From NCBI RefSeq assembly GCF_020096995.1, contig NZ_CP083692.1:372001-436000 (forward strand): a DNA stretch of 64,000 nt. The letters are read 5' to 3'. Under the pieces are notes generated by a model. That model was given only the letters and a program-made list of their open reading frames with translations. It made no database searches and was not told where the DNA came from. Within the stretch, counting starts at the first letter, position 1. Every line of letters begins with the position of its first letter. Made by a program: the position numbers and the translations under genes. This document shows positions 1 through 64,000 of this stretch, piece after piece. This stretch comes from Leucobacter sp. Psy1. GTDB taxonomy: Bacteria > Actinomycetota > Actinomycetes > Actinomycetales > Microbacteriaceae.

Positions 1-1
1 C

Positions 2-1837
2 ATCAAGGGCTCCGCCGTGAACCCGGTTCTGCGCGAGGGCAACAGCGATCGACGTGCGCCCCAGGCCGTGAAGAACTACGCGCGCAAGCACCCCCACGTG
101 AACAAGCCCTTCGGTGAGGGCTCGAAGACGCGAGTGGCCACCATGGGGCACGACGACTTCTTCTCCAACGAGCAGTCCACGCTCATTCCCGAGGACGACG
201 TGCTGACCATCACGCACGTGGCAGCCGACGGCACCGAGACGGTGCTGAAGGCCGAGGTCAAGGTGCTCGCGGGTGAGGTCGTCGACGCGACGTTCCTGTC
301 CGCTGCGGCGCTCGACGCGTTCCTCGCGGAGACGATCGAGCAGGCCAAGGCCGACGACCTGCTCTACTCGCTGCACCTCAAGGCGACGATGATGAAGGTC
401 AGCGACCCCATCATCTTCGGTCACGCGGTGAAGACCTTCTTCTCCGACGTATTCGCGAAGCACGGCGACTCGCTCGCCGCCGCCGGGCTCACCCCCGACA
501 ACGGTCTCGGCTCGATCCTCTCGGGCCTCGACGCCGTCCCCGGTGGGCAGGTCATCGCCGACGAGATCGCTGCCGACCTCGAGCACGGCCCGCGCCTGTC
601 CTACGTGAACAGCGACAAGGGCATCACGAACCTGCACGTGCCCTCCGACGTCATCGTCGACGCTTCGATGCCGGCGCTCGTCCGCAACGGCGGCAAGATG
701 TGGGGTTACGACGGCGGCGAAGACGACACGCTCGCAGTGATCCCCGACTCGTCGTACGCGGGCGTCTACCAGGCGGTCATCGACGATGTGAAGGCGAACG
801 GTCCGCTCGACCCCGCCACCATCGGCACGGTGCCGAACGTCGGTCTCATGGCTCAGAAGGCCGAGGAGTACGGCAGCCACGACAAGACCTTCGAAATCGA
901 ATCGGCCGGCCGCGTACAGGTCACCAACCGGGCGGGCGACGTGCTGCTCGAGCACACGGTCGAGCCCGGCGACATCTGGCGCGCCACCCAGGCGAAGGAC
1001 ATCCCCATTCGTGACTGGGTGAAGCTCGCCGTGACGCGGGCCAGGGCAACCGGATCGCCCGCCGTGTTCTGGCTCGACGCCGAGCGTGCGCACGACGCGC
1101 AGCTCATCACCAAGGTCGAGCAGTACCTCGGTGATCACGACACCGAGGGTCTCACGATCAAGATCCTCGCGCCCGCCGAGGCGACGCGCTACTCGCTCGA
1201 GCGGATCCGCCGCGGCGAGGACACCATCTCGGTGACCGGCAACGTGCTGCGCGACTACCTCACTGACCTCTTCCCGATCCTCGAGGTGGGCACGAGCGCC
1301 AAGATGCTCTCCATCGTCCCGCTGCTCGCCGGTGGCGGCCTGTTCGAGACGGGTGCGGGCGGATCGGCTCCGAAGCACGTGCAGCAGCTCGTCGAGCAGA
1401 ACTACCTGCGCTGGGATTCGCTGGGCGAATTCTTCGCCCTCGCGGCATCGCTCGAGCACCTCGCTCAGTCGACCGGTAACGCGAAGGCTCAGGTGCTCGC
1501 AGACGCCCTCGATCGTGCAACGGGCACCTTCCTGGAGGAGGATCGCTCGCCGGGTCGCAAGCTCGGCTCGCTCGACAACCGCGGCAGCCACTTCTACCTC
1601 GCCCTATACTGGGCACAGGAACTCGCTCAGCAGACCGAGGATGCCGAACTCGCTGAAAAGTTCGCCTCGGTGGCCGAGCAGCTGACGTCGCGCGAGCAGA
1701 CCATCGTCGATGAACTCATCGCGGTGCAGGGCTCGCCCGCTGACATCGGAGGCTACTACCGCCCGAACCCCGAGCTCGTGACCGCCGTCATGCGGCCGTC
1801 GGCATCGCTCAACGAGGTGATCGACGCGCTCGTGTAA
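2..1837 (+). CDS. icd: NADP-dependent isocitrate dehydrogenase, monomeric type (5' end outside window)
   Basis: This gene converts isocitrate to 2-oxoglutarate and CO2 with NADPH formation in the TCA cycle, in the cytosol. The frame is open from base 2, so about 611 C-terminal residues are present. The family is about 740 residues long, so roughly 130 N-terminal residues lie left of the window. The first visible residues contain the family signature [15 protein letters not shown], which helps bind isocitrate. Further family stretches are [30 protein letters not shown] and [14 protein letters not shown]. The GTG at 17 is an internal valine codon, not a start. A strong intrinsic terminator follows the TAA by about 15 bp, so transcription ends here. 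Confidence 0.95.
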
Positions 1838-1851
1838 TCAGCAGCGTGACG

Positions 1852-1884
1852 AAAAAGGGGGTGGCTGCGGTCGCCCCCTTTTTT
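1852..1884 (+). terminator. Rho-independent terminator of icd
   Basis: A long hairpin starts with AAAAAGGGGG, has a TGCG loop at 1866-1869 and closes with CCCCC followed by six T. The A run opposite the T run makes it potentially bidirectional. It lies 15 bp after the icd stop codon. Confidence 0.9.
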
Positions 1885-2037
1885 GCATGCGCCCGCGTGG
1901 GCCCCGGCCACTCATCCCCGTCCACCCACGGCGGCACATCTTCCTCACGAAGGCACACGGAATGTGAGGGAAGGGAGATGTGCTTTCGCGAGGGCCATGT
2001 GTCGGCGCGACGGGCTGCCCCACACGCGCGGCACCGC

Positions 2038-2946
2038 TCAGCGCGTCGAGAACGTGACCGTCACGAAGCGGTTCGGGTCGTCTCCGCGCAGCGCCTCGAC
2101 GATGGGCGCTCGGAGGTCGTCCCACTCCTCGAGCGCCCGAGGTTCGGCGCCGCGGGGGACGCGGATGAAGATCTGCACTTCGCGACTCCGCCCCATCTTG
2201 GCGGTGTACACCTCGGCCGCGTCGAACCCGTTCTCCTCGACGAGCCGGTGTGCGTGCTCCTCGGCTTCCCGCTGGAGATCCTGCGGAGTCACCATGAGCA
2301 GGTCGGCGAGTGCGGAGCGCAGGATCCCGATCGGCACCGGGACCAGCACGATTGCGACGATGAGCAGTACCGTCGGGTCGACGTACGGCGCGAACCACTC
2401 GGCATCGGTGCCGTCGAGCACGGAGCCGATGGCGAACGCGATGAGGAGCGCGGCGGTGATGCCGCCGCTCATGATCCACCCTTTCACGTCCATCGCGATC
2501 AGGGCGGACCCGATGTGCCGGTTCGCGCGGTATTCCACGATGGTGAGCGTGATGGTGAGCGCGAGGATGATCACGGCGTAGATCATGGCCGGCCCGAATT
2601 CGACTTCGCGCCCGCCATCGAGGATCGATTGCACGCTCTGCACCGCCGCGTACCCGGCGATGCTCATCATGAGGACGGCGTTCACGGCGAGCAGGATGGG
2701 TTCGAGGTGCCAGAAGCCCCACCCGAAGCGGCGACGCGTCCGCTCGGAGAAGGTGTTCGACGCGGATCTCGCCACGAGTCCCGCGACCCAGATCGAGGCG
2801 AGGGACATCAGTGCGTCGACCCCGGAGAAGACGCCGTCGAAGAGGATCGCCGACGAACCGGCGATGAGGCCGAAGACGATGGCGACGACGGCGAAGATCA
2901 GAATGCCGACGAATGAGAGGCGGAGAACGTTCTGCTCGGTGCGCAC
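2038..2946 (-). CDS. Cation diffusion facilitator (CDF) family transporter, atypical metal site
   Basis: A 302-residue inner-membrane protein with about six hydrophobic segments in the first 210 residues and a soluble C-terminal domain of about 90 residues, the layout of CDF metal/proton antiporters. The TM2 region reads LFDGVFSGVDAL and the TM5 region reads AMDVKGWIMSG. Many CDF proteins have HxxxD pairs at these places. Here Phe stands where the TM2 His is expected, and only one Asp of the TM5 pair is visible, so substrate and even transport activity are uncertain. The soluble tail contains VQIFIRVPRG, like the metal-sensing domain of the family. The gene is read away from icd's terminator. 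No promoter was identified. Confidence 0.75.
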   Translation of the reverse strand: MRTEQNVLRLSFVGILIFAVVAIVFGLIAGSSAILFDGVFSGVDALMSLASIWVAGLVARSASNTFSERTRRRFGWGFWHLEPILLAVNAVLMMSIAGYAAVQSVQSILDGGREVEFGPAMIYAVIILALTITLTIVEYRANRHIGSALIAMDVKGWIMSGGITAALLIAFAIGSVLDGTDAEWFAPYVDPTVLLIVAIVLVPVPIGILRSALADLLMVTPQDLQREAEEHAHRLVEENGFDAAEVYTAKMGRSREVQIFIRVPRGAEPRALEEWDDLRAPIVEALRGDDPNRFVTVTFSTR

Positions 2947-3031
2947 GGGACTCCTGTGGGGCTCGGGTGCGGTGAGTGCGACGGTCGTCGCGTTGCTGCT
3001 CTCCAGCGTAGAGGACCGGTGGTCCCGTGTG

Positions 3032-3979
3032 TCACGTGAAACGCACGCCGGTCAGCTGCTCCGAGAGCTCCCACACACGAGCGGCATCGTCCGCGCTTCG
3101 GAGCGGCTTCCAGGGGCGCAGCTCGCCCGGGTGCCCGCCGACCCCGCCGATGCCCTGGGGGCCGAAGAAGCCGCCGTCGGCGGGAGATGTGGCCGCGAGG
3201 AGTGCGGGGAGGCCGGCACTCGCGACGGTTCCGAACAGGATGCCGCGTGCCGAGAGTGCGCGGATCATGCGGGCTCCGCCGGTGTCAGTGCTCCGTCCGA
3301 GTTCGGGCCGCGCCCGCAGCAGGTTTGTGGGTGCCACGCCGGGGTGCGAGATGTTGCTGGTGATGCCCCATCCTGCCCGGGCGCTCCGCCGGTTGAGTTC
3401 GAGACCGAAGAGTCCGCATGCGATCTTCGACTGGCGGTAGGCCGCCATCCCGTCGTAACGGTGCTCCCACTGCGGATCCTCCCAGTTGATGGTGCCCCGC
3501 TGCGCGGCGATGCTCGTCTGCGTGGTGACTCGCCCCCGCCCAGCCCGCAGGAGCGGCATGAGCTGCGCCGTCAGCGCGAAGTGCCCGAGATGGTTGGTGC
3601 CGAACTGCAGCTCGAACCCGTCGGCTGTGGTCTGACGTTCCGGCGGCGTCATGACACCGGCGTTGTTGATGAGCAGGCCGACCGGAACGCCCTCGACGAC
3701 GAGGTCAGCGGTGAATCTCGCAACCGAAGCGAGCGATGAAAGATCGAGACTGCGGAGCGAGACCCGGGCATCGGGGTGCAGGGATTGGAGGTGCGCGACG
3801 GCACGCGCGCCCTTCTCGGGGTTGCGGACCGGGAGGATCACCTCCGCGCCCGACCCGGCGAGTACGGACGCGATCTCGACGCCCATGCCATCGCTGGCAC
3901 CGGTGACGACGACGCGTCGGTCCCTGAATGCCGACGCGTCAATGGTGCTCGGATCGGTGGGGACGGGTCTCGGGTTCAT
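3032..3979 (-). CDS. SDR family NAD(P)-dependent oxidoreductase
   Basis: A 315-residue short-chain dehydrogenase/reductase. TGASDGMG (residues 26-33) is the cofactor-binding loop, LINNAG the structural motif, and YRQSK the catalytic Tyr/Lys. The start is placed at the ATG at 3979 because it is preceded by GAGGGAG at good spacing. The frame stays open upstream to 4168, but that stretch is Arg-rich, runs through the regulatory palindrome and overlaps the divergent regulator, so it is not believed. The protein resembles the light-dependent protochlorophyllide reductase-like/retinol dehydrogenase-like SDRs common in actinobacteria; its substrate is unknown. It is divergent from an MmyB-type regulator, which probably controls it. 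Confidence 0.9.
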   Translation of the reverse strand: MNPRPVPTDPSTIDASAFRDRRVVVTGASDGMGVEIASVLAGSGAEVILPVRNPEKGARAVAHLQSLHPDARVSLRSLDLSSLASVARFTADLVVEGVPVGLLINNAGVMTPPERQTTADGFELQFGTNHLGHFALTAQLMPLLRAGRGRVTTQTSIAAQRGTINWEDPQWEHRYDGMAAYRQSKIACGLFGLELNRRSARAGWGITSNISHPGVAPTNLLRARPELGRSTDTGGARMIRALSARGILFGTVASAGLPALLAATSPADGGFFGPQGIGGVGGHPGELRPWKPLRSADDAARVWELSEQLTGVRFT

Positions 3980-4090
3980 GGGGTCTCCCTCGGGGCGGGG
4001 CGGGGCGGGTGCGGGTGCTGCGCGGAGCGCTGTTGTGCGGCGCCGTGCGGTTGTCTGGCGTCGTGCTGTCAGTCTCGCGTGGACGGAGCG

Positions 4091-4123
4091 GGGTATCCAG
4101 GGATCGCCGATCCCCGGATACCC
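4091..4123. promoter_or_regulatory. 33-bp near-perfect palindrome, candidate operator
   Basis: The arms are GGGTATCC/GGATACCC (outer) and GGGATCG/CGATCCC (inner), with a single mismatched pair (A4099 against C4115) and one central base. It lies in the 170-bp gap between the divergent SDR and MmyB-type regulator genes, just upstream of a GAGAAT (-10-like) at 4138-4143. It therefore overlaps the expected -35 region of the regulator. Binding by the adjacent regulator is an inference. Confidence 0.7.
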
Positions 4124-4149
4124 ACACGACGGTGCGCGAGAATAGCGGC

Positions 4150-4989
4150 ATGATCGATCGTGCCGCACTCGCAGGTTTCCTCCGGAAGCGCCGCGATGCG
4201 CTGCAGCCGGAGGACGTCGGGCTCCCGCGGGGCCAGCGTCGCCGTACGCGCGGGCTCCGCCGTGAAGAGGTGGCGGCTCTCTGCCACATGTCGACGGACT
4301 ACTACACGCGGCTGGAGCGGGAGCGCGGGCCTCACCCGTCTGAGCAGATGATCGCTGCGATCGCCCAGGGGCTGCGGTTATCGCTCGCGGAGCGCGACCA
4401 CCTGTTCCGCCTGGCCGGGCACGAGCCCCCGGCTCGATCCGGAGGCGGAGACCACGTGAGTCCCGGCATGATGCGCATCTTCGATCGCCTCGGCGACACC
4501 CCGGCCGAGATCGTCACAGAGCTCGGGGAGAGTCTCAGGCAGACACCGCTCGGCGTCGCCCTCGTCGGTGATCTTTCGCGGTACGCAGGACCCGAGCGCA
4601 GCATCGGGTACCGGTGGTTCACGCTGCCGGGAGTGCGAGACATCCACCCCGCCGAGGATCACACGTTCCTCTCCCGCATGTACGCGTCGGGCTTGCGCCG
4701 CGTGCTGGCGCTCCGCGGTCCGCAGAGCCGCGCGGCGGGACTGGCGGATCGGCTGCTCCAGCGGAGCGAGGAGTTCCGCGCGCTCTGGGAACAGCACGAG
4801 GTCGGCATCGTGCCGCGCACGGGGAAGCGGTACCTGCACCCCGAGGTCGGGAAGTTGGAACTCGACTGCCAGATCCTGCACGATCCGGAGTCGTCGCACT
4901 CCCTCCTCGTCTACACCGCGGAACCCGGCAGCGAGAGCGCGGAGAAGCTGCAGCTGCTCTCGGTGATCAGCGCCCCAACGGTCGTGTGA
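4150..4989 (+). CDS. Helix-turn-helix (XRE) regulator with MmyB-like ligand-binding domain
   Basis: A 279-residue DNA-binding regulator. An N-terminal HTH (about residues 5-85: FLRKRRDAL, RRTRGLRREEVAALCHMSTDYYTRLERERG) precedes a ligand-binding domain of about 180 residues (FDRLGDTPAEIVTELGE... GKLELDCQILHDPESSHSLLVYTAEPGS) typical of the MmyB/MLTR_LBD family. In this family the C-terminal domain is thought to bind small hydrophobic ligands. The ATG at 4150 is six bases after GAGAAT with no Shine-Dalgarno, which suggests a leaderless transcript. It probably represses itself and the divergent SDR gene through the palindrome at 4091-4123. Confidence 0.9.
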   Translation: MIDRAALAGFLRKRRDALQPEDVGLPRGQRRRTRGLRREEVAALCHMSTDYYTRLERERGPHPSEQMIAAIAQGLRLSLAERDHLFRLAGHEPPARSGGGDHVSPGMMRIFDRLGDTPAEIVTELGESLRQTPLGVALVGDLSRYAGPERSIGYRWFTLPGVRDIHPAEDHTFLSRMYASGLRRVLALRGPQSRAAGLADRLLQRSEEFRALWEQHEVGIVPRTGKRYLHPEVGKLELDCQILHDPESSHSLLVYTAEPGSESAEKLQLLSVISAPTVV

Positions 4990-4993
4990 ACGG

Positions 4994-5737
4994 TTACTGC
5001 AGCACCTCGATGGCCTCGGCGGGGAGGATGCGACGCCCGGTGAAGAACGGCACCTCCTCCTTGACGTGCAGGCGCGCGTCGACGGCGCGGAGCGCGCGCA
5101 TCATGTCGACGAGCTCCGTGAGATCGTCCGCTTCCATCGGCAGGAGCCACTCGTAGTCGCCGAGCGCGAAGGCGGCGACGGTGTTCGCCACTACTCCGGT
5201 GTACTGAGCACCCTCGCGACCGTGCTCGGCGAGCATGCGGCCTCGCTCTGCCGGGTCGATGAGGTACCAGTCGGTCGACCGGACGAACGGGTAGACGGCG
5301 AGCCACTGCTTCGCTTCGATGCCGCGGACGAAACCGGGCACGTGCGAGCGGTTGAACTCGGCCTCGCGGTGCACTCCGACAGCGCTCCACGTGCGGATGA
5401 GCGGCTTCACGAGCGCGGTGCGGCGCAGCTGGCGGAGCGCCCACTGCAGGTCCTCAGCGGACGAGCCGTGGAGCCAGAACATGAGGTCGGCGTCGTGACG
5501 CATGCCGCTGACGTCGTAGATGCCGCGCATGACCACGCCCTCGTCGCCGATGAGGCGGACAACATCCTCAAGCTCTTCCACGATGCCGGGCACGTCGCGG
5601 CCGTCGAAGATCTCAGCGTGGCTCGAGCTGGTGCGGAAGACCGCGAACATGGTGAAGGCGTCAGCTGCGGCTTCGGGGGCTGCTGCAGCGTCGACGGAAG
5701 CGGATTCTGCGGCCTCGTGGCGGGCGTCACTACTCAT
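4994..5737 (-). CDS. chdC: Coproheme decarboxylase ChdC (HemQ)
   Basis: A 247-residue chlorite dismutase-family protein. In actinobacteria it performs the last step of the coproporphyrin-dependent heme pathway, decarboxylating coproheme to heme b with peroxide. After an Ala-rich N-terminus of about 27 residues come FTMFAVFRTS, LMFWLHGSSAEDLQWALR, YPFVRSTDWYLID and the conserved block RMLAEHGREGAQYTG, whose His is generally taken as the heme-iron ligand. The Tyr of YPFVRS matches the catalytic Tyr position. The other heme genes are not in the window. The gene converges with the regulator at 4150 with only 4 bp between. Confidence 0.92.
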   Translation of the reverse strand: MSSDARHEAAESASVDAAAAPEAAADAFTMFAVFRTSSSHAEIFDGRDVPGIVEELEDVVRLIGDEGVVMRGIYDVSGMRHDADLMFWLHGSSAEDLQWALRQLRRTALVKPLIRTWSAVGVHREAEFNRSHVPGFVRGIEAKQWLAVYPFVRSTDWYLIDPAERGRMLAEHGREGAQYTGVVANTVAAFALGDYEWLLPMEADDLTELVDMMRALRAVDARLHVKEEVPFFTGRRILPAEAIEVLQ

Positions 5738-5788
5738 ACGTCAATCGTCCTCTCATGCGCGCGGTAGCGCAAGTTCATGTGGCGGTGG

Positions 5789-7450
5789 TCAGGGTCGGCT
5801 AGCGAGTTCCCAGGGGGCCGGGGTCGGGAAGTACGTCTCGAGCCAGTCCCTGAGGTAGGCGATGTTCTCGGCGGTGGCGTCCGGGTTGTCGTTGATGCAG
5901 AAGGTTGCGGCCTTGCGCGACTTCAGCTGCGCGGCGAGACGCGGCATGAACTCGGGGTCGCTGAGGTCGAAGTAGTTGTAGAGAATGTCGCCGGGCATCG
6001 TCTGCTTGCGCACGTAACCGAAGTAGTGGTGCAGCCACCCGTTGATCTCGGTGTCGTCGGGGGAGCGGAGCTGATGCGACCACGTCGAGGTGAAGACCTC
6101 GGGGAACTCGTTCTCGAGTTCAAGCAGTAGATGACGGAGCTGCGGGATCGGCGTGTGGTAGAAGATCCGCGTCGCCGTGACTCCGTATTCGCGCTCGAGG
6201 AGGTCGACCGCGTTGCGGCGAGCGGACTCATGGGTGAGATCGAATTCGGATGCGACCGGCAGCGTCGACTTGGAGAGGAAGAACCGGGCGACGCCGTTCG
6301 GCTCGAAGAACTGGTTCGCCGGGATGTCGTGCCCGATGAAGACGTCGTCGTTGAAGATCAGGTAGCGGTCGGAGAGGCCATCGATGTGGTGCAGACGGCC
6401 GGCGATCGCGTGCGAGTTGTATGTGGGAAGTGCGCCGGCGTCGCCGAACAGCTCCCGATGATCCACCATGCGGATCCGCGGATGGGACGTGTCGAGCCAG
6501 CTCGGCGTCTGCCCGTCGGTCACGAGGATGATGTTGCGCACCCAGTCGCAGTGCTGGAACACCGAACGCATCGAGTACTTGAGTTCACCGTTGTCGCGGA
6601 AGCGTGAGGGATCGATGCTGTCTGCAGGTGCGACGCCGGTGAGCTCCTCGATCACGCGGTCGCGCCTGGCGCTCCACTCGGCGTCCGCTCCGTCGACCCA
6701 CAGGAAGACGACGTCGACGGGTTCCCGCGTCTCGAAGACCGTCGGGCGGTCGAGCGGCGCGAAAGTCGGCACCTCCACGCCGTGGAGTTCTGTGGTCGCC
6801 GGGGTCATCGCCGACGGGTCGATGGATGCCGTGCGGGTGTTCTTCGCCGCGGTTTCGAGGGAGCCGTCCTCGGCGCGGCCCCAGCGTTCGACGACGGTCG
6901 CCTCCGCGCGTCCCATGCGGCGCACATGGTCGGGGTCGATGAAGAACTCGAAGAGTTCGATGGTGCTCTGCTCCTGGAGCGCTCGGCGTGCCGCTGACGA
7001 GTCTGCCCGCACGACGGAGCGCCGCTTCTTGCCCGAGGGGTTTACGGTCTCGATGCCGAGGTGCAGGGTGCCGTCATCACCCGAGGCCTCCGTGCCCACG
7101 GCGTCGGCGAAGCGCTGCCAGTGCTCCTGTTCGACGGCGATGGTGGCGTCGGTTCGGGTGGCGTTGGGTACGGCGAAGAAGGGGACGTCGTGCTCGCGCA
7201 AGAGAGCGACGGTGTTCGCGAAGTTGCGCCGCCTGGCGTCGTGCTGGGTGATGCCGGGGGCGCGCCTCGCGAGCCAGACCCGCTCGTAGGCGTAGACGAT
7301 CCCAAGATCGGCGTCGCCGGCGACGGTCGATCGGAACCGCGCACTCAGGGCGCGCCGCCGCAACCGCTCGGCAGGATCCTTCACCACGGTGAAGGGGCCG
7401 CGCCGCAGCACGCTGAGGAGCAGGCTGCGCGAGGGGGTGTTCACGGGCAT
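5789..7450 (-). CDS. Stealth-family sugar-phosphate transferase
   Basis: A 553-residue cytosolic or membrane-associated enzyme of the Stealth family, which transfers sugar-1-phosphate units from nucleotide sugars to build phosphodiester-linked capsules. The conserved regions appear in order: CR1 VDVVFLWVDGADAEW (about residue 245), CR2 RFRDNGELKYSMRSV and NIILVTDGQ (about 283-310), CR3 YNSHAIAGRLHHI and YLIFNDDVFIGH (about 343-370), and CR4 around STWSHQLRSPDDTEINGWLH (about 457). The first 240 residues are a variable region. The ATG at 7450 has GAAGGA 10 bp upstream; an in-frame ATG at 7501 is possible but less well placed. It is divergent from a CDP-glycerol-type phosphotransferase and starts the surface-polymer locus. 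Confidence 0.88.
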   Translation of the reverse strand: MPVNTPSRSLLLSVLRRGPFTVVKDPAERLRRRALSARFRSTVAGDADLGIVYAYERVWLARRAPGITQHDARRRNFANTVALLREHDVPFFAVPNATRTDATIAVEQEHWQRFADAVGTEASGDDGTLHLGIETVNPSGKKRRSVVRADSSAARRALQEQSTIELFEFFIDPDHVRRMGRAEATVVERWGRAEDGSLETAAKNTRTASIDPSAMTPATTELHGVEVPTFAPLDRPTVFETREPVDVVFLWVDGADAEWSARRDRVIEELTGVAPADSIDPSRFRDNGELKYSMRSVFQHCDWVRNIILVTDGQTPSWLDTSHPRIRMVDHRELFGDAGALPTYNSHAIAGRLHHIDGLSDRYLIFNDDVFIGHDIPANQFFEPNGVARFFLSKSTLPVASEFDLTHESARRNAVDLLEREYGVTATRIFYHTPIPQLRHLLLELENEFPEVFTSTWSHQLRSPDDTEINGWLHHYFGYVRKQTMPGDILYNYFDLSDPEFMPRLAAQLKSRKAATFCINDNPDATAENIAYLRDWLETYFPTPAPWELASRP

Positions 7451-7561
7451 CGGTTCGGCGTCCTTCGGTCGAGTCTCACAGCTGGCCTTGCATTCCAGCA
7501 TCTCACGCCGAGCTCCCCTGAACCTCAAGGGCAGCCGACTAGAGTAGTGGGCAGGGAACCC

Positions 7562-7582
7562 GGGTCGCGGAGTGCGCGACCC
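7562..7582. promoter_or_regulatory. 8-bp inverted repeat in the probable 5' leader of the 7615 gene
   Basis: GGGTCGCG (7562-7569) and CGCGACCC (7575-7582) flank a 5-base loop. The hairpin lies downstream of a TAGAGT (-10-like, 7540-7545) and 32 bases before the ATG at 7615, so it would be in the transcript leader. Its role is unknown. Confidence 0.5.
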
Positions 7583-7614
7583 CGTCCGAGAACCGACATC
7601 GGAAGCGGGTGCGT

Positions 7615-9228
7615 ATGACTCTTCGGCACCGCGCGCTGTGGGCGCGGCTGATCGGGGACCGCCTGTGGGTGCTGCTGTACGCCTACGACCACCGTAAGCG
7701 GTCCGGCCGGCCCGCGAAGATCACGGTGGCTGTCGGCGATTCGGGCCGTCCGCAGCGGATCGACGTTCCCGTCGCCTCGCGCCAGCCGAAGTCTCCGCTG
7801 GCGCTGCTCCGCTGCTTCCATCTCCTGCGGCTGCCTTTGCCCGAGGGCAACGAGGGTGAAGTCAATCACCGCGTGCGATTCACTATCGAGCAGGAGAGCG
7901 GTCGGAAGCGCCTCGGTGTCAGGTATCCGCGACGGCGCCCCGAGCAGCACCCCCGACTCAACTACGCACCGGTGTCCCCGCGGTTCCGCGGCGGCTCTGC
8001 GGAGCACCTGCGTCGCACGGCGAAGGACCTGCTGGTGTTCGTGCGCAGGCCGATGGTGCCGCGGGAGCGCACGCTCCGCTTCCGGTTGCGCGAGTCCTGG
8101 CTCGTCTCGGCGCTGCTCTTCCTCGCGACCGCCGTAGCGCGAGGCACCAGCCGGCGCCGGGTGACCGTGTTCTACGAGAAGTTCGCCGCCCACGCCGACG
8201 AGGGCGCCTTCGAGCTGTTCACCGAGTTCCAGCGGCACGCGCCCGACACCTACTTCGTCATCGATGCGTCGAGCCCCGACTACGCCCGGACGGCACGTCA
8301 CCCCCGCACGCTGCGGAAGTACAGCTGGCGATACTACTGGGCGATCTACCGTGCCGATACCTATGTCGGCACCGAGATCCCGACCCATCTCAGTCTCCTC
8401 CGGTCGAACAATGGCTGGTTGCGGCGGCGGATCTACACCACCCCGTACGTCTTCCTGCAGCACGGCATCATCTACCTCAAGAACCTGTCGCGGTCGCCCT
8501 TCGCCCGCGGACGCGAGGGGGAAGCGGCGTACATCGTGGCGAGCAGCGCGAAGGAGCGCGACGTGATCGTTCGGGATCTCGGGCTGACGCCCGACCAGGT
8601 CCTCATCACGGGGCTCGGACAGTTCGGGCTGCTGCAACCAGGAACCATCGGCCCCGGGACTGCTGACGTGGTCACGATCATGCCCACGTGGCGAGCCGAG
8701 GACGAGGCGGTCGAGGACTTCTCGGAGACGACCTATGCGCGGGTGATGACCGAGGCCGTCGACGCGATCCGAAGCGTCTCGCGAGACGCCCGGATCCGAC
8801 TCGTGCCGCACCCGAAGGTCGCCGAGCAACTCGCTTCGACCTCGCTGGCCGCGGACCTGTGGGCCGGCTCGGTCGCGGACGCTCTGCACGACACCAAGCT
8901 GCTCATCACCGACTATTCGTCGATCGCCTACAACGCGTTCTACCGCGGGGCCGCCGTGTTGTTCTTCCAGCCTGACCTGTCGGCATACGAAGCGAGGACG
9001 GGACCGCTGATCCCGGCGCCGGAGGAGTACGTCGGGTACCGCACGTTCGATGCCACGGGCCTGCGGGCCATCGCTGCGACGGGACTCTCGCGGGATGGAG
9101 TGATCGACCTCGCCGCCTTCCGCACGGCCGAGCACGAGCGCCAGTACGCGCTCATCAACGAGTTCGACGACGGTCGCAACCTGGACCGGATCCAGGCCGA
9201 GCTCCGCCGGGTGCTGCTTGACGAGTGA
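7615..9228 (+). CDS. CDP-glycerol/CDP-ribitol glycerophosphotransferase family (TagF/TarL-like)
   Basis: A 537-residue GT-B type phosphotransferase predicted to move glycerol-phosphate or ribitol-phosphate from its CDP donor to a teichoic-acid-like chain at the inner membrane face. The catalytic half spans about residues 180-537: YEKFAAHADEGAFELF, VFLQHGIIYLKN (about 278), VVTIMPTWRAED, RLVPHPKVAEQ and ITDYSSIAYNAFYRG (DYSS near 432). The HG and DYSS motifs are the family hallmarks. The start chosen is ATG 7615, nine bases after GGAAG; the GTG at 7609 would be only three bases from it. A weak membrane protein gene follows immediately. Confidence 0.88.
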   Translation: MTLRHRALWARLIGDRLWVLLYAYDHRKRSGRPAKITVAVGDSGRPQRIDVPVASRQPKSPLALLRCFHLLRLPLPEGNEGEVNHRVRFTIEQESGRKRLGVRYPRRRPEQHPRLNYAPVSPRFRGGSAEHLRRTAKDLLVFVRRPMVPRERTLRFRLRESWLVSALLFLATAVARGTSRRRVTVFYEKFAAHADEGAFELFTEFQRHAPDTYFVIDASSPDYARTARHPRTLRKYSWRYYWAIYRADTYVGTEIPTHLSLLRSNNGWLRRRIYTTPYVFLQHGIIYLKNLSRSPFARGREGEAAYIVASSAKERDVIVRDLGLTPDQVLITGLGQFGLLQPGTIGPGTADVVTIMPTWRAEDEAVEDFSETTYARVMTEAVDAIRSVSRDARIRLVPHPKVAEQLASTSLAADLWAGSVADALHDTKLLITDYSSIAYNAFYRGAAVLFFQPDLSAYEARTGPLIPAPEEYVGYRTFDATGLRAIAATGLSRDGVIDLAAFRTAEHERQYALINEFDDGRNLDRIQAELRRVLLDE

Positions 9229-9235
9229 TGGCGTG

Positions 9236-9769
9236 ATGCGGTCGCCGCGCTCGCCGCAGCGGCCGATGGCGTTCACCGGTGCCGAGTTCCTCCGCGGCGG
9301 TGTCTGGGCCATCGGCATCTTCATCGTGGCGCTGCCGTGGGTCACGTTCATCGGTTCGTCCAGTTTCGCGGGTGAGAGCGCTACGCCCGGCAGGACCGAG
9401 TTTGCCATCGTGCCATACGTCATGCTGCTCGCCGGTGCGATCGCAGGGTTCGTGTACGTCACCTATGGGAGTGCGCTCGCCTATCTGCTCGGACGCGCGC
9501 TTCGAAGCACACGTCGTCGTTCAGTTCATCGTGTCTGCTTCGCTGCGCTCGGGTTGCTCATCGGCTACGTCACCCTGATGCTCACGGACCTCGCGGGGAT
9601 CACGATGGTGTCCGGGAGCGCGGGGGCGGGGGCCCCGAGCATGCTGTCCGCGCTCATCTCGGTGGCCGCGGGTGCCTCGGTGCTCGCCGGCTGGGAGATC
9701 ACGAGCGCGAAGGCGCTGCGCGCAGATGCGTGGATGCTCCGAGACCGTGACGCGTCAACGGAGACCTGA
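9236..9769 (+). CDS. Hypothetical four-helix membrane protein
   Basis: A 177-residue protein with four strongly hydrophobic segments: GGVWAIGIFIVALPWVTFIG, a long one containing YVMLLAGAIAGFVYVTYG, AALGLLIGYVTLMLTDLAG and LISVAAGASVLAGWEI. I recognise no family. It begins a few bases after the stop of the phosphotransferase gene and is probably cotranscribed. The exact start is uncertain: GTG 9233, ATG 9236 or ATG 9266 are all possible, and none has a clear ribosome site. It converges with the 9854 gene, leaving 84 bp in which I see no terminator. Confidence 0.65.
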   Translation: MRSPRSPQRPMAFTGAEFLRGGVWAIGIFIVALPWVTFIGSSSFAGESATPGRTEFAIVPYVMLLAGAIAGFVYVTYGSALAYLLGRALRSTRRRSVHRVCFAALGLLIGYVTLMLTDLAGITMVSGSAGAGAPSMLSALISVAAGASVLAGWEITSAKALRADAWMLRDRDASTET

Positions 9770-9853
9770 CTTGGGGTGGATGCGTGACGTCGCCACGGCG
9801 CTCAACTGCCGGATGGTCGTCGAGCCGTCGGGCTGGGGCGGGTCGGTCAGCGG

Positions 9854-11572
9854 TTAGTCCTGTCCTGCCGCGAAGGTGAAGCCCTGTGCGCGATGCCGCT
9901 CCTCGGCGCGTGCGAGATCCTCTTTCGCGGTGCGCACGAAGACGTCCGCGTAGCCGTCGGCGGGAAGATCCCCGAGATAGTGGCGGCGCATTTCTCGACG
10001 CATATCAGCGAGAGGATCGTTGCCGAGCATCGCGGCCAGCTGCTCATCCCAGACCGTCTCGTCGGTACCGGGGAAGATGTATGCGGACCGTGCGAGCGGA
10101 AGCTCCCGAATCAGCTCCTCAGGTGAAGAGGCGCCCGTCATCAGTCCCAACGGCTTCCCCGAGTACAGGTAGTCCGACACCACACTCGAGACGTCGGCAA
10201 GCATCGCATCGCTGATGTTGAAGCAGTCGTTCACCGTCATCTCTGTCTCCGCGGCGAACCCGAACAGGTGACCGGTATCGCTACTCTCATTATCCGCGCG
10301 GAGCCGGTCGTGGATGCGATCGATGGCGGCCGAGAGCGCCCCATCCTGGCGGCTGTACGGGTGCGGACGGAAAACGATTCGAGATCCGCGCTCGATCAGC
10401 CTGTCGAGGAGGGGCTCGATCATGAGCAGCGAGCTGTAGGTCGAATCGTTGAAGTACCCGCGCCAGGTCGGCGCGTAAAGCACCGTCGGACGGTCTTTCT
10501 CGCCGATGGGAGAGTCATCACGGATGACGTCCTCGACCTGCGGCCTGCCGACGATGGCGAACTTGTCCTCTGGGATTCTCACGTTGTTGTCCGCATAGCG
10601 GTCGATCCCTGCCTGCCCGGCGACGTAAATGCGGTCGTACATAGCGGTGACCGGGTTGTAGCTCGAGGCTTTCTCGCTGTCTCCGTGGAGGAGCTGGATG
10701 TGCGTGAGATGGTTGTATCGCACCATATGCGCATTGCGGTCGGCATTGTTCACGTAGAACACCGTCGAGACGGTGGCAGGCAGGATATTGTCGATCGAAC
10801 TGAGCGTCCGCGCGAAGACGATCGGGTGGTTGGGAACTGCTGCGATCGCCTCGGGAAGACTCCCGGCATTGCGGACCACCACGATGAAGCGCTCTCCCAG
10901 ACGCTCGAGGAACGGGAGCCACATCTTGATCTGGTAGGCGCTGTTGACCGGCGCGACCCAGTACAGGATGAACGTGGGATCGTAGCTCTCGAGACGACTC
11001 TGCAACTCTGCGAACAAGCGGTCGCCGGCCCGACGCCGGCGGAGGGCCTGAATGAGCGCGACGAGTGCGATGATCGCCACGGCAGCGGCGCACACGGCCA
11101 GCGCCACGCCGTGGAGTTGGGCGACCGCAAACGCCATCAGCAGGGCAGGAAGCGCGAGCAGCGTGAGCATCAGTGCCGTGAGCGTCCTGGGGTGGGGCTG
11201 GGGGAGGTCCGCGCCCGGGAGGTTGATCACGTCGAAGGGGAGGCTGCGTGAGATTTCGAGGATTCCACGCGAGAACCTGATGAGGAACACCGTCACGCTC
11301 AACGCCAACCATGCGAAGAGCGCGCCGTTCGCATCGCCGTAGATGAGGGGACCTGCGATACCGAAGGTGAACGAGATGCGTGTCGCCACCTGCGTTACGG
11401 CGTGATTGCGCCAACGCCGGTACCTGATCTCCCTGATCTGACGGACGAGAAGGAGGCCGTACCCGAGTACCCAGACGGCGAGCCCTGTCCACAGGAACCC
11501 TGCCAGGAGGGCGACGCTCCCGAGCACCGCTGACAGCGCGATGACGGCTCCGGGAACTTTAGTGCGGAGCAT
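9854..11572 (-). CDS. Membrane-anchored CDP-glycerol/ribitol glycerophosphotransferase
   Basis: A 572-residue protein with an N-terminal membrane part of about 200 residues (at least four hydrophobic stretches, such as VIALSAVLGSVALLAGFLW and LTLLALPALLMAFAVAQ) and a C-terminal phosphotransferase domain. The domain shows ILYWVAPVNSAYQIKMWLPF, IQLLHGDSEK (about 292), VLYAPTWRGYF (about 370), IVFRPHPYS and MLADVSSVVSDYLYSGKP (about 455). The DVSSV motif replaces DYSS. The ATG at 11572 follows AGAGGA at 5-bp spacing; upstream in-frame sequence belongs to the SDR gene. It is third in the operon 12995 to 9854 behind the CDP-ribitol synthesis pair, so ribitol-phosphate is the likely unit (inference). 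Confidence 0.85.
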   Translation of the reverse strand: MLRTKVPGAVIALSAVLGSVALLAGFLWTGLAVWVLGYGLLLVRQIREIRYRRWRNHAVTQVATRISFTFGIAGPLIYGDANGALFAWLALSVTVFLIRFSRGILEISRSLPFDVINLPGADLPQPHPRTLTALMLTLLALPALLMAFAVAQLHGVALAVCAAAVAIIALVALIQALRRRRAGDRLFAELQSRLESYDPTFILYWVAPVNSAYQIKMWLPFLERLGERFIVVVRNAGSLPEAIAAVPNHPIVFARTLSSIDNILPATVSTVFYVNNADRNAHMVRYNHLTHIQLLHGDSEKASSYNPVTAMYDRIYVAGQAGIDRYADNNVRIPEDKFAIVGRPQVEDVIRDDSPIGEKDRPTVLYAPTWRGYFNDSTYSSLLMIEPLLDRLIERGSRIVFRPHPYSRQDGALSAAIDRIHDRLRADNESSDTGHLFGFAAETEMTVNDCFNISDAMLADVSSVVSDYLYSGKPLGLMTGASSPEELIRELPLARSAYIFPGTDETVWDEQLAAMLGNDPLADMRREMRRHYLGDLPADGYADVFVRTAKEDLARAEERHRAQGFTFAAGQD

Positions 11573-11607
11573 GCTGGTCCTCTCCGAATGGAACGGTCGC
11601 GAGCGGC

Positions 11608-12315
11608 CTACTGTCGGACAACGAGGTTCTCCGAGTCGATGTACTGGCCGACCGGAGACGCGAGCATGCCGATCACTTCCGCAACGCTGTCCGGCTGCAT
11701 GATCGTCGCCGGATCCTCGTCGGGAGCGAGGACCTTTCGGAGGTCGGTCGCTGTCCGTCCAGGAGAAATGCTGACGACCCGAGTGCCGAAGATCGCGAGT
11801 TCTTCGCGCAGGACGTCGCTCATGTTGATGAGGGCGGCCTTCGACGCCGAGTACGTGAGCCACCCGGAACGTCCCTTGATGCCAGCGGTCGACGCGATGT
11901 TCACGATGAGGTCGAAACTGTTCCCCTGATGGAGGAGGTCCTGGATCAGCGTGAATGGGCCGTACAGGTTCACTGACATGGTGCGTTCGAAGTCCTCGAA
12001 CTCGATCTGGTGTACCGGAACGGGGTTCGTGTAGCCCGCATTGTTCACGAGTATGTCGATATTGCCGACGCGCTCGCCGAGAGGCTTGAGCGCCTCCTGG
12101 AGTGCACTGCGATCTCCGACGTCGACGGTGAGGTCGACCACCTGCTTGCCGAGCTGCTCGGCTTCTGAGCGCAACTCTTCGAGGGTCGCTTCGTACGCCG
12201 AGGACGGCCGTGCCGCTACGACGATGGTAGAGACCTCGGGACTCTGCAGGAGCCGCTTCGCAGTTTCGCGGCCGATGCCGCGCGAAGCCCCGGTGATCAG
12301 CGCAGTCTTGCTCAT
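11608..12315 (-). CDS. SDR oxidoreductase, likely ribulose-5-phosphate reductase of CDP-ribitol synthesis
   Basis: A 235-residue classical SDR: TGASRGIG (cofactor loop, residues 8-15), VNNAG, IASTAG (catalytic Ser) and YSASK (catalytic Tyr/Lys). The tail SPGRTATDLRK recalls the reductase domain of bifunctional CDP-ribitol synthases (Acs1/Bcs1 of Haemophilus), which are an IspD-like domain followed by an SDR domain. Here the same two parts are separate genes in the same order, with a 4-bp ATGA overlap. The predicted reaction is D-ribulose 5-phosphate to D-ribitol 5-phosphate with NADPH. A general SDR with another substrate is the alternative. Confidence 0.85.
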   Translation of the reverse strand: MSKTALITGASRGIGRETAKRLLQSPEVSTIVVAARPSSAYEATLEELRSEAEQLGKQVVDLTVDVGDRSALQEALKPLGERVGNIDILVNNAGYTNPVPVHQIEFEDFERTMSVNLYGPFTLIQDLLHQGNSFDLIVNIASTAGIKGRSGWLTYSASKAALINMSDVLREELAIFGTRVVSISPGRTATDLRKVLAPDEDPATIMQPDSVAEVIGMLASPVGQYIDSENLVVRQ

Positions 12316-12995
12316 TCTTCCTCCTCGCCGTCGTGCATGAGGAACGCCGCGAGACGGACGTCCACCGGGGTGGTCACCTTCAGATTGATGTCGGATCCGT
12401 CGACGAAGTGAACCGGATACCCCTGCGTGGCGACGAGCGTCGCGTCCTCGGTAAACGTCTCGTGTCGTTCGGCCGCTGCCGCGTGAGCGGTGGCGAGGTC
12501 ATCCTTAGCGAACTTCTGCGGAAGCTGAACGTTGCGCAGTCTGCTCCGATCGAGAGAGCCCGTCACGGTGTGCGCCTCGGGGTCGACCGGGGCGACCGTG
12601 AATGGGATGGGGTGCATCAGCGAGACGTTGCGGTGCTCGGAGTCGATCAGGCGCCGGAAGTCCTGAGCACTCGCCAGCGGTCGAGCCGCCTCGTGGACGA
12701 GGACCTGCTCGTACGTTGCGTGCGGCACGAGTGCCGCAACGGACTCGTGCCGAGTTGCTCCGGCCTCGACGTAGGTCACCGGAGTCTCGATCGCGTAGTC
12801 GGCGACGAGCTTCTGGACGGCATCGAGCTGACCAGCGGGAAAGTTCATCACGATCTCGGCGATCTCCGGGATCCGGTCAGCGACCGTAAGGGGGTAGACC
12901 AACAGTGGAATCCCCTTCACCTTCAAGAACTGCTTGGGTTGCCCAGCACCGACGCGGCTACCGATGCCGCCGTTGAGCAGGAGGAGGGAATACAT
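12312..12995 (-). CDS. IspD/TarI-family cytidylyltransferase, likely D-ribitol-5-phosphate cytidylyltransferase
   Basis: A 227-residue nucleotidyltransferase that would make CDP-ribitol from CTP and ribitol 5-phosphate. The motifs are LLLNGGIGSRVGAGQPKQF (nucleotide binding), TRHESV, VHEAARPL, RNVQLPQKF and TEDATLV with INLKVTTPVD. All are positions conserved between IspD and TarI. Its place in front of an SDR and among CDP-polyol phosphotransferases favours TarI over IspD of the MEP pathway, since ispD normally sits with ispF. The start ATG 12995 is chosen because the domain begins there; upstream in-frame residues look non-coding. AAAGGTG lies 13 bases upstream. Confidence 0.85.
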   Translation of the reverse strand: MYSLLLLNGGIGSRVGAGQPKQFLKVKGIPLLVYPLTVADRIPEIAEIVMNFPAGQLDAVQKLVADYAIETPVTYVEAGATRHESVAALVPHATYEQVLVHEAARPLASAQDFRRLIDSEHRNVSLMHPIPFTVAPVDPEAHTVTGSLDRSRLRNVQLPQKFAKDDLATAHAAAAERHETFTEDATLVATQGYPVHFVDGSDINLKVTTPVDVRLAAFLMHDGEEEE

Positions 12996-13037
12996 GCGAG
13001 AAGTTACACCTTTGGTTTGCTTATCGGACCTCTGTGA

Positions 13038-13067
13038 ACAGTAACCAAAGTGCAGGACAACGATCAA
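13038..13067 (-). promoter_or_regulatory. Candidate promoter for the 12995-9854 operon
   Basis: On the minus strand TTGATC (13062-13067) is followed after 18 bp by TACTGT (13038-13043), about 40 bp upstream of the cytidylyltransferase ATG. The match to a sigma-70-type promoter is moderate. The 200-bp divergent gap (12996-13195) is the most AT-rich stretch nearby. Confidence 0.35.
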
Positions 13068-13153
13068 TCGAGATACGCAATTGTGATCGACTGGTGATTA
13101 TTTCTCAGTACGGGCAAATCACGTCCTCCTCAGCGGAGTGGAGCTAACCTAAA

Positions 13154-13185
13154 GGTCGTAAACCGTTCATCCCCTATTTACGACC
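13154..13185. promoter_or_regulatory. 9-bp perfect inverted repeat upstream of the two-domain phosphotransferase gene
   Basis: GGTCGTAAA (13154-13162) and TTTACGACC (13177-13185) are separated by 14 bases and end 10 bases before the proposed start. A TAACCT that could serve as a -10 box lies at 13145-13150. The repeat could be an operator or a leader hairpin. Confidence 0.55.
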
Positions 13186-13195
13186 GGATTCCTCA

Positions 13196-16100
13196 TTGCC
13201 ACGACTCAATAGAGCCATCGGACGCTTCTCGATCGCGCGGGAGCGTCGCAACCAGGTCAGACGGAGTGTGCGGGCAGGAGTATCTCCTTCGGCGGCTGCG
13301 CGTGTGAGCGGCAACCAGTTCGAACTCGAACAAGAATTCAGTGAAGCGTTTCCGATCGGACTCGTCGTGGGGTGGCGGGATCGCGTGCTCGGGCGCTTCG
13401 ATGTCGAATCGAGAATCGGGGAGAACGGCTCACAGCGTGCATGTGCGAGCGTCTCGCTGACCGAGATCGAGGAGATGTATCGGACGGCGCGACGACATCT
13501 CGCTGCTGACGCTGAAGCGGAAGCCGCACGAACGGGCGACGAAGTGGACGATGCCGTTGAGTTCCCCACCCTCATTCTGCAGATCGCTTGGGTGTTCGGA
13601 CCCTCGAGCTCAGCGGCGGACTCATCGTATCTCCGCGGCTACATCCATGACGGGTGGATCGTCCCGGCGAAGCGCGCCAGCGCGATCATCAGAGCGGCCG
13701 GAGGGTCTGAGGATCTCTGCGACTGGATCTGCTGGGCGGGCAATTCTGCTGAACTCTCCCTCTCCGAGAATCACCGGCTTCCGAGCGAGGTAGGTGTCGC
13801 TGAAATTCGGGGAAATCGCTTCAACAGCTTGATTTTCGCGGTGGGGGAGCCGGAGGCGACGCGAGTCGCCGCCTACGCCGATTCAATCGATGTGCAGAGT
13901 AGTCGTATCACCGTTGCGGGTCGCATCGGTGTGCTGACCGGCGGTATCGACGCAGCCGAGTTCGTCTGGAAGGCGCATGCAACGGGGAGCGAGTTCCTCG
14001 GCCCCGCCACTCTCCAGCTCGATGAGATGTGGACTCTGCACGACGCCGGCCGCAAGACTTACCTGTTTACGGCAGAGGTCGTCTTCGATCCTGCCCGGTG
14101 GGACGAGCTGGTGCTTCGCGATAACTTCGACGCCTACTTGCGTCTCCGGGATTCGCGGTCCGGTGAGCAGATCGATGCACGACTGACGCGTGTCCCGTTC
14201 CTCGCACGACTGTTCCACACCGAGTCGACGGCGCAGTCCGCGGGTGGAGTGCTGACGATCCTGCCGTACTTCACGTTCAAAGCGAAAGCGCTCTCCGCTC
14301 GAGTCGAGTATTTCCCCACAGAGATCTCGCCACTGCTCGATCCTTCAGGCGCGATGGCGCGGAGGGCGAAGCGCGTCAGACAGCGCGACAGACCGATTTG
14401 GATCATCGGAGAACTCCCGTATAAGGCTCAAGACAACGGGATGCATTTTTACCGTTGGATGCGCGAGCACCATCCTGAGATCGATGCCTACTATGTTCTG
14501 CAGAAGGACTCACCCGAGCGCAAGAATCTCGGGTACTTTGACCACGTCATCGAGCATGGCTCTCGTGAACACTTCGAACTCGCGCTTGCCGCCGATAAGT
14601 TCGTGGGCACTCACCACGTCGACTATCTGTATCCGACGCAGAACCCTGATTACGTCAAGCACTTGCGCGGCACGAGAGTCTTCCTGCAGCACGGCGTGAT
14701 GGGCACGAAGTGGATGGTGCCGAACTACGGCAAGGACGTTCCTGGGTTCGCTACCGATCTCTTCATCACGTCTTCGGAGTACGAGAAGAGCTATATCGTC
14801 TCGGACTTCGGCTACGACGAAGACGAGGTCGTCGTCACCGGGCTCCCACGGTTCGACCGGTTGCTTGCTCCGGGATCCTCTGCCGAGCCCGGGACGGTTC
14901 TGGTGATGCCGACCTGGCGGGACTGGCTTCGCTCTGCAGAGGACTTCACCGACACCGAGTATTTCAAGCGCTGGCACGGTCTCCTCACCTCTGAGGCGTT
15001 CACTCGTGTGCTGCAGCAGCGCGGGCTCACGGTGACGTTGTGCCTGCACCCCAATATGCAGCGATACAGTCATCTGTTCGAGGGTGCTCACGTACGGGTT
15101 GTGTACCAGGGCGAAGAGGACGTGCAGTCGCTGATGATGCGCAGCGCATGCATGATCACCGACTACTCGTCGGTCGGGTTCGACTTCAGCTTCCAAGAGC
15201 GACCGGTGATCTACTTCCAGTTCGACCGCACCCGCTTCATCGGCAAGTACGGGTCGCATATCAATCTCGACGCCGAGCTTCCCGGCTACGTCTGTTTCGG
15301 TGAACTCCAAGTCACGGCCCGTCTGGATGAACTCGCCGCCGCGGGCTTCGTCCAGCCAGAAGCGCTTCGCGATCGTTCTCACAAGTTCCTCGCACATCGC
15401 GATACCGATCACAGCCGCCGCGTGTACGAAGCGATCTCCGCGACCTCCGTCTCCCGGCGGCACTACACGCGCCCGGGGCTCGTCGAAGCGCGCTCCGTCG
15501 CATTCAAATGGTATCGGCGAAGTGGCCTCTACTATCCCTCCATGAAAGCGATGTATCGAGTCGTGAGCCGTCTGCCGCGGAAACGGGGTCTGGTCGTTTT
15601 CGAGTCGCACGTCGGGAAGCAGTACAGCGACTCGCCGAGATACATTTACGAAGAGCTCTCTCGGCGCTCGCCCGATTCGCCTAAAGTCTGGGTGCTCGAC
15701 AGGCCCCACCGCTTCTCTGATCCCGGTACGTCAGCGGTCACGAGGCTGTCCCCCGGCTACTTCTGGAATCTCGCCCGCGCTGAAACGTGGGTGTTCAACC
15801 AGAACGCGCCGCACTATCTGCAGCGTCCCCCGAAGACCACATACATTCAGACCTGGCACGGCACCCCGTTGAAAAAGATGCAGCATGATCTCGCACAGGT
15901 CTTCGGCCGTGACGAGGGCTATCTGGATCGCGTGACAGCGGCGACTGAGCAATGGACGCATCTGCTGTCACCGAGCGCGTATGCCACTGCGGCGTTCCGC
16001 TCCGCTTTTCGCTATGACGGAACCGTCGTCGAGCTCGGGTACCCACGGAACGATCCGCTGGTTTCCGCCGATCGAGATGCGCGGGCGGCCGAGATTCGGC

Positions 16101-16669
16101 GGGCGATGCTCATTTCCGAAGAGCAGCGCGTCGTGCTCTACGCTCCGACGTTCCGAGACGATCAGTTCAGTACACGCGGGCGCTTCACCTTCGATCTTCC
16201 GATGGACTTCGATCGCTTCGTGCAGTCGACTCCCGACGACACCATCCTGCTCCTCCGCTTGCACACCCTGATCTCTCGAGGGATCGAGATCCCGCAGGAG
16301 CTGCAGGGTCGTATTCGCGATGTCTCGGCGTACGACGAGATCCAGGATCTGCTCCTCATCTCGGATGTTCTGGTGACCGACTACTCGTCAGTCTTCTTCG
16401 ACGCGGCGGTGCTCGAGCGTCCGATCGTCTTCTACGCATACGATCTCGAGCAGTATCGAGACCGTTTGAGGGGGTTCTACCTCGATTACGAATCGGAAGT
16501 GCCCGGCCCCGTGGTGACCTCGGAGCAGGCGCTGTGGGAATCGGTCTCAGATGCCCTCGAGGGGGCGATCGATCGGCAGGCGAGGCAGGAGTTCGTGCGG
16601 CGTTTCAACCCCGCTGATGACGGAAGCGCGTCCGCTCGAGTGGTGGAGCGTCTCATCCTCGGTCAGTGA
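13196..16669 (+). CDS. Two-domain CDP-glycerol/ribitol phosphotransferase (polymerase)
   Basis: A 1157-residue protein with two complete TagF-like catalytic domains. Residues 1 to about 380 form a region of no known function, rich in predicted beta structure. Domain 1 (about 398-750) has IWIIGELPYKAQDNG, VFLQHGVMGTKW, VLVMPTWRDW, LCLHPNMQRY and ITDYSSVGFDFSFQERP. Domain 2 (about 795-1150) has GLVVFESHVGKQYSDSPRY, YIQTWHGTPLKKM, VVLYAPTFRDDQF and VTDYSSVFFDAAVLERP. Two active sites suggest a chain polymerase or alternating-linkage enzyme. The TTG at 13196 is the farthest start in frame with no clear ribosome site, so the N-terminus is uncertain. It is divergent from the CDP-ribitol operon. Confidence 0.9.
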   Translation: MPRLNRAIGRFSIARERRNQVRRSVRAGVSPSAAARVSGNQFELEQEFSEAFPIGLVVGWRDRVLGRFDVESRIGENGSQRACASVSLTEIEEMYRTARRHLAADAEAEAARTGDEVDDAVEFPTLILQIAWVFGPSSSAADSSYLRGYIHDGWIVPAKRASAIIRAAGGSEDLCDWICWAGNSAELSLSENHRLPSEVGVAEIRGNRFNSLIFAVGEPEATRVAAYADSIDVQSSRITVAGRIGVLTGGIDAAEFVWKAHATGSEFLGPATLQLDEMWTLHDAGRKTYLFTAEVVFDPARWDELVLRDNFDAYLRLRDSRSGEQIDARLTRVPFLARLFHTESTAQSAGGVLTILPYFTFKAKALSARVEYFPTEISPLLDPSGAMARRAKRVRQRDRPIWIIGELPYKAQDNGMHFYRWMREHHPEIDAYYVLQKDSPERKNLGYFDHVIEHGSREHFELALAADKFVGTHHVDYLYPTQNPDYVKHLRGTRVFLQHGVMGTKWMVPNYGKDVPGFATDLFITSSEYEKSYIVSDFGYDEDEVVVTGLPRFDRLLAPGSSAEPGTVLVMPTWRDWLRSAEDFTDTEYFKRWHGLLTSEAFTRVLQQRGLTVTLCLHPNMQRYSHLFEGAHVRVVYQGEEDVQSLMMRSACMITDYSSVGFDFSFQERPVIYFQFDRTRFIGKYGSHINLDAELPGYVCFGELQVTARLDELAAAGFVQPEALRDRSHKFLAHRDTDHSRRVYEAISATSVSRRHYTRPGLVEARSVAFKWYRRSGLYYPSMKAMYRVVSRLPRKRGLVVFESHVGKQYSDSPRYIYEELSRRSPDSPKVWVLDRPHRFSDPGTSAVTRLSPGYFWNLARAETWVFNQNAPHYLQRPPKTTYIQTWHGTPLKKMQHDLAQVFGRDEGYLDRVTAATEQWTHLLSPSAYATAAFRSAFRYDGTVVELGYPRNDPLVSADRDARAAEIRRAMLISEEQRVVLYAPTFRDDQFSTRGRFTFDLPMDFDRFVQSTPDDTILLLRLHTLISRGIEIPQELQGRIRDVSAYDEIQDLLLISDVLVTDYSSVFFDAAVLERPIVFYAYDLEQYRDRLRGFYLDYESEVPGPVVTSEQALWESVSDALEGAIDRQARQEFVRRFNPADDGSASARVVERLILGQ

Positions 16670-16672
16670 CGA

Positions 16673-17821
16673 TTAGGCCGCGTCATCTCGGACCGCTCCG
16701 GGAGCGAAACTCATCCCGTTGTCGATCGTGTACGTCGCCAGACCGTTGCTGAACGGCATGGTTCTCGGCTCGTCCTCGGCGATGTCTCCCGCTGTTGCGC
16801 CTGCGATGAAACCCCAGTCTCCGCCGGGGCCTCCGCGCTTCCGATACGCGGCGAGAAAAATGCCGCGCGTGAGACCGAGGGTGACCGGATCGCCGCTCTC
16901 ATCGGTGTAGGAGGTGATCACGCCCTTCTCAAACTCTTGATAGGTGCCGCCTCCATTCTCCGTGATTTCGATCTGCTGGCCCGTGGGCTCACCATATCGA
17001 GCAGGCTTCTGGAAGTAGACTTCGCCGATCGCGCCAGGCACCTCGAACGGGAGGTCAGGGCTTTTCGGCGGATTCAGAGCGAGCACGGCTTCGTCGATCG
17101 GGCCGTCGAAGACGACGCGTCCCTTCTCCAGCACGATTCCGCGATCGCAGAGCTTCTTGAGCTGACCGGCGGCGTGACTGACGATGAACATCGTCTTGCC
17201 CTGCTCGCGAAGCTCGAGCATGCGCTGCTCGCACTTCAGCCGGAACTGCGCGTCGCCGACGGAGAGCACCTCGTCGACGAGCAGCGTCTCGAACTCGGTG
17301 TGCACGGCGACCGAGAATCCGAGCCGCGCGTACATGCCAGACGAGTAGCGTTTCACTTCGGTGTCGATGAAGTCGCCGATCTCGGAGAACTCGAGGATCT
17401 GGTGAAAACGGTCCTCGGTCTCCTCCTTGCTCATGCCGAGAATCGCGGCATTGAGGTAGACGTTCTCGCGCCCGGTGAGGTCAGGGTGGAATCCGGCGCC
17501 GACTTCGATGAGGCCGGCGGTGCGACCACGGGTGCGCACCCAGCCGGAGTCGGGCCGGAGAACTCCGGACAGGAGTTTCAGCGTCGTCGACTTACCTGAA
17601 CCGTTGCGGCCCATGAGCGCCACCGACTGACCGCGGGGCACCTCGAAGGAGACCTCGTCCACAGCGTTGAAATGCGTCGAGAGCTCCTTGCGCTTCAGGG
17701 AGGCGATGAACGTCTCCTTGAATGACTGGGTGTGGTTGATCTTGAAGCTTTTGCACACGTCGTGGAATACGATCGCGGGCTTCTCCTCCGGATCGATCAC
17801 GGCACTAGAGTCGCTGGGCAA
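16673..17821 (-). CDS. ABC exporter ATPase (TagH/Wzt type) with LGFP-like C-terminal region
   Basis: A 382-residue ATPase that powers export of an undecaprenyl-linked wall polymer with the permease encoded just upstream. It has Walker A GRNGSGKST, the Wzt/TagH-type phrase LIEVGAGFHPDLTGRENVYLN, the signature YSSGMYARLGFSVA, Walker B TLLVDEVLSVGD and the switch VSHA. From about residue 265 the tail is not a usual Wzt sugar-binding domain but reads GGGTYQEFEKGVIT... TRGIFLAAYRKRGGPGGDWGF, which resembles LGFP repeats. The start is TTG 17821: GGAGGG lies five bases upstream. It overlaps the permease gene by 17 bp. Confidence 0.92.
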   Translation of the reverse strand: MPSDSSAVIDPEEKPAIVFHDVCKSFKINHTQSFKETFIASLKRKELSTHFNAVDEVSFEVPRGQSVALMGRNGSGKSTTLKLLSGVLRPDSGWVRTRGRTAGLIEVGAGFHPDLTGRENVYLNAAILGMSKEETEDRFHQILEFSEIGDFIDTEVKRYSSGMYARLGFSVAVHTEFETLLVDEVLSVGDAQFRLKCEQRMLELREQGKTMFIVSHAAGQLKKLCDRGIVLEKGRVVFDGPIDEAVLALNPPKSPDLPFEVPGAIGEVYFQKPARYGEPTGQQIEITENGGGTYQEFEKGVITSYTDESGDPVTLGLTRGIFLAAYRKRGGPGGDWGFIAGATAGDIAEDEPRTMPFSNGLATYTIDNGMSFAPGAVRDDAA

Positions 17822-18671
17822 AGGAACCCTCCATCTTTCGGAAGACGAGCTGACCGATGACGAGTGTGAAGATCGCGATGCCGAAGCTGATCAGCACGTT
17901 GGTGAACAGTTCTTCGGGGCGCGCGGCATTCGGCGACAGCGGGAGCCAGAACGCATCGTGAAAGAGCTCGACCGCAGAGGTCATCGGGTTGACCATGTAG
18001 ATGTGGTACAGCCAGTCGGGTGCGCGTTCGGCGACCATGCTCCAGGAGTACAGCACCGGCGACGCCCAGGTCGAGAACATCAGGATGATGTCGACGATGT
18101 TCTTGGCATCTCGGAATGCGACGTTGATCGCTCCGAAGAACAGTCCCAGGCCCAGCGCGAAGGTCAGGATCAGGACGACGCCGACGAGAAAACCGACCAC
18201 TTGCAGCCAGCCGATCGTCCAGCCGAAGATGAGCGCGACGACGAGCAGCAGCAGCGCCTGCGGGAGGAAGTGGATGAAGCCCACCCCGACGGCCGCGACG
18301 GGGAAGAGTTCTCGGGGCATGTAGATCTTCTTGATGAGCGACTTGTTGTCGATCAGTGCGCTGGTCGTGTTGCGCAGCACTTCGCTGAAGAGGTTGACCG
18401 CCACGATGCCTGAGAACAGGTAGATCGGGAAGAGGTAGATGCCACGGTCAGCGCCGAGAATCACCCCGATCACGAGGTAGTACATGAGGAACTGGGCGCC
18501 GGGCTTCACGTACGACCAGACCCAGCCGAGCGCGGATCCGTAGTAGCGGGTCGCCGTGCCCTTCCGGAGGAGGAGGGACAGGAGGTAGCGCTGCCGGATC
18601 AGGCTGAAGAGGCCCTTGCTCTGCCCGGGGGTCGAATACTCCGGATCGGTCAGGGCGGAGTGCGTGCTCAC
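17805..18671 (-). CDS. ABC-2 type polysaccharide export permease (TagG/Wzm type)
   Basis: A 288-residue inner-membrane protein with about six hydrophobic segments. It has the family's early motif RYYGSALGWVWSYVKPGAQFLMYYLV and the middle block NTTSALIDNKSLIKKIYMPRELFPVAAV typical of Wzm/TagG proteins. It forms the channel for lipid-linked polymer with the ATPase encoded downstream. The start is GTG 18671 with GAGGAG eight bases upstream. Its 5' end overlaps the acyltransferase gene by 4 bp, so oxidoreductase, acyltransferase, permease and ATPase form one operon (20425 to 16673). Confidence 0.93.
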   Translation of the reverse strand: MSTHSALTDPEYSTPGQSKGLFSLIRQRYLLSLLLRKGTATRYYGSALGWVWSYVKPGAQFLMYYLVIGVILGADRGIYLFPIYLFSGIVAVNLFSEVLRNTTSALIDNKSLIKKIYMPRELFPVAAVGVGFIHFLPQALLLLVVALIFGWTIGWLQVVGFLVGVVLILTFALGLGLFFGAINVAFRDAKNIVDIILMFSTWASPVLYSWSMVAERAPDWLYHIYMVNPMTSAVELFHDAFWLPLSPNAARPEELFTNVLISFGIAIFTLVIGQLVFRKMEGSFAQRL

Positions 18672-19414
18672 GGTCGAAGCTCCTCATTCACGCTCACGGG
18701 GCGGAGCCCCTCGGTGGTGCGCCAGGGCACGAGTGCGTCCTCGAGCTCCGCGAGCGCGCCGGAACGCGGCGCGGCCCCGGTGAGGAGATCACCCGAGGCG
18801 TACGCGGATGCCAGCGCATCGATCGCGGCATCCGAGTGGCCGGACCGACTCGCGCCGATGCGATTCACTCCGGCGAGCCGCGGGGGAGTACCGTAGACCT
18901 TCGCGAAGGGAGGCACGTCGCGAGTGACAGGGGTGCCCATGCCGACCATGGCTCCGGCACCGATAAACCGCCGCTGATGGACGACGGCGTTCATGCCGAT
19001 GTTCACCCGGTCGCCGATGATGCAGTGTCCACCGATGCTGACGCCCGCTGAGACGGTCGCGTCGTCGCCGAGAAGCACGTCGTGCGCGAGGTACGCGCGA
19101 TTCAGTACCCAGCTCCGAGCGCCGACGGTGGTTTCGCGATAGGTCCCCTGGTGGATGACCGCTCCCTCGCGGATCACGGCTCCCGCACGCACCCGCACGC
19201 CGGCGTGCTGCAGGTCTCCCGCCCACGCCGGGTTCTGCGGGAGAGTCGACATCTCAGGCGGGGCCCCGATCTGGGCACCAGGGCCGATCCAGACCCCGTC
19301 CTCGATCACGCAGGGCCCGAGAATGACGGCACCAGGCCCGATCGCGACGTCTTCGCCGATCTCAACACCTTCGCCGATGAACGCCATCGAGCTGATGTGT
19401 GAACTGTCTTCCAC
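18668..19414 (-). CDS. LpxA-like hexapeptide acyltransferase
   Basis: A 248-residue left-handed beta-helix acyltransferase. Hexapeptide repeats fill residues 8-170 (IGEGVEIGEDVAIGPGAVILG; VSAGVSIGGHCIIGDRVNIG). AYLAHDVLLG, NAVVHQRRFIGAGAMVGMG and PPFAKVYGTPPRLAGVN match the layout of LpxA, the UDP-GlcNAc O-acyltransferase. Lipid A is not expected here, so the role is more likely N- or O-acylation of a nucleotide sugar, probably the amino sugar made with the adjacent Gfo/Idh oxidoreductase. The last 50 residues are not hexapeptide. The start is GTG 19414, inside the 27-bp gap after the oxidoreductase. In other bacteria lpxA sits next to gnnA/gnnB, a close parallel. Confidence 0.85.
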   Translation of the reverse strand: MEDSSHISSMAFIGEGVEIGEDVAIGPGAVILGPCVIEDGVWIGPGAQIGAPPEMSTLPQNPAWAGDLQHAGVRVRAGAVIREGAVIHQGTYRETTVGARSWVLNRAYLAHDVLLGDDATVSAGVSIGGHCIIGDRVNIGMNAVVHQRRFIGAGAMVGMGTPVTRDVPPFAKVYGTPPRLAGVNRIGASRSGHSDAAIDALASAYASGDLLTGAAPRSGALAELEDALVPWRTTEGLRPVSVNEELRP

Positions 19415-19441
19415 GCGTATCCGTTCTTCGTCCTGTGCTCG

Positions 19442-20425
19442 TTAGAGGTGGACTGTCTCACCCGTTGCGGCCGATTCGATCGCCGACTCGGCGACGCGCA
19501 GCGTCTCCAGCCCCTCGCGGAGGGTGACCGCTTCGTTCCGCACGCCCAGGGTCGCGTCGCGGAAGGCTTCGTGCTCACTTCTGAGCGGTTCGCGCTTGTC
19601 GAGCGCGAACCGCGTGATGGTCCCTTCGCTCACGCCGCGGAACGCGGTCATCGCATCCCACGTGCCCTCGGTCGTGCCGTTCTCGAAGAAGGAGAGGTCC
19701 GCGGTGAGCGTGTCGGCGATGTATGCGCCTCGCTCGCCGGTGACGACGGTCAGCCGCTCCTTGAACGGGGTCAGCCAGTTGACGATGTGGTTCACCATTG
19801 TGCCGTTGGCGAGCTTGCCGGTGATCGCGACCATGTCTTCGTGCTCGCGACCGCTGCGGAAGGCGGTCTGGGCGGCTACGGAGGTGTAGGAGGACTGCGC
19901 GAGCCAGGCGGTGAGATCGATGTCGTGGCTGCCGAGGTCCTTCACCACGCCGACGTCCGCGATCCGAACCGGGAACGGCCCCTGCCGGCGCGTCTGGATC
20001 TGGTACACATCACCCAGGTCACCGTTCTCGATACGGCCCCGGAGGCTCATGAGCGCCGGGTTGAACCGCTCCACGTGGCCGACCGCAGCAACGCGGTCCG
20101 CCGTATCGAACGCGTCGACCAGGCGGGTCGCCGCTTCGAGCGAGTGCGCGACCGGCTTCTCGATGAGCGTGTGCACGCCCGCTTCGGCGAGAGCGAGGCC
20201 GACCTCTTCGTGGAACTTGGTGGGAACCGCGACGACTGCGGCTTCGACGCCGGCTTCGATGAGGCCGTGCACCGAGTCCAGTAGGGGGGTGTCGCCGGCC
20301 ACTCCGTGAGGATCACCCATGGCATCCGCCACGGCGATCAGGTCGATACCGTCCACCTCGCGCAGTAAACGGGCATGGTGACGCCCCATCATGCCGAGGC
20401 CGATCAGACCGTACTTGATGCTCAT
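19442..20425 (-). CDS. Gfo/Idh/MocA oxidoreductase, GnnA-like (UDP-GlcNAc 3-dehydrogenase candidate)
   Basis: A 327-residue NAD-dependent sugar oxidoreductase with Rossmann motif GLIGLGMMGRHHARLL, the family catalytic motif EKPVA, and VGHVERFNPAL, a phrase typical of GnnA-type UDP-GlcNAc 3-dehydrogenases. GSHDIDLTAWL is the substrate-domain signature. The predicted role is oxidation of C3 of a UDP-GlcNAc-type sugar. The DegT aminotransferase at 24751 would then place an amino group there and the neighbouring acyltransferase would cap it. First gene of the operon that includes the ABC exporter. The start is ATG 20425. The substrate is an inference. Confidence 0.87.
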   Translation of the reverse strand: MSIKYGLIGLGMMGRHHARLLREVDGIDLIAVADAMGDPHGVAGDTPLLDSVHGLIEAGVEAAVVAVPTKFHEEVGLALAEAGVHTLIEKPVAHSLEAATRLVDAFDTADRVAAVGHVERFNPALMSLRGRIENGDLGDVYQIQTRRQGPFPVRIADVGVVKDLGSHDIDLTAWLAQSSYTSVAAQTAFRSGREHEDMVAITGKLANGTMVNHIVNWLTPFKERLTVVTGERGAYIADTLTADLSFFENGTTEGTWDAMTAFRGVSEGTITRFALDKREPLRSEHEAFRDATLGVRNEAVTLREGLETLRVAESAIESAATGETVHL

Positions 20426-20531
20426 GTATTCATCCTCACCGCTTGCGCAGTCGTGGTCAGGGAACCAGTTCTAGTGTATTCCTCGGCGTCTCAGAGTGTC
20501 TCGCAATGCTCTCAGGCACCCTATCGCGGGC

Positions 20532-22481
20532 TCAGGGACAGCCGGTGATCTCGTAGAGCACCGCATCTCCTTCGCGGTCGACCTCGGTCAGCACGGGGGA
20601 GTCCTCAACGTCGGTGATGCCCTCGAAAGGTTCGGCTCTCGGGGTGTTCTTGAACACGTAGCGGGTGCCGAAGTCGAGCACGTAGGAGACATCGAGCTCG
20701 TCGGCGATGGTGCACGCCTGCGAGTCGCCGGTCTCGAGCGTGCTCGTCATCTCGGTGATCCGCGGGTCGTACGTGCCGCCCGTGTGCGGCACGAGCACCG
20801 GATAGTCGGCGAGCGCGTATGCCAGCGCGCCACCGTTCCACGGGTTGTTCGCGAGCGTCTCGCCTTCCGGAACATGATCGGAGAGGCGTTCGATGAGCGC
20901 GCGCTCGTCGGGGCTGAGGAGCTGCGAGTCTTCGCCCGCCACGTACTTGGTGCTGACGTACTGCACCCCGGCGTATGCTCCGGCGCCCTGCGTCGCCGCG
21001 AGAAGGAACGCCGCTCCAGCGGCTGCGGCGACGATCAGGGTCCTTCGGCGTCGAGGCGGGGTTCCTGTCGCGGCGAGCACTCGGCGCACTCCGATCCAGC
21101 CGATCGCGAGGAGCGCTGTGGCGCCGAGGACCGCGAGCGGCAGGGCACCGATCGAGATGAGGGACGCGAGGCGCCAGGAGTCGTTGTACCAGGGGTTCAA
21201 GAGGAGCGTGCGCCAGGCGCTCTCCGGGAAGCCGTAGGCCACGATGAAGAAGAGCGCGAGGATCGCCGCGCTGCCCAGCGCCCACCGCAGGCGGCGGCGC
21301 TGCCAGGCCAACACCGCCCCGATGAGGATCAGGAGGGTGACGGGCCACGCGTGCCCCTCGAGGCGCGGGGTGCTGCCGAGCGCATCGATCGCGGCTCCAA
21401 TGGGACCACGGCTGCCCTCCCACGGGTTGTCGCCGGTGCGTCCGATGTACCAGGCGACGGCGATGGCCACGATGAACAGCAGTGCCCCACTCAGCGCCCC
21501 GGCGATGGCGAGCGGACGTGCCGGGCGGCGCCGAACCGCACGCAGTACCGCGGCGAGCACGGGGAACGCGCACCAGAGCAGGGAGACGTGCAGGGCGTTG
21601 GGGTGCGCGAGTGACGCAGCACCCAGCGTTCCGAGCAGCAGGAGCCACCTGGTGCCCGGAGGCAACGGGTCGCTCCATCTCGCTCGTCCCAGGTTCAGGA
21701 GCTGGAGCACCGCGACGAGCATGAACGGGATCAGCGCCGTCGACAGGAGGTTCGGGTAGAGCACGCCGTAGCCCGCGAGCGCCAGGGGGAAGCTGGGGAA
21801 CGCAGCCGCGACAATGCCAGAGGCGAGCGTGGCGCGCGCGTTCGGCCCTGCGACGGCGCGCCCGAGTGCGACGGCCCCGATGGGCCAGACGACCGCGCAG
21901 ACGACGAAGAGGACCGCATTCGTGGCCAGCGGGATCGATGCTCCGGAGAGCTGGACGACGAGCGCGACGAGACCGTGCCAGAGCGCCGGGTAGAACACGG
22001 ACTGTCCGGGTGCGGCGAGGTCGAGGTCGTACGGCGCCGCACCGCCGAGGTCGAGGATCTGGCGCACCGCGTTGAGATGGAAGTTCGCGTCGTACGTCTG
22101 GGAGATCGCATCCGCGGACTTCATGCTCATGACGAGCGCGACCGCGATCGCCGCGCCGCCGAGAGCGGCGGAGCCGAGCGGCACCCGCAGCCGATGCGGA
22201 CGCGACGGGCGCTGCCAGCGCGTTCCCACCCACCGTCGGAGCGGGAGCAGGATGAGCGCGAGCGCGAAGCTCACCGCGATCGGGGGGATCGGGCTCCACG
22301 GAATGCCGAGAATCGACGCGAGGATCGGTGAGAGAGCCAGCACTGCGAAGGCCGCTGCGATGCCGACGACGAGCGAGGCGTAGCCTCGCAGCCGCAGTGC
22401 GAGGGACACGGGAGCACCCAGCAGGGCGAGCAGGGCGAGCGTCGCGAGCAGAGGCGGAGCGAGCGCGACCCAGCTCATCAC
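20532..22481 (-). CDS. Large multi-pass membrane protein, DUF6541/GT-C glycosyltransferase-like
   Basis: A 649-residue protein with at least eleven hydrophobic segments over the first 490 residues and a soluble C-terminal part of about 140 residues (SPDERALIERLSDHVPEGE, NPWNGGALAYALADYPV). An acidic and polar loop after the early helices (SQTYDANFHLNAVRQILD) carries the Asp and His/Asn typical of GT-C lipid-linked sugar transferases. It probably attaches sugars from polyprenyl-phosphate carriers on the outside of the membrane. GTG 22481 is chosen because AGGA sits nine bases upstream and it overlaps the DUF2304 gene by 4 bp. Third gene after GT2 and DUF2304. Confidence 0.8.
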   Translation of the reverse strand: MMSWVALAPPLLATLALLALLGAPVSLALRLRGYASLVVGIAAAFAVLALSPILASILGIPWSPIPPIAVSFALALILLPLRRWVGTRWQRPSRPHRLRVPLGSAALGGAAIAVALVMSMKSADAISQTYDANFHLNAVRQILDLGGAAPYDLDLAAPGQSVFYPALWHGLVALVVQLSGASIPLATNAVLFVVCAVVWPIGAVALGRAVAGPNARATLASGIVAAAFPSFPLALAGYGVLYPNLLSTALIPFMLVAVLQLLNLGRARWSDPLPPGTRWLLLLGTLGAASLAHPNALHVSLLWCAFPVLAAVLRAVRRRPARPLAIAGALSGALLFIVAIAVAWYIGRTGDNPWEGSRGPIGAAIDALGSTPRLEGHAWPVTLLILIGAVLAWQRRRLRWALGSAAILALFFIVAYGFPESAWRTLLLNPWYNDSWRLASLISIGALPLAVLGATALLAIGWIGVRRVLAATGTPPRRRRTLIVAAAAGAAFLLAATQGAGAYAGVQYVSTKYVAGEDSQLLSPDERALIERLSDHVPEGETLANNPWNGGALAYALADYPVLVPHTGGTYDPRITEMTSTLETGDSQACTIADELDVSYVLDFGTRYVFKNTPRAEPFEGITDVEDSPVLTEVDREGDAVLYEITGCP

Positions 22482-22915
22482 GGGCGCGAGTCCTGTTCCG
22501 TGCCGTTGGGATCCGGGCCGACGTCACCAGGTGTCGAGGAATCTCGGCCGGGTGCGCTGCTGCGTTCAGCGCGCTCCACGCGCTCCGAGAGGCGGGCTTC
22601 GAGCAGGGCGACGGCGCGCGCGAGGTCGGTGACTCTCGCGTCGCTCCGCGCCTTCGCCCGCACGGTTGCCACAGCGAAGAGCAGCACCATGACGACGAGG
22701 ATGTAGAGGAGGAGGTCGGCGCCGCGACCGACGCCGACGAAGTTCGCGATCGTCGTGAGCGCATCGGGGAAGATGATGGCGAGTACCGCGGCGACGACGA
22801 AGAGTAGCGCGATGATGCGCTTCAGTGCGAGGGATCGGTCGCCGGGGAGGAAGCGGACGGCGGCGGTCGTTGCGATCACGACGCCGACGATGAGGATGAA
22901 CTGGATCAGGAACAT
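22478..22915 (-). CDS. DUF2304-type small membrane protein
   Basis: A 145-residue protein with three hydrophobic segments (FLIQFILIVGVVIATTAAV; RIIALLFVVAAVLAIIFPDAL; LLLYILVVMVLLFAVATVRA), then a charged helix (VTDLARAVALLEARLSERVERAE) and a disordered tail. This is the standard DUF2304 arrangement. These proteins are found beside polyprenyl-phosphate glycosyltransferases and are thought to act as partners in flipping or presenting the lipid-linked sugar. The start ATG 22915 is set by the first membrane segment; upstream in-frame sequence belongs to the GT2 gene. Confidence 0.82.
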   Translation of the reverse strand: MFLIQFILIVGVVIATTAAVRFLPGDRSLALKRIIALLFVVAAVLAIIFPDALTTIANFVGVGRGADLLLYILVVMVLLFAVATVRAKARSDARVTDLARAVALLEARLSERVERAERSSAPGRDSSTPGDVGPDPNGTEQDSRP

Positions 22916-22923
22916 GGTGCCGC

Positions 22924-23628
22924 CTACCGGATCAGGAGATCGATCAGAATGTTCACGGAGTTGAGCAGCGACTGGCCCTTCGCCTTGGAGTAATCGGTGT
23001 AAATGACCTCGACCGGTTCCTCGGCGTAGGGGAGTCCAGTGCGTCCCAGGCGGACGACGATCTCGGTGCCGTGCGCCATGCGATCCTGCTTGAGCTTGAT
23101 GCGACTCAGCGCGTCTCTGCGGATCACCCGGAGGCCGTTGTGCGCGTCGGTGAGCTTCGTGCGCGTGGTGATGTTGGTGACCCACACGGCGGTCTTCAGT
23201 ACGATCTTTTTCAGGATCCCGGGTTTGGTGCGGTCGTCGAGGAATCGGGAGCCGAAGACGATCGCGAGATCCTCATCGCGAGCGCGCCGGAGCATCGCCA
23301 GTGCGTCGACCACGCGATGCTGCCCATCTGCATCGAACGTCACGACGTACTCCGCGCCCCGCTCGAGTGCGTACTCGAATCCGGTCTGCAGCGCAGCGCC
23401 CTGCCCGAGGTTGATCGGATGCGAGACGATGTGGGCTCCGGCTGCACGAGCGATAGTGCCGGATCCGTCCCGGGACCCGTCATCGATGCACACCACGTTG
23501 CCGAAGACCGGGGCGAGTTCACGCACGACATCGCCGATGACGGTGGCCTCGTTGTAGAGCGGAATCACCACCCAGGTGTCGGGGTGCCCCGAGCCCGTTG
23601 CGAGCGAAGCGGGGGAGACGTACGTCAT
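22924..23628 (-). CDS. GT2 glycosyltransferase, polyprenyl-phosphate sugar synthase type
   Basis: A 234-residue GT-A enzyme resembling dolichyl-phosphate mannose synthases: WVVIPLYNEATVIGDVV, CIDDGSRDGSG, HPINLGQGAALQTGFEYAL, TFDADGQHRV (DxD) and TDAHNGLRVIRR. No membrane helices are present, which fits work with a small DUF2304 partner. It predicts transfer of a hexose to a polyprenyl phosphate on the cytoplasmic face. The ATG at 23628 lacks a spaced Shine-Dalgarno but follows AAGAAT by six bases, so a leaderless transcript is possible. It is divergent from the secreted protein gene at 23733. Confidence 0.88.
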   Translation of the reverse strand: MTYVSPASLATGSGHPDTWVVIPLYNEATVIGDVVRELAPVFGNVVCIDDGSRDGSGTIARAAGAHIVSHPINLGQGAALQTGFEYALERGAEYVVTFDADGQHRVVDALAMLRRARDEDLAIVFGSRFLDDRTKPGILKKIVLKTAVWVTNITTRTKLTDAHNGLRVIRRDALSRIKLKQDRMAHGTEIVVRLGRTGLPYAEEPVEVIYTDYSKAKGQSLLNSVNILIDLLIR

Positions 23629-23732
23629 GCCCCTATTCTTGCAGATCGCTGTGTGGGGTAACCTGGGGTAGCGGAGTGCTGAACCCACAGCCTCTGGAAC
23701 GGCGCGAATCGATGATGTGCGGGGGACGACGC

Positions 23733-24632
23733 GTGAAGAGGCCTCAGACCTGGACCCGCTTCGCTGCCCTCGTCGTCGGGGCTTTGGTGCTCGCGACGAC
23801 CGTGATCGTTCCCGCGACCGCTGACTCTGCCGAGGCGGCCCCCGTCACGGGGTTCAAGCCAGGCAACATCATCTCTGACGCCAACTTCTACAACGGTGGC
23901 GCGATGACGCAGCCCGAGGTGCAGAAGTTCCTCGAGCAGCGCGTGCCGCGCTGCACCATCGGCGACTCGGGGCGGAAAGCCGGATCGAAGTGGGGCAACA
24001 CCACGATCGCCTCGAAGTGTCTGCGCAACTTCGAGATGACGACGAAGAGCCGTCCGGCGAACGCCTACTGCAAGGCCTATAACGGCCGGAAGGAGAGCGC
24101 CTCGCAGATCATCGCAAAGGTCGGACAGGCCTGCGGGATCAGCCAGGAGGTGCTCCTCGTGATGCTCGAGAAGGAGCAGAGCCTCGTCACCGATACGTGG
24201 CCGACGGTTCGTCAGTTCGATGTCGCTATGGGATACGCCTGCCCCGACAGCGGACCAGGCGGTACTGCGAACTGCGATCCGTCCCAGACCGGGTTCTACC
24301 AGCAGGTGTACCGTGCGGCGTGGCAGTTCAAGGTCTACCGAGCCCACCCCAATAACTACCGCTACAAGCAGGGTCAGAACAACCAGATTCAGTGGCACCC
24401 GAACACCTCGTGCGGCACGTCGACCGTCCGTATCGAGAACTGGGCGACTGCTGCGCTCTACATCTACACGCCCTATCGTCCGAACCAGGCCGCGCTCGAC
24501 GCCGGTTGGGGTACCGGAAATTCCTGTTCGTCATACGGCAACCGCAACTTCTTCAACTTCTACAAAACCTGGTTCGGTGATCCGCACCGGAACCCCAATC
24601 CTCCCAAGCACTACGTGGGTCGCGAGCTGTAG
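23733..24632 (+). CDS. Secreted Cys-rich protein, lysozyme-like candidate
   Basis: A 299-residue exported protein. A clear signal peptide (FAALVVGALVLATTVIV, cleavage probably after AEAA near residue 36) precedes a domain with eight cysteines, probably disulfide-bonded. The motif ISQEVLLVMLEKEQSLVTD is reminiscent of the helix that carries the catalytic Glu in lysozyme-like hydrolases. AMGYACPDSGP, IQWHPNTSCG and SYGNRNFFNFYKTWFG are shared with proteins often labelled hemagglutinin in Microbacteriaceae. GTG 23733 is preferred because GGGGGA lies six bases upstream and it starts the signal peptide with MKR; ATG codons at 23712 and 23715 are less well placed. Confidence 0.75.
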   Translation: MKRPQTWTRFAALVVGALVLATTVIVPATADSAEAAPVTGFKPGNIISDANFYNGGAMTQPEVQKFLEQRVPRCTIGDSGRKAGSKWGNTTIASKCLRNFEMTTKSRPANAYCKAYNGRKESASQIIAKVGQACGISQEVLLVMLEKEQSLVTDTWPTVRQFDVAMGYACPDSGPGGTANCDPSQTGFYQQVYRAAWQFKVYRAHPNNYRYKQGQNNQIQWHPNTSCGTSTVRIENWATAALYIYTPYRPNQAALDAGWGTGNSCSSYGNRNFFNFYKTWFGDPHRNPNPPKHYVGREL

Positions 24633-24668
24633 GGACACCCTGCTCCGCAGGGCGGTTCGGGAGCGCTT

Positions 24669-24689
24669 GCCCTGGTCACGAGACCGGGC
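24669..24689 (+). terminator. Hairpin after the secreted protein gene
   Basis: GCCCTGGTC and GACCGGGC pair with one bulged T around an ACGA loop, 36 bp after the stop codon at 24632. No T run follows, so termination is only likely. A TATTCT just downstream could be the -10 box of the aminotransferase gene. Confidence 0.4.
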
Positions 24690-24750
24690 AGGTATTCTGT
24701 GAGGGTCAGACCCTCAGGGGTGCCGCACAGCTGAAAGGTCGCGCATCGCG

Positions 24751-25863
24751 ATGAACTCCGACTTCATTCCCCCGGCGAAACCCATCATCGGCGATGCCGA
24801 GCGCGAGGCGGTCGACCGCGTGCTGCGTTCCGGAATGATCGCGCAGGGCCCCGAAGTCGCCGAGTTCGAGCGGGAGTTCGCCGCACACTTCGTCCAGGGT
24901 CGGGAGACCGTGGCGGTCAACTCCGGCACGAGCGGACAACACCTCGGGCTGCTCGCGGCCGGCGTCGGTCCCGGCGACGAGGTCATCGTCCCCTCGTTCA
25001 CGTTCGCAGCGACGGGGAACTCGGTCGCGCTGACCGGTGCGACGCCCGTATTCGTGGACATCGAGCCCGACTACTACTCGCTCGATCCGGAGGCGGTGCG
25101 GGCGGCGATCACTCCGAACACGAAGGGCATCATGCCCGTCCACCTCTACGGGCACCCGTTCCTCGTCGACCAGATCGAGGCCATCGCGCAGGAGCACGGT
25201 CTCGCGATCTACGAGGATGCCGCACAGGCGCACGGCGCCAGCTGGGCCGGTCGCCCCGTCGGCACGATCGGCGACTTCGCGATGTTCAGCCTGTACCCGA
25301 CCAAGAACATGACGTCGGGCGAGGGAGGCATGGTCTCTTGCGCGAACGGCGAGATCGCGCGCAACGTCCGCCTCCTGCGCAACCAGGGCATGGAGACCCA
25401 GTACGAGAACGAGGTGGTCGGCTTCAACGCGCGCATGACCGATGTGCACGCCGCCATCGGACGCGTTCAGCTCACGCGTGTCAACGGTTGGACGGAGCAG
25501 CGGCAGCACAACGCAGCAGCGATCACTGAGGGGCTCTCCGGTGTAGCCGGAGTGACGGTGCCGCGCGTGGCAGACGGTGCCGTGCACGTGTACCACCAGT
25601 ACACGATCCGCGTGGATGCCGACGAACGGGAGCGCATGCGCAATGCACTCAAGGACGAGTACGGCGTCGGCAGCGGCGTGTACTACCCGATCCCGAACCA
25701 CCGCCTTCCGTCGCTCGCGAAGTACGCGCCTGAACTCCACCTGCCCGAGACCGAGCGCGCGGCGAGCGAGGTCCTCTCCCTGCCCGTCCACCCCTCACTG
25801 ACCGAGGGGGACCTCGACCGTATCGTCGACGCCGTCACCGCGGTCGCCGGCGCGGGCGCGTAG
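24751..25863 (+). CDS. DegT/DnrJ/EryC1 aminotransferase, GnnB/WbpE-like
   Basis: A 370-residue PLP-dependent sugar aminotransferase. The motifs are SGMIAQGPEVAEFE, VNSGTSGQHLGLLAAGVGPGDEVIV, EDAAQAHGA and YPTKNMTSGEGGMV; the Lys of the last is the expected PLP Schiff-base residue. The sequence order fits enzymes that aminate 3-keto UDP-GlcNAc derivatives (GnnB, WbpE). With the Gfo/Idh oxidoreductase at 19442 it would give a UDP-2,3-diamino sugar. It starts a run of rightward genes; the next gene begins 14 bp after its stop. The substrate position (C3 versus C4) is inferred from the partner enzymes. Confidence 0.9.
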   Translation: MNSDFIPPAKPIIGDAEREAVDRVLRSGMIAQGPEVAEFEREFAAHFVQGRETVAVNSGTSGQHLGLLAAGVGPGDEVIVPSFTFAATGNSVALTGATPVFVDIEPDYYSLDPEAVRAAITPNTKGIMPVHLYGHPFLVDQIEAIAQEHGLAIYEDAAQAHGASWAGRPVGTIGDFAMFSLYPTKNMTSGEGGMVSCANGEIARNVRLLRNQGMETQYENEVVGFNARMTDVHAAIGRVQLTRVNGWTEQRQHNAAAITEGLSGVAGVTVPRVADGAVHVYHQYTIRVDADERERMRNALKDEYGVGSGVYYPIPNHRLPSLAKYAPELHLPETERAASEVLSLPVHPSLTEGDLDRIVDAVTAVAGAGA

Positions 25864-25877
25864 GGGGTTCAGCGAGC

Positions 25878-27107
25878 GTGCGCGTCGCGATCGCCAGCCG
25901 CATCTTCGAGCCCGAACCGAGTGCGGCATCGTTCCGCCTCGCCGCGCTCGCCGAGGCGTTCGCGCGGCACGGGCACGATGTCGCGGTGCTCACCGTCCGG
26001 CCGCCTGCGGAGGCGGGGGACGCTCGGAGTTCGACCGGGACGGCCGATCAGGCTGGCGACGATGCGCGGCCCTATCGTGTCCTTCGGTTCCCGGTGCTCC
26101 GAGACCGGTCGGGCTACGTTCGCGGATATCTGCCCTATCTGACCTTCGACGTCCCGCTGTGCCTGCGTATCCTGTTCGGTCCGAAGCGCGATGTGATCAT
26201 CGCTGAACCCCCGCCGACCACCGGCTTCTTCGTGCGCATCGCTGCCGCAGTGCGGCGCACCCCGTACGTCTACTACGCCGCTGACGTCTGGTCAGATGCT
26301 GCGAGCCAGACCGGTGCTCACCGCGCGGTGATCGCGATACTCGGGGTCGTCGAACGGCTGGCCTGGCGAGGAGCGCGTCGCATCATCTCGGTGTCGCCCG
26401 AGGTGACCGACCGCCTGCGCGTGCTCGAGCCCAGAGTCGATCCGGTCACGGTCGGCAACGGGGTAGACGTCGCGAGATTCCAGAAACGCATCGACACGAG
26501 CGGCGACGCACCGCTGCGGGGCGCGCCAGCGGCCGGCTTCGTCTACGCGGGCACCGCGTCGGAGTGGCACGGCGCAGACATTCTGATCGAGGCATACGCG
26601 CGTGCCCGCGGGAGGCTCGCCGGGATCCCCCTCATGTTCATCGGGGGTGGAGCCGAACGGGATCGGCTCGAACACCGCGTCGATGAACTCGGTCTCACGG
26701 AATCGGTGAGCTTCTCGCGAGCACTTCCCGCTGAGGACATCGGGCCGGTGCTCGCCGAGAGCGTCGCCGCAGTCGCGACCCTGCGCCCGGGCGCAGGTTA
26801 CGACTTCGCGTTTCCGACGAAGCTGTGGTCGTCCGCCGCGTGCGGCGCTCCCCTGATCCACGTCGGGCCGGGGCCGGCTGCCGCCTTCGTACGGACCGAG
26901 GTGGATGGAGAACCGCTCGGCGAAGCCGTGCCATACGACCCCGAGGCGGTCGCGGCGGCTCTCGTTCGCGCTGCTGAGCGCTACCGAGCGGAGGGCACCA
27001 GGCCCGAGCGTCGCGACGCCGTCCGTACGTGGGCGGTCGACCACGTGAGCCTGACTTCCGTCGCGGACACCGTCGTCCGCAGCGTCTCGTCGGAGCTTTC
27101 ACGATGA
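25878..27107 (+). CDS. GT4-family glycosyltransferase
   Basis: A 409-residue GT-B enzyme: RIFEPEPSAASFRLAALAEAF near the N-terminus, PYVYYAADVWSDAA, VSPEVTDRL, VGNGVDVARF and, in the C-terminal donor domain, GFVYAGTASEWHGADILIEAY and FIGGGAERDRLE. It uses a nucleotide sugar on the cytoplasmic face. Donor and acceptor cannot be read from sequence. GTG 25878 starts it. It heads the tightly coupled operon 25878-33498 (GT, GT, ABC, GT, GT, GT). Confidence 0.88.
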   Translation: MRVAIASRIFEPEPSAASFRLAALAEAFARHGHDVAVLTVRPPAEAGDARSSTGTADQAGDDARPYRVLRFPVLRDRSGYVRGYLPYLTFDVPLCLRILFGPKRDVIIAEPPPTTGFFVRIAAAVRRTPYVYYAADVWSDAASQTGAHRAVIAILGVVERLAWRGARRIISVSPEVTDRLRVLEPRVDPVTVGNGVDVARFQKRIDTSGDAPLRGAPAAGFVYAGTASEWHGADILIEAYARARGRLAGIPLMFIGGGAERDRLEHRVDELGLTESVSFSRALPAEDIGPVLAESVAAVATLRPGAGYDFAFPTKLWSSAACGAPLIHVGPGPAAAFVRTEVDGEPLGEAVPYDPEAVAAALVRAAERYRAEGTRPERRDAVRTWAVDHVSLTSVADTVVRSVSSELSR

Positions 27108-28270
27108 CGAGGCGCACTCCGAAACAGGTGGCATTCGACATCCTCTCGGTCGCCCGCCTCAAGCGGGCGGGTGTCCCGTTCCCTCCGGTCGCCGACCCGG
27201 AGCCCGGGCAGCGGACCCTCCTCGTCGGTCCGACGAATAGCGCGGGCCAGGGCAACGCCTGGGCTCGAGCTGCCGAGCGTGAGAACCCGCCGCTCGTCGC
27301 GACGAGCATGGCGTTCACCCGCGATCAGCGATTCGCGTTCGCCGTCGATCTCGCCGTGCCGTCTGCCTACGGCGCCCACAGCCGCGCCTGGCAGCGTCGC
27401 CAGTGGAGCGCAGTCTCCCGCTTCGAAGCCGTCCTGCTCGAGTCTGGGAAGCCGCTGTTCGCCGGATACCGCGGAACGGGGCCGCTCGCCGAGATCGCGG
27501 AGTTGCGACGCGCGGGGGTACGCACGGCACTGGTCTTCCACGGCAGCGACATCCGGGACCCGGACGCGCACCTCGGAGCGGAGCCGGACTCGCACTTCGC
27601 GGCAGATCCGGTGCTCGCTGATGCGCTCCGCGGGACCACTCGACGCAACCGCGAACTCATCGCATCTGCGGGGTGCGAGGTCTTCGTCTCGACCCCCGAC
27701 TTGCTGTTCGACGTGCCGGAGGCCAGGTGGCTGCCCGTCGTGATCGACGTGGAGCGGTGGGCGGCCCCTGAACCGCCGCTCGCGCACGGCGGCGTGCCGC
27801 GCGTCGTGCATGTTCCATCGAGCTCGAGCATCAAGGGGAGCGAGTTGATCACTCCGGTGCTGGAGCGCCTCGCGAAGGAGCGGATGATCGAGTACGTCCC
27901 GGTCGCCGGGGTCCCGCACTCCGAGATGCCCATGCTGTACGGTCAGGCGGATATCGTGATCGACCAGATGCGCGCGGGAATCTACGGGGTCGCGGCCTGC
28001 GAGGCGCTCGCCGCTGGAAGGATCGTGGTGTCGCACGTCGCGAAGCGCGTGAGAGACCTGACCGCTCGGCTGACCGGAGATGATCTGCCGATCGTTCAGG
28101 CCGACGCGGCTACGCTCGAGGGTGTGCTGAGGGAGATCGTCGAACGACCGGAGCCGTTCCTGGCGCGAGCTCGGGGCGGCCCCGCATTCTCGGCGGCCCA
28201 CCACGACGGGCGAAGGAGCGGACGAGTCATTGCCGACTGGCTGGAATCACTGAGTGAGGAGCGGCGATGA
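27104..28270 (+). CDS. GT-B type glycosyltransferase
   Basis: A 388-residue protein overlapping the previous gene by ATGA, which sets the start. It contains TLLVGPTNSAGQGNAWARAAE, ALVFHGSDIRDPDAHLG, VHVPSSSSIKGSELITPVLERL and MLYGQADIVIDQMRAGIYGVAACEALAAG. The last block is the acidic acceptor/donor site region seen in GT4-like enzymes. It is less typical than its neighbours, so the exact GT family is not assigned. It is probably one step in the same repeat-unit assembly. Confidence 0.78.
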   Translation: MTRRTPKQVAFDILSVARLKRAGVPFPPVADPEPGQRTLLVGPTNSAGQGNAWARAAERENPPLVATSMAFTRDQRFAFAVDLAVPSAYGAHSRAWQRRQWSAVSRFEAVLLESGKPLFAGYRGTGPLAEIAELRRAGVRTALVFHGSDIRDPDAHLGAEPDSHFAADPVLADALRGTTRRNRELIASAGCEVFVSTPDLLFDVPEARWLPVVIDVERWAAPEPPLAHGGVPRVVHVPSSSSIKGSELITPVLERLAKERMIEYVPVAGVPHSEMPMLYGQADIVIDQMRAGIYGVAACEALAAGRIVVSHVAKRVRDLTARLTGDDLPIVQADAATLEGVLREIVERPEPFLARARGGPAFSAAHHDGRRSGRVIADWLESLSEERR

Positions 28271-30048
28271 AGGGACTGTGGCGGACGCTCGTCGATCTAT
28301 TCGACGTGCTGCCGAAGGGAGCCAAACCCTTCTACATCTGGTACTCGATCGTCACGGGAGCGCTGGCGATCCTCGACACGGTCGCGCTGGCCTTGATCGT
28401 CGCCGTGGTGACGCCGCTCGCCAGTGGTGAGCCGATCTCGCTGCCCGTGATCGGCGAGGTCGGAGGCACCGCTCCGGTGTGGATCGTGGTGCTCATCTGC
28501 GGGCTCTTCCTGCTGAAGGGTGCGCTCGCAATCACGCTCCACTGGTTCGCGACCCGGCGCTTCGCCCGCTACGAACTCGAGGTCGGCGACGCGCTCTTCC
28601 GGGCTTACACGCACTCCAGCTGGGAGAAGCGCTCGCGTCTCAGCACCGCCGAGGTAACGCGCATCGTCGACAGCTCGATGGCCAACACCAACCTCGGTTT
28701 CATCCTGCCGCTCTCGCAGGTGCCGGGCAACGCGCTGACGTTCGTCTCCGTGCTTGCGGTGCTGGTCGTCGCCCAGCCCGCGACGGCTGCGGTGGCGCTC
28801 GTCTACCTCTCTTCGTTCTCGGCCATCATGCTGTTCGTGATCGCCAGACGAGCGAGGCGCGCCGGCAACGACAACCGCGGATACGCGTACCGCGTTGCGA
28901 CGATCATGACGGAGATGGTCGATGCCCTGAAGGAGGTGGTGCTCCGCGGCAAGCTCGACGAGATCGGGCGGGTGGTCTCGCGCAATCGCGCGGTCGCCAC
29001 ACGCGCGCGAGCGAACATCTCCTTCCTCGGCATCGTTCCGAAGTACGCGTTCGAGAGCGCCCTGATTGGCGGCTTCCTGATCATCGGCGGTAGCGCCTAC
29101 CTCATCGGCGGCATCGCCGAGGCGATGACCGCGGTCGCGCTCTTCGCGGCGACCGGGTTCCGCATGATCCCTGCCATGACCACGGTGCAGTCCTCGTTCA
29201 CCACCGCCGGAGCGAACGAGGTCTACGCCCGTGACGTGATCCGTCAGCTCACCGAAGCGCGTAGCGACGACTCGGTAGCCGCGGCGCAGGCAGCGGATCG
29301 CGGGACGCTGCCGGATCGCCCGAAGGTGCTGGAGCTCCGCGACGTCCACTTCAGATACCCGGGCGGTGAGCGCGACGTGCTCGAGGGGCTCTCGCTGTCG
29401 ATCCCGTTCGGTTCGAGCCTGGCCGTCGTCGGCCCGTCGGGTGCTGGGAAGTCGACGCTGATCGACATTCTGCTCGGTCTCAGCGTCCCCACCGCCGGCG
29501 CGCTCGCGATCGACGGACAAGATCTCACCGACGTGCTTCGGCAGTGGCGGGCCAGTGTCGGCTACGTGCCGCAGCGCGTGGCGCTGTTCGACGCCTCCAT
29601 CGCGCAGAACGTCGCGCTCACCTGGGAGCAGGACTACGACGCCGAGCGCGTGCGCGATGCGCTCGAGCGCGCGCACCTCGGCGAACTGGCATCGCGCGGC
29701 GAGGGGATCGAAGCGCACATCGGCGAGCGCGGCGCCTCCATCTCCGGTGGGCAGCAGCAGCGCATGGGCATCGCGCGAGCGCTCTACTCCGATCCGCTGG
29801 TCATGGTCATGGACGAGGCGACGAGCTCGCTCGACACGGCCACGGAGAACCGCGTCACCGAGTCCATGCAGGAGCTGCGGGGCGAGGTCACCTTCATCAC
29901 GGTTGCGCACCGCCTCGCGACCGTGCGCAACTACGACCAGATCTGCTACCTCGACGGCGGACGTATTCAGGGACAGGGGACCTTCCAGGAGGTCGTCGCC
30001 CAGGTGCCGGCGTTCAAGGTGCAGGCGGAATTGGCGGGACTCATATGA
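28267..30048 (+). CDS. ABC transporter, fused permease-ATPase (PglK/MsbA-like flippase)
   Basis: A 593-residue half-transporter. Residues 1-330 form about six membrane helices; the ATPase has Walker A GPSGAGKST (about 390-398), signature SISGGQQQRMGIARAL (about 490) and Walker B MVMDEATSSLDT (about 513) with H-loop VAHRL. It would act as a homodimer. Sitting between glycosyltransferase genes with 4-bp overlaps on both sides, it most likely flips a lipid-linked oligosaccharide (as PglK does) rather than exporting a drug. The window thus holds two different ABC systems for surface glycans. Confidence 0.9.
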   Translation: MKGLWRTLVDLFDVLPKGAKPFYIWYSIVTGALAILDTVALALIVAVVTPLASGEPISLPVIGEVGGTAPVWIVVLICGLFLLKGALAITLHWFATRRFARYELEVGDALFRAYTHSSWEKRSRLSTAEVTRIVDSSMANTNLGFILPLSQVPGNALTFVSVLAVLVVAQPATAAVALVYLSSFSAIMLFVIARRARRAGNDNRGYAYRVATIMTEMVDALKEVVLRGKLDEIGRVVSRNRAVATRARANISFLGIVPKYAFESALIGGFLIIGGSAYLIGGIAEAMTAVALFAATGFRMIPAMTTVQSSFTTAGANEVYARDVIRQLTEARSDDSVAAAQAADRGTLPDRPKVLELRDVHFRYPGGERDVLEGLSLSIPFGSSLAVVGPSGAGKSTLIDILLGLSVPTAGALAIDGQDLTDVLRQWRASVGYVPQRVALFDASIAQNVALTWEQDYDAERVRDALERAHLGELASRGEGIEAHIGERGASISGGQQQRMGIARALYSDPLVMVMDEATSSLDTATENRVTESMQELRGEVTFITVAHRLATVRNYDQICYLDGGRIQGQGTFQEVVAQVPAFKVQAELAGLI

Positions 30049-31217
30049 CGCAGCAACCGATGCGCAGCGATGCGCGGCCGAGACTGCTGATTCTGTCGTT
30101 CTCACGCATCTCGACCGATGCGCGGCTGCTCAAGCAGATCGCGCTCTTCGCGCCTGAGTACGCGGTCACGACCTGCGGGTACGGACCGCGGCCCGAGGGC
30201 GTCGTCGATCACATCGAAGTGAGTCCGGACGAGCCGCGCGCCGTCGTCCTGGCCCGCGCCGCATGCATCCGGCTGCGCCTGTTCGGTGTCGCCTACGCCG
30301 TCACTCCGGCGGTGCGACAGGCGAAGCGTGGGCTGCGCGGTCGTGACTTCGATGCGGTGCTCGCGAACGACCTCGACACCGTCGGCCTCGCGCTCACGGT
30401 GGTGCCTGGAGACCGGATCCACCTCGACCTCCACGAGTACTGGCCGGGCCGTGAGGATCAGAACCCGGCGTGGGTGCGCATCCGTCTGCCCTACTATCTT
30501 TGGCAGCTCCGTCGACGGGCCGTTCGTGCGCGCTCGGCAACCACTGTGAGCTCTACCATCGCCCGTCGGTACGCTGAGGAATTCGGCATCGACGCCGGGG
30601 TCGTTACGAACGCCAGTCCGCTGCGCGCGTTCGAGCCGCACCCCACGGCCGATCCGCCACGCATCGTGCACTCCGGAGCGAGCCTCGTGAGTCGACGAGT
30701 CGAGAACATTATGCGCGGCGTCGCCTCGGCGCAGAACGGTGCGACGCTCGACCTCTACCTCGTCGGGGCGGGGACACCATACTATGAGAGTCTGCAGCGG
30801 CTCGCCGATGAGCTCGGCGACCGGGTGCGGTTGCTACCACCGGTGGCGCACGACGAACTGCTCGCAACGCTGAACCAGTACGACATCGGCATCCACGTGC
30901 TCCCGCCGACGAATACAAACAATGCGCTGGCGCTGCCGAACAAGTTCTTCGACTACGTTCAGGCGCGACTCGCGATGCTCATCGGGCCGACCGCCTCCAT
31001 GGCCGACCTGCTCGCCGAACACGATCTCGGGGTCGTCAGCGAGGGGTTCGAGCCCGAGCAGATCGCGAGGGCGGTCGAGGCCCTGGACCCCGCGAGCGCC
31101 GATCGATATCGCGCGAACGCGCACGCGGCGGCGGATGCCCTCTCCTCCGAGCAGCAGAACGTCGGCTGGGCGCGGGCGATCGCACGGATCGCGCCGCCCG
31201 CGAAGGGCACGCCGTGA
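30045..31217 (+). CDS. Glycosyltransferase, GT4-like
   Basis: A 390-residue GT-B protein starting at the ATG that overlaps the ABC gene's TGA. Visible blocks are LLILSFSRISTDARLLKQI, DAVLANDLDTVGLAL, LDLHEYWPGR, RIVHSGASLVSRRVENIMRG, LYLVGAGTPYYESLQRLA and NALALPNKFFDYVQARLAMLIG. The in-frame sequence left of 30045 belongs to the ABC gene read in another frame and is not coding. Sugar specificity is unknown. Confidence 0.85.
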   Translation: MTQQPMRSDARPRLLILSFSRISTDARLLKQIALFAPEYAVTTCGYGPRPEGVVDHIEVSPDEPRAVVLARAACIRLRLFGVAYAVTPAVRQAKRGLRGRDFDAVLANDLDTVGLALTVVPGDRIHLDLHEYWPGREDQNPAWVRIRLPYYLWQLRRRAVRARSATTVSSTIARRYAEEFGIDAGVVTNASPLRAFEPHPTADPPRIVHSGASLVSRRVENIMRGVASAQNGATLDLYLVGAGTPYYESLQRLADELGDRVRLLPPVAHDELLATLNQYDIGIHVLPPTNTNNALALPNKFFDYVQARLAMLIGPTASMADLLAEHDLGVVSEGFEPEQIARAVEALDPASADRYRANAHAAADALSSEQQNVGWARAIARIAPPAKGTP

Positions 31218-32383
31218 CCGGTCGGCCCACGATGATCTTCCACGCCGCCTATCGCCTGGATCCTCAGGCGAAGAGTGCGAGCGGTATCAGGCCGCAGCGC
31301 ATGCTGCGGGCCTTCACCGACCTGGGGTACGAGGTGCTCGAGGTGAGCGGCACCCACGCCGAACGCCGGGATCGGATCCGCGACCTCACCGAGCGGATCG
31401 CCGAGGGGTTGAGAGTCGACTTCGTCTACTCCGAGGCTTCGACGCAGCCGACCGGCCTCGGCGAACCGGTGACCCGCGCGACCAGTCTGCGGCGCGACCT
31501 CTCGTTCCTCATCGGGTGTCAGCGTGCTGGCATCCCGGTCGGTGTCTTCTACCGCGACATCTATTGGCGCTTTCCGATCTACGCGCAGCTCATCGGTCGG
31601 TTCCGTGCCGCGATCATGCGGCAGTTCTACCGCGCCGATCTGCGCCGGTACCGGCGCGGTGGCCTCACGGTCTTCCTGCCATCGGAACGGATGGGGGAGT
31701 GGGTGCCCATCGTTCCGGCTGACCGCTTCGTTCCGCTGCCGCCCGGCGCGGAAATTCGCGATGCCAAACCGTCGACCCCGACGGCGACGGATGCCGGTGC
31801 GGCGCCGGACGACGCCGCACCGCTCGAGGTGCTGTACGTCGGCGGGCTCGGCAAGAACTACCAGCTGCACGAGACCGCGCGCGCGTTCACCCGCGTCGAG
31901 CACGCGCGTCTCACGATCTGCACGCGCGAGGCCGACTGGGCTGCGGCCGCCGCGGAGTATGGGGAGTTCGTGGGGGATCGGGTGCGTGTGGTGCATCGCA
32001 GTGGTGAGGAGCTGCGTGAGTTGTATGCGGCTGCGGATGTGTGCGTGTTGGCGGTGAAGCCGATCGTGTATTGGGATTTCGCGTCGCCGATGAAGTTGTA
32101 CGAGTACCTGGGGTACGGCAAGCCGGTGCTGGCGAGCGAGGGGACGCTTGCGGGGCGTGTGGTGGAGTCCGAGGGGATCGGGTGGACGGTGCCGTATCGC
32201 GAGGATGCGTTGCGTGCGGTGCTGGAGCGGTTGTCTGCGGATCGTGGCGAGGTGGAGCGGTGCGCGGTGCGTGCGCGTGAGGTGCGTGCTGAGCATTCGT
32301 GGGAGGCGCGTGCGCGTCAGGCTGCGGTCGCGCTCACCGGAAGCGATCCTCTCGCGACATCGGGGGAACGAGAGGCATCATGA
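31214..32383 (+). CDS. Glycosyltransferase, first of two tandem paralogs
   Basis: A 389-residue GT-B protein with GTG start overlapping the previous TGA (GTGA). The N-terminal half (MIFHAAYRLDPQAKSASGIRPQRMLRAFTDLGYEV... VFYRDIYWRFPIY) is similar in layout to the next gene but clearly diverged at sequence level. The C-terminal part from about residue 246 (YGEFVGDRVRVVHRSGEELRELYAAADVCVL) is virtually identical to it because both genes share a 391-bp block. The C-terminal part is the probable nucleotide-sugar-binding half, so both enzymes should use the same donor. Confidence 0.88.
   Translation: MTGRPTMIFHAAYRLDPQAKSASGIRPQRMLRAFTDLGYEVLEVSGTHAERRDRIRDLTERIAEGLRVDFVYSEASTQPTGLGEPVTRATSLRRDLSFLIGCQRAGIPVGVFYRDIYWRFPIYAQLIGRFRAAIMRQFYRADLRRYRRGGLTVFLPSERMGEWVPIVPADRFVPLPPGAEIRDAKPSTPTATDAGAAPDDAAPLEVLYVGGLGKNYQLHETARAFTRVEHARLTICTREADWAAAAAEYGEFVGDRVRVVHRSGEELRELYAAADVCVLAVKPIVYWDFASPMKLYEYLGYGKPVLASEGTLAGRVVESEGIGWTVPYREDALRAVLERLSADRGEVERCAVRAREVRAEHSWEARARQAAVALTGSDPLATSGEREAS
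31950..32340. repeat. 391-bp direct repeat, copy 1 (3' cassette of a glycosyltransferase gene)
   Basis: This segment matches 33086-33476 at an offset of 1136 bp with two differences by eye (one G/A near 32140 and one T/C near 32322). Codon choice inside it differs from both flanks, with many TGT, TTG, CGT and GCG codons. Confidence 0.95.
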
Positions 32384-33498
32384 GCCCGCAACCCGAGATG
32401 ATCTTCCATGCGCCGTACCGTTTGAATCCCGAGGCGACGTCGGCGAGCGGGCTACGTCCCGTCCGCATGCTGCGCGCGTTCACCGAGCTCGGGTACCGAG
32501 TCCATCAGGTCGTCGGCACGAGCAGTGAGCGCGCACGAGAGATCAGACGCATCAGGGGCGCGATCGCCCGCGGAGAGATCCGACCCGAATTCGTCTACTC
32601 CGAATCCTCGACGATGCCGGCGTTCATGACGGACCCCGATCATCTGCCGCGCCACCCGTTCGTCGATGCCGCGTTCTTCCGATTCTGCGAACGCCGCGGG
32701 ATCCGCGTGGGGCTCTTCTACCGCGACATCTACTGGCGGTTCCCGATCTACCGTGAATCGGTGCGCGCGCCGATCGCCCAGGCGATGCGACTGCTCTACC
32801 GGTTCGAGCTCGCAGCCTATCGGGTCGCCGGCCTGCGGCTCTTCCTCCCCTCGCTCGAGATGGGACGATGGATCCCGATTCTGCCGCGCACCCGGATGCG
32901 GGCGCTGCCGCCCGGCGGAGAGATCCGCGACGCCGCGACGACCGCGACGGCGGACCGGCTCCGGCTGCTCTACGTCGGCGGGCTCGGCAGCAATTACCAA
33001 CTCCACGAGACCGTCCGCGCCGTGTCCGAGGTTCCAGACGTCGAGCTCACGATCTGCACCCGCCCTGCAGAGTGGGAGCAGCGCTCCGCGGAGTATGGGG
33101 AGTTCGTGGGGGATCGGGTGCGTGTGGTGCATCGCAGTGGTGAGGAGCTGCGTGAGTTGTATGCGGCTGCGGATGTGTGCGTGTTGGCGGTGAAGCCGAT
33201 CGTGTATTGGGATTTCGCGTCGCCGATGAAGTTGTACGAGTACCTGGGGTACGGCAAGCCGGTGCTGGCGAGCGAAGGGACGCTTGCGGGGCGTGTGGTG
33301 GAGTCCGAGGGGATCGGGTGGACGGTGCCGTATCGCGAGGATGCGTTGCGTGCGGTGCTGGAGCGGTTGTCTGCGGATCGTGGCGAGGTGGAGCGGTGCG
33401 CGGTGCGTGCGCGTGAGGTGCGTGCTGAGCATTCGTGGGAGGCGCGTGCGCGTCAGGCCGCGGTCGCGCTCACCGGGAGTGATGCGAGCGATCGCTGA
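32380..33498 (+). CDS. Glycosyltransferase, second of two tandem paralogs
   Basis: A 372-residue protein starting at the ATG overlapping the previous stop. N-terminal blocks (EMIFHAPYRLNPEATSASG, GLFYRDIYWRFPIYRESV, LLYVGGLGSNYQLHETVRAV) parallel the first paralog. Residues from about 236 to 365 are almost identical to it at protein and DNA level. It is the last gene of the 25878-33498 operon. A different acceptor-binding half with a common donor half suggests two successive transfers of one sugar. Confidence 0.88.
   Translation: MSPQPEMIFHAPYRLNPEATSASGLRPVRMLRAFTELGYRVHQVVGTSSERAREIRRIRGAIARGEIRPEFVYSESSTMPAFMTDPDHLPRHPFVDAAFFRFCERRGIRVGLFYRDIYWRFPIYRESVRAPIAQAMRLLYRFELAAYRVAGLRLFLPSLEMGRWIPILPRTRMRALPPGGEIRDAATTATADRLRLLYVGGLGSNYQLHETVRAVSEVPDVELTICTRPAEWEQRSAEYGEFVGDRVRVVHRSGEELRELYAAADVCVLAVKPIVYWDFASPMKLYEYLGYGKPVLASEGTLAGRVVESEGIGWTVPYREDALRAVLERLSADRGEVERCAVRAREVRAEHSWEARARQAAVALTGSDASDR
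33086..33476. repeat. 391-bp direct repeat, copy 2
   Basis: The second copy of the block at 31950-32340. The boundaries are sharp: homology starts at CCGCGGAG and ends at CTCACCGG in both copies, a pattern expected from recombination or gene conversion. Confidence 0.95.
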
Positions 33499-33559
33499 TC
33501 GATGCGACGGGTGTTCCCGTAGTATGGGGTGAGTCGTCGTCTCTGAAGGGGGTTCGCCA

Positions 33560-35299
33560 ATGGCGCGAATGGATCGCCGAGTGGGCGTCAGCGCCGCCCT
33601 CCTGACCGGGGTGCTCGTCTTCGGCCTCGCTGCCCCATCGTGGGGCATTCCTCTGCGCCCGGCGGTCGAGCAGACCCCGGCCGACGCCGAGACCGACCCG
33701 ACGGCTCCGCCCGAGTCGGGTGACGCGGACGCCCCCACGCCAGAGCCGACCGAAGATCCGTCCACCGATGCTGGCGGTACCGCCGACGGCACCGAGGCGG
33801 ATGTGGACGCGGACGCGTCGACAGAGGGCCCCGAGGCGAATGCGGACGCCACGGCGGAGGAAGAGCCGGAGCCGACCGAGGAGCCCGCTCCCACCGAGGA
33901 GCCCGAGCCCACGGACGAGGCTGACGCAGAGCTCCCCGAGCTGCTCGCGAGCCCGCTCTCGGTCACGCTCCGGGGTGAGATGGCGGCGCTCGGCTCGCTC
34001 GCGGATCAGCGCAACGGTCGTCTTGCCGGGGCTGATCGCTATGCGACCGCCGTTGCCGTATCGAAGCACGCGTATAGTCGTGCCGATACCGTGATCGTCG
34101 CGACGGGCCTCGACTTCCCGGATTCGCTGAGCGCCGCGCCGCTCGCGGCCAAGCTGCGTGCTCCGCTTCTGCTGACGCAGCCCGGGGGCCTGCCCGCGGC
34201 CACGCGATCCGAGATCCAGCGGCTGAAGCCGAAGACCATCATCATCATCGGTGGCACGGGTGCCGTGAGCAGCGCCGTGCAGCGCTCCCTCAATGGTCTC
34301 GCCGGCAAAGTTGAGCGCATCAGCGGCAAGGACCGGTACGCCACTTCAGTGGCGGTATCCAAGCGCGGGTGGACGAAGACGGCACCGAGCGCCTTTATCG
34401 CGACCGGCCGCGACTACGCCGACGCGCTGGCAGCCGGTGCGGCAGCCGGCCGTCTCGGTGTTCCCGTCATCCTGGTGCCCGGGAACGCGTCAACGGCTCC
34501 GGCGGTTCTGCGCAGCGAGATCACCCGGTTGAAGCCGAGCCGGATCTACATCGCGGGCGGCACGGGGGTCATCACTTCCGCGATGCAGAAGTCGATCGCA
34601 AACGGCAGAGCGGTGACTCGCTACGCCGGTGCCGACCGGTACGAGACCTCTGCCCGCATTTCCGACGGCATCTTCTCGGGTGCTTCACGAGGCACCTACC
34701 TCGCCTATGGGCTCGGGTTCGCCGATGCACTCACCGGTGCCGCAGCCGCGGGAGTCGAAGGGTCCCCGTTGCTGCTCGCGCGTGACACCTGCATCCCGAC
34801 TCCGGTGTATGCGGCGAGCGACCGTCGCAACCCGAATCGCACCTTCCTGCTCGGCGGCACCGGTGTACTGACGAACGGTGTCCGCAACGGCAACGAGTGC
34901 ATGCGCAAGCCCTCGGGGATCAGCAACGCCAGCTGGTCGGGCACGCAGAAGCTCTACGCGCGCATCAACCAGGAGCGCTATTCGGCCGGACTCGCCGCTG
35001 CGCGCTTGGCTGACGGACCGCGCGGCACACCCGCCTACTCGTGGGCGAACCGGAAGACCGTCGCGTTCAACAACAGCTTGAAGTCGCAGCAGCCGTGGGT
35101 CCGGTACGAGGGCACCGGACGCAGCAGCACGAAGAACGATCGTGTCGCCGGTGCATACAGCCACTTCACGAAGGACGCGAAGGCCAAGAAGTGGATCCTG
35201 CGCAAGACGAACGGATCGCGCACCTTCGTCAGCATCGGGTTCGCGTCGGCAAACCCCTATAGCTACGCCACGATCTACGTCGGCACCGGTCTCAAGTAA
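33560..35299 (+). CDS. Secreted protein with three cell-wall-binding repeat 2 units and CAP-like C-terminus
   Basis: A 579-residue exported protein. A signal peptide (about 1-29) is followed by a Pro/Glu/Asp-rich linker (about 35-130). Three CWB2 repeats start near residues 154 (RLAGADRYATAVAVSK), 253 (RISGKDRYATSVAVSK) and 354 (RYAGADRYETSARISD), each with a downstream IGGTGAV-like phrase. The last 125 residues (KLYARINQERYSAGL... FVSIGFASANPYSYATIYVGTG) resemble a CAP/SCP domain without an obvious full catalytic set. CWB2 repeats bind anionic wall polymers in other Gram-positives. The start is ATG 33560, seven bases after AAGGGGG. It is monocistronic and convergent with the metallopeptidase gene. 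Confidence 0.88.
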   Translation: MARMDRRVGVSAALLTGVLVFGLAAPSWGIPLRPAVEQTPADAETDPTAPPESGDADAPTPEPTEDPSTDAGGTADGTEADVDADASTEGPEANADATAEEEPEPTEEPAPTEEPEPTDEADAELPELLASPLSVTLRGEMAALGSLADQRNGRLAGADRYATAVAVSKHAYSRADTVIVATGLDFPDSLSAAPLAAKLRAPLLLTQPGGLPAATRSEIQRLKPKTIIIIGGTGAVSSAVQRSLNGLAGKVERISGKDRYATSVAVSKRGWTKTAPSAFIATGRDYADALAAGAAAGRLGVPVILVPGNASTAPAVLRSEITRLKPSRIYIAGGTGVITSAMQKSIANGRAVTRYAGADRYETSARISDGIFSGASRGTYLAYGLGFADALTGAAAAGVEGSPLLLARDTCIPTPVYAASDRRNPNRTFLLGGTGVLTNGVRNGNECMRKPSGISNASWSGTQKLYARINQERYSAGLAAARLADGPRGTPAYSWANRKTVAFNNSLKSQQPWVRYEGTGRSSTKNDRVAGAYSHFTKDAKAKKWILRKTNGSRTFVSIGFASANPYSYATIYVGTGLK

Positions 35300-35310
35300 C
35301 TTCAACCGGC

Positions 35311-35341
35311 AGCCCGGGCTCGCTGTGCGCGAACCCGGGCT
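35311..35341. terminator. Bidirectional hairpin between convergent genes
   Basis: AGCCCGGG (35311-35318) and CCCGGGCT (35334-35341) pair, with inner TCGC/GCGA extending the stem around a short loop. It fills the 48-bp gap between two convergent genes. No T run is present. Confidence 0.6.
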
Positions 35342-35347
35342 CGTGCG

Positions 35348-38344
35348 TCAGCTCGCGCAGCGGGAACCGAGTCTCACCGATTCGGTGAGCACTCCCGTAC
35401 CACCGAGCACGTGGATGCGCGCAGGCTTCACGGTGTTGAGTGCGCTATCGACGACCCGGGGTACGCAGATCTGCTGCGCCAGCACCAGTGGCGCTTTCTT
35501 CGTGCCCGCGGCGACCGCACCGGAGAGCGCGTCGGGGAAATCGAGGCCGGCGGCGACGTAGGCGTCCCCGCGTGCCGTGTGGTGCGCGCGTGCGATGAGC
35601 GCGGAGGTCTCGTACCGGTTCTTGCCGGCGAACCGTGTCACCGTGTGGCGCTGCTTGAGTGAACGCTCGATGCCTGCCGAGACGGCACCAGTGCCGCCCG
35701 CGATGGATACTCGGGTCACCCCCGCATTCCTCAAGGCAGTCCCGGTCGCTGCGGGCATACTGCTCGCGGCCCCCGGTACCAGCACCACCGGCGCGTTGAC
35801 CGAGCCGGCGGCGGCACTCGCCGAGAGCGCGTCGGCGAAGTCGGTGCCCGTCGCGACGAAGGCGCGTGGCGCGGACGTGCCCCACCCGCGCTTCATGATG
35901 GCCAGAGACGTGGCGTACCGATCCTTGCCCGAGATCCTCTCGACGGTGCGTCCGTTGGCGCGCAACTGACGCAGCGCCGTGTCGCTCACCGCGCCGGTGC
36001 CGCCGACGACGATGACTCGCTTCGGCTTCAGCCTCGAGATCTCGTTCAGCGTGGCCTGCGGCACCCCGTTCTTCTGGGTGAGCAGCAGCGGTCCCCCCAG
36101 CTTCGCAGCGAGGGGAGCGGCGCTCAGGGCGTCGGGGTAGTCCAGGCCGAGCGCAACCACGGCGGTGCCGCCCGACGTCTTGGGGAATGCGTGCTTCGAG
36201 ACCGCCGCTGCGGTGGCATAGCGATCCTTGCCCGAGATCCGACTGCGGGTTGTCGGGTAGTCGCTCGCCTGCACCGTTTCGGCCGCTGAGACGGAGCCGC
36301 TGCCGGTGACGTAACCCGATGCGCTCGGCTTCACGCGCACCGAGATCTTCTTGCCGAGGTCGCTATTGGTCAGCCGGTAGGTGGACTTCGTGGCGCCCGA
36401 GATCGCCGTACCGTTCCGCATCCACTGGTACGACTCGGTGACCTTCGACGGGGTGCCGAGCTGTGTCGACCACGAGCCGGAGAGACGCGCACGGATATCT
36501 CTCCCTGGGACCGGGGCACCGCCGCTCACGACCTCGGTCGTGACCTGCTTGCCACCGGCGCGGAAGCCGCGGAACTCCACTCGCACCGTCGAAGCGGTCG
36601 CCGTCGACGACACGTTGGTGATGCGAACGGTGCTCCCGTACGGGGTGTTCGACTGGCCAGCGGCCATGGTGTAATGCTTGCCGCGCAAGTTGCCCGAAGT
36701 GAGGTTCTGCGCCACCACGGACGTGCGCAGTTCGCGGCCGCCCGACCAGCTCTCCGGATAGCTCTTGACGACGCGCAACCCGGTTCCGACGTAGCTGCCA
36801 GGAACGTTCGGTGCGTTCCAGACGGCACCGTTCGACCAGGGCGCACCGGAGTCCTGACCCGCACCCGAGCGGTACTCAACGAAGAAGTCGCCGCCGGACG
36901 TCGGACTCGTGACCTTCAATCCGCGGAGTCCTGAGGCCTGGTCGGCAGACCGGATGCTGATCGTCTGCGTGAGTCCAGAGGAAGCCGACACCGTGCGCAG
37001 CGAACCCGAGGGAAGCACGCCGAGCGCCTGCTTCTGCGGAATGGTGAGCGCCGGGCTCTTCGTGGTGCGGAGCGAGTTGTCGAACCCCATGGGACTCCAG
37101 TGATCGCCGTACTCGACATCGGAGCAGGGAGATACCGGGGTCTGCCTGGTGCCACCGGTGTCGGGCCAGTACTTCGCCTGCGTTGCGGAATCCGTCGTCG
37201 TTCCGCTGCACTGCCTCGCGTGGGAGTGTCCGAGTCCGAAATTGTGGCCGAACTCGTGGTCGAGCGTGGGCTGCGCGCGCCCGACTGCCGTTCCGCCGGG
37301 TCGGATCGCGACATCGGTCCACACCATTCCGCCGCTGTGCAGTGAGCCGAGGGTGCCCATTCCGGCCCACCCGCACCCTGCGGACTGGGTGAACACGACG
37401 AGGTGACGGCCGGCATTGCGTCCCTGGTAGTCGTATGCGGTGCGCCCGAACTGCCGAGCCGCGGCGTCCCACACGCCCCAGAAGTTGCACTTGTCCGCGT
37501 ACGAGAACGACTTGGTGCTGGTGATCGAGAGTCCATCGATGGCTCGCCCCGTCTGCGAGCTCCAGTAGCTCGATGACGACCGCACCATGTTCTGCAGGGC
37601 GGCGTGTCCGGGAGACGTGCCCCCGTTCACCCAGGCGATGTCGACGAGGTGCTTCTGCTGCGCGATCTGCGGCGCCGCGCTGAGTGCTCCCGCAGCGGGC
37701 AGCTCGGCCTGTGCGGCGATCGCGACATCGCTCACTGCCTCGAGTACCTCGTCGTCCGTCGGGGTGTCTCGAGCGACCGTCGCATCGAGGGCATCGACGA
37801 CCTCGTCGTGAATGTCGTCCGGGAGGGCGACGGTTCCGGTGAAGGTCGCACCCGGCTCGAGGACTCCCTCGACGGATTCGGGATCTATCGGGACGATCGG
37901 GCCCTCTTCCGTGGCGATCGCCGCGCCGGCACCGCTCTCGGTGTGCACGCCCTCGTCGCCGTCGTGATGGGGCTCGTTCGGCGTCATCAGGATGACGCCA
38001 GAGATGTCGAGCGTTTCCGGGGCATCGGTCGGCCCGTCGGAGACGTCACTGTCATCCGCCGTGTCGTCGGGCGTCGATGCACCATTCGCGTCGTCGGTGG
38101 ACTCCGGTTCGGTGCCATCGGCATCCGCGCCCTCGGCATCTGCATCAGCCGTGCCGGTCTCCGGTTCTTCGGTTATGGAAGCGCTGGTGTCACCCCCGGA
38201 CTCGGCCTCATCGGAACCGGGAACCGGTGTCTCGACGGGTGCCGTCGACGGCTCGCCAGTGTCTTGAGCGAGTGCCGGAGCGCCGCTGATGATGAGCAGC
38301 AGCGCCAGGGCACCGCCGATCGATGCCCGAATGGTTGCACGCAT
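35348..38344 (-). CDS. Secreted zinc metallopeptidase with Ig-like domain and three cell-wall-binding repeats
   Basis: A 998-residue exported protein. After a signal peptide (about 1-26) comes a long acidic linker to about 130. The peptidase domain has HEFGHNFGLGHSH at about 363-375, the HExxHxxGxxH zinc site of metzincins (gametolysin-like M11 is a likely family), and SPMGF about 46 residues on as a Met-turn candidate. An Ig-like segment near 640-690 (YQWMRNGTAISGATKSTYRL) precedes three CWB2 repeats near 702, 802 and 902 (RISGKDRYATA, RISGKDRYATS, RFAGKNRYETS). It would be held on the wall and cut surface proteins or peptides. GGGGA lies nine bases before the ATG at 38344. Confidence 0.9.
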   Translation of the reverse strand: MRATIRASIGGALALLLIISGAPALAQDTGEPSTAPVETPVPGSDEAESGGDTSASITEEPETGTADADAEGADADGTEPESTDDANGASTPDDTADDSDVSDGPTDAPETLDISGVILMTPNEPHHDGDEGVHTESGAGAAIATEEGPIVPIDPESVEGVLEPGATFTGTVALPDDIHDEVVDALDATVARDTPTDDEVLEAVSDVAIAAQAELPAAGALSAAPQIAQQKHLVDIAWVNGGTSPGHAALQNMVRSSSSYWSSQTGRAIDGLSITSTKSFSYADKCNFWGVWDAAARQFGRTAYDYQGRNAGRHLVVFTQSAGCGWAGMGTLGSLHSGGMVWTDVAIRPGGTAVGRAQPTLDHEFGHNFGLGHSHARQCSGTTTDSATQAKYWPDTGGTRQTPVSPCSDVEYGDHWSPMGFDNSLRTTKSPALTIPQKQALGVLPSGSLRTVSASSGLTQTISIRSADQASGLRGLKVTSPTSGGDFFVEYRSGAGQDSGAPWSNGAVWNAPNVPGSYVGTGLRVVKSYPESWSGGRELRTSVVAQNLTSGNLRGKHYTMAAGQSNTPYGSTVRITNVSSTATASTVRVEFRGFRAGGKQVTTEVVSGGAPVPGRDIRARLSGSWSTQLGTPSKVTESYQWMRNGTAISGATKSTYRLTNSDLGKKISVRVKPSASGYVTGSGSVSAAETVQASDYPTTRSRISGKDRYATAAAVSKHAFPKTSGGTAVVALGLDYPDALSAAPLAAKLGGPLLLTQKNGVPQATLNEISRLKPKRVIVVGGTGAVSDTALRQLRANGRTVERISGKDRYATSLAIMKRGWGTSAPRAFVATGTDFADALSASAAAGSVNAPVVLVPGAASSMPAATGTALRNAGVTRVSIAGGTGAVSAGIERSLKQRHTVTRFAGKNRYETSALIARAHHTARGDAYVAAGLDFPDALSGAVAAGTKKAPLVLAQQICVPRVVDSALNTVKPARIHVLGGTGVLTESVRLGSRCAS

Positions 38345-38446
38345 ATCCTGTTGTCCCCTGTGTTCGTCCCCGGGGGAAATAGTAACCCGGAATGGGCAAC
38401 AGTGTGTCTCGAATCAATACCGGTCTGCGGGCTCGCCGCGCGGCTG

Positions 38447-39526
38447 CTACCGGCTCAGACCTTCCACGATGGCCGACACCGCACGGACTGCGGCGTGGCC
38501 GTCGCCGTAGGGCGCCTCGTCGGTCGGTCGGGGTGCCGGGCGCGTGACCGCAGCGGTGATCTCCGATGAGGTGTTGGCGAGTACGTTCCAGCCGAGTTCG
38601 ACGGTCTCGACCCATTCGGTCTCCCGACGCACGGTCGTGCAGGGGACGCGCAGCAGGAACGCCTCTTTCTGCAGACCACCGGAGTCCGTGATCACTCCGG
38701 CGCTGTCGAGCACCGCAGCGATGAGTTCGGGGTAGGCGAGTGGATCGCGCGTGGTGAGTGCACCGGTATCCAGGTCGATGCCGTGCTCTTGCGCCTTGGC
38801 GCGCACCCGCGGGTGGGCGAGCAGAACGACGGGGCGATCGACCTCGGCGAGCGCATCGACGACCTCGCGCAGGCGCTCGGGGTCATCGGTGTTCTCAGCG
38901 CGGTGGATGGTGGCCACGTAGTAGCCGTCCGCGGCGTCGAGATCTGCGAGGGGATTCGACGCATCCGAGGTCCGCACCGCATCCCGCACCTGGAACAGGA
39001 CGTCGGTCATCACATCCCCGACGAGAACGGTGCGCTCCGCGAGCCCCTCGTGCGCGAGATGCCCGACCGCGACCTCGGTCGGAGCGAGGCAGAGGTCGGC
39101 CGCATGGTCGGTGAGCACTCGGTTGTGCTCCTCGGGCATCGCGCGGTTGAACGACCTGAGCCCGGCCTCGAGGTGGGCGACAGGGTAGTGGAGCTTCACC
39201 GCACTCACGGCCGCCGCGAGTGTCGAGTTCGTATCGCCGTACACCAGCACGCAGTCCGGCTGGAATCGCTCGAGCACCTCGTCCATCTGCGCGAGCATCG
39301 CACCGGTCTGGGCGCCGTGCGACCCCGAACCGACGCCCAGGTGAGCGTCGGGTTCAGGGATACCGAGATCGCGGAAGAAGACGTCCGAGAGCATGGGATC
39401 GTAGTGCTGGCCCGTGTGCACGATGACGTGTTCGTGACCGTCTGCGGTCAGCGCCTGAGCGATGGGGGCGAGCTTGACGAACTGCGGGCGCGCGCCCACG
39501 ACACTCATGATCTTCACGCGGACCAT
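38447..39526 (-). CDS. wecB: Non-hydrolysing UDP-N-acetylglucosamine 2-epimerase family (WecB/WbpI)
   Basis: A 359-residue epimerase interconverting gluco and manno forms of a UDP-HexNAc derivative. It has GARPQFVKLAPIAQAL, VHTGQHYDPMLSDVFF, VYGDTNSTLAAA, HLEAGLRSFNRAMPEEHNR, ATIHRAENTDDPERL and ITDSGGLQKEAFLL. The sequence also resembles WbpI, which acts on UDP-2,3-diacetamido-glucuronic acid; given the GnnA/GnnB-like genes and the UDP-sugar dehydrogenase nearby, that substrate is possible. The start is ATG 39526 or GTG 39517; AGG just before the ATG suits the GTG better, so nine bases are uncertain. Divergent from a GT4 gene. Confidence 0.9.
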   Translation of the reverse strand: MVRVKIMSVVGARPQFVKLAPIAQALTADGHEHVIVHTGQHYDPMLSDVFFRDLGIPEPDAHLGVGSGSHGAQTGAMLAQMDEVLERFQPDCVLVYGDTNSTLAAAVSAVKLHYPVAHLEAGLRSFNRAMPEEHNRVLTDHAADLCLAPTEVAVGHLAHEGLAERTVLVGDVMTDVLFQVRDAVRTSDASNPLADLDAADGYYVATIHRAENTDDPERLREVVDALAEVDRPVVLLAHPRVRAKAQEHGIDLDTGALTTRDPLAYPELIAAVLDSAGVITDSGGLQKEAFLLRVPCTTVRRETEWVETVELGWNVLANTSSEITAAVTRPAPRPTDEAPYGDGHAAVRAVSAIVEGLSR

Positions 39527-39570
39527 CCTACGCAGGGGCTCCGCAATACTCGGTGAGTACCATGGGGCCT

Positions 39571-40662
39571 ATGCGTGTGCTGGTCGTCACCCCCTGGTTC
39601 CCGAGCGAACGCGCTCCCGGCTCTGGCGTCTTCAATCTGCGCGACGCGCGCCTCATCGCCGAGTACCACGACGTCACGGTGCTGCATCTCATCCGGCCCG
39701 AGCATGCGAGCGACACCGAGACGGACCCGGAAGATCTCCGCGTGATACGCGTGCCGTATAGCTTCGAGCGTCCCTGGACGATCCTCCCGGCGGCCCGCCG
39801 CGTCCGGCGCCTCTTGCGTGACTTCGACGTCGTGCACTCGATGGCCTTCCCCGGTCTGCTGCCGGTCCGGCTCGCTCGGCCACGGGTGCCCTGGTTGCAC
39901 ACCGAGCACTACTCGCAGCTCGTCACCCCGCCGTCGTCACCGCGCATGGCGCTCAGCCTGGCCGTCCTGAAGCCGCTCTTCCGTCGACCGACGCGCACGA
40001 TCGCGGTGAGCCGCGCGCTCGCCGCAGTTATCGACCGCTACCGCCGCAGCCCGACCAGGGTGATCGGGAACGAGGTGATGATGCCGGTCGAGCCGCTCCC
40101 GCCTCGGCCCGACGCGCTGTCGGACGGGGCCGCGGTGCGCCTCATCGGGGTCGGTACCCTGATCGAACGGAAGGGGCCCGTCACGGCGGTCGAGACGATG
40201 GTCGAACTGCGTTCGCGGGGCGTCGACGCCTCGCTGACGTGGGTGGGCGGAGGCCCGCTCGCCGATCAGATGCGCGCGGCGGCCGAGCGGGCGGGAGCCG
40301 GGGGCTCCCTGCGCCTGACGGGGCACCTCGATCCCGACGCACTCTCGCGGGAGCTGTCGACCGCTGACCTTTTCCTGCTCCCCGTGGAAACCGAGACGTT
40401 CGGCGTCGCGATCGCCGAGGCCTTCGCGCACGGGCTGCCGGTGGTCACCACGGGCAGCGGCGGACACGTCGAGTTTCTGCCTGCCGAGGCATCGCGACTG
40501 GTCCAGTCGCGATCAGCGCTGCCGCTCGCCGATGCCGTGCAAGAGCTCTGCTCCGCACCGGATCTGTGGAGCCGGGACCGCATCAGCGCCTATGCGCGCG
40601 ACCGCTTCTCGCACGAGGCCAGGGCGGAGGCGTACCGCGCAGCGTACGCCGGGCTAGAATGA
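39571..40662 (+). CDS. GT4-family glycosyltransferase
   Basis: A 363-residue GT-B enzyme: VLVVTPWFPSERAPGSGVFN at the N-terminus, FDVVHSMAFPGLLPVRLA, HTEHYSQLV, TIAVSRALAAVI, RLIGVGTLIERKGPVTAVE and the E-x7-E block ETETFGVAIAEAFAHGLPVV. ATG 39571 starts the usual first strand; ATG 39562 and GTG 39553 are in frame upstream. The next gene begins only 4 bp after its stop. Confidence 0.88.
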   Translation: MRVLVVTPWFPSERAPGSGVFNLRDARLIAEYHDVTVLHLIRPEHASDTETDPEDLRVIRVPYSFERPWTILPAARRVRRLLRDFDVVHSMAFPGLLPVRLARPRVPWLHTEHYSQLVTPPSSPRMALSLAVLKPLFRRPTRTIAVSRALAAVIDRYRRSPTRVIGNEVMMPVEPLPPRPDALSDGAAVRLIGVGTLIERKGPVTAVETMVELRSRGVDASLTWVGGGPLADQMRAAAERAGAGGSLRLTGHLDPDALSRELSTADLFLLPVETETFGVAIAEAFAHGLPVVTTGSGGHVEFLPAEASRLVQSRSALPLADAVQELCSAPDLWSRDRISAYARDRFSHEARAEAYRAAYAGLE

Positions 40663-40666
40663 CCAC

Positions 40667-41962
40667 GTGAAGATTGCCGTAGTAGCCACAGGGAAAATCG
40701 GTCTGCCGCTCGCGACGCAGTACGCGTCGATGGGGCACGAGGTCGTCGGAGTCGATGTGAACCGCGCGCTGGTCGACTGCATCAATCGTGGCGAAGAGCC
40801 GTTCCCCGGCGAGGCTGGTCTCGCCGAGAAGCTCGCCGAGCAGGTGCCGTCAGGTGCGCTGCGCGCGACGACCGAGTACGCCGATGCGATTCCCGGTGCC
40901 GACGCCGTGGTGCTCGTCGTGCCGCTCCTCGTCGATGAGGAGACCTGGCAGCCCGACTTCGGCTGGATGGACGCCGCGACGCGTTCCCTCGCCGAGCACC
41001 TCACGCCTGGCACGCTGGTGTCCTACGAGACCACTCTCCCAGTCGGCACGACGCGGAACCGGTGGAAGCCGCTGATCGAAGAGGTCTCCGGCCTGACCGA
41101 GGGCCAAGATTTCCACCTCGTGTTCTCGCCCGAGCGCGTGCTCACGGGCCGCGTCTACGCCGACCTGAAGAAGTACCCGAAGCTCGTCGGGGGGCTCAAC
41201 GAGGCGGGCGCCCGGAAGGCGATCGAGTTCTACGAGTCGGTGCTCACGTTCGACGAGCGCGACGACCTGCCCCGTCCGAACGGCGTCTGGGACATGGGTA
41301 CCGCTGAGGCCGCCGAGATGGCGAAGCTGGCCGAGACGACCTACCGCGACGTCAACATCGGCCTCGCCAATCAGTTCGCGCGCTACGCAGACGTCGCCGG
41401 CATCGACGTCTACAAGGTGATCGAGGCGTGCAACTCCCAGCCGTTCAGCCACATCCACCGCCCGGGCATCGCGGTCGGCGGGCACTGCATCCCGGTGTAC
41501 CCGCGCCTGTACCTGTCGACGGATCCCGATGCCGACATCGTGCGCACCGCCCGTAACTACAACGCCACCATGCCCGCCTACGTCGTCGACCGGGTCACTG
41601 AGATCATCGGCGATCTTTCCGGAACGAAGGTCACCGTTCTCGGCGCTGCGTACCGCGGCGGCGTGAAGGAGACCGCGGTCTCGGGTGTCTTCCCGACCGT
41701 CGAGGCGCTCGTCGCCCGTGGTGCAGAGGTGACGGTGCACGATCCGCTGTTCACCGACGAGGAACTCGCGGGCTACGGTTTCGCCGCGCACACGATCGGG
41801 GATCCGGCGGACGTCGTGATCCTGCAGGCCGATCACGCCGAGTACCGCGACCTCGGTCCCGCCGACTTCCCTGGCATCAAGCTGTTCGCGGACGGGCGCA
41901 ACGCCACCGATCCCGCGAAGTGGACGGGCGTGCCGCGCATCGTGATCGGCGCCGGTAGCTAG
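40667..41962 (+). CDS. UDP-sugar 6-dehydrogenase (WecC/WbpA family)
   Basis: A 431-residue NAD-dependent enzyme that oxidises C6 of a UDP-hexose or UDP-HexNAc to a uronic acid in two steps. Motifs: Rossmann start VVATGKIGLPLATQYASMG, YETTLPVGTT, VFSPERVLTGR (catalytic Glu), ETTYRDVNIGLANQFA and GGHCIPVYP (about 271, catalytic Cys). Its HexNAc-type features and the linked 2-epimerase favour UDP-ManNAc or UDP-GlcNAc over UDP-glucose. GTG 40667 lies seven bases after TAGAAT (40654-40659), a promoter inside the previous gene that would give a leaderless transcript. Confidence 0.9.
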   Translation: MKIAVVATGKIGLPLATQYASMGHEVVGVDVNRALVDCINRGEEPFPGEAGLAEKLAEQVPSGALRATTEYADAIPGADAVVLVVPLLVDEETWQPDFGWMDAATRSLAEHLTPGTLVSYETTLPVGTTRNRWKPLIEEVSGLTEGQDFHLVFSPERVLTGRVYADLKKYPKLVGGLNEAGARKAIEFYESVLTFDERDDLPRPNGVWDMGTAEAAEMAKLAETTYRDVNIGLANQFARYADVAGIDVYKVIEACNSQPFSHIHRPGIAVGGHCIPVYPRLYLSTDPDADIVRTARNYNATMPAYVVDRVTEIIGDLSGTKVTVLGAAYRGGVKETAVSGVFPTVEALVARGAEVTVHDPLFTDEELAGYGFAAHTIGDPADVVILQADHAEYRDLGPADFPGIKLFADGRNATDPAKWTGVPRIVIGAGS

Positions 41963-41989
41963 CCCGACCGGGGTCTCCGCCCCCTGCGG

Positions 41990-42076
41990 TTCACGATCCG
42001 CTCGCTTTTCACGTTCCGCTCGATCTGATCTCGGCGTGTCGAGCGAGCGGAGCCTCAGAAACGAGCGGAACGTGAA
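41990..42076. repeat. Three copies of a 15-bp element between convergent genes, two forming an inverted repeat
   Basis: TTCACGATCCGCTCG (41990-42004), TTCACGTTCCGCTCG (42008-42022) and its exact reverse complement (42062-42076). Copies 2 and 3 form a perfect 15-bp stem with a 39-base loop. The gap between convergent genes is 146 bp. It may be a REP-like element or a terminator. Confidence 0.75.
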
Positions 42077-42108
42077 GCCGGCGCGATGGCAGGAGCGGCT
42101 CGCGTCCC

Positions 42109-43095
42109 CTACCTCCGGTACTTCGGGTTGTCCGGGAAGCGGGGCTGGGGGTTGAACGTGCGCGCGGTCTTCAGCGCCTGGTACATCCGCTTCTTGACCG
42201 GCTTGGCGACGCCGCCCTCGCGCATCTCACGGTAGACGCGGAGGCAGTAGAGCGCGAAGGAGAGGCGTCCCTCGTTGCGGAGGCGGTAGGAGCCCTGGTT
42301 GCGGGTGCCCTTCTCGAACTTCCAGATGTTGGTCTCGTCGACGTGGCGGTAGTTCACGCCGGCGTTGACGCCCATGTCGTGGACGACGACGCTGTCCATC
42401 GCGATGATGCCGGCACCGTACTCGCGCAGGAGTCGCTTGGTGTACTCCTTGTCGTCGAACCAGATGAAGTACTCGCCGAGCGGGAGCCCGTGCTCCGCGA
42501 TCGCCCAGCGAGGAACCAGCACTGAGACGAAGGTGCACTCGGTGATGAGCATAGAGTTGAGACCCGTGAGGTAGGCCCTCGGCCAGTCCCAGGTGGTGAT
42601 CGGGTTGTTCATCTCGCAGAGCGACCCGTCGGTGAACTTCACGAGCGAGCAGGCGAAGGGCACGTCGTACCCGAGCACCTGGGAGGTCTCCTCGCGCTGG
42701 TCGAGGAGGATCTCGAGCGCGTCCGGCTCGGGGTAGCAGTCGTCGTCCATGACCCACACGAAGTCGGCACCGAGGTTGTACCCGCGAGCCATGCCGTGCT
42801 CGAATCCCCCTGCGCCGCCGAGGTTCTCGTCGAGGTGGAGGATGTCGAGCCGGTCGTCGTCGAGGCCGTCGAGGTACTCGCGCGTGCCGTCGGTGGAGTT
42901 GTTGTTCACCACGACGACGTGGTCGCAGGCGTAGGTCTGCGCGAGCACGGTCTCGAGCGTCTTCGGCAGCTTCGGCAGCCGGTTGAACGTCACGATGACC
43001 GCTGCGACGGTGCCCTTCTGGGCGGAGGCGTGCGGTTCGGTGACGATCGGGATCGGCCGGGTGCTCGGACGCTCCTCGTCGAATGACTCAGCCAC
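42109..43095 (-). CDS. GT2 glycosyltransferase, galactofuranosyl/rhamnosyltransferase-like
   Basis: A 328-residue GT-A enzyme: AAVIVTFNRLPKLPKTLETV, VVVVNNNSTDGTREYL, DENLGGAGGFEHGMARGY, WVMDDDCYPEPDALE (DxD), EYFIWFDDKEYTKRL and VVHDMGVNAG. The WFDD block and the downstream His resemble GlfT-type galactofuranosyltransferases. UDP-galactopyranose mutase is encoded close by, so Galf is the likely donor (inference). GTG 43095 overlaps the small upstream gene by 8 bp. A clear paralog lies at 53136. Confidence 0.88.
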   Translation of the reverse strand: MAESFDEERPSTRPIPIVTEPHASAQKGTVAAVIVTFNRLPKLPKTLETVLAQTYACDHVVVVNNNSTDGTREYLDGLDDDRLDILHLDENLGGAGGFEHGMARGYNLGADFVWVMDDDCYPEPDALEILLDQREETSQVLGYDVPFACSLVKFTDGSLCEMNNPITTWDWPRAYLTGLNSMLITECTFVSVLVPRWAIAEHGLPLGEYFIWFDDKEYTKRLLREYGAGIIAMDSVVVHDMGVNAGVNYRHVDETNIWKFEKGTRNQGSYRLRNEGRLSFALYCLRVYREMREGGVAKPVKKRMYQALKTARTFNPQPRFPDNPKYRR

Positions 43096-43297
43096 GGTCG
43101 GCTCCTTCCTCCGAGGTCGTACCCGGCGTCAGTTTCGCTTCCACGAGGTCGAGCATCTCGGCGACGCGCAGGCTGTCGCGACGGTACTCGTCGAGCTCGC
43201 GCTCCAGGGCCTCGACGCGGGCGTTGACCTCGCGGAGTTCGCCGGCCGAGGCGAGCGGCAGGCGCTCCCGCAGCAGGCGCTTGATCCTCTGTTTCAT
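43088..43297 (-). CDS. Small coiled-coil protein (69 aa)
   Basis: A 69-residue protein overlapping the upstream LicD-methyltransferase gene by ATGA and the downstream GT2 gene by 8 bp. A basic start (MKQRIKRLLRERLPL) is followed by a heptad-like helix (LREVNARVEALERELDEYRRDSLRVAEMLD split over about residues 21-50). Similar short proteins occur next to glycosyltransferases in related bacteria. I assign no function; a scaffold or membrane-surface adaptor is possible. Confidence 0.75.
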   Translation of the reverse strand: MKQRIKRLLRERLPLASAGELREVNARVEALERELDEYRRDSLRVAEMLDLVEAKLTPGTTSEEGADRG

Positions 43298-44904
43298 CGT
43301 GATCCCCTCGATGCGGTCTGGGTGGTCGATTGGGCGGTCGCGGCGGACGGCTGCTGCGTGAAGCGTACCCCGTACGGAGCGCGATGCCAGTCCGCGCTCG
43401 TCGGTGTCAGCGGGACGATCTCGACGTCAAGACCGAGCGCTGCGGCTTCCTCGGCGAGCGCATCCGGTGCGATGCCGGGGTTCGCGAGTTCCGGCGGGCG
43501 CTTCGCCGGGTCCGGTGTGCTGTACAGCGTGGCCAGCGCGACCCCTCCGGAGCGGAGCGCCATGCGGATGAGGCGCAGCGCCTGCGGGCGCGCGTGCGGT
43601 CCGAGATGGTCGAGCAGGTGGTTGGCGACGAGGTCGAACGCGCCCTCGATGCCGGTTTCGCGCGGCAGGGACAGCGCCGATACGCGCGAGAGGTTCACGT
43701 GCGCCGTCGTGACCGGGGTGCCGGTAGCCTCCGCCAGGGCGCGAGCGTAGGGCGAGTAGTCGGCGGCGATGACGCGGCGGGCCGACGTGTCGGATCCGGA
43801 TCCCCCCTCGGCCAGCCGGGCGGAGAGCCACCCGTCGCCGCTCCCGAGGTCGATCAGCGCCGGCGCCGTCAGGCGATCCTGCTCGCGCAGGATCCAGTCG
43901 GCCCCGCAGCTCCAGGAACCGTCGTGGGACCCCTCGGAAGAAGCGCTGGCGCTGGTGCCGTCGCGGAAGAAGTCGTTCCAGAAGTCGCGGGATCGGTGGA
44001 AGGACCCGAACCAGTTCTGGAAGCGCCTCACGGTAGCTCGAGGGGTCTCGAGGCGATAGCCGGGGATCGGGGTGCGCCAGTGCTCGTCGTAATTGATGAC
44101 GAGCCAGTGCTCCGGGTCGGCGGGAGCCGGGAAGGGGCGATCCTGAATCGTGACGGTCGAGAACGGGAGCATCTGGTTCTCGCGCATCTCGCCGCGCACG
44201 TGGAACGGCTGGTTGATGCGCCCGTCCTCGGTGAAGAACGCGGAGAAGACGTCGACGTAGTGATCGAGTGCTCCGGCGGGGGTGCGGAAGTAGAGCTGCA
44301 TGTGCGTGGCGCTGTGCCGCACGAGCTCGTATCCGAGGGACTCGAGCGCCCGGCCGATGGCGAAGCCCTCGCGGGCGACGTCGGCGGGGTTCGTGTGCGT
44401 GGAGAGGTAGGCGACGTCGGCGTCGTCGTCGTGCGGGAGGAGGGCGTGGTCCCTGACCGCGCCGAGGAGGGTGCCGCCGACGACGAAGGGGCGCAGACCC
44501 ATCTCCTCGAGGTGGGCGATGACCTCGGCGGTGCGGTCGAGGATCCGCTCCTGCACGCCGGGGTTGCCCGCCTCCAGCGTCTTGCCGAGCCGCCCCCACT
44601 TGTTGAGGGCGAGCGGCACCCCGTCCTCGTCGACGATCCGGGTGGTCACCGGCTCGTCGGTGAATCGCGCATCGGTCGCGGCGATCAGGGTGCCGGTGGC
44701 CGAATGGTGCAGCTCGACGCGGGTGCTGCCGCGCAGATGGGGGAGGATCGCGTCCGGCCAGGCCACCTCGGAGGCGCCCCGGTCAGGCAGCACGTTCAGA
44801 TCGATGGACCAGACCCGGTCTTCGCCGAAGAAGACGTCGACGGAGCGAACGTCGTCGGAGAGGGTCGGCAAAGCCACACCCGTGGTGCTGACAGCGAACG
44901 ACAT
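43294..44904 (-). CDS. LicD-like phosphotransferase fused to a SAM-dependent methyltransferase
   Basis: A 536-residue two-domain protein. Residues about 100-310 are LicD-like: EMGLRPFVVGGTLLGAVRDH and LLPHDDDADVAY form the nucleotidyltransferase-fold motif GG(T/S)LLG...HDDDxD. Residues about 330-525 are a class I methyltransferase with LIDLGSGDGWLSARL (motif I) and FDLVANHLLDHLG. LicD enzymes add phosphocholine or other phospho-groups to surface glycans; the fused methyltransferase may methylate the same unit. The first 90 residues are uncharacterised. ATG 44904 is in a gene pair divergent from glf; it heads the operon 44904 to 42109. Confidence 0.85.
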   Translation of the reverse strand: MSFAVSTTGVALPTLSDDVRSVDVFFGEDRVWSIDLNVLPDRGASEVAWPDAILPHLRGSTRVELHHSATGTLIAATDARFTDEPVTTRIVDEDGVPLALNKWGRLGKTLEAGNPGVQERILDRTAEVIAHLEEMGLRPFVVGGTLLGAVRDHALLPHDDDADVAYLSTHTNPADVAREGFAIGRALESLGYELVRHSATHMQLYFRTPAGALDHYVDVFSAFFTEDGRINQPFHVRGEMRENQMLPFSTVTIQDRPFPAPADPEHWLVINYDEHWRTPIPGYRLETPRATVRRFQNWFGSFHRSRDFWNDFFRDGTSASASSEGSHDGSWSCGADWILREQDRLTAPALIDLGSGDGWLSARLAEGGSGSDTSARRVIAADYSPYARALAEATGTPVTTAHVNLSRVSALSLPRETGIEGAFDLVANHLLDHLGPHARPQALRLIRMALRSGGVALATLYSTPDPAKRPPELANPGIAPDALAEEAAALGLDVEIVPLTPTSADWHRAPYGVRFTQQPSAATAQSTTQTASRGSR

Positions 44905-44942
44905 GAGCCCTATATTCTCATGAGCCGACGGGTGCTCCCTGA

Positions 44943-47112
<2,170 letters not shown>

Positions 47113-47155
47113 GCGGGCCCCCTTCTCGCGTCCGACATCCGCAGCTTACGGCAAT

Positions 47156-47173
47156 ACTGCACGTTTGTGCAGT
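47156..47173. promoter_or_regulatory. Candidate operator for the SorC-type regulator
   Basis: ACTGCAC and GTGCAGT form a 7-bp perfect inverted repeat around GTTT, in the 127-bp gap between regulator and glpD. A possible glpD -35 (TTGAAA, 47178-47183) begins five bases downstream, followed after 18 bp by a weak -10 (CACAGT, 47202-47207). Confidence 0.65.
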
Positions 47174-47239
47174 TCGTTTGAAATTCTTTGCGCCAGGGGT
47201 CCACAGTGGAGTTCTCACCGTTGATGAAAGGTCGATATC

Positions 47240-48964
47240 GTGTCGAACGCGTCCGTCCCTCGCTCCTCCGTCGCCGAGCTCCGCGAGCGCCCGGCAGCCG
47301 ACGTGCTGGTGATCGGGGGCGGCATCAACGGCATCGCGACGTTCCGCGACCTCGCGCTCCAGGGCGTCGATGTCGCGCTCGTCGAGCGCGGCGATTACGT
47401 CTCAGGCGCATCGTCTGCGTCGAGCCACATGGTGCACGGAGGCGTGCGCTACCTCGAGAACGGCGAGTTTCGTCTCGTGCGCGAATCGGTCACCGAGCGG
47501 AACCGTCTGCTGCGCACCGCCCCCCACTACGTGCGACCGCTGAAGACCACGATCCCGATCTTCAAGACCCTCTCCGGCATTCTCTCGGCGCCCGCGCGCC
47601 TGCTGATCACGCACGGCCGCGGCAAGCCGAATGAGCGCGGGGCGGCGCTCATCAAGGTCGGCCTCATGATCTACGACACCTTCTCCCGCGGCGGCGGCCA
47701 GGTGCCGCGCCACCGGTTCCACGGACGCAAGAAGTCGCTCGCCGAGTTCCCGCAGATGAACGCCGACGTGAAGTACACCGCCACGTACTACGACGCCTCG
47801 ATGCACGACCCCGAGCGCCTCGCCCTCGACGTCCTGTTCGACGGTGTGGCAGCGGGAGCAGCGGGCGACCGCGCCCGCGCGGCGAACTACGTCTCAGCGG
47901 TCGGCAGCACGGCCGGGCAGGTCCGTCTGCGCGACGAGAAGACCGGCGACGAGTTCGACTTCGCGGCGCGCGTCGTCGTCAACGCGAGCGGACCGTGGAC
48001 CGACCTGACGAACGCCGCGCTCGGCGAGGAGACGACGTTCATGGGCGGGACCAAGGGCTCGCACATCGTGCTCGACAACCCCGAGATGCTCGCCGCCACC
48101 CGGGGCAGGGAGATCTTCTTCGAGCACTCGGACGGCCGCATCGTGCTGATCTACCCGCTGAAGGATCGCGTCATGGTCGGCACGACCGACATCGACGCCG
48201 ATCCGGCCCAGTCGGTCATCTGCACCGACGAGGAGATCGACTACTTCTTCGACCTCATCGGCCACGTCTTCCCGCGGATCACGGTGGACCGCTCGCAGAT
48301 CGTCTACACGTTCTCCGGCATTCGCCCGCTGCCGAAGCACGATGACACGGCCCCCGGCTTCGTCTCCCGCGACTACCGGATCGTCGAGTCCGACCTCGAC
48401 GGGACGCCGCACCTCAGTCTCGTCGGCGGCAAGTGGACGACCTTCCGGGCGCTCGCCGCGAACCTCTCGGACCGCGTGCTCGCCCAGATGGGCCGGAAGC
48501 GCGAGCGGAGCACGGCTGACACGCCCATCGGCGGCGGACGCGACTTCCCGCAGACGCCGTCCGCTCGCGCCGCGTGGATCGCCGCGAACGGCGAGGGGCG
48601 CGATCCCGAGTTCGTCGACCGTCTGCTGGAGCGCTACGGCACCCGGGCGGTCGAGGTGCTCGCCGCACTGCCGGCAGATCCCACCGAGATCCCGGAGCTC
48701 CCGGGGTACTCGGTCGAAGAGCTTGCGCACCTCGCTGAGGCAGAGCAGATCGTGCACCTCGACGACCTGCTGCTCCGACGCACGTCGCTCGCGTTCGTCG
48801 GGGGGCTGACCCGCCAGGGTCTCGAGGCAGCCGCCGCGGCGATCGCCCCGGCGCTGGACTGGGACGAGGATCGGCGCGCGCGGGAGATCGATCGGGCAGT
48901 GGACACGCTCCGCTCCGCCCACCGCGTCGAACTCGGGAAGGAGGGGGTCGCTTCGCTCGGTTAG
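47240..48964 (+). CDS. glpD: Glycerol-3-phosphate dehydrogenase (FAD-dependent)
   Basis: A 574-residue membrane-associated flavoenzyme that oxidises glycerol 3-phosphate to dihydroxyacetone phosphate and passes electrons to quinone. Motifs: FAD-binding VIGGGINGIATFRDLALQG (about 24-42), SSHMVHGGVRYLE, VVNASGPWTDL, YPLKDRVMVGTTDID and LVGGKWTTFR, plus a C-terminal helical domain. GTG 47240 is eight bases after GAAAGG. It is first in the operon glpD-glpF-glpK and divergent from its probable regulator. Confidence 0.96.
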   Translation: MSNASVPRSSVAELRERPAADVLVIGGGINGIATFRDLALQGVDVALVERGDYVSGASSASSHMVHGGVRYLENGEFRLVRESVTERNRLLRTAPHYVRPLKTTIPIFKTLSGILSAPARLLITHGRGKPNERGAALIKVGLMIYDTFSRGGGQVPRHRFHGRKKSLAEFPQMNADVKYTATYYDASMHDPERLALDVLFDGVAAGAAGDRARAANYVSAVGSTAGQVRLRDEKTGDEFDFAARVVVNASGPWTDLTNAALGEETTFMGGTKGSHIVLDNPEMLAATRGREIFFEHSDGRIVLIYPLKDRVMVGTTDIDADPAQSVICTDEEIDYFFDLIGHVFPRITVDRSQIVYTFSGIRPLPKHDDTAPGFVSRDYRIVESDLDGTPHLSLVGGKWTTFRALAANLSDRVLAQMGRKRERSTADTPIGGGRDFPQTPSARAAWIAANGEGRDPEFVDRLLERYGTRAVEVLAALPADPTEIPELPGYSVEELAHLAEAEQIVHLDDLLLRRTSLAFVGGLTRQGLEAAAAAIAPALDWDEDRRAREIDRAVDTLRSAHRVELGKEGVASLG

Positions 48965-49049
48965 TCGCAATCCGGACGGGACCGCTACGGATCCGTCGCT
49001 TGTTCCGGTCCGCCCACAGCTCGACGGCGATCTCGTCGGCACACTCAGA

Positions 49050-49094
49050 CGCACCACGGCGGTGCGCGCAGAAGTCGCACCACGGCGGTGCGCG
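49050..49094. repeat. Tandem duplicated 19-bp hairpin upstream of glpF
   Basis: CGCACCACGGCGGTGCGCG occurs at 49050-49068 and again at 49076-49094. Each copy folds by itself (CGCACC/GGTGCG). Both lie in the 150-bp glpD-glpF gap, the second ending 20 bp before glpF. They could be an mRNA stabiliser or partial terminator. Confidence 0.75.
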
Positions 49095-49114
49095 AATGAA
49101 AGGTCAATGAGGAC

Positions 49115-49870
49115 ATGAATGATGTCAATCTCGGGTTGTATTTTCTCTCCGAGTTCGCGGGAACGACGTTCCTGCTGCTGTTCGGCTGCGGCGTCGTCGC
49201 CAACGTCGCCCTCGCGAAGACGAAGGGCAACAACGGCGGCTTCCTGATGGTCAACTGGGGGTGGGGCATCGCGGTCTTCGTCGGTGTCATGGCCTCCGCC
49301 TACTCCGGCGCCATGATCAATCCGGCCGTCTCGATCGGCCTGCTCGTACAGGGCACCATCGATGCGCCGATGTTCTTCGTCGCGCTTCCCGCTCAGCTGC
49401 TCGGCGGCATCGTGGGCGCGATCCTCGCCTGGCTCGCGTACCGCAAGCACTTCGACGAGGAGCCCGACCCCGCCGCGAAGCTCGGCGTGTTCTCGACCGG
49501 CCCCGCGATCCGCAGCTACGGCTCGAACCTCGTCACCGAGATCATCGGCACGTTCGCCCTGGTCTTCATCATCCTGGCGTTCGCCGACTACGGCGACGTG
49601 AACGTCGGGATCCCCGGAGGCCTCGGGCCGCTGACCGCACTGCCCGTCGCCCTGCTCGTCGTCGGTATCGGCGCCTCGCTCGGCGGACCCACCGGGTACG
49701 CCATCAACCCGGCCCGCGACCTCGGGCCGCGCATCGCGCACGCGATCCTCCCGATCAAGGGGAAGGGCTCCAGCGACTGGAGCTACGCCTGGGTGCCGGT
49801 CGTCGGCCCCATGATCGGTGGCGTGCTCGCCGCGCTCGCCGCACCACTCGCACTCGGGCTCGCAGCCTGA
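49115..49870 (+). CDS. glpF: Glycerol uptake facilitator (aquaglyceroporin)
   Basis: A 251-residue MIP-family channel with six membrane segments and both pore motifs: GAMINPAVS (about residue 66) and [12 protein letters not shown] (about 191), where the Asp after NPAR marks glycerol-conducting members. [22 protein letters not shown] is the standard first helix. It lets glycerol enter by facilitated diffusion. ATG 49115 follows GAGGA closely. The kinase gene begins 35 bp after its stop. Confidence 0.96.
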
Positions 49871-49905
49871 TCCCCATCCAACGACGGACGAAGGAGAACA
49901 CCAAC

Positions 49906-51420
49906 ATGTCGAAGTACGTCATCGCCATCGATCAGGGCACGACCTCGAGTCGCGCCATCATCTTCGATCGCTCGGGATCGATCGTCTCGGTCGGCCAGAA
50001 GGAGCACGAGCAGATCATGCCCCACGCGGGCTGGGTCGAGCACGACGCGACCGAGATCTGGCAGAACGTGCAGGAGGTCATCGGCAGCGCCCTCGGTCGC
50101 GCCGACATCACCAGGCACGACATCGCAGCGATCGGCATCACGAACCAGCGCGAGACCGCCGTGGTGTGGGATCGCAACACCGGCAAGCCGATCTACAACG
50201 CGATCGTCTGGCAGGACATCCGCACCCAGCCGATCGTCGACCGTCTGGCTGAGGACGGGGGCGTCGAGCGGTTCAAGAGCATCGTCGGGCTCCCGCTCGC
50301 GCCTTATTTCTCCGGCACGAAGATCGCCTGGATCCTCGAGAACGTCGACGGGGCGCGCGAAGCGGCCGATCGTGGCGACCTCATGTTCGGCACCACCGAC
50401 AGCTGGGTGCTCTGGAACCTCACCGGCGGTGTTGAGGGCGGCGTCCACGTCACCGACGTGACGAACGCCTCGCGCACCCTCTTCATGGACCTGGAGACGC
50501 TCGAGTGGCGCGACGACATCCTCGAGGTCTTCGGCGTGCCCCGCTCGATGCTCCCCGAGATCAAGTCCTCCTCCGAGGTCTACGGGTACGCCGAGGACTC
50601 CTCGCTGCTCCGGGAGACCCCGATCTCGGGCATCCTCGGAGATCAGCAGTCAGCCACGTTCGGCCAGGCGGCGTTCACCGCGGGCGAGAGCAAGAACACC
50701 TACGGCACCGGCTGCTTCCTGATCTTCCAGACGGGCGAGGAGATCATCCACTCTCAGAACGGGCTGCTCACCACCGTCGGATACAAGCTCGGAGACGGGC
50801 CGACCCACTATGCGCTCGAAGGATCGATCGCCGTCACCGGCTCGCTCATCCAGTGGCTGCGCGACCAGCTCGGCATCATCAACTCCGCACCCGAGGTTGA
50901 GGCGCTCGCCGACACCGTCGACGACAACGGCGGCGTCTACTTCGTCCCGGCGTTCTCGGGGCTGTTCGCACCGTACTGGCGGCCGGACGCGCGCGGTGCG
51001 ATCGTCGGGCTCACGCGCTACGTGACGAAGGCCCACATCGCCCGAGCGGCGCTCGAGGCCGTGGCGTTCCAGACGCGGGACGTGCTCGACGCCGTGAACG
51101 CCGACGCAGGGGTCGATCTGGCGGAACTCAAGGTCGATGGCGGCATGGTCGCGAACGACGCGCTCATGCAGTTCCAGGCCGACGTGCTCGGCGTGCCGGT
51201 GGTGCGCCCCGTCGTCGCCGAGACGACCGCGCTCGGCGCAGCGTACGCGGCCGGGCTGGCGGTCGGGTTCTGGAAGGACCTCGACGACCTCTCGTCGAAC
51301 TGGCAGGAGGACCGCCGCTGGGAGCCGGAGCTCGAGGAGGCCGAGCGCGACCGGCAGCTGCGCCTCTGGAGGAAGGCCGTCACGAAGTCGATGGACTGGG
51401 TGGACGAGGACCTCAAGTAG
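49906..51420 (+). CDS. glpK: Glycerol kinase
   Basis: A 504-residue FGGY-family kinase phosphorylating glycerol with ATP to glycerol 3-phosphate. It starts with [17 protein letters not shown] (phosphate binding) and has [54 protein letters not shown] and [19 protein letters not shown], the last being the second FGGY signature. AAGGAG nine bases before ATG 49906 confirms the start. It ends the glp operon, followed by a strong hairpin. Confidence 0.98.
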
Positions 51421-51434
51421 GCAGGGCTGATCCT

Positions 51435-51476
51435 CCGCGACGGGGGCGGGTGCCAAGCGTACCCGCCCCGTCGCGG
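51435..51476 (+). terminator. Terminator of the glp operon
   Basis: A 16-bp stem, CCGCGACGGGGGCGGGT with ACCCGCCCCGTCGCGG (one bulged G), closes a 9-base loop and is followed by TGTTCT. It lies 15 bp after the glpK stop and just before a TAGGAT (51482-51487) that may be the -10 box of the next gene. Confidence 0.85.
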
Positions 51477-51519
51477 TGTTCTAGGATGAGGGAGGCCCGA
51501 ACACGGCGAGGGGAGGGGC

Positions 51520-53148
51520 ATGCAGCAGGAGCTCTATCGGGTGATCCCCGATTCGGGACCCGAAGACCCCTTTGCTCGCCTCACCGATCTGCAGCGTGCG
51601 CAGCTCGACGGGATCCTCGCGTACCACGCGCTGCGCTCGCCCGGCGAGGAGTTCACCGTCGGCGTGACGGTCGGCGACCGCACGCAGGTGCCGATGACGA
51701 CCATCGACTCCGCAGCGGCTGACCCGGCGTTCACGGTGCGCGTGCAGAGCGCCGCCGTCGGCCGAGCACCGTCGATCTCGGACCGCAGCACAGATGCGCC
51801 GCGGCAGATCCGGATCGGGCACGCCGACGCCACCCCCGCCACGACGCGGCCCGTCGCGCCGCTCTCGCCAGCCCGCCGCGTCTACCGCGCGCTCGAGCGG
51901 ACGGCACCGACGGTGCTCGACCGGGTGCGCGAGACCGTGATGGGGCGCCGAGAGCGGGCGATCTCCGTCCCCCTGCCGCGCTACCCGGAAGGGCCCGCGG
52001 ATTCGGAGATCGCGGCCGGCGTCGCCGCTGCCGCACCGCCCGCACCGGCACCCGACACGGATCGGCCGGCGATCCTCTTCGGCCTCCACTGGCTCCAGAC
52101 CGGCGGGGCGGAGCGCTGGGCCGTCGAGACGGTGCAGATGGCGAAGGATCAGGGGTTCCTCCCCGTCGTCGTCACCGACCAGAACTCGGTGCACCCGTGG
52201 CTCACCCGCCCGGAGCTCGCCGACTGCGTGATCGTGACGACGAGCTTCGACGGTCCAGAGCCGCCGCAGGACCCCGACCTGCTCCGCGCCATCGTCGAGA
52301 ACTTCGACCTCCGCGGCGTCGTGATCCACCACAGCTACTGGCTGTACCGGGCACTGCCGTACCTGCGCGCCTGGCGGCCCGACCTTCCGGTGGTCGACTC
52401 GCTGCACATCGTCGAGTACCTCGGCGGTGGGTATCCGGGGCTCGCCGTCCGGTTCGATACCTGCATCGATCGGCACCACACCATCTCGCCAGAGCTGGAC
52501 CGTTGGCTCACCGAGGTGCAGGGGATCGACCCGGCCAAGCTCACGATGGCACCGCTCACGGCGCTCACCGTTGACGCCTCCCAGGAGTTCGCTCCTCGCT
52601 CACCCGACCGTGTCTTCACGATCGCGTACGTCGGCCGTCTGTCCAGGCAGAAGCGACCCGACGTCTTCCTCACACTGGTGCACCGCCTCGTGCGCGCCGG
52701 TGTGCCGGTGCGGGCGATCCTGCACGGTGACGGCGAACTCGCCCCCCTCGTCTCGGCGCTCCTCGAGCGCTACCGCCTCCACGACGTGGTCGAGCAGCGC
52801 TTCGAAGACGTTGCCGTCGCGCAGACGCTCGCAGACAGCGACCTGCTCGTCGTCACGTCGATCAACGAGGGGCTCACGCTCACGACCTTCGAAGCGGTCG
52901 CGGCCGGCATTCCGGTGCTCTCCGCGGACGTCGGATCCCAGCGCACCATCGTGCAGGGACGGCTCCTGCTGCCGCGCCCGGGCGGCGTCTTCGCTCGGCG
53001 CGCCGAGGCCGAGATCCGCCGGCTCGCCGCCTCGGAAACCGAGCGGGAGGCCGCCTGGGCGGAACAGCGCGACCGGGTCGCCGAGTTCGCCCGCCACGAC
53101 GAAGCACACCACATGATGAAGGAGCAGTTCGCACAATGGCAGGGGTAG
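51520..53148 (+). CDS. GT4-family glycosyltransferase with long N-terminal extension
   Basis: A 542-residue protein. The first 175 residues are a low-complexity, Ala/Pro/Arg-rich extension with no recognised domain. The GT-B catalytic part follows: ILFGLHWLQTGGAERWAVET, HSYWLYRALPYLRAW, VDSLHIVEYLGGGYPGL, IAYVGRLSRQKRPDVFLTLV, ILHGDGELAPLV and the donor block SINEGLTLTTFEAVAAGIPVL. The start ATG 51520 is next to GGGAGGGG. Its 3' end overlaps the GT2 gene by 13 bp, so the two are coupled. Confidence 0.87.
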   Translation: MQQELYRVIPDSGPEDPFARLTDLQRAQLDGILAYHALRSPGEEFTVGVTVGDRTQVPMTTIDSAAADPAFTVRVQSAAVGRAPSISDRSTDAPRQIRIGHADATPATTRPVAPLSPARRVYRALERTAPTVLDRVRETVMGRRERAISVPLPRYPEGPADSEIAAGVAAAAPPAPAPDTDRPAILFGLHWLQTGGAERWAVETVQMAKDQGFLPVVVTDQNSVHPWLTRPELADCVIVTTSFDGPEPPQDPDLLRAIVENFDLRGVVIHHSYWLYRALPYLRAWRPDLPVVDSLHIVEYLGGGYPGLAVRFDTCIDRHHTISPELDRWLTEVQGIDPAKLTMAPLTALTVDASQEFAPRSPDRVFTIAYVGRLSRQKRPDVFLTLVHRLVRAGVPVRAILHGDGELAPLVSALLERYRLHDVVEQRFEDVAVAQTLADSDLLVVTSINEGLTLTTFEAVAAGIPVLSADVGSQRTIVQGRLLLPRPGGVFARRAEAEIRRLAASETEREAAWAEQRDRVAEFARHDEAHHMMKEQFAQWQG

Positions 53149-54026
53149 CCGCAGTCATCGTCACCTTCAACCGGCTCGCGAAGCTGAAGAAGGTCATCGC
53201 CGCCATCGAGGCGCAGAGCGCACCGCCCGCGCACCTCGTCATCGTGGACAACGCTTCCACCGACGGCACAGGGGAGTATCTCGCGACCCTCGAGAGCCCG
53301 ATCCCCGTCGACATCGTCTCGCTCCCCACCAACACGGGCGGTGCCGGGGGTTTCTCGGCTGGCATGCGCCGCGGATACGAACTCGGTGCCGATTTCGTGT
53401 GGATCATGGACGACGACGGCTACCCCGAGCCGCCCGCCCTCGAACGACTGCTCTCCGGCCTCTCGGCGGCCTCCGACGAACTCGGCGCACCCGTGCCGTT
53501 CGCCTGCTCCGTCGTCGTCTTCACCGATGGCAACATCTGCGAGATGAACAACCCCGCTCCCACGTGGGACTGGGGCCGACTCCTCGTCAAGGGTCAGAAC
53601 GCCGTCATGGTGCAGCAGTGCTCCTTCGTCTCCGTCCTCATTCCAAGGTGGGTGCTCGAGGAGTTCGGGCTCCCCTTCAAGGAGTACTTCATCTGGTTCG
53701 ACGACGCCGAGTACACCTTCCGCATCACGCGGGAGACCCCGGGCGTCCAGGTGCTCGACAGCGTCACCGTGCACGACATGGGCATCAACCAGGGCGTCAA
53801 CTTCGGCATGATCGACGAGGGCAACGCGTGGAAGTTCGCCTACGGGGTCCGCAATCAGGCGTCGTACCAGCGCCATCACCGGTCCTGCCCGCACTTCCTG
53901 CTGTTCGCCGCGCAGGTGGTCGTCGGGATGCGCCGTGGCAGGGTCGCCCGCAAACTCCGTCGGCAGATGTACCGCAAGCTCTGGGAGGGGTTCCGCTTCA
54001 ATCCTGCGATCGACCGCGTGAGGTAG
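53136..54026 (+). CDS. GT2 glycosyltransferase, galactofuranosyl/rhamnosyltransferase-like (paralog of 42109)
   Basis: A 296-residue GT-A enzyme: AAVIVTFNRLAKLKKVIAAI, LVIVDNASTDGTGEYL, TNTGGAGGFSAGMRRGYEL, FVWIMDDDGYPEP (DxD), EYFIWFDDAEYTFRI and VTVHDMGINQGVN. It matches the protein at 42109-43095 block for block, including the EMNNP and SVLIPRW phrases, so they are paralogs with probably the same donor but different acceptors. ATG 53136 lies inside the previous gene. Confidence 0.9.
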   Translation: MAGVAAVIVTFNRLAKLKKVIAAIEAQSAPPAHLVIVDNASTDGTGEYLATLESPIPVDIVSLPTNTGGAGGFSAGMRRGYELGADFVWIMDDDGYPEPPALERLLSGLSAASDELGAPVPFACSVVVFTDGNICEMNNPAPTWDWGRLLVKGQNAVMVQQCSFVSVLIPRWVLEEFGLPFKEYFIWFDDAEYTFRITRETPGVQVLDSVTVHDMGINQGVNFGMIDEGNAWKFAYGVRNQASYQRHHRSCPHFLLFAAQVVVGMRRGRVARKLRRQMYRKLWEGFRFNPAIDRVR

Positions 54027-54054
54027 GGGCGCAGGGCTTCGCGCGTCGCCCCGC

Positions 54055-54140
54055 CCCCTGATTCCCTGCCCCTGATTCCCTGCCCCCCTCTGCCCCCCTC
54101 TGCCCCCCCTCTGCCCCCCCTCTGCCCTCCTCCTGCCCCC
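54055..54140. repeat. Pyrimidine-rich short tandem repeats
   Basis: Two units of CCCTGATTC type are followed by four to five units of about CTCTGCCCCCC with varying C-run length, between a stop codon at 54026 and the next gene. Replication slippage could vary the copy number. Confidence 0.8.
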
Positions 54141-54142
54141 AT

Positions 54143-54199
54143 CGAGTGAACGCAGTTGGTTCTCCGGAGCGATATTTCACAACGAATTGTGTTCACTCG
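54143..54199. promoter_or_regulatory. Nested inverted repeats upstream of the copper operon
   Basis: CGAGTGAAC (54143-54151) pairs with GTTCACTCG (54191-54199). Inside them CACAA/TTGTG (54178-54191) form a 14-bp palindrome around CGAA. They lie 70-125 bp upstream of the probable GTG start at 54268 and may be operators. Confidence 0.5.
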
Positions 54200-54267
54200 G
54201 GCGAGACGCGAACGAGACTCGTGCAGAACTCCGGTCTCGGCCCCGCGCATCTGCGATACTGGGTGTT

Positions 54268-54915
54268 GTGGAATCCTCCCGCGCTCCGATGCTCGCACGA
54301 GGCGCCCTTTCGGCGCTCGTGGCGACGTTCGTGGCGCTCTTCTCGCACATCGTGGGCGGTGGCGAGATGCCGGCGATGCTCGGCGTCGTGGTTCCCCTCG
54401 TGCTCTCGCTCTTCGTGAGCACGCTTCTAGCGGGGCGCCAGCTGTCCGTCGTGCGGCTGTCGATCGCCGTTGGCGTGAGCCAGACTCTTTTCCACACCCT
54501 CTTCGTGCTGGGAGCACCGTCGGTTTCCGCGGGCGCGAGCGGGTCTCCGGTGTCGCCGCACGCGCACCACGCAGCGATGCCGATGCTCGCCTCCGACGGG
54601 ACGATCGCCGCGGTCCAGGCGGATGCCGGCATGTGGGTGTGGCACGCGATCGGCGCCGCGATCACGGTTGCCGTGCTGCACCGGGGTGAACGCAGCCTCG
54701 AACGCCTCGTGCGCGTCGCCGGCTGGCTGCGGCACTGGCTCGTGCTGCCCGTGCGGATGCCGAGGATCGTTCCGGTCACCGTCCTGCGCCGCCGTCCGGC
54801 CCGTGCGGTGGAGACCGCTCCCGCCTGGACGGTACTCGCGCGTGAAGTGACCACGGTGCAGGTGCGCCGCGGTCCACCAGCGGACGCCCGAAACGCGTAC
54901 GCGCTCTGCAGCTGA
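54268..54915 (+). CDS. Hypothetical membrane protein at the head of the copper-handling operon
   Basis: A 215-residue protein with about four hydrophobic segments (LARGALSALVATFVALFSHIV; LGVVVPLVLSLFVSTLLAG; a third around VGVSQTLFHTLFVLG; a fourth around MWVWHAIGAAITVAVL) and a His-containing loop (SPHAHHAAMPM) that could bind copper. I recognise no family. GTG 54268 is seven bases after GATACT, suggesting a leaderless start; the longer in-frame sequence to 54187 lacks a ribosome site. A 9-bp hairpin follows it, so linkage with the downstream genes may be partial. Confidence 0.7.
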   Translation: MESSRAPMLARGALSALVATFVALFSHIVGGGEMPAMLGVVVPLVLSLFVSTLLAGRQLSVVRLSIAVGVSQTLFHTLFVLGAPSVSAGASGSPVSPHAHHAAMPMLASDGTIAAVQADAGMWVWHAIGAAITVAVLHRGERSLERLVRVAGWLRHWLVLPVRMPRIVPVTVLRRRPARAVETAPAWTVLAREVTTVQVRRGPPADARNAYALCS

Positions 54916-54951
54916 GCGTCTTCCACCTGTACTGGCTCAGCTCTTCCGCGC

Positions 54952-54975
54952 CGGCACGCTGATTGAAGCGTGCCG
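54952..54975. terminator. Perfect 9-bp hairpin between the membrane protein and PCuAC genes
   Basis: CGGCACGCT (54952-54960) and AGCGTGCCG (54967-54975) flank the loop GATTGA, 37 bp after the stop at 54915. There is no T run; it may be a weak terminator, a processing site or an operator. Confidence 0.5.
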
Positions 54976-55061
54976 AGTCGCCCTCGCGCTCACCGGCATG
55001 ACCGGCGGCGAGAGTACGCCGCGTCGCGTTTCACACGGACACTTCTGACCCCTGCCGGTCG

Positions 55062-55073
55062 CCCCCCCCCCCC
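55062..55073. repeat. Poly-C tract (12 C)
   Basis: A run of 12 cytosines 66 bases before the PCuAC gene start at 55140. Such homopolymers are prone to length change; whether it affects expression is not known. Confidence 0.8.
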
Positions 55074-55139
55074 ACATGCGGACGACCGGTGCCAGCTGCG
55101 CTGAGGCGACGGCTGGAATTCGTGCGAAAGGCACTTACT

Positions 55140-55751
55140 GTGACGAACACCACTGCATCACTGCGCCGCCCTTCTGGCGGCACCCTGCTCACCGCCCTCC
55201 TGCTCGCGGGGGCGACCGGATTCGCGCTCACCGGCTGCGCCTCTGGAGCCGACGCCGACCCCGCTCCCGCCGCCGATGCGGTCGAGGTCGAAGGGGCGTG
55301 GGTGAAGACCGCCGAGGAGGGAATGACCGCGGCCTTCGGCACGCTCACGAATGATTCGGACGATGACGTGACGGTCGTCTCCGTCCAGTCCGACGCGTCG
55401 CCCACACTCGAACTGCACGAGACCCTCGAGAATGAGGCAGGCCAGTCCGTCATGCGCGAGGTCGAGAACGGTTTCACGATTCCCGCAGACGGATCGCTGG
55501 AGCTCTCGCCCGCTGGCAACCACATCATGCTGATGGAACTCCCGGAGCCGGTGCTCGCGGGAGACAACGTGACATTCACCCTGACGTTCTCGGACGACTC
55601 GACGATGGAGTTCAGCGCCCTCGCCAAGGATTACGCCGGCGCGAACGAGGAATACGAGCCGGGCGACGGCGGGGACATGGACCACGGCGACATGGATCAC
55701 GGCGACATGGATCACGGTGACGCCGCCCACGACGAGCAGGGCGACTCATGA
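55140..55751 (+). CDS. Periplasm-facing copper chaperone lipoprotein (PCuAC family) with Met/His tail
   Basis: A 203-residue lipoprotein with a signal peptide ending in the lipobox LTGC (about residues 33-36). The PCuAC domain shows LHETLENEAGQSVMREV and GNHIMLMEL, which contain the His/Met residues expected for Cu(I) binding (HxnM...HxM). The C-terminal tail repeats GDMDHGDMDHGDMDHGD, a metal-binding Met/His/Asp run. Such proteins deliver copper to extracytoplasmic cuproenzymes. GTG 55140 is eight bases after GAAAGG and starts just before the signal peptide; earlier in-frame codons lack a site. Overlaps the next gene by ATGA. Confidence 0.9.
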   Translation: MTNTTASLRRPSGGTLLTALLLAGATGFALTGCASGADADPAPAADAVEVEGAWVKTAEEGMTAAFGTLTNDSDDDVTVVSVQSDASPTLELHETLENEAGQSVMREVENGFTIPADGSLELSPAGNHIMLMELPEPVLAGDNVTFTLTFSDDSTMEFSALAKDYAGANEEYEPGDGGDMDHGDMDHGDMDHGDAAHDEQGDS

Positions 55752-57202
55752 CCGCCACGCTCACCCGGCAGAGCGCGCCGCCTCCGCCGTCTGCGCCGAG
55801 GCCGCGCGCACAGCGCGGATGGTTCGCCGCGCTGCTCCTCAGACTCCACTTCTTCGCGGGAATCCTGGTCGCCCCGTTCATTCTGGTGGCGGCCATCTCC
55901 GGCGGACTGTACGCGCTCGCTCCGTCTTTGGAGAAGGTCGTGTACGCCGATCAGCTGGAAGCGTCGAGCGCGGCGCAGAATGTGAGTCTCACCGACCAGA
56001 TCGTCACCGCCGAAGAGTTGGTGGGCGACGAGGGCACGCTGAGCGCTGTGAGACCCGCGCCGGAGCCGGGGGCCACGACGCGCGTCATGTTCGCGGATCC
56101 CGAGCTCGGCGAGAGCGAGTCACGGGCCATCTTCGTCGACCCCGCTTCGGGGGAGATCCTCGGCGACCTCACGGTGTACGGCACGAGCGGGTCGCTCCCG
56201 CTCCGCACCTGGATCTCCCAGCTGCACCGCAGCCTCCACCTCGGGGACGCGGGCCGTCTGTACAGCGAGCTCGCTGCGTCGTGGCTCGGCATCGTCGCGG
56301 TGGCGGGGCTGGGACTCTGGGTCGCGCGCTTCCGCAAGTCAAGGACAAAGCGAGACATGATCCGTCCGCAGCGCGGGTACACGGGATACCGCAAGGCGCG
56401 CAGCTGGCACACGTCGATCGGGCTCTGGGTCGCAGTGGGCGCGCTGTTCCTGTCAGCGACCGGGATCACCTGGTCGCAGCTCGGCGGGGCGAACGTGAGC
56501 GAGTTGCGCACCGCACTCGGGTGGCAGACGCCCGCGGTGAGCACGAGCCTCGACGGAGGCGCTGCTCCGGCGGACGAGCACGCCCACCACCACGGCGGCT
56601 CGTCACCCGCTGAGGACGGAGACACCGAAGTGACCTCGGCGAACGCGGCGACCTTCTCCTCGGTGCTCACGGTCGCGCAGCGCGAGAACATCAATACCGG
56701 ACTGGTCGAGATCAAGCCTCCCGCCGAGCCCGGTACCGCCTGGGTCGTGCAGGAGATCCAGCGGAGCTACCCGACCGAGGTCGACTCGGTCGCGATCGAC
56801 GGCACTACGCTCGAGACGGTCGACCGCGTGGACTTCGCCGACTTCTCGCTGCCTGCGAAGCTCAGCCGCTGGGGCATCGATCTGCACATGGGGTCGATGT
56901 TCGGGCTGCCGAACCAGCTCGCGATGGTGCTGCTCGCCGCAGGCATCGCAACCCTGACGGTGCTCGGTTACGTGATGTGGTGGCGGAGAAGGCCGACTCG
57001 CGCCGCTCGCTTCGAACCCGGTCGTCCGCCGGCACGAGGCGTGCTCCGGGGAGCCCCTTGGTGGGGGGTCGCCGCCGTTATCGCGGGGGCGATCGCGATC
57101 GGACTCTTCCTGCCGCTCGTCGGCTACACGCTCGCAGCGTTCGTCGTGCTCGATGTGATCATCGGTCTCGTGCAGCACCGTCGGAAGGAGGCGCACGCAT
57201 GA
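55748..57202 (+). CDS. PepSY-associated membrane protein
   Basis: A 484-residue protein of the PepSY_TM family: LRLHFFAGILVAPFILVAAISGGLYAL, HRSLHLGDAGRLYSELAASWLGIVAVAGLGLW, SWHTSIGLWVAVGALFLSATGITW and several C-terminal helices. A His-rich loop (DEHAHHHGGSS) near residue 280 suggests metal contact. PepSY_TM proteins are often membrane reductases for iron or copper; electron transfer to the DyP partner is possible. The start overlaps the PCuAC gene and the end overlaps the peroxidase gene, each by 4 bp. Confidence 0.88.
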   Translation: MTATLTRQSAPPPPSAPRPRAQRGWFAALLLRLHFFAGILVAPFILVAAISGGLYALAPSLEKVVYADQLEASSAAQNVSLTDQIVTAEELVGDEGTLSAVRPAPEPGATTRVMFADPELGESESRAIFVDPASGEILGDLTVYGTSGSLPLRTWISQLHRSLHLGDAGRLYSELAASWLGIVAVAGLGLWVARFRKSRTKRDMIRPQRGYTGYRKARSWHTSIGLWVAVGALFLSATGITWSQLGGANVSELRTALGWQTPAVSTSLDGGAAPADEHAHHHGGSSPAEDGDTEVTSANAATFSSVLTVAQRENINTGLVEIKPPAEPGTAWVVQEIQRSYPTEVDSVAIDGTTLETVDRVDFADFSLPAKLSRWGIDLHMGSMFGLPNQLAMVLLAAGIATLTVLGYVMWWRRRPTRAARFEPGRPPARGVLRGAPWWGVAAVIAGAIAIGLFLPLVGYTLAAFVVLDVIIGLVQHRRKEAHA

Positions 57203-58503
57203 CGCACACACCACACCATGATGCAGAGCACAATGCCGAACGTTCCGCCGATCAGCACCCGGCCCCGCGTTCGGGCATGAGCCGCCGCGCCCTCCTCACG
57301 GGGGGCGCGGCCGGCGCCGGCATCGGCGCGCTGCTCGGCATCGGCTCCGCCGCCGGGTTCACCACGCTCCGCCCGAACCCGGGATCTTCCGTTCCGTCGG
57401 ACGACGGCTCAATCCGTTCCGCAGGCGCGGGAGGGGATCTGCCAGGGTTCGGCGGTGAGGCGCTGCCCTGCCACGGTACTCACCAGGCGGGCATCACGAC
57501 GCCCTCGACGGCGCACGTGCGCTACGTCGCCTATCGGCTCCGGCCGGAGGTCGACGCGGACGGAGTGCGGCGACTGCTCCGGATCCTGACCGAGGACATC
57601 GAAGGTCTCGCCTCCGGTGCTGCACCGCTCGCGGACCCCGAACCGGAGCTCGCCGCCAGGCCTTCCCGCCTCACCGTGACCGTCGGCGTCGGCGCGGGGC
57701 TCGTCGACCGGGTCGATCCGGATCTGCGGCCCGAGTGGCTCGGGCCGCTTCCCTCCTTCGGCGAGGATCGCCTCGAGGAGCGCTACACCGACGGCGACCT
57801 GCTCATCGTGCTGCAGGCCGACGACCCGCTGCCGCTGGCACACGCCGCGCGCATGATCCACCGCGACCTCACCGGGTTCGCAGAGCACCACTGGACCCAG
57901 CAGGGGTTTCGGCAGGCTCGTGGCTCGGAGGCCGACGGCACCACCATGCGCAATCTCATGGGACAGGTCGAGGGCACCGTGAACCCGCACCCCGATGAGG
58001 AGGACTTCGGTCCGCTCGTCTGGATCGGGTCGGACGGCGGTTGGCTCGCGGGCGGAACCGCGCTCGTGTTCCGCCGGATCCGCATGGAACTCGACACCTG
58101 GGACCAGATCGACCGGCCGGGGCGCGAAGTCACGATCGGTCGGAAGCTCGACGACGGGGCGCCGCTCACCGGCGGGGACGAGCACACACCGATCGACTTC
58201 GACGCGAAGAATGCGCTCGGCCTGAAAGTGATCCCGATGGCGGCGCACGTGCGTCGCGCCCACTCCACCGACCCGGATGAGCGCATCTTCCGCCGAGCCG
58301 TGAACTACGACGACGGAATCGAGTCCGGGCTCCTGTTCGCGTGCTACCAGCGGGACCCGTACCGGCAGTTCGTCCCGATCCAGCGGCGTCTCGACGAGAT
58401 GGACATGCTCAACGAGTGGGTCACCCACACCGGGTCAGCGGTGTTCGCGATGCTGCCGGGGTTCGCGGCGGGGGAGACTCTCGGGAAGTCCCTGACGGGG
58501 TAG
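57199..58503 (+). CDS. Tat-exported DyP-type heme peroxidase (EfeB/DtpA type) with Glu in the GxxDG position
   Basis: A 434-residue peroxidase. A twin-arginine signal SRRALLTGGAAGAGIGALLG (about 28-47) predicts folded export. The core has FGGEALPCHGTHQAGI, MIHRDLTGFAEHHW, and then GQVEGTVNP (about 255-263), where DyP enzymes normally have GxxDG with a catalytic Asp; the codon here is GAG at 57970-57972. The proximal heme ligand is likely H350 in AAHVRRAHS, and IFRRAVNYDDG and GLLFACYQRDP supply the distal Arg region. The copper genes upstream recall the streptomycete DtpA-copper chaperone set. The start overlaps the PepSY gene by ATGA. Confidence 0.9.
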   Translation: MTHTPHHDAEHNAERSADQHPAPRSGMSRRALLTGGAAGAGIGALLGIGSAAGFTTLRPNPGSSVPSDDGSIRSAGAGGDLPGFGGEALPCHGTHQAGITTPSTAHVRYVAYRLRPEVDADGVRRLLRILTEDIEGLASGAAPLADPEPELAARPSRLTVTVGVGAGLVDRVDPDLRPEWLGPLPSFGEDRLEERYTDGDLLIVLQADDPLPLAHAARMIHRDLTGFAEHHWTQQGFRQARGSEADGTTMRNLMGQVEGTVNPHPDEEDFGPLVWIGSDGGWLAGGTALVFRRIRMELDTWDQIDRPGREVTIGRKLDDGAPLTGGDEHTPIDFDAKNALGLKVIPMAAHVRRAHSTDPDERIFRRAVNYDDGIESGLLFACYQRDPYRQFVPIQRRLDEMDMLNEWVTHTGSAVFAMLPGFAAGETLGKSLTG

Positions 58504-58534
58504 GCGCCCGCGCGCGGGGAGAGCGCCGCGGAAC

Positions 58535-59599
58535 CTACCCCCGCATCGAGACGCCCTGCTTCCAGTACCCCATGAAGGCGACCTGTGCGCGGTCGACGCC
58601 GAGACCCTTCACGAGGTGGCGGCGCAGGGTGGTGACGACGCGGCTCTCTCCGGCGATCCAGTAGTAGCGCTCGGTGGCATCGGCGCGCTCGGATGGGTCT
58701 GCGATCTGCTCGCCGAGCTGCGAGTACTGCGGTGTCTCCCACGGCATGTACTCGGGGTCAGCCGCGATGGCCGGATCCTCCTCGGGGGCAGTAGCCGCGG
58801 CAGCGTCAGCGCCGCCAGCAGCAGCGTCGGCGCGGCCACCTCCGGGCGCCTCCCCGACCTCCGCGAGCACGGCGTCGAGCAGCTGCGAACCCGGCGCGGC
58901 GGAACCCCGGAGCAACCAGCGCACCTCGAACCCCTCGGGGGCGTCGATCGGCAGAATGTCGTCGGCGGTGGGCACCTCGATGCAGGCGATGCCCCGGTTC
59001 GGGGCGTGCTCGATGCCGGCCCGGGATCCCGAACCACCGTCGGCCGCGCTGAGCGAGGCGGCACCGTCTTCGAGGATGCGGGCAATGGCGGGCGCGGCGG
59101 TCTCGTCGCCGACGAGCATGACCTCGCGCGCGAGTCCCGGGTCGTACTCGATGCCGCCGCCGTCGAAGCGTCCGCGGCGGGGGCCGATGATGAGGAGCTC
59201 GTCACCGACCGACGCGCGGCTGGCCCAGGTGGAGGCGGGCCCCGTGCCGCCGGGTTCCAGATGGAGGACGAAGTCGACGGACACGGCGGTGGCGCCGTCC
59301 GCGTCCACCGCGAGGTGCCGGATCGAGTAGGTGCGCATGCTGCCGCGCTCATCCTCGGGGAGTGCGAGCCACGCCTGGTACCAGTTGGCGTCTGCGGTGG
59401 AGAGGGCGGGGAGCGCGCCGGATGCCGCGGGGAAGATGAGCTTGATCCTCTGGTCGAGCGTCCGGCCGGGAGTGCCGAACCCGTCGAGGTCGGGGCCGCC
59501 GAACGTGATCCGCACGAAGACCGGCGAGACGCGTTCGACGGCGGTCACGGTGGCGCGGACCACGTGGAAAGGTGCGGGGTCGGTGGTGTCAGCGGACAT
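58535..59599 (-). CDS. Siderophore-interacting protein (FAD-dependent ferric-siderophore reductase)
   Basis: A 354-residue SIP-family flavoprotein that reduces cytosolic ferric siderophore to release iron. It has TRVERVSP-like strand VTAVERVSPVFVRITFGGPDL, the FAD signature MRTYSIRHL, GPRRGRFDG, LVGDETAAPAIARIL and the C-terminal ESRVVTTLRRHLVKGLGVDRAQVAFMGYWKQG. A poly-Ala/Asp insertion (about 245-275) is unusual. GGAAGG lies four bases before ATG 59599. Last gene of the iron-uptake operon; overlaps the ATPase gene by 11 bp. Confidence 0.93.
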   Translation of the reverse strand: MSADTTDPAPFHVVRATVTAVERVSPVFVRITFGGPDLDGFGTPGRTLDQRIKLIFPAASGALPALSTADANWYQAWLALPEDERGSMRTYSIRHLAVDADGATAVSVDFVLHLEPGGTGPASTWASRASVGDELLIIGPRRGRFDGGGIEYDPGLAREVMLVGDETAAPAIARILEDGAASLSAADGGSGSRAGIEHAPNRGIACIEVPTADDILPIDAPEGFEVRWLLRGSAAPGSQLLDAVLAEVGEAPGGGRADAAAGGADAAAATAPEEDPAIAADPEYMPWETPQYSQLGEQIADPSERADATERYYWIAGESRVVTTLRRHLVKGLGVDRAQVAFMGYWKQGVSMRG

Positions 59600-60389
59600 G
59601 GTGCCTTCCGATGGGGGTGATGATGGGCGTGCCCGAGACGGGATCAGTGATGATCTGGCTCTCGAGCCCGAAGACGTCGCGGACGAGCTCGGCCGTCACG
59701 ATGTCGCTGGGGGCTCCGCAGGCGTGCAGGCGGCCGGCTCGGACGGCCACGAGAGTATCCGAGTAGCGGGCGGCGAGGTTCAGGTCGTGCAGCACCATGA
59801 CGACGGTGGTACCCCGTTCGCGGTTGAGGTCGACGAGCAGGTCGAGCACCTCCACCTGGTGGGCGACGTCGAGGAACGTGGTCGGCTCGTCGAGGAGTAG
59901 GATGTCGGTCTCCTGCGCCAGCGCCATCGCGATCCACACCCTCTGCCGTTGCCCACCGGAGAGCTCGTCGACGGGCCGGTCGGCGAGGTCGGCGATGCCG
60001 GTGGCGTCGAGTGCTGTGGAGACGGCCTCGTAGTCGTGCTGATTCCAGCGAGACAAGGGCTTCTGGTGGGGGGTGCGGCCGCGACCGACGAGGTCGGTGA
60101 CGGTGATGCCCTCGGGGGCGATGGGGCTCTGGGGGAGCAGTCCGAGGGTGCGCGCGACCTCCCGCGACGGCTTCGACCGGATCGGTTCGCCGTCGAGCAG
60201 GACCTCTCCGGACTGGGGCTGCAGCAGTCTCGCGAGCGCGCGGAGCAGCGTCGACTTGCCGCACCCGTTCGCGCCGACCACCGAGGTGATGGTTCCGGGG
60301 ACGAGGTCGAGGCTGAACCCGTCGATGATGGTGCGCTCGCCGTAGGAGAGCGTGAGGTCGCGGCCGGCGAGAGTGTGGGACGCGGTCAT
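59589..60389 (-). CDS. Ferric-siderophore ABC transporter ATPase (FecE/FepC type)
   Basis: A 266-residue ATPase: Walker A GANGCGKST, TLGLLPQSPIAPEGITVTDLV (a FepC-type phrase), signature LSGGQRQRVWIAMALAQ, Walker B DILLLDEPTTFLD and switch VLHDLN. It powers import with the two FecCD permeases encoded upstream. Its ATG overlaps the permease stop by ATGA. Confidence 0.95.
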   Translation of the reverse strand: MTASHTLAGRDLTLSYGERTIIDGFSLDLVPGTITSVVGANGCGKSTLLRALARLLQPQSGEVLLDGEPIRSKPSREVARTLGLLPQSPIAPEGITVTDLVGRGRTPHQKPLSRWNQHDYEAVSTALDATGIADLADRPVDELSGGQRQRVWIAMALAQETDILLLDEPTTFLDVAHQVEVLDLLVDLNRERGTTVVMVLHDLNLAARYSDTLVAVRAGRLHACGAPSDIVTAELVRDVFGLESQIITDPVSGTPIITPIGRHHVR

Positions 60390-61432
60390 ATGCTGTTGCC
60401 CGATCGGTTCATTCTGACGAGGAGGTACATGAGGTAGGGAGCGCCGAGCACGCCGGTGACGACGCCGACTGGGTAGCGCCCGTCGAGCAGGTTCTGCCCG
60501 GCCAGGTCTCCGCCGAGGACGAGGATCGCGCCGACGAGTCCCGCGGGGACGGTGAGGGAGGCGTCCGGGCCGACGAGGCGCGCGGCGATGGGCCCAGACA
60601 TGAACGCGACGAAGGCGACGGGCCCGCTAGCGGACGTGGCGAACGCGATGAGCGCGACGGCCGCGAGGACGAGGATGACACGCACAGCGAACGGCCTCAC
60701 ACCGAGCGCCTGCGCGGCGTCGTCGCCGAGTCGCAGCGCACCGAGTCCACGGCCGAAGAGCAGGAGCACTGGCACGAACACCGCGACGGCTGCGGCGAGG
60801 GGCAGCACCCGGTCCCAGCTGGCGCCATTGAGGCTGCCGGCCAGCCACTGCATGGCGGCCTGGAAGTTCCACGATGGCGCCTTCGACAGGGAGTAGGTGA
60901 TGACGCTGTGCATCATGGCGGCGATCCCGATGCCGATGAGGATCAGCCTGGCGCCCGAGAACCCTCCGCGGTGCGAGAGGAGCAGGATCGCGGCCGCGGT
61001 GGCGAGGGCCGACCCGAAGGCGACGAGCGACACGGCTGTCTCGCTGAGCGAGAAGAACACGATGCCGACGACCGCGGCGGCGCTGGCGCCGAAACTGATG
61101 CCAATCACGTCGGGCGAGGCGAGCGGGTTGCGGAGCATCGTCTGGAACGTCACGCCCGCGGCTCCGAAGGCGAATCCGGTGAGGACCGCGAGCACGGAAC
61201 GCGGGAGCCGCAGCTCGCCGACGGTGAACGACGCGCCCGGCACGGTCTGGCCGAGGACCACGCGAACGACCTCGTCGAGTCCGTAGAACGTGTTGCCGAC
61301 CATGAGGGTGACGAGGAAGAGCAGGATCGCGACGGCGGCGAGCAGACCGGTCGCGCGGAGCCGGCGGCGTGCGCGCGAGCGGCGACCGGTGACGACGGCT
61401 TCGATGGTGCTGGGGGAGGTGGAGGAGGTCAC
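60386..61432 (-). CDS. FecCD-family siderophore permease
   Basis: A 348-residue inner-membrane protein with eight or more hydrophobic segments. LRLPRSVLAVLTGFAFGAAGVTFQTMLRNPLASPDVIGISFGAS (in pieces) and GPVAFVAFMSGPIAARLVGPDASL are FecCD hallmarks. It pairs with the permease encoded by the gene just upstream. GTG 61432 overlaps that gene's TGA; the longer in-frame stretch upstream lies over the other permease and reads as Arg-rich noise. Confidence 0.95.
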   Translation of the reverse strand: MTSSTSPSTIEAVVTGRRSRARRRLRATGLLAAVAILLFLVTLMVGNTFYGLDEVVRVVLGQTVPGASFTVGELRLPRSVLAVLTGFAFGAAGVTFQTMLRNPLASPDVIGISFGASAAAVVGIVFFSLSETAVSLVAFGSALATAAAILLLSHRGGFSGARLILIGIGIAAMMHSVITYSLSKAPSWNFQAAMQWLAGSLNGASWDRVLPLAAAVAVFVPVLLLFGRGLGALRLGDDAAQALGVRPFAVRVILVLAAVALIAFATSASGPVAFVAFMSGPIAARLVGPDASLTVPAGLVGAILVLGGDLAGQNLLDGRYPVGVVTGVLGAPYLMYLLVRMNRSGNSI

Positions 61433-62424
61433 AGTTCGCGCACCCGCTGTCGTCGGACGATCCAGATGAAGAAGGGGGCTCCGATGATCGCCGTGATGAT
61501 GCCGACCTGGATTTCGTCTGGCCGCGCGATCACGCGGCCGATGACGTCTGCGGCGACGAGGAGCGAGGCTCCGGCGAGCGCCGAGAACGGTAGGAGCCAG
61601 CGGTGGTCCGGGCCGAAGAGGAGGCGGCAGAGGTGGGGGATGATGAGCCCGACGAACCCGATGGGCCCGGCGATGGCGGTGGCCGCGCCGCAGAGCACCA
61701 CGGCGCCGACGCCGGCGAGTGCGCGAGTCCTGCCGACGTGCTCGCCGAGACCCACTGCGAGGTCGTCGCCGAGAGCGAGCGAGTTCATGCCGCGGGAGCA
61801 GGCGAAGCAGATGAGGGCGCCGACGGCGAGGATCGGCGCAACGGTCGCGATCCGGTCCCAGGTGCCGCCGCCGACTCCACCGACCTGCCACGACTGGAAC
61901 GACTGCGCCGCGTCGACGCGGGGCAGGATCGCGGCGCTTGTGAGGGACACGAGCGCCGCTGACATCGCCGCACCTGAGAGCGCGAGTTTCAGGGGTGTGG
62001 CTCCTCCGCGTCCGGCTGACCCGATGAGGTAGACGAGGATCGAGGCGACGGCTGCGCCGGCGATTGCGACCCCCATGACGCTGTAGGGGCGGGAGAGCTG
62101 AAACAGCGTGATGCCGAGGACGACGAAGAACGATGAGCCGGCCGAGATACCCAGGATCCCCGGGTCGGCGAGCGGATTGCGCGTGATCGCCTGGAGCGCC
62201 GCGCCCGACAGGGCGAGCGCCGCTCCGACGAGCATGGCGAGGACGGTGCGGGGGAGCCGCTTCACAACGGCGGCCTCTCCGACGGTGTCGGCCTGTCCGC
62301 TCAGCGCGGCGACGATGTCTGCAAGAGACACGTCGCGCACGCCGAGCGAGACCGATGCCGCGAAGAGGGCGGCGAGGAGTGCGAGGCCCGCGATGAACCA
62401 GCCGCTCCGTGCGGCTCGGCTCAC
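61429..62424 (-). CDS. FecCD-family siderophore permease
   Basis: A 331-residue permease: LPRTVLAMLVGAALALSGAALQ, AITRNPLADPGILGISAGSS and GPIGFVGLIIPHLCRLLFGPDHR, the usual FecCD blocks. It heterodimerises with the product of the next gene to form the import channel. GTG 62424 overlaps the binding-protein stop by GTGA. Confidence 0.95.
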   Translation of the reverse strand: MSRAARSGWFIAGLALLAALFAASVSLGVRDVSLADIVAALSGQADTVGEAAVVKRLPRTVLAMLVGAALALSGAALQAITRNPLADPGILGISAGSSFFVVLGITLFQLSRPYSVMGVAIAGAAVASILVYLIGSAGRGGATPLKLALSGAAMSAALVSLTSAAILPRVDAAQSFQSWQVGGVGGGTWDRIATVAPILAVGALICFACSRGMNSLALGDDLAVGLGEHVGRTRALAGVGAVVLCGAATAIAGPIGFVGLIIPHLCRLLFGPDHRWLLPFSALAGASLLVAADVIGRVIARPDEIQVGIITAIIGAPFFIWIVRRQRVREL

Positions 62425-63431
62425 TGGCCCTGGGCCGCCGCGTCCGCGATGAGGTCGAAGTACTCGTCGATGCCCCACGGGATCGACAGCGGCGACTGGT
62501 TCGCCGAGGCGGCGAGGGGAGTGGCGTCGGGGAGGATCGCGACGCGCCCCTCCTTGATCGCGGGGATCTGCGAGAGCAGCGGGTCCGCCTGCATCTGCTT
62601 GACAAGGTCGCCGTCGGGGTCACCGTACGTGATGAAGACGTCGACGTCCTCGAGCTGGTCCGCCTCTTCCGCGCTGACCTCGAGGTAGAACTGGTCCGTT
62701 CCCGCGGTCTCCTCCTCGACGAGCGCCGGGACGCCCATGCCGGCCGACTCGAGGAAGCCGACGCGCGTATCGAGGCTCGTGTAGTACCCGATGGTGCTGA
62801 AGTCTGAGGGATCCATGAAGGCGAAGAACGGCTTGGTGCCCTCGAGGGAGTCGTGCGCCGCCATCGATTCCGCGATCTGCGCGTCGAGATCCTCGACGAG
62901 CGCCTCGCCCTCCTCGGCCATACCGATGGCCTTCGAGTTCATGCGGACCATGTCCTCGACCGAGGTGCCCCAGGCGATCTCCGGGTACGCCACGGTGGGG
63001 GCGATCTTCGACAGAGTCTCGTACTCCTCCTCGGTGAGCCCCGAGTAGGAGGCGAGGATCACGTCGGGTTCGGTGTCGGCGACGGCCTCGAAGTCGATGC
63101 CGTCGGTTTCGTCGAAGAGGACGGGGGTGTCGGCGTCGAGTTCCTCGAGCTTGTCCTCGACCCAGGGGAGCACGCCGTCGCCGTCGTCATCGCCCCAGGT
63201 GGCCTTGCTCATGCCGACCGGCACCACGCCGAGCGCCAGCGGGACCTCGTGGTTCATCCAGGCGACGGTGGCGATGCGCTCCGGCTTCTCCGGGATCACA
63301 GTGGTGCCGAACGCGTGCTTGACCTCGATCTCGCCCTCGCTCCCGCCGGCATCTGCGGTGGACGATGAGCACGCGGCGAGCGTGACGGTGAGCGATGCCG
63401 CGGCGACGGCGGCGAGGAGGCGTGAACGCAC
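62421..63431 (-). CDS. Iron-siderophore substrate-binding lipoprotein
   Basis: A 336-residue lipoprotein. A short signal peptide (SRLLAAVAAASLTVTLAAC, lipid-modified Cys near residue 20) precedes a class III binding-protein fold: KHAFGTTVIPEKPERIATVAW, PDVILASYSGLTEEEYETLSKIAP and SIPWGIDEYFDLI. It captures the ferric siderophore outside the membrane. GTG 63431 is chosen because AAGGGA lies six bases upstream; the ATG at 63446 would read through this ribosome site. First gene of the operon, 36 bp downstream of a candidate iron box. Confidence 0.93.
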   Translation of the reverse strand: MRSRLLAAVAAASLTVTLAACSSSTADAGGSEGEIEVKHAFGTTVIPEKPERIATVAWMNHEVPLALGVVPVGMSKATWGDDDGDGVLPWVEDKLEELDADTPVLFDETDGIDFEAVADTEPDVILASYSGLTEEEYETLSKIAPTVAYPEIAWGTSVEDMVRMNSKAIGMAEEGEALVEDLDAQIAESMAAHDSLEGTKPFFAFMDPSDFSTIGYYTSLDTRVGFLESAGMGVPALVEEETAGTDQFYLEVSAEEADQLEDVDVFITYGDPDGDLVKQMQADPLLSQIPAIKEGRVAILPDATPLAASANQSPLSIPWGIDEYFDLIADAAAQGQ

Positions 63432-63466
63432 AGTGGTTCCCTTCATACGAAATGTCTAGATCATAT

Positions 63467-63485
63467 GTTGGTAAGGCAAACCTAA
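63467..63485 (-). promoter_or_regulatory. DtxR/IdeR-type iron box
   Basis: On the minus strand the 19 bases TTAGGTTTGCCTTACCAAC agree with the DtxR/IdeR consensus (TTAGGTTAGGCTAACCTAA) at 14 positions. A TTGACA (63488-63493) is directly upstream and TATGAT (63460-63465) directly downstream, so the box sits inside the promoter and would block it when iron is plentiful. Confidence 0.75.
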
Positions 63486-63527
63486 ATTGTCAAGCTGGGA
63501 CTGCTTTTTCTCACCTGTCGTGTTCGG

Positions 63528-63980
63528 TCAGGGCCCCGGAGTAGTGCCTTCCGTGGAAGAGCCGCCCTCGGGATCTCCGCCGACATCGAGGTGGTGCGCC
63601 ACCCCCCACACGGCTATCGCGAGCTGCGGCACCGAAGCGGCGATCTCGCGCAGGAGTGCGAACTCGACCAGATCCGCATTCCTCCGGTGCACCGCCGCGT
63701 CCGGACCGGAGCCTCGCGCGGCGAGGCGCGCCATCGAGAACTCGGCGAGCTGATCGCGATCCTCAAGCATTTCGTCTCGGATCGCGCAGACGACGAGCTC
63801 GTCGACGCTCGGCGTGCCACTCAGCGCGTCAGCGGGATCCTCGCCGAGCCTGCCGCGGTGCTCGAGCAGTGCATCCCGCTCGATCCGCGCATCGCGTCGC
63901 AGTTCGACGAGGCGCGCGGTGGTGAGGTTCACGGTCTCGGCTCCGCGGAGTGCTCGCGAGGGATCGGCACGCGGCGCCAT
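63528..63980 (-). CDS. Hypothetical protein, possibly continuing beyond the right edge
   Basis: An open frame of 150 residues with codon use typical of real genes here (mostly G or C in third position) and no known domain. It contains LVELRRDARIERDALLEH, VDELVVCAIRDEMLEDRDQLAEF and FALLREIAASVPQLAIAVWG, likely helical. ATG 63980 is one start; the frame is open to the window end, so the true start may lie outside. GTG 63932 is an internal option. It is read toward the iron-uptake operon. Confidence 0.5.
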   Translation of the reverse strand: MAPRADPSRALRGAETVNLTTARLVELRRDARIERDALLEHRGRLGEDPADALSGTPSVDELVVCAIRDEMLEDRDQLAEFSMARLAARGSGPDAAVHRRNADLVEFALLREIAASVPQLAIAVWGVAHHLDVGGDPEGGSSTEGTTPGP

Positions 63981-64000
63981 GGCTGCTTCGTCGGCTCGGC

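Follow-up and report, generated by a model that had tools for sequence, protein, structure and literature searches.

The question raised by this locus is whether its genes specify one unusual wall polymer or several surface polymers built from separable parts. The window, i.e. the whole 64,000-nucleotide stretch of DNA analysed, comes from a 3.25-Mb Leucobacter genome (Leucobacter sp. Psy1), and a sequence-only reading had assigned positions 5789-54026 to a phosphodiester-rich glycopolymer with an uncommon gene combination and no obvious textbook equivalent. Its gene inventory was confirmed: the genes are real, as cut-off scores and conservation in relatives indicate, a wall or surface glycopolymer locus is supported, and the full gene set does not correspond to any known polymer. 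The locus is nevertheless modular and combines known, interchangeable parts to build sugar polymers for the cell surface. Genes, domains, the limits of the modules, co-occurrence and fusions are read directly from sequence; the structure of the polymer, the nature of the cap, the LGFP ligand and the export check are inferred from them. The reading favoured here, for and against which we see equal chances, comprises a UDP-ManNAc3NAcA module, a galactofuranose (Galf) chain capped by a LicD-methyltransferase protein (LicD-MT) and subject to an export check by a Wzt ATPase with an LGFP domain, and an accessory block. The less ordinary feature may be this exporter, checking a capped sugar chain via a wall-binding domain before release.

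Diamino-sugar and galactofuranose modules

The proposed 2,3-diamino-sugar route is present and could be sharpened to UDP-ManNAc3NAcA. The five enzyme families for this nucleotide sugar all occur within the one locus, and to judge from sequence they probably form the complete path:

40667..41962, + strand: UDP-HexNAc 6-dehydrogenase, WbpA role (TIGR03026 309.2 bits, cut-off 189.8; 4r16 217.1 bits)
19442..20425, - strand: Gfo/Idh oxidoreductase, WbpB role (Pfam)
24751..25863, + strand: aminotransferase, WbpE role (PF01041 414.5 bits)
18668..19414, - strand: hexapeptide, LpxA-like N-acetyltransferase, WbpD role (Hexapep 82.2 bits; 8e62 102.7 bits)
38447..39526, - strand: UDP-GlcNAc3NAcA 2-epimerase, WbpI role (8sxv 354.5 bits)

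The 6-dehydrogenase groups with the Wbp pathway, and the aminotransferase is of the WbpE type (WbpE 3nyu, 228.2 bits), though 7b0d scored higher (274.8 bits). The epimerase matched 8sxv well above the next family (4neq, 262.8 bits) and the E. coli-type UDP-GlcNAc epimerase (1f6d, 124.4 bits). It also exceeds the wecB equivalog cut-off (269 vs 210.15 bits), so that ManNAcA instead of ManNAc3NAcA is a possible product, which counts against the best explanation. The WbpB and WbpD candidates belong to the right but general families, and their roles were assigned from gene context; the WbpB candidate reached 212.9 bits with the UDP-GlcNAc 3-dehydrogenase model, below the cut-off of 450, and its best solved relative is a general Gfo/Idh protein (74.8 bits).

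ManNAc3NAcA is known from the Streptomyces griseus wall polymer (utr locus), where it forms part of an actinobacterial polymer on ribitol-phosphate teichoic acid (excerpt of PMC13274773), a precedent that tells against the original reading as it was worded. The utr locus likewise holds the five enzyme roles near teichoic-acid-type genes, and its gene content varies among species, as at the Leucobacter locus. The two differ in that for utr the excerpt mentions neither Galf genes nor any of the Stealth, LicD or Wzm/Wzt types, and in the attaching enzyme, which is TarS-like in utr (PMC13274773), while in Leucobacter only a TarS_C1 domain was found, inside a TagF-like protein. Nor is it unusual for diamino-sugar genes, Galf synthesis and Wzm to lie together. 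In a survey of 80 named loci chosen for a WbpB gene, covering up to 10 kb per side, GLF was found near WbpB in 36, Wzm in 50 and both together in 34; Stealth was found in one, a TagF-like domain in five and an IspD-like gene in one.

Seven or more glycosyltransferases had been claimed, and ten candidates were found, eight of them above a Pfam cut-off; the other two (27029-28270 and 30045-31217) lie below the cut-off of 27. Sugar transfer, Galf supply and associated membrane proteins are represented by:

22924..23688, - strand: GT2, probably a polyprenyl-phosphate-sugar synthase (PF00535 72.7 bits)
22478..23185, - strand: DUF2304 small membrane protein (PF10066 71.8 bits)
20532..22481, - strand: DUF6541 membrane protein (PF20176 498.5 bits)
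25878..27107, + strand: GT4 glycosyltransferase (Pfam)
27029..28270, + strand: weak GT4-like protein (18.6 bits)
30045..31217, + strand: glycosyltransferase, slightly below cut-off (26.1 bits)
31214..32383, + strand: GT4 glycosyltransferase (Pfam)
32299..33498, + strand: GT4 glycosyltransferase (Pfam)
39553..40662, + strand: GT4 glycosyltransferase (Pfam)
51520..53148, + strand: GT4 glycosyltransferase (Pfam)
45003..46148, + strand: UDP-galactopyranose mutase, GLF (TIGR00031 335.6 bits)
42109..43095, - strand: GlfT1-like GT2 (best NCBIfam match GlfT1, 79.4 bits, cut-off 330)
53136..54026, + strand: second GlfT1-like GT2 (GlfT1 77.2 bits, cut-off 330)

The DUF6541 protein is presumably a GT-C transferase candidate; a minus-strand frame overlapping it (20605-22764) gave no Pfam match and was rejected as a gene. 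In the first module, UDP-ManNAc3NAcA would be made and added by the GT4 enzymes, and a fused ABC exporter may flip the units. Galf synthesis was borne out, GLF lying above its equivalog cut-off (303.75 bits). Galf transfer by the two GT2s is likely, although their GlfT1 scores are far below the equivalog cut-off; GlfT2 was absent among the NCBIfam matches listed for them. The second module would thus consist of a Galf-containing chain built by GLF and these two GT2s.

Proposed capping and export of the galactofuranose chain

The two ABC systems that had been claimed, a Wzm/Wzt pair and the fused exporter, are both present, as is a LicD-type protein:

16673..17821, - strand: Wzt-type ATPase with a C-terminal LGFP domain (ABC_tran, Pfam)
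17805..18671, - strand: Wzm-type permease (ABC2_membrane 58.1 bits)
28267..30048, + strand: fused ABC exporter that may flip lipid-linked glycans (ABC_tran 105 bits)
43294..44904, - strand: LicD-MT, proposed chain terminator (LicD 25.0 bits, Methyltransf_25 33.1 bits)
43088..43297, - strand: DUF6752, short helix with a heptad-like pattern (PF20537 35.7 bits, cut-off 27)

What is new here is a Wzt ATPase with a predicted C-terminal LGFP domain. The tail alone scored 23.9 bits for LGFP and the full-length protein 19.7, against a cut-off of 22, and whole-protein scores below the cut-off were also obtained in L. tardus (16.1), L098 (20.4) and L099 (17.9), while the L087 tail reached 35.6 bits. Eleven Wzt tails share 37-63% identity with the first of them; L098 and L231, whose contigs are of equal length and probably one and the same Leucobacter contig, are not independent. 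The structure of the tail was predicted confidently (pLDDT 87.8), and its only Foldseek matches at E <=0.001 were three chains of the LGFP domain of C. glutamicum MytA (PDB 6swz, 6sx4; E 2.3e-5), which has the same fold. At the same threshold, the LGFP profile PF08310 found no match in six of the 33 genomes with a long Wzt (G005, G012, G020, G022, G027, G031). The Wzt protein scored 152.2 bits with the galactan exporter model, below the cut-off of 400. The LGFP domain of MytA is reported to bind peptidoglycan-arabinogalactan (excerpt of PMC11299179) and acts outside the cell on the wall, whereas that of Wzt should be cytosolic. We infer that the predicted tail binds a sugar ligand and gates export; a search of one open-licence literature collection found nothing on LGFP together with Wzt.

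The claim of a LicD-type transferase also held: in this 536-residue protein the LicD match exceeds its cut-off of 22.6 bits, although it covers no more than 32 of the 227 positions of the profile. The predicted structure is poor (pLDDT 57.4), and PDB matches were weak, the best plausible one being FKRP (E 0.018). DUF6752 comes next after LicD-MT, as a separate gene or as a fusion, in all 14 copies retrieved from 13 relatives; it shares the same ORF in seven of the 14, as well as in an Arthrobacter locus (L133), and is a separate gene in the window. The fused domain exceeds the Pfam cut-off in L242, and in G021 DUF6752 is also fused to a GlfT1-like GT2. The heptad moment of the short peptide from the window is weak, being reached by 633 of 20000 shuffles; for the three chosen DUF6752 peptides the counts were 633, 302 and 14.

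LicD-MT was matched in 34 of 54 Leucobacter genomes. With 'long' Wzt defined as a match extending to query residue >=360, shorter matches counted as absent and the two tandem copies of G021 as one genome, both proteins occur in 32 genomes, LicD-MT only in two (G028, G053), long Wzt only in one (G018) and neither in 19. In the 45 best genomes, nine having been dropped by completeness and contamination, the corresponding counts are 31, 2, 1 and 11. The Fisher p of 2e-11 is not a true probability, since the genomes are related. Where the pair shares a contig, it lies within 40 kb in 26 of 27 cases.

These observations suggest, as a tentative proposal, a Gram-positive cap-and-check export. LicD-MT would modify the growing end of the Galf-containing chain with a phosphate-linked group plus a methyl, DUF6752 would tether this terminator to the Galf transferase, and the LGFP tail, as a cytosolic lectin, would bind the finished chain, followed by export through Wzm/Wzt. 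A wider reading, which we hold to be less likely than not, adds that many relatives carry this LGFP module again on a cluster-encoded, probably secreted protein, which it would anchor to the exported polymer. The arrangement resembles WbdD/Wzt of the E. coli O9a and Klebsiella O antigens, where a methyltransferase terminator with a helical part is accompanied by a C-terminal sugar-binding domain on Wzt (excerpt of PMC11231755). By domain analogy it may work like that system but is not a member of it: LicD takes the place of the kinase, no kinase domain of the WbdD type having been found, LGFP that of the carbohydrate-binding module, and the host is Gram-positive.

Alternatively, LicD-MT could decorate side chains, placing the phosphate-linked group and the methyl along the chain, with the LGFP tail as a complex-assembly or non-selective polymer-binding part and no end-cap check; we consider this possible, if rather unlikely. 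LicD enzymes usually decorate, the three exceptional genomes indicate that LicD-MT and long Wzt can live apart, and a tail-less Wzt serves Galf-type loci of Arthrobacter and others. Against decoration, the co-occurrence and linkage of the pair are tight, and DUF6752 follows or extends the C-terminal end of LicD-MT, the position that the coiled coil takes in WbdD (excerpt of PMC11231755).

If the export check is true, termination-coupled ABC export of the Gram-negative O-antigen type has an actinobacterial wall counterpart with other terminator chemistry and another sugar-reading domain, DUF6752, LicD-MT and intracellular LGFP acquire a testable function, and a handle is gained on the length of Gram-positive galactofuran-type chains. 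Mycobacterial galactan (Glf, GlfT1, GlfT2, Wzm-Wzt), whose length control is left open in the excerpt of PMC10951656, is alike in Galf supply, GlfT1-like GT2s and ABC exporter; in Leucobacter the LGFP tail and LicD-MT are extra, and GlfT2 is not among the matches listed for the two GT2s.

Phosphotransferases and the accessory block

The Stealth gene and the three CDP-polyol phosphotransferase genes with four catalytic domains were recovered as claimed, all four PF04464 domains being above cut-off:

5789..7528, - strand: Stealth-family sugar-1-phosphate transferase (CR1-CR4 all above Pfam cut-off)
7609..9228, + strand: TagF-like phosphotransferase 1 (PF04464 60.0 bits, cut-off 22.1)
9854..11863, - strand: TagF-like protein 2 (PF04464 45.0 bits; predicted N-terminal membrane segments, judged by eye)
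11608..12315, - strand: SDR reductase of the CDP-polyol pair (adh_short 160 bits)
12312..13067, - strand: IspD-like cytidylyltransferase, dedicated paralogue (PF01128 139.4 bits)
13196..16669, + strand: 1157-residue protein with a TarS_C1 domain and two TagF-like domains (Pfam)
9263..16705: block absent from L. tardus (7.4 kb, replaced there by 41 bp; blastn breakpoints)

The best solved relative of the Stealth protein is CpsY (8j2n, 204.7 bits), and its L. tardus counterpart is 90% identical. The first TagF-like protein is 82% identical in L. tardus, contains HG, PHP and TDYSS, which we take to be motifs of the family, and had no PDB match; an overlapping minus-strand frame (7525-9462), with no Pfam match, was discarded. 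The true start of the second is probably near 11572. The 1157-residue protein does not qualify as a TarL-type polymerase (140.4 bits, cut-off 1000), being closer to TarF (349.5, cut-off 550) and TagF; among solved structures, TagF 3l7i scored 274.4 bits and TarL 96.8. Multi-domain TagF-like proteins are also found among capsule polymerases, and their TagF-like domains can transfer polyol-phosphate or hexose-phosphate (excerpt of PMC5974469), whereas Pfam matched no GT-A or GT-B partner domain in the three Leucobacter proteins.

The claimed CDP-ribitol synthesis stood only in part. The IspD-like/SDR pair is present, and its IspD-like member looks dedicated rather than housekeeping, since the genome encodes a better IspD at another site (G000:C1:2404852). 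CDP-ribitol is no more than a candidate product, the nearest solved relatives being MEP-pathway IspD (91 bits) ahead of ribitol-5-P cytidylyltransferase (6xhp, 54.6 bits), and the ribitol model giving 83 bits for a cut-off of 166.

Both arms of the locus are common to L. tardus in the same order, while the central glycosyltransferases differ. Three TagF-like domains out of four lie in the absent block, together with the CDP-polyol pair; the parts thus do not behave as a single inherited unit, and the phosphodiester-rich character is partly accessory. Scattering with unrelated partners, named beforehand as grounds for rejection, applies in part: to the phosphotransferases, not to the Galf, diamino-sugar and Wzm/Wzt genes. 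As a third module, the block would provide CDP-polyol and three TagF-like domains. Its loss in L. tardus, instead of gain in the lineage of the window, seems unlikely: two genomes alone cannot set the direction, and G022 and G053 have distant IspD/SDR/TagF-like sets (27-33% identity) close to Wzm/Wzt, but the coding parts of the block have a lower GC (0.61-0.63, by segment), and the 1157-residue protein, the only one checked genus-wide, had no full-length match among those listed in 53 other Leucobacter genomes.

Given two export systems and separable modules, at least two polymers, or a backbone to which chains are attached, are as likely as one polymer. A single repeating unit of phosphodiester, diamino-sugar and Galf, the original proposal, is distinctly improbable: all genes lie in one stretch and in S. 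griseus a single molecule combines ribitol-phosphate teichoic acid with a ManNAc3NAcA chain (excerpt of PMC13274773), yet L. tardus lacks three of the four TagF-like domains while retaining the rest of both arms, the modules occur apart in relatives, and export systems are two. On the modular reading, wall polymers change through swaps of phosphotransferase modules next to a conserved exporter. No title on a Leucobacter wall polymer was found in one open-licence collection searched for Leucobacter and teichoic.

Other genes within the locus

The cluster is not uninterrupted, since it also holds:

23598..24632, + strand: probably secreted protein (tblastn, 64-77% identity to relatives)
33560..38344, + and - strands: two CWB2 cell-wall-binding proteins (PF04122 193.8 and 190.0 bits)
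46132..51420: glycerol-use operon (SorC-type regulator -, GlpD +, GlpK +)

The operon, dedicated to glycerol use, was rejected as part of the polymer machinery. The second CWB2 protein gave weak reprolysin-like matches. The probably secreted protein, with no Pfam match at E up to 1, corresponds to the N-terminal part of multi-LGFP proteins encoded at the same spot in relatives, here without the LGFP repeats.

Gene content and the diamino sugar route

Pfam scans of the window (G000:C1:372001-436000, in a single-contig genome of 3,246,778 bases) confirmed the presence of all the gene families listed in the sequence-only reading. In the same scans, two frames initially chosen as genes were dropped, the correct genes being 7609-9228 (+) and 20532-22481 (-). 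The features discussed below are the following:

16673-17821, long Wzt, an exporter ATPase with an extra C-terminal tail
23598-24632 (+), gene for a probably secreted protein
33560-38344, two adjacent CWB2 surface proteins
38447-39526, epimerase
42109-43095 (-), GlfT1-like GT2
43088-43297 (-), DUF6752
43294-44904 (-), LicD-methyltransferase protein (LicD-MT)

The epimerase scores 354.5 bits to UDP-2,3-diacetamido-2,3-dideoxy-glucuronic acid 2-epimerase, far above the 124.4 bits to UDP-GlcNAc epimerases of the E. coli type; another match lies between the two, at 262.8 bits. It is also above the wecB cut-off. Alongside it are found a WbpE-like aminotransferase, a Gfo/Idh oxidoreductase, a hexapeptide acetyltransferase and a UDP-HexNAc dehydrogenase. 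Judged by sequence, the five predicted roles toward UDP-ManNAc3NAcA are all represented in the locus, the acetyltransferase and the oxidoreductase being assigned from context. ManNAc3NAcA has already been described in an actinobacterial wall polymer, that of S. griseus, linked to ribitol-phosphate teichoic acid (PMC13274773).

The stretch delimited in the sequence-only reading also encloses a glycerol-use operon (SorC-type regulator, GlpD, and a GlpK above its equivalog cut-off) and the two CWB2 proteins; one of the latter has weak reprolysin-like matches, and they may bind the product of the polymer locus. The LCP ligase genes (four in the genome) and the Bac_transf genes (two) all lie outside the window, so that polymer initiation and wall attachment would need enzymes encoded elsewhere. 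More genes with TagF-like domains (PF04464) occur at G000:C1:2206192-2210545 and 1892337-1899184, probably other wall polymer loci; a second Wzt (G000:C1:1898306-1899184, frame of 444 aa), with its matching permease Wzm, adjoins a single TagF-like gene.

Frequency and modularity of the gene combination

Eighty named loci were found through WbpB, with at most 10 kb on each side and in some cases less. The UDP-galactopyranose mutase (GLF) is present in 36 of them, Wzm in 50 and both in 34; the set of GLF, Wzm, the UDP-sugar dehydrogenase and WbpE is found in 32, and in 27 when the epimerase is added. The combination had been considered unusual, a view that does not hold for the diamino-Galf-exporter core, since GLF and Wzm already co-occur in those 34 WbpB-selected loci. 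This core is ordinary, and the phosphotransferases are the variable part: TagF-like domains were found in five of the 80 loci, LicD-MT in two, and Stealth (in L. tardus) and an IspD-like gene in one each. Two of the WbpB loci, L145 and L119, resemble Arthrobacter-type clusters; one record bears the title Vibrio cholerae 35D, the other Sporosarcina beigongshangi, and both are possibly mislabelled or contaminated.

Both arms of the locus (hemQ to GT2a, and Epim2 to PCuAC) are collinear in L. tardus K 70/01, the nearest named match, where they are split over two contigs, with identities mostly of 61-98%. The centre diverges (fused exporter 47% identical, GT4a 50%, GTy-like 39-44%, GTx-like 27%); CWB2a has no best hit in this genome, which also carries an additional WbpE-like gene. 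The L. tardus UDP-sugar dehydrogenase gene, 97% identical to that of the window, is duplicated around a CWB2b protein (G048:C1:2-6019 and the end of G048:C6), with an assembly break inside one of the copies.

The block 9263-16705 is missing from L. tardus, with 41 bp in its place, and its coding parts have a GC content of 0.61-0.63, versus 0.65-0.68 in the surroundings. Among the matches listed in the 53 other Leucobacter genomes, the 1157-aa protein encoded in this block has no full-length match, the best covering one domain (40%). A different polymerase set with a short Wzt lies near hemQ in three of eight further relatives (G044, G050, G053), so this appears to be a place where gene sets are exchanged.

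The Wzt tail and LGFP proteins

The window Wzt is some 130 residues longer than the Arthrobacter-type Wzt. Against LGFP (cut-off 22 bits) its tail scores 23.9 bits by itself and 19.7 when scanned within the entire protein; among other Leucobacter tails, L087 reaches 35.6, and L098 (20.4), L099 (17.9) and L. tardus (16.1) fall below the cut-off. In genome-wide scans, PF08310 (LGFP) matches a long Wzt in at least 12 genomes, with up to 37.7 bits; among the matches listed, at E up to 0.001, six of the 33 genomes with a long Wzt have none. The tail is confidently predicted (pLDDT 87.8), and the only Foldseek matches of the model at E up to 0.001 are to the MytA LGFP domain from C. glutamicum, reported to bind peptidoglycan-arabinogalactan (PMC11299179). 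Eleven Leucobacter-named loci have Wzm; in 10 of these, a profile built from the tails matches Wzt, and it matches no Wzt of the non-Leucobacter named loci.

In 12 of 15 Leucobacter-named loci, repeats of this LGFP type also occur in a large protein encoded between GT2a and WbpE, or nearby (99.7-331.9 bits in the four loci checked with Pfam). At this place in the window, the product of 23598-24632, probably secreted as judged by eye from its N-terminus for a signal peptide, retains the N-terminal part of these proteins (64-77% identical); it lacks the LGFP repeats, matches no Pfam model, and may represent a truncated or variant version.

LicD-MT, DUF6752 and a candidate capped-export system

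Of the 54 Leucobacter genomes, 34 have LicD-MT and 33 have a long Wzt. The two occur together in 32 and are both missing from 19; G028 and G053 have LicD-MT without long Wzt, and G018 has long Wzt without LicD-MT. In the 45 better genomes, 31 have both, 11 neither, two LicD-MT alone and one long Wzt alone. As the genomes are related, the Fisher value for this co-occurrence is descriptive only. Both genes share a contig in 27 of the 32 genomes, at most 40 kb apart in 26 of these.

In 20 fetched stretches, containing 14 LicD-MT copies from 13 genomes, DUF6752 always follows LicD-MT directly on the same strand, and in seven copies forms one ORF with it. An Arthrobacter locus, L133, has this fusion too (E 1.3e-6); with Pfam, the fusion passes the cut-off in L242, and scores lower than the cut-off in L239 and L133. 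In the window, the genes for LicD-MT, DUF6752 and the GlfT1-like GT2 show short overlaps, of 4 bp or a few bases. The heptad pattern of DUF6752 is weak in the window copy (633/20000 shuffles) and stronger in L133 (14/20000). LicD relatives use CDP-linked donors, and in L133, G022 and G053 the LicD-MT genes, which are divergent, have CDP-polyol genes as neighbours.

In O9a-type systems, the chain receives its cap from a terminator that bears a coiled coil, and Wzt has a binding module that lets capped chains through (PMC11231755). By analogy, LicD-MT would act as chain terminator, DUF6752 as a helix added to it, and the LGFP tail of Wzt as reader of the capped chain. The full mechanism in Leucobacter is tentative and rather doubtful; the reading of the locus itself is much firmer. 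In G021, a GlfT1-like GT2 with its own C-terminally fused DUF6752 (L234:4663-6132) adjoins two Wzm/Wzt pairs and a LicD-MT-DUF6752 fusion.

Follow-up and report, generated by a model that had tools for sequence, protein, structure and literature searches.

A perfect inverted repeat, GGGTCGCG-GAGTG-CGCGACCC, occupies positions 7562-7582 on the forward strand of our window, the 64,000-nt stretch of Leucobacter sp. Psy1 DNA analyzed here, and lies within a 24-nt block (7561-7584) that is identical at all 24 positions in Leucobacter tardus. We tentatively favor reading it as an ordinary 5'-leader stem-loop that is predicted to set the basal expression of the downstream gene, a CDP-glycerol/polyol phosphotransferase-like gene of family PF04464. 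A first-pass annotation had described an 8-bp GC-rich hairpin here, located between a TAGAGT box and the ribosome site, and both statements held up with exact coordinates. The arms, GGGTCGCG (7562-7569) and CGCGACCC (7575-7582), form eight of eight Watson-Crick pairs around the 5-nt loop GAGTG; the box is at 7540-7545 and a Shine-Dalgarno-like GGAAG is at 7601-7605, all on the forward strand.

The hairpin stands in a 164-bp spacer between the start codons that we chose for two divergent genes, ATG 7450 of a leftward Stealth-family gene (5789-7450, reverse strand) and ATG 7615 of the rightward PF04464 gene (7615-9228, forward strand, 537 aa). The listed open reading frames begin at TTG 7528 and GTG 7609, respectively; ATG 7615 was preferred over GTG 7609 because GGAAG, which is GGAGG in L. 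tardus, stands 9 nt upstream of it. The Stealth product carries four Stealth Pfam domains (CR1-CR4). The phosphotransferase family that the first-pass annotation had assigned to the downstream gene was recovered by a Pfam match of 60 bits (E = 2.6e-16) against a curated cut-off of 22.1. The product is thus a member of the CDP-glycerol glycerophosphotransferase family, and its activity and substrate are predicted at most.

Among the relatives that we found, only L. tardus has a close counterpart of this protein, an orthologue with 82% identity. Matches were obtained from 58 of 100 relatives in a protein search, the next by score after L. tardus having 31% identity over about 340 residues, and matches at that level were left out as orthologues. 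Those from other Leucobacter genomes were incomplete and far weaker (the best at E = 9e-26, 31%). A scan of genome contigs returned 21 loci, comprising L. tardus, five Clostridia assemblies at 35-42%, and a remainder at 22-30%. The patchy spread of the protein possibly reflects horizontal transfer.

Conservation of the spacer could be evaluated in a single species pair. Our DNA search of 54 Leucobacter genomes matched three, namely the Psy1 genome itself (3.25 Mb), L. tardus (record NZ_JAGFBF010000001.1), and a third genome (G041) with a weak match of 29 nt (E = 6e-4), so that the region is present only in the first two. The whole spacer is identical to that of L. tardus at 144 of 164 positions, with substitution-free runs at 7469-7509, 7520-7541, and 7561-7584. 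The hairpin block (24/24) is more conserved than the remaining leader within 7546-7614 (34/45; Fisher p = 0.006) and marginally more so than the remaining spacer (120/140; p = 0.047). The 22 invariant bases at 7520-7541 probably belong to the promoter region of one divergent gene or of both. The 41-base run at 7469-7509, nearer the Stealth gene, is probably part of that gene's promoter or leader; it is interrupted by a 2-base insertion in L. tardus, carries GCTGG and CCAGC arms, and is longer than the hairpin block.

Invariant 24-mers were found at 19 of 141 positions of the spacer vs 15 of 613 across seven other non-coding stretches, and at 645 of 22,007 aligned positions overall. All 15 of the non-coding control positions fall in 22482-22923 (15 of 419 positions), which lies between a DUF6541 gene (20532-22481) and a glycosyltransferase gene. 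An open reading frame at 20605-22764 was rejected as a gene there, as it has no Pfam match and the real gene is that at 20532-22481. Ten of the window's 22 merged hairpins, counted as described below, can be fully aligned to the two matching stretches of L. tardus, and the hairpin at 7562 alone retains eight of eight pairs; the other nine have lost one to five pairs each, although they are a weak control because most are located within genes or close to them, where synonymous sites can change freely. In the single orthologous leader, the arms and the loop are identical, so two sequences hold no compensatory change and give no covariation signal. Taken over this one species pair, the comparison suggests selection on the spacer, including the hairpin block. 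An RNA hairpin and a DNA operator look alike in these data, because there is one pair of species, the loop is also fixed, and covariation is lacking.

The strength of the hairpin is what such GC-rich DNA yields by chance, and the hairpin alone is weak evidence. Counting perfect 8-bp stems with loops of 3-10 nt, we found 30 in the window (67% G+C) vs 18-28 in ten order-1 Markov shuffles. Merging overlaps left 22 hairpins, which corresponds to about 0.06 expected in any given 164-bp spacer. The 21-mer at 7562-7582 folds at -15.9 kcal/mol, and 21-mers as low as this occur at six of 63,980 positions on the forward strand and seven of 63,980 on the reverse strand, vs six, three, and three in three equally long order-2 Markov sequences. 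What is less expected is that the hairpin stands within a short leader and is conserved.

The putative -10 box, TAGAGT, is TACACT in L. tardus; T1, A2, A4, and T6 are retained (TANANT), and it therefore fits a -10 box. This box would place the transcription start at about 7551-7554. A promoter scan found no -35/-10 pair near the hairpin, an intrinsic terminator scan of 7400-7700 found none and no T-run after the hairpin, and an Rfam search of window positions 7000-14000 with E up to 1 had no matches. Folding of 7546-7630 was unexceptional (z = -0.65, with 51 of 200 shuffles as good); its minimum-energy fold omits the hairpin, whose stem probability there is 0.05. We also modeled transcripts of six lengths from an inferred start at 7553, taking the lowest inner-pair probability as the stem probability. 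It was 0.96-0.97 at transcript lengths of 35, 43, and 65 nt, and 0.33, 0.91, and 0.49 at 93, 123, and 163 nt. The corresponding values for L. tardus were 0.65-0.81 at the three short lengths and 0.47-0.93 over all six.

We rejected blocking of the ribosome site by the hairpin, since opening the hairpin hardly altered the accessibility of the start codon or the ribosome site. Accessibility of the start codon was 0.79-0.99 with the hairpin free to form vs 0.76-1.00 with the hairpin region held single-stranded, and the hairpin therefore appears unlike a ribosome-blocking switch. The ribosome site was unpaired at 0.25-0.40 vs 0.20-0.46, and these similar values indicate that other sequence pairs with it to some extent in both cases.

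In the favored reading, transcription from about 7551-7554 would place the first base of the stem about 9 nt from the 5' end, with 18 nt separating its last base from the ribosome site, which the stem would itself leave uncovered. Folding would follow immediately on transcription of the stem, which could set basal expression through protection of the 5' end or by limiting other folds of the leader; no ligand or switch is indicated. We favor this leader stem-loop because of the invariant block next to a more variable leader, the retention of all eight pairs in this hairpin alone, and the high stem probability in short transcripts. Its weaknesses are that the loop is conserved just like the stem, a feature that base pairing by itself would not demand, and that stem probability drops in some longer transcripts. 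Results from Mycolicibacterium smegmatis temper it as well: deletion of 5'-UTR hairpins left half-life unchanged, deletion of both raised the transcript level, and structure at the 5' end did not as a rule follow stability (PMC11728522).

Among the other readings, a DNA operator is possible, if doubtful. Transcription could be blocked by a dimeric regulator bound to two GGGTCGCG half-sites, which would span about +10 to +30 relative to the inferred start. The invariant block, which consists of the palindrome with its loop plus one or two bases per side, resembles a dyad protein site, and the palindrome is located between two divergent genes. With up to two mismatches it is also commoner in the Psy1 genome than a reversed control (29 sites vs 8). 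The same is seen in most of the 54 genomes, and this excess is perhaps a word-composition bias in coding DNA. The exact palindrome, GGGTCGCG-N5-CGCGACCC, however, occurs once per genome, in Psy1 and in L. tardus, and neither flanking gene encodes a regulator. The closest regulator gene that we saw, 2.6 kb from the hairpin, encodes an MmyB-like HTH protein (3928-4989); it is divergent from an SDR gene (3032-4168) and overlaps the listed frame of the latter. We sorted the 28 near-matches in the Psy1 genome (leaving out the hairpin's own site) by the Pfam matches on their frames, and 17 were clearly coding, which also speaks against an operator, while 11 were unsettled. Fifteen of the 17 fall within a stretch matched by Pfam, L120 with a score under the curated cut-off, and the other two (L110, L115) are located between a pair of domains in a single frame. 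The unsettled sites comprise seven in frames with a domain elsewhere (L102, L108, L109, L111, L119, L123, L128) and four in frames without a Pfam match (L113, L121, L122, L126); L108 and L119, which precede the first domain of a frame, could be leaders. A rule based on frame composition, by which 24 of the 28 were coding, was dropped since it also accepts a frame over the spacer hairpin's own site. No wide regulon or multi-gene operator was seen among these 28 near-matches, 11 of them unsettled.

It is likewise conceivable, though we doubt it, that the repeat is a functionless GC-rich sequence, identical in the two species since the whole spacer evolves slowly. The hairpin counts are close to expectation, the spacer as a whole is highly identical with a merely marginal excess in the block over the rest of it, and other invariant 24-mers occur in coding and non-coding DNA. 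Slow evolution of the whole spacer is harder to reconcile with the adjoining leader, where 7542-7560 has diverged (11 of 19 identical), with the 4-fold degenerate sites of the downstream PF04464 gene, of which 146 of 271 (54%) are identical, or with the pairs lost from the other alignable hairpins. Attenuation, in which a GC hairpin without a U-tract would pause or end transcription early as an I-shaped terminator, appears unlikely. In a study of Streptomyces clavuligerus, structured 3' ends of this U-less kind were frequent: 353 highly structured transcript 3' ends had no U-rich tract, and there were also 150 premature transcription units (PMC8269248). Against attenuation, no T-run follows the Leucobacter hairpin, the hairpin would end merely about 30 nt into the transcript, and we noticed no antiterminator or leader-peptide arrangement, short of a systematic search. 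More improbable still is that a regulatory RNA or an operator specific to this lineage couples the CDP-polyol phosphotransferase, and possibly both divergent genes (Stealth and PF04464), to the state of the Leucobacter cell wall.

A second inverted repeat, GGTCGTAAA-N14-TTTACGACC, lies at 13154-13185 on the forward strand before the gene for a 1157-aa protein with PF04464 and TarS_C1 domains. The first-pass annotation had taken the two repeats together to suggest that these wall genes have structured leaders. The repeat at 13154 is real, with 9-bp arms and a 14-nt spacer, but comparison of the two leaders does not support a shared structure, because the second repeat differs in its arms and spacing and its module is absent from L. 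tardus. Both repeats have GGTCG/CGACC in their arms, spaced differently, and neither leader folds clearly better than its shuffles (z = -0.65 for that at 7562 and -1.22 for that at 13154). The second repeat has no further copy with up to two mismatches in its own genome, where one additional site has three mismatches, and a DNA search with its leader found nothing in the other 53 Leucobacter genomes. Relatives of the 1157-aa protein from other families align from residue 192 onward only.

L. tardus aligns to window positions 4992-9262 and 16706-24577, and because these parts are about 40 bases apart there, the intervening 7.4 kb (9263-16705), including the repeat at 13154, are absent from it. 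This segment holds a 669-aa PF04464 protein, an SDR protein, an IspD-family cytidylyltransferase, and the 1157-aa TarS_C1 and PF04464 protein. The cytidylyltransferase, which falls below NCBIfam cut-offs, may have a TarI-like role, and the segment is a putative wall-polymer module that was gained or lost.

The textbook case of a 5'-UTR hairpin in a bacterial message is that of E. coli ompA. The Leucobacter element is similar in having a GC-rich stem near the inferred 5' end and upstream of an accessible start codon, and differs in that its start is predicted from sequence. Another general class is that of dyad-symmetric repressor operators located between the promoter and the start codon, which the Leucobacter palindrome resembles in its perfect 8-bp half-sites and conserved center; unlike them, it has no further exact copy in its genome and is not flanked by regulator genes. 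It shares a stable GC stem-loop without a T-run with the I-shaped terminators reported for GC-rich bacteria, but lies in a leader just past an inferred promoter rather than at a known transcript end (PMC8269248). In one actinobacterium studied in this respect, 5'-UTR hairpins gave a reporter no stabilization (PMC11728522). Among the best matches of our literature search, no title dealt with this Leucobacter leader. The hairpin is a candidate for a minor cis-acting control element of an ordinary kind. Because operators and leader hairpins as small as this one are common, the general interest is small; if functional, the element would offer a handle on how Leucobacter sets the expression of a teichoic-acid-type polymer gene.
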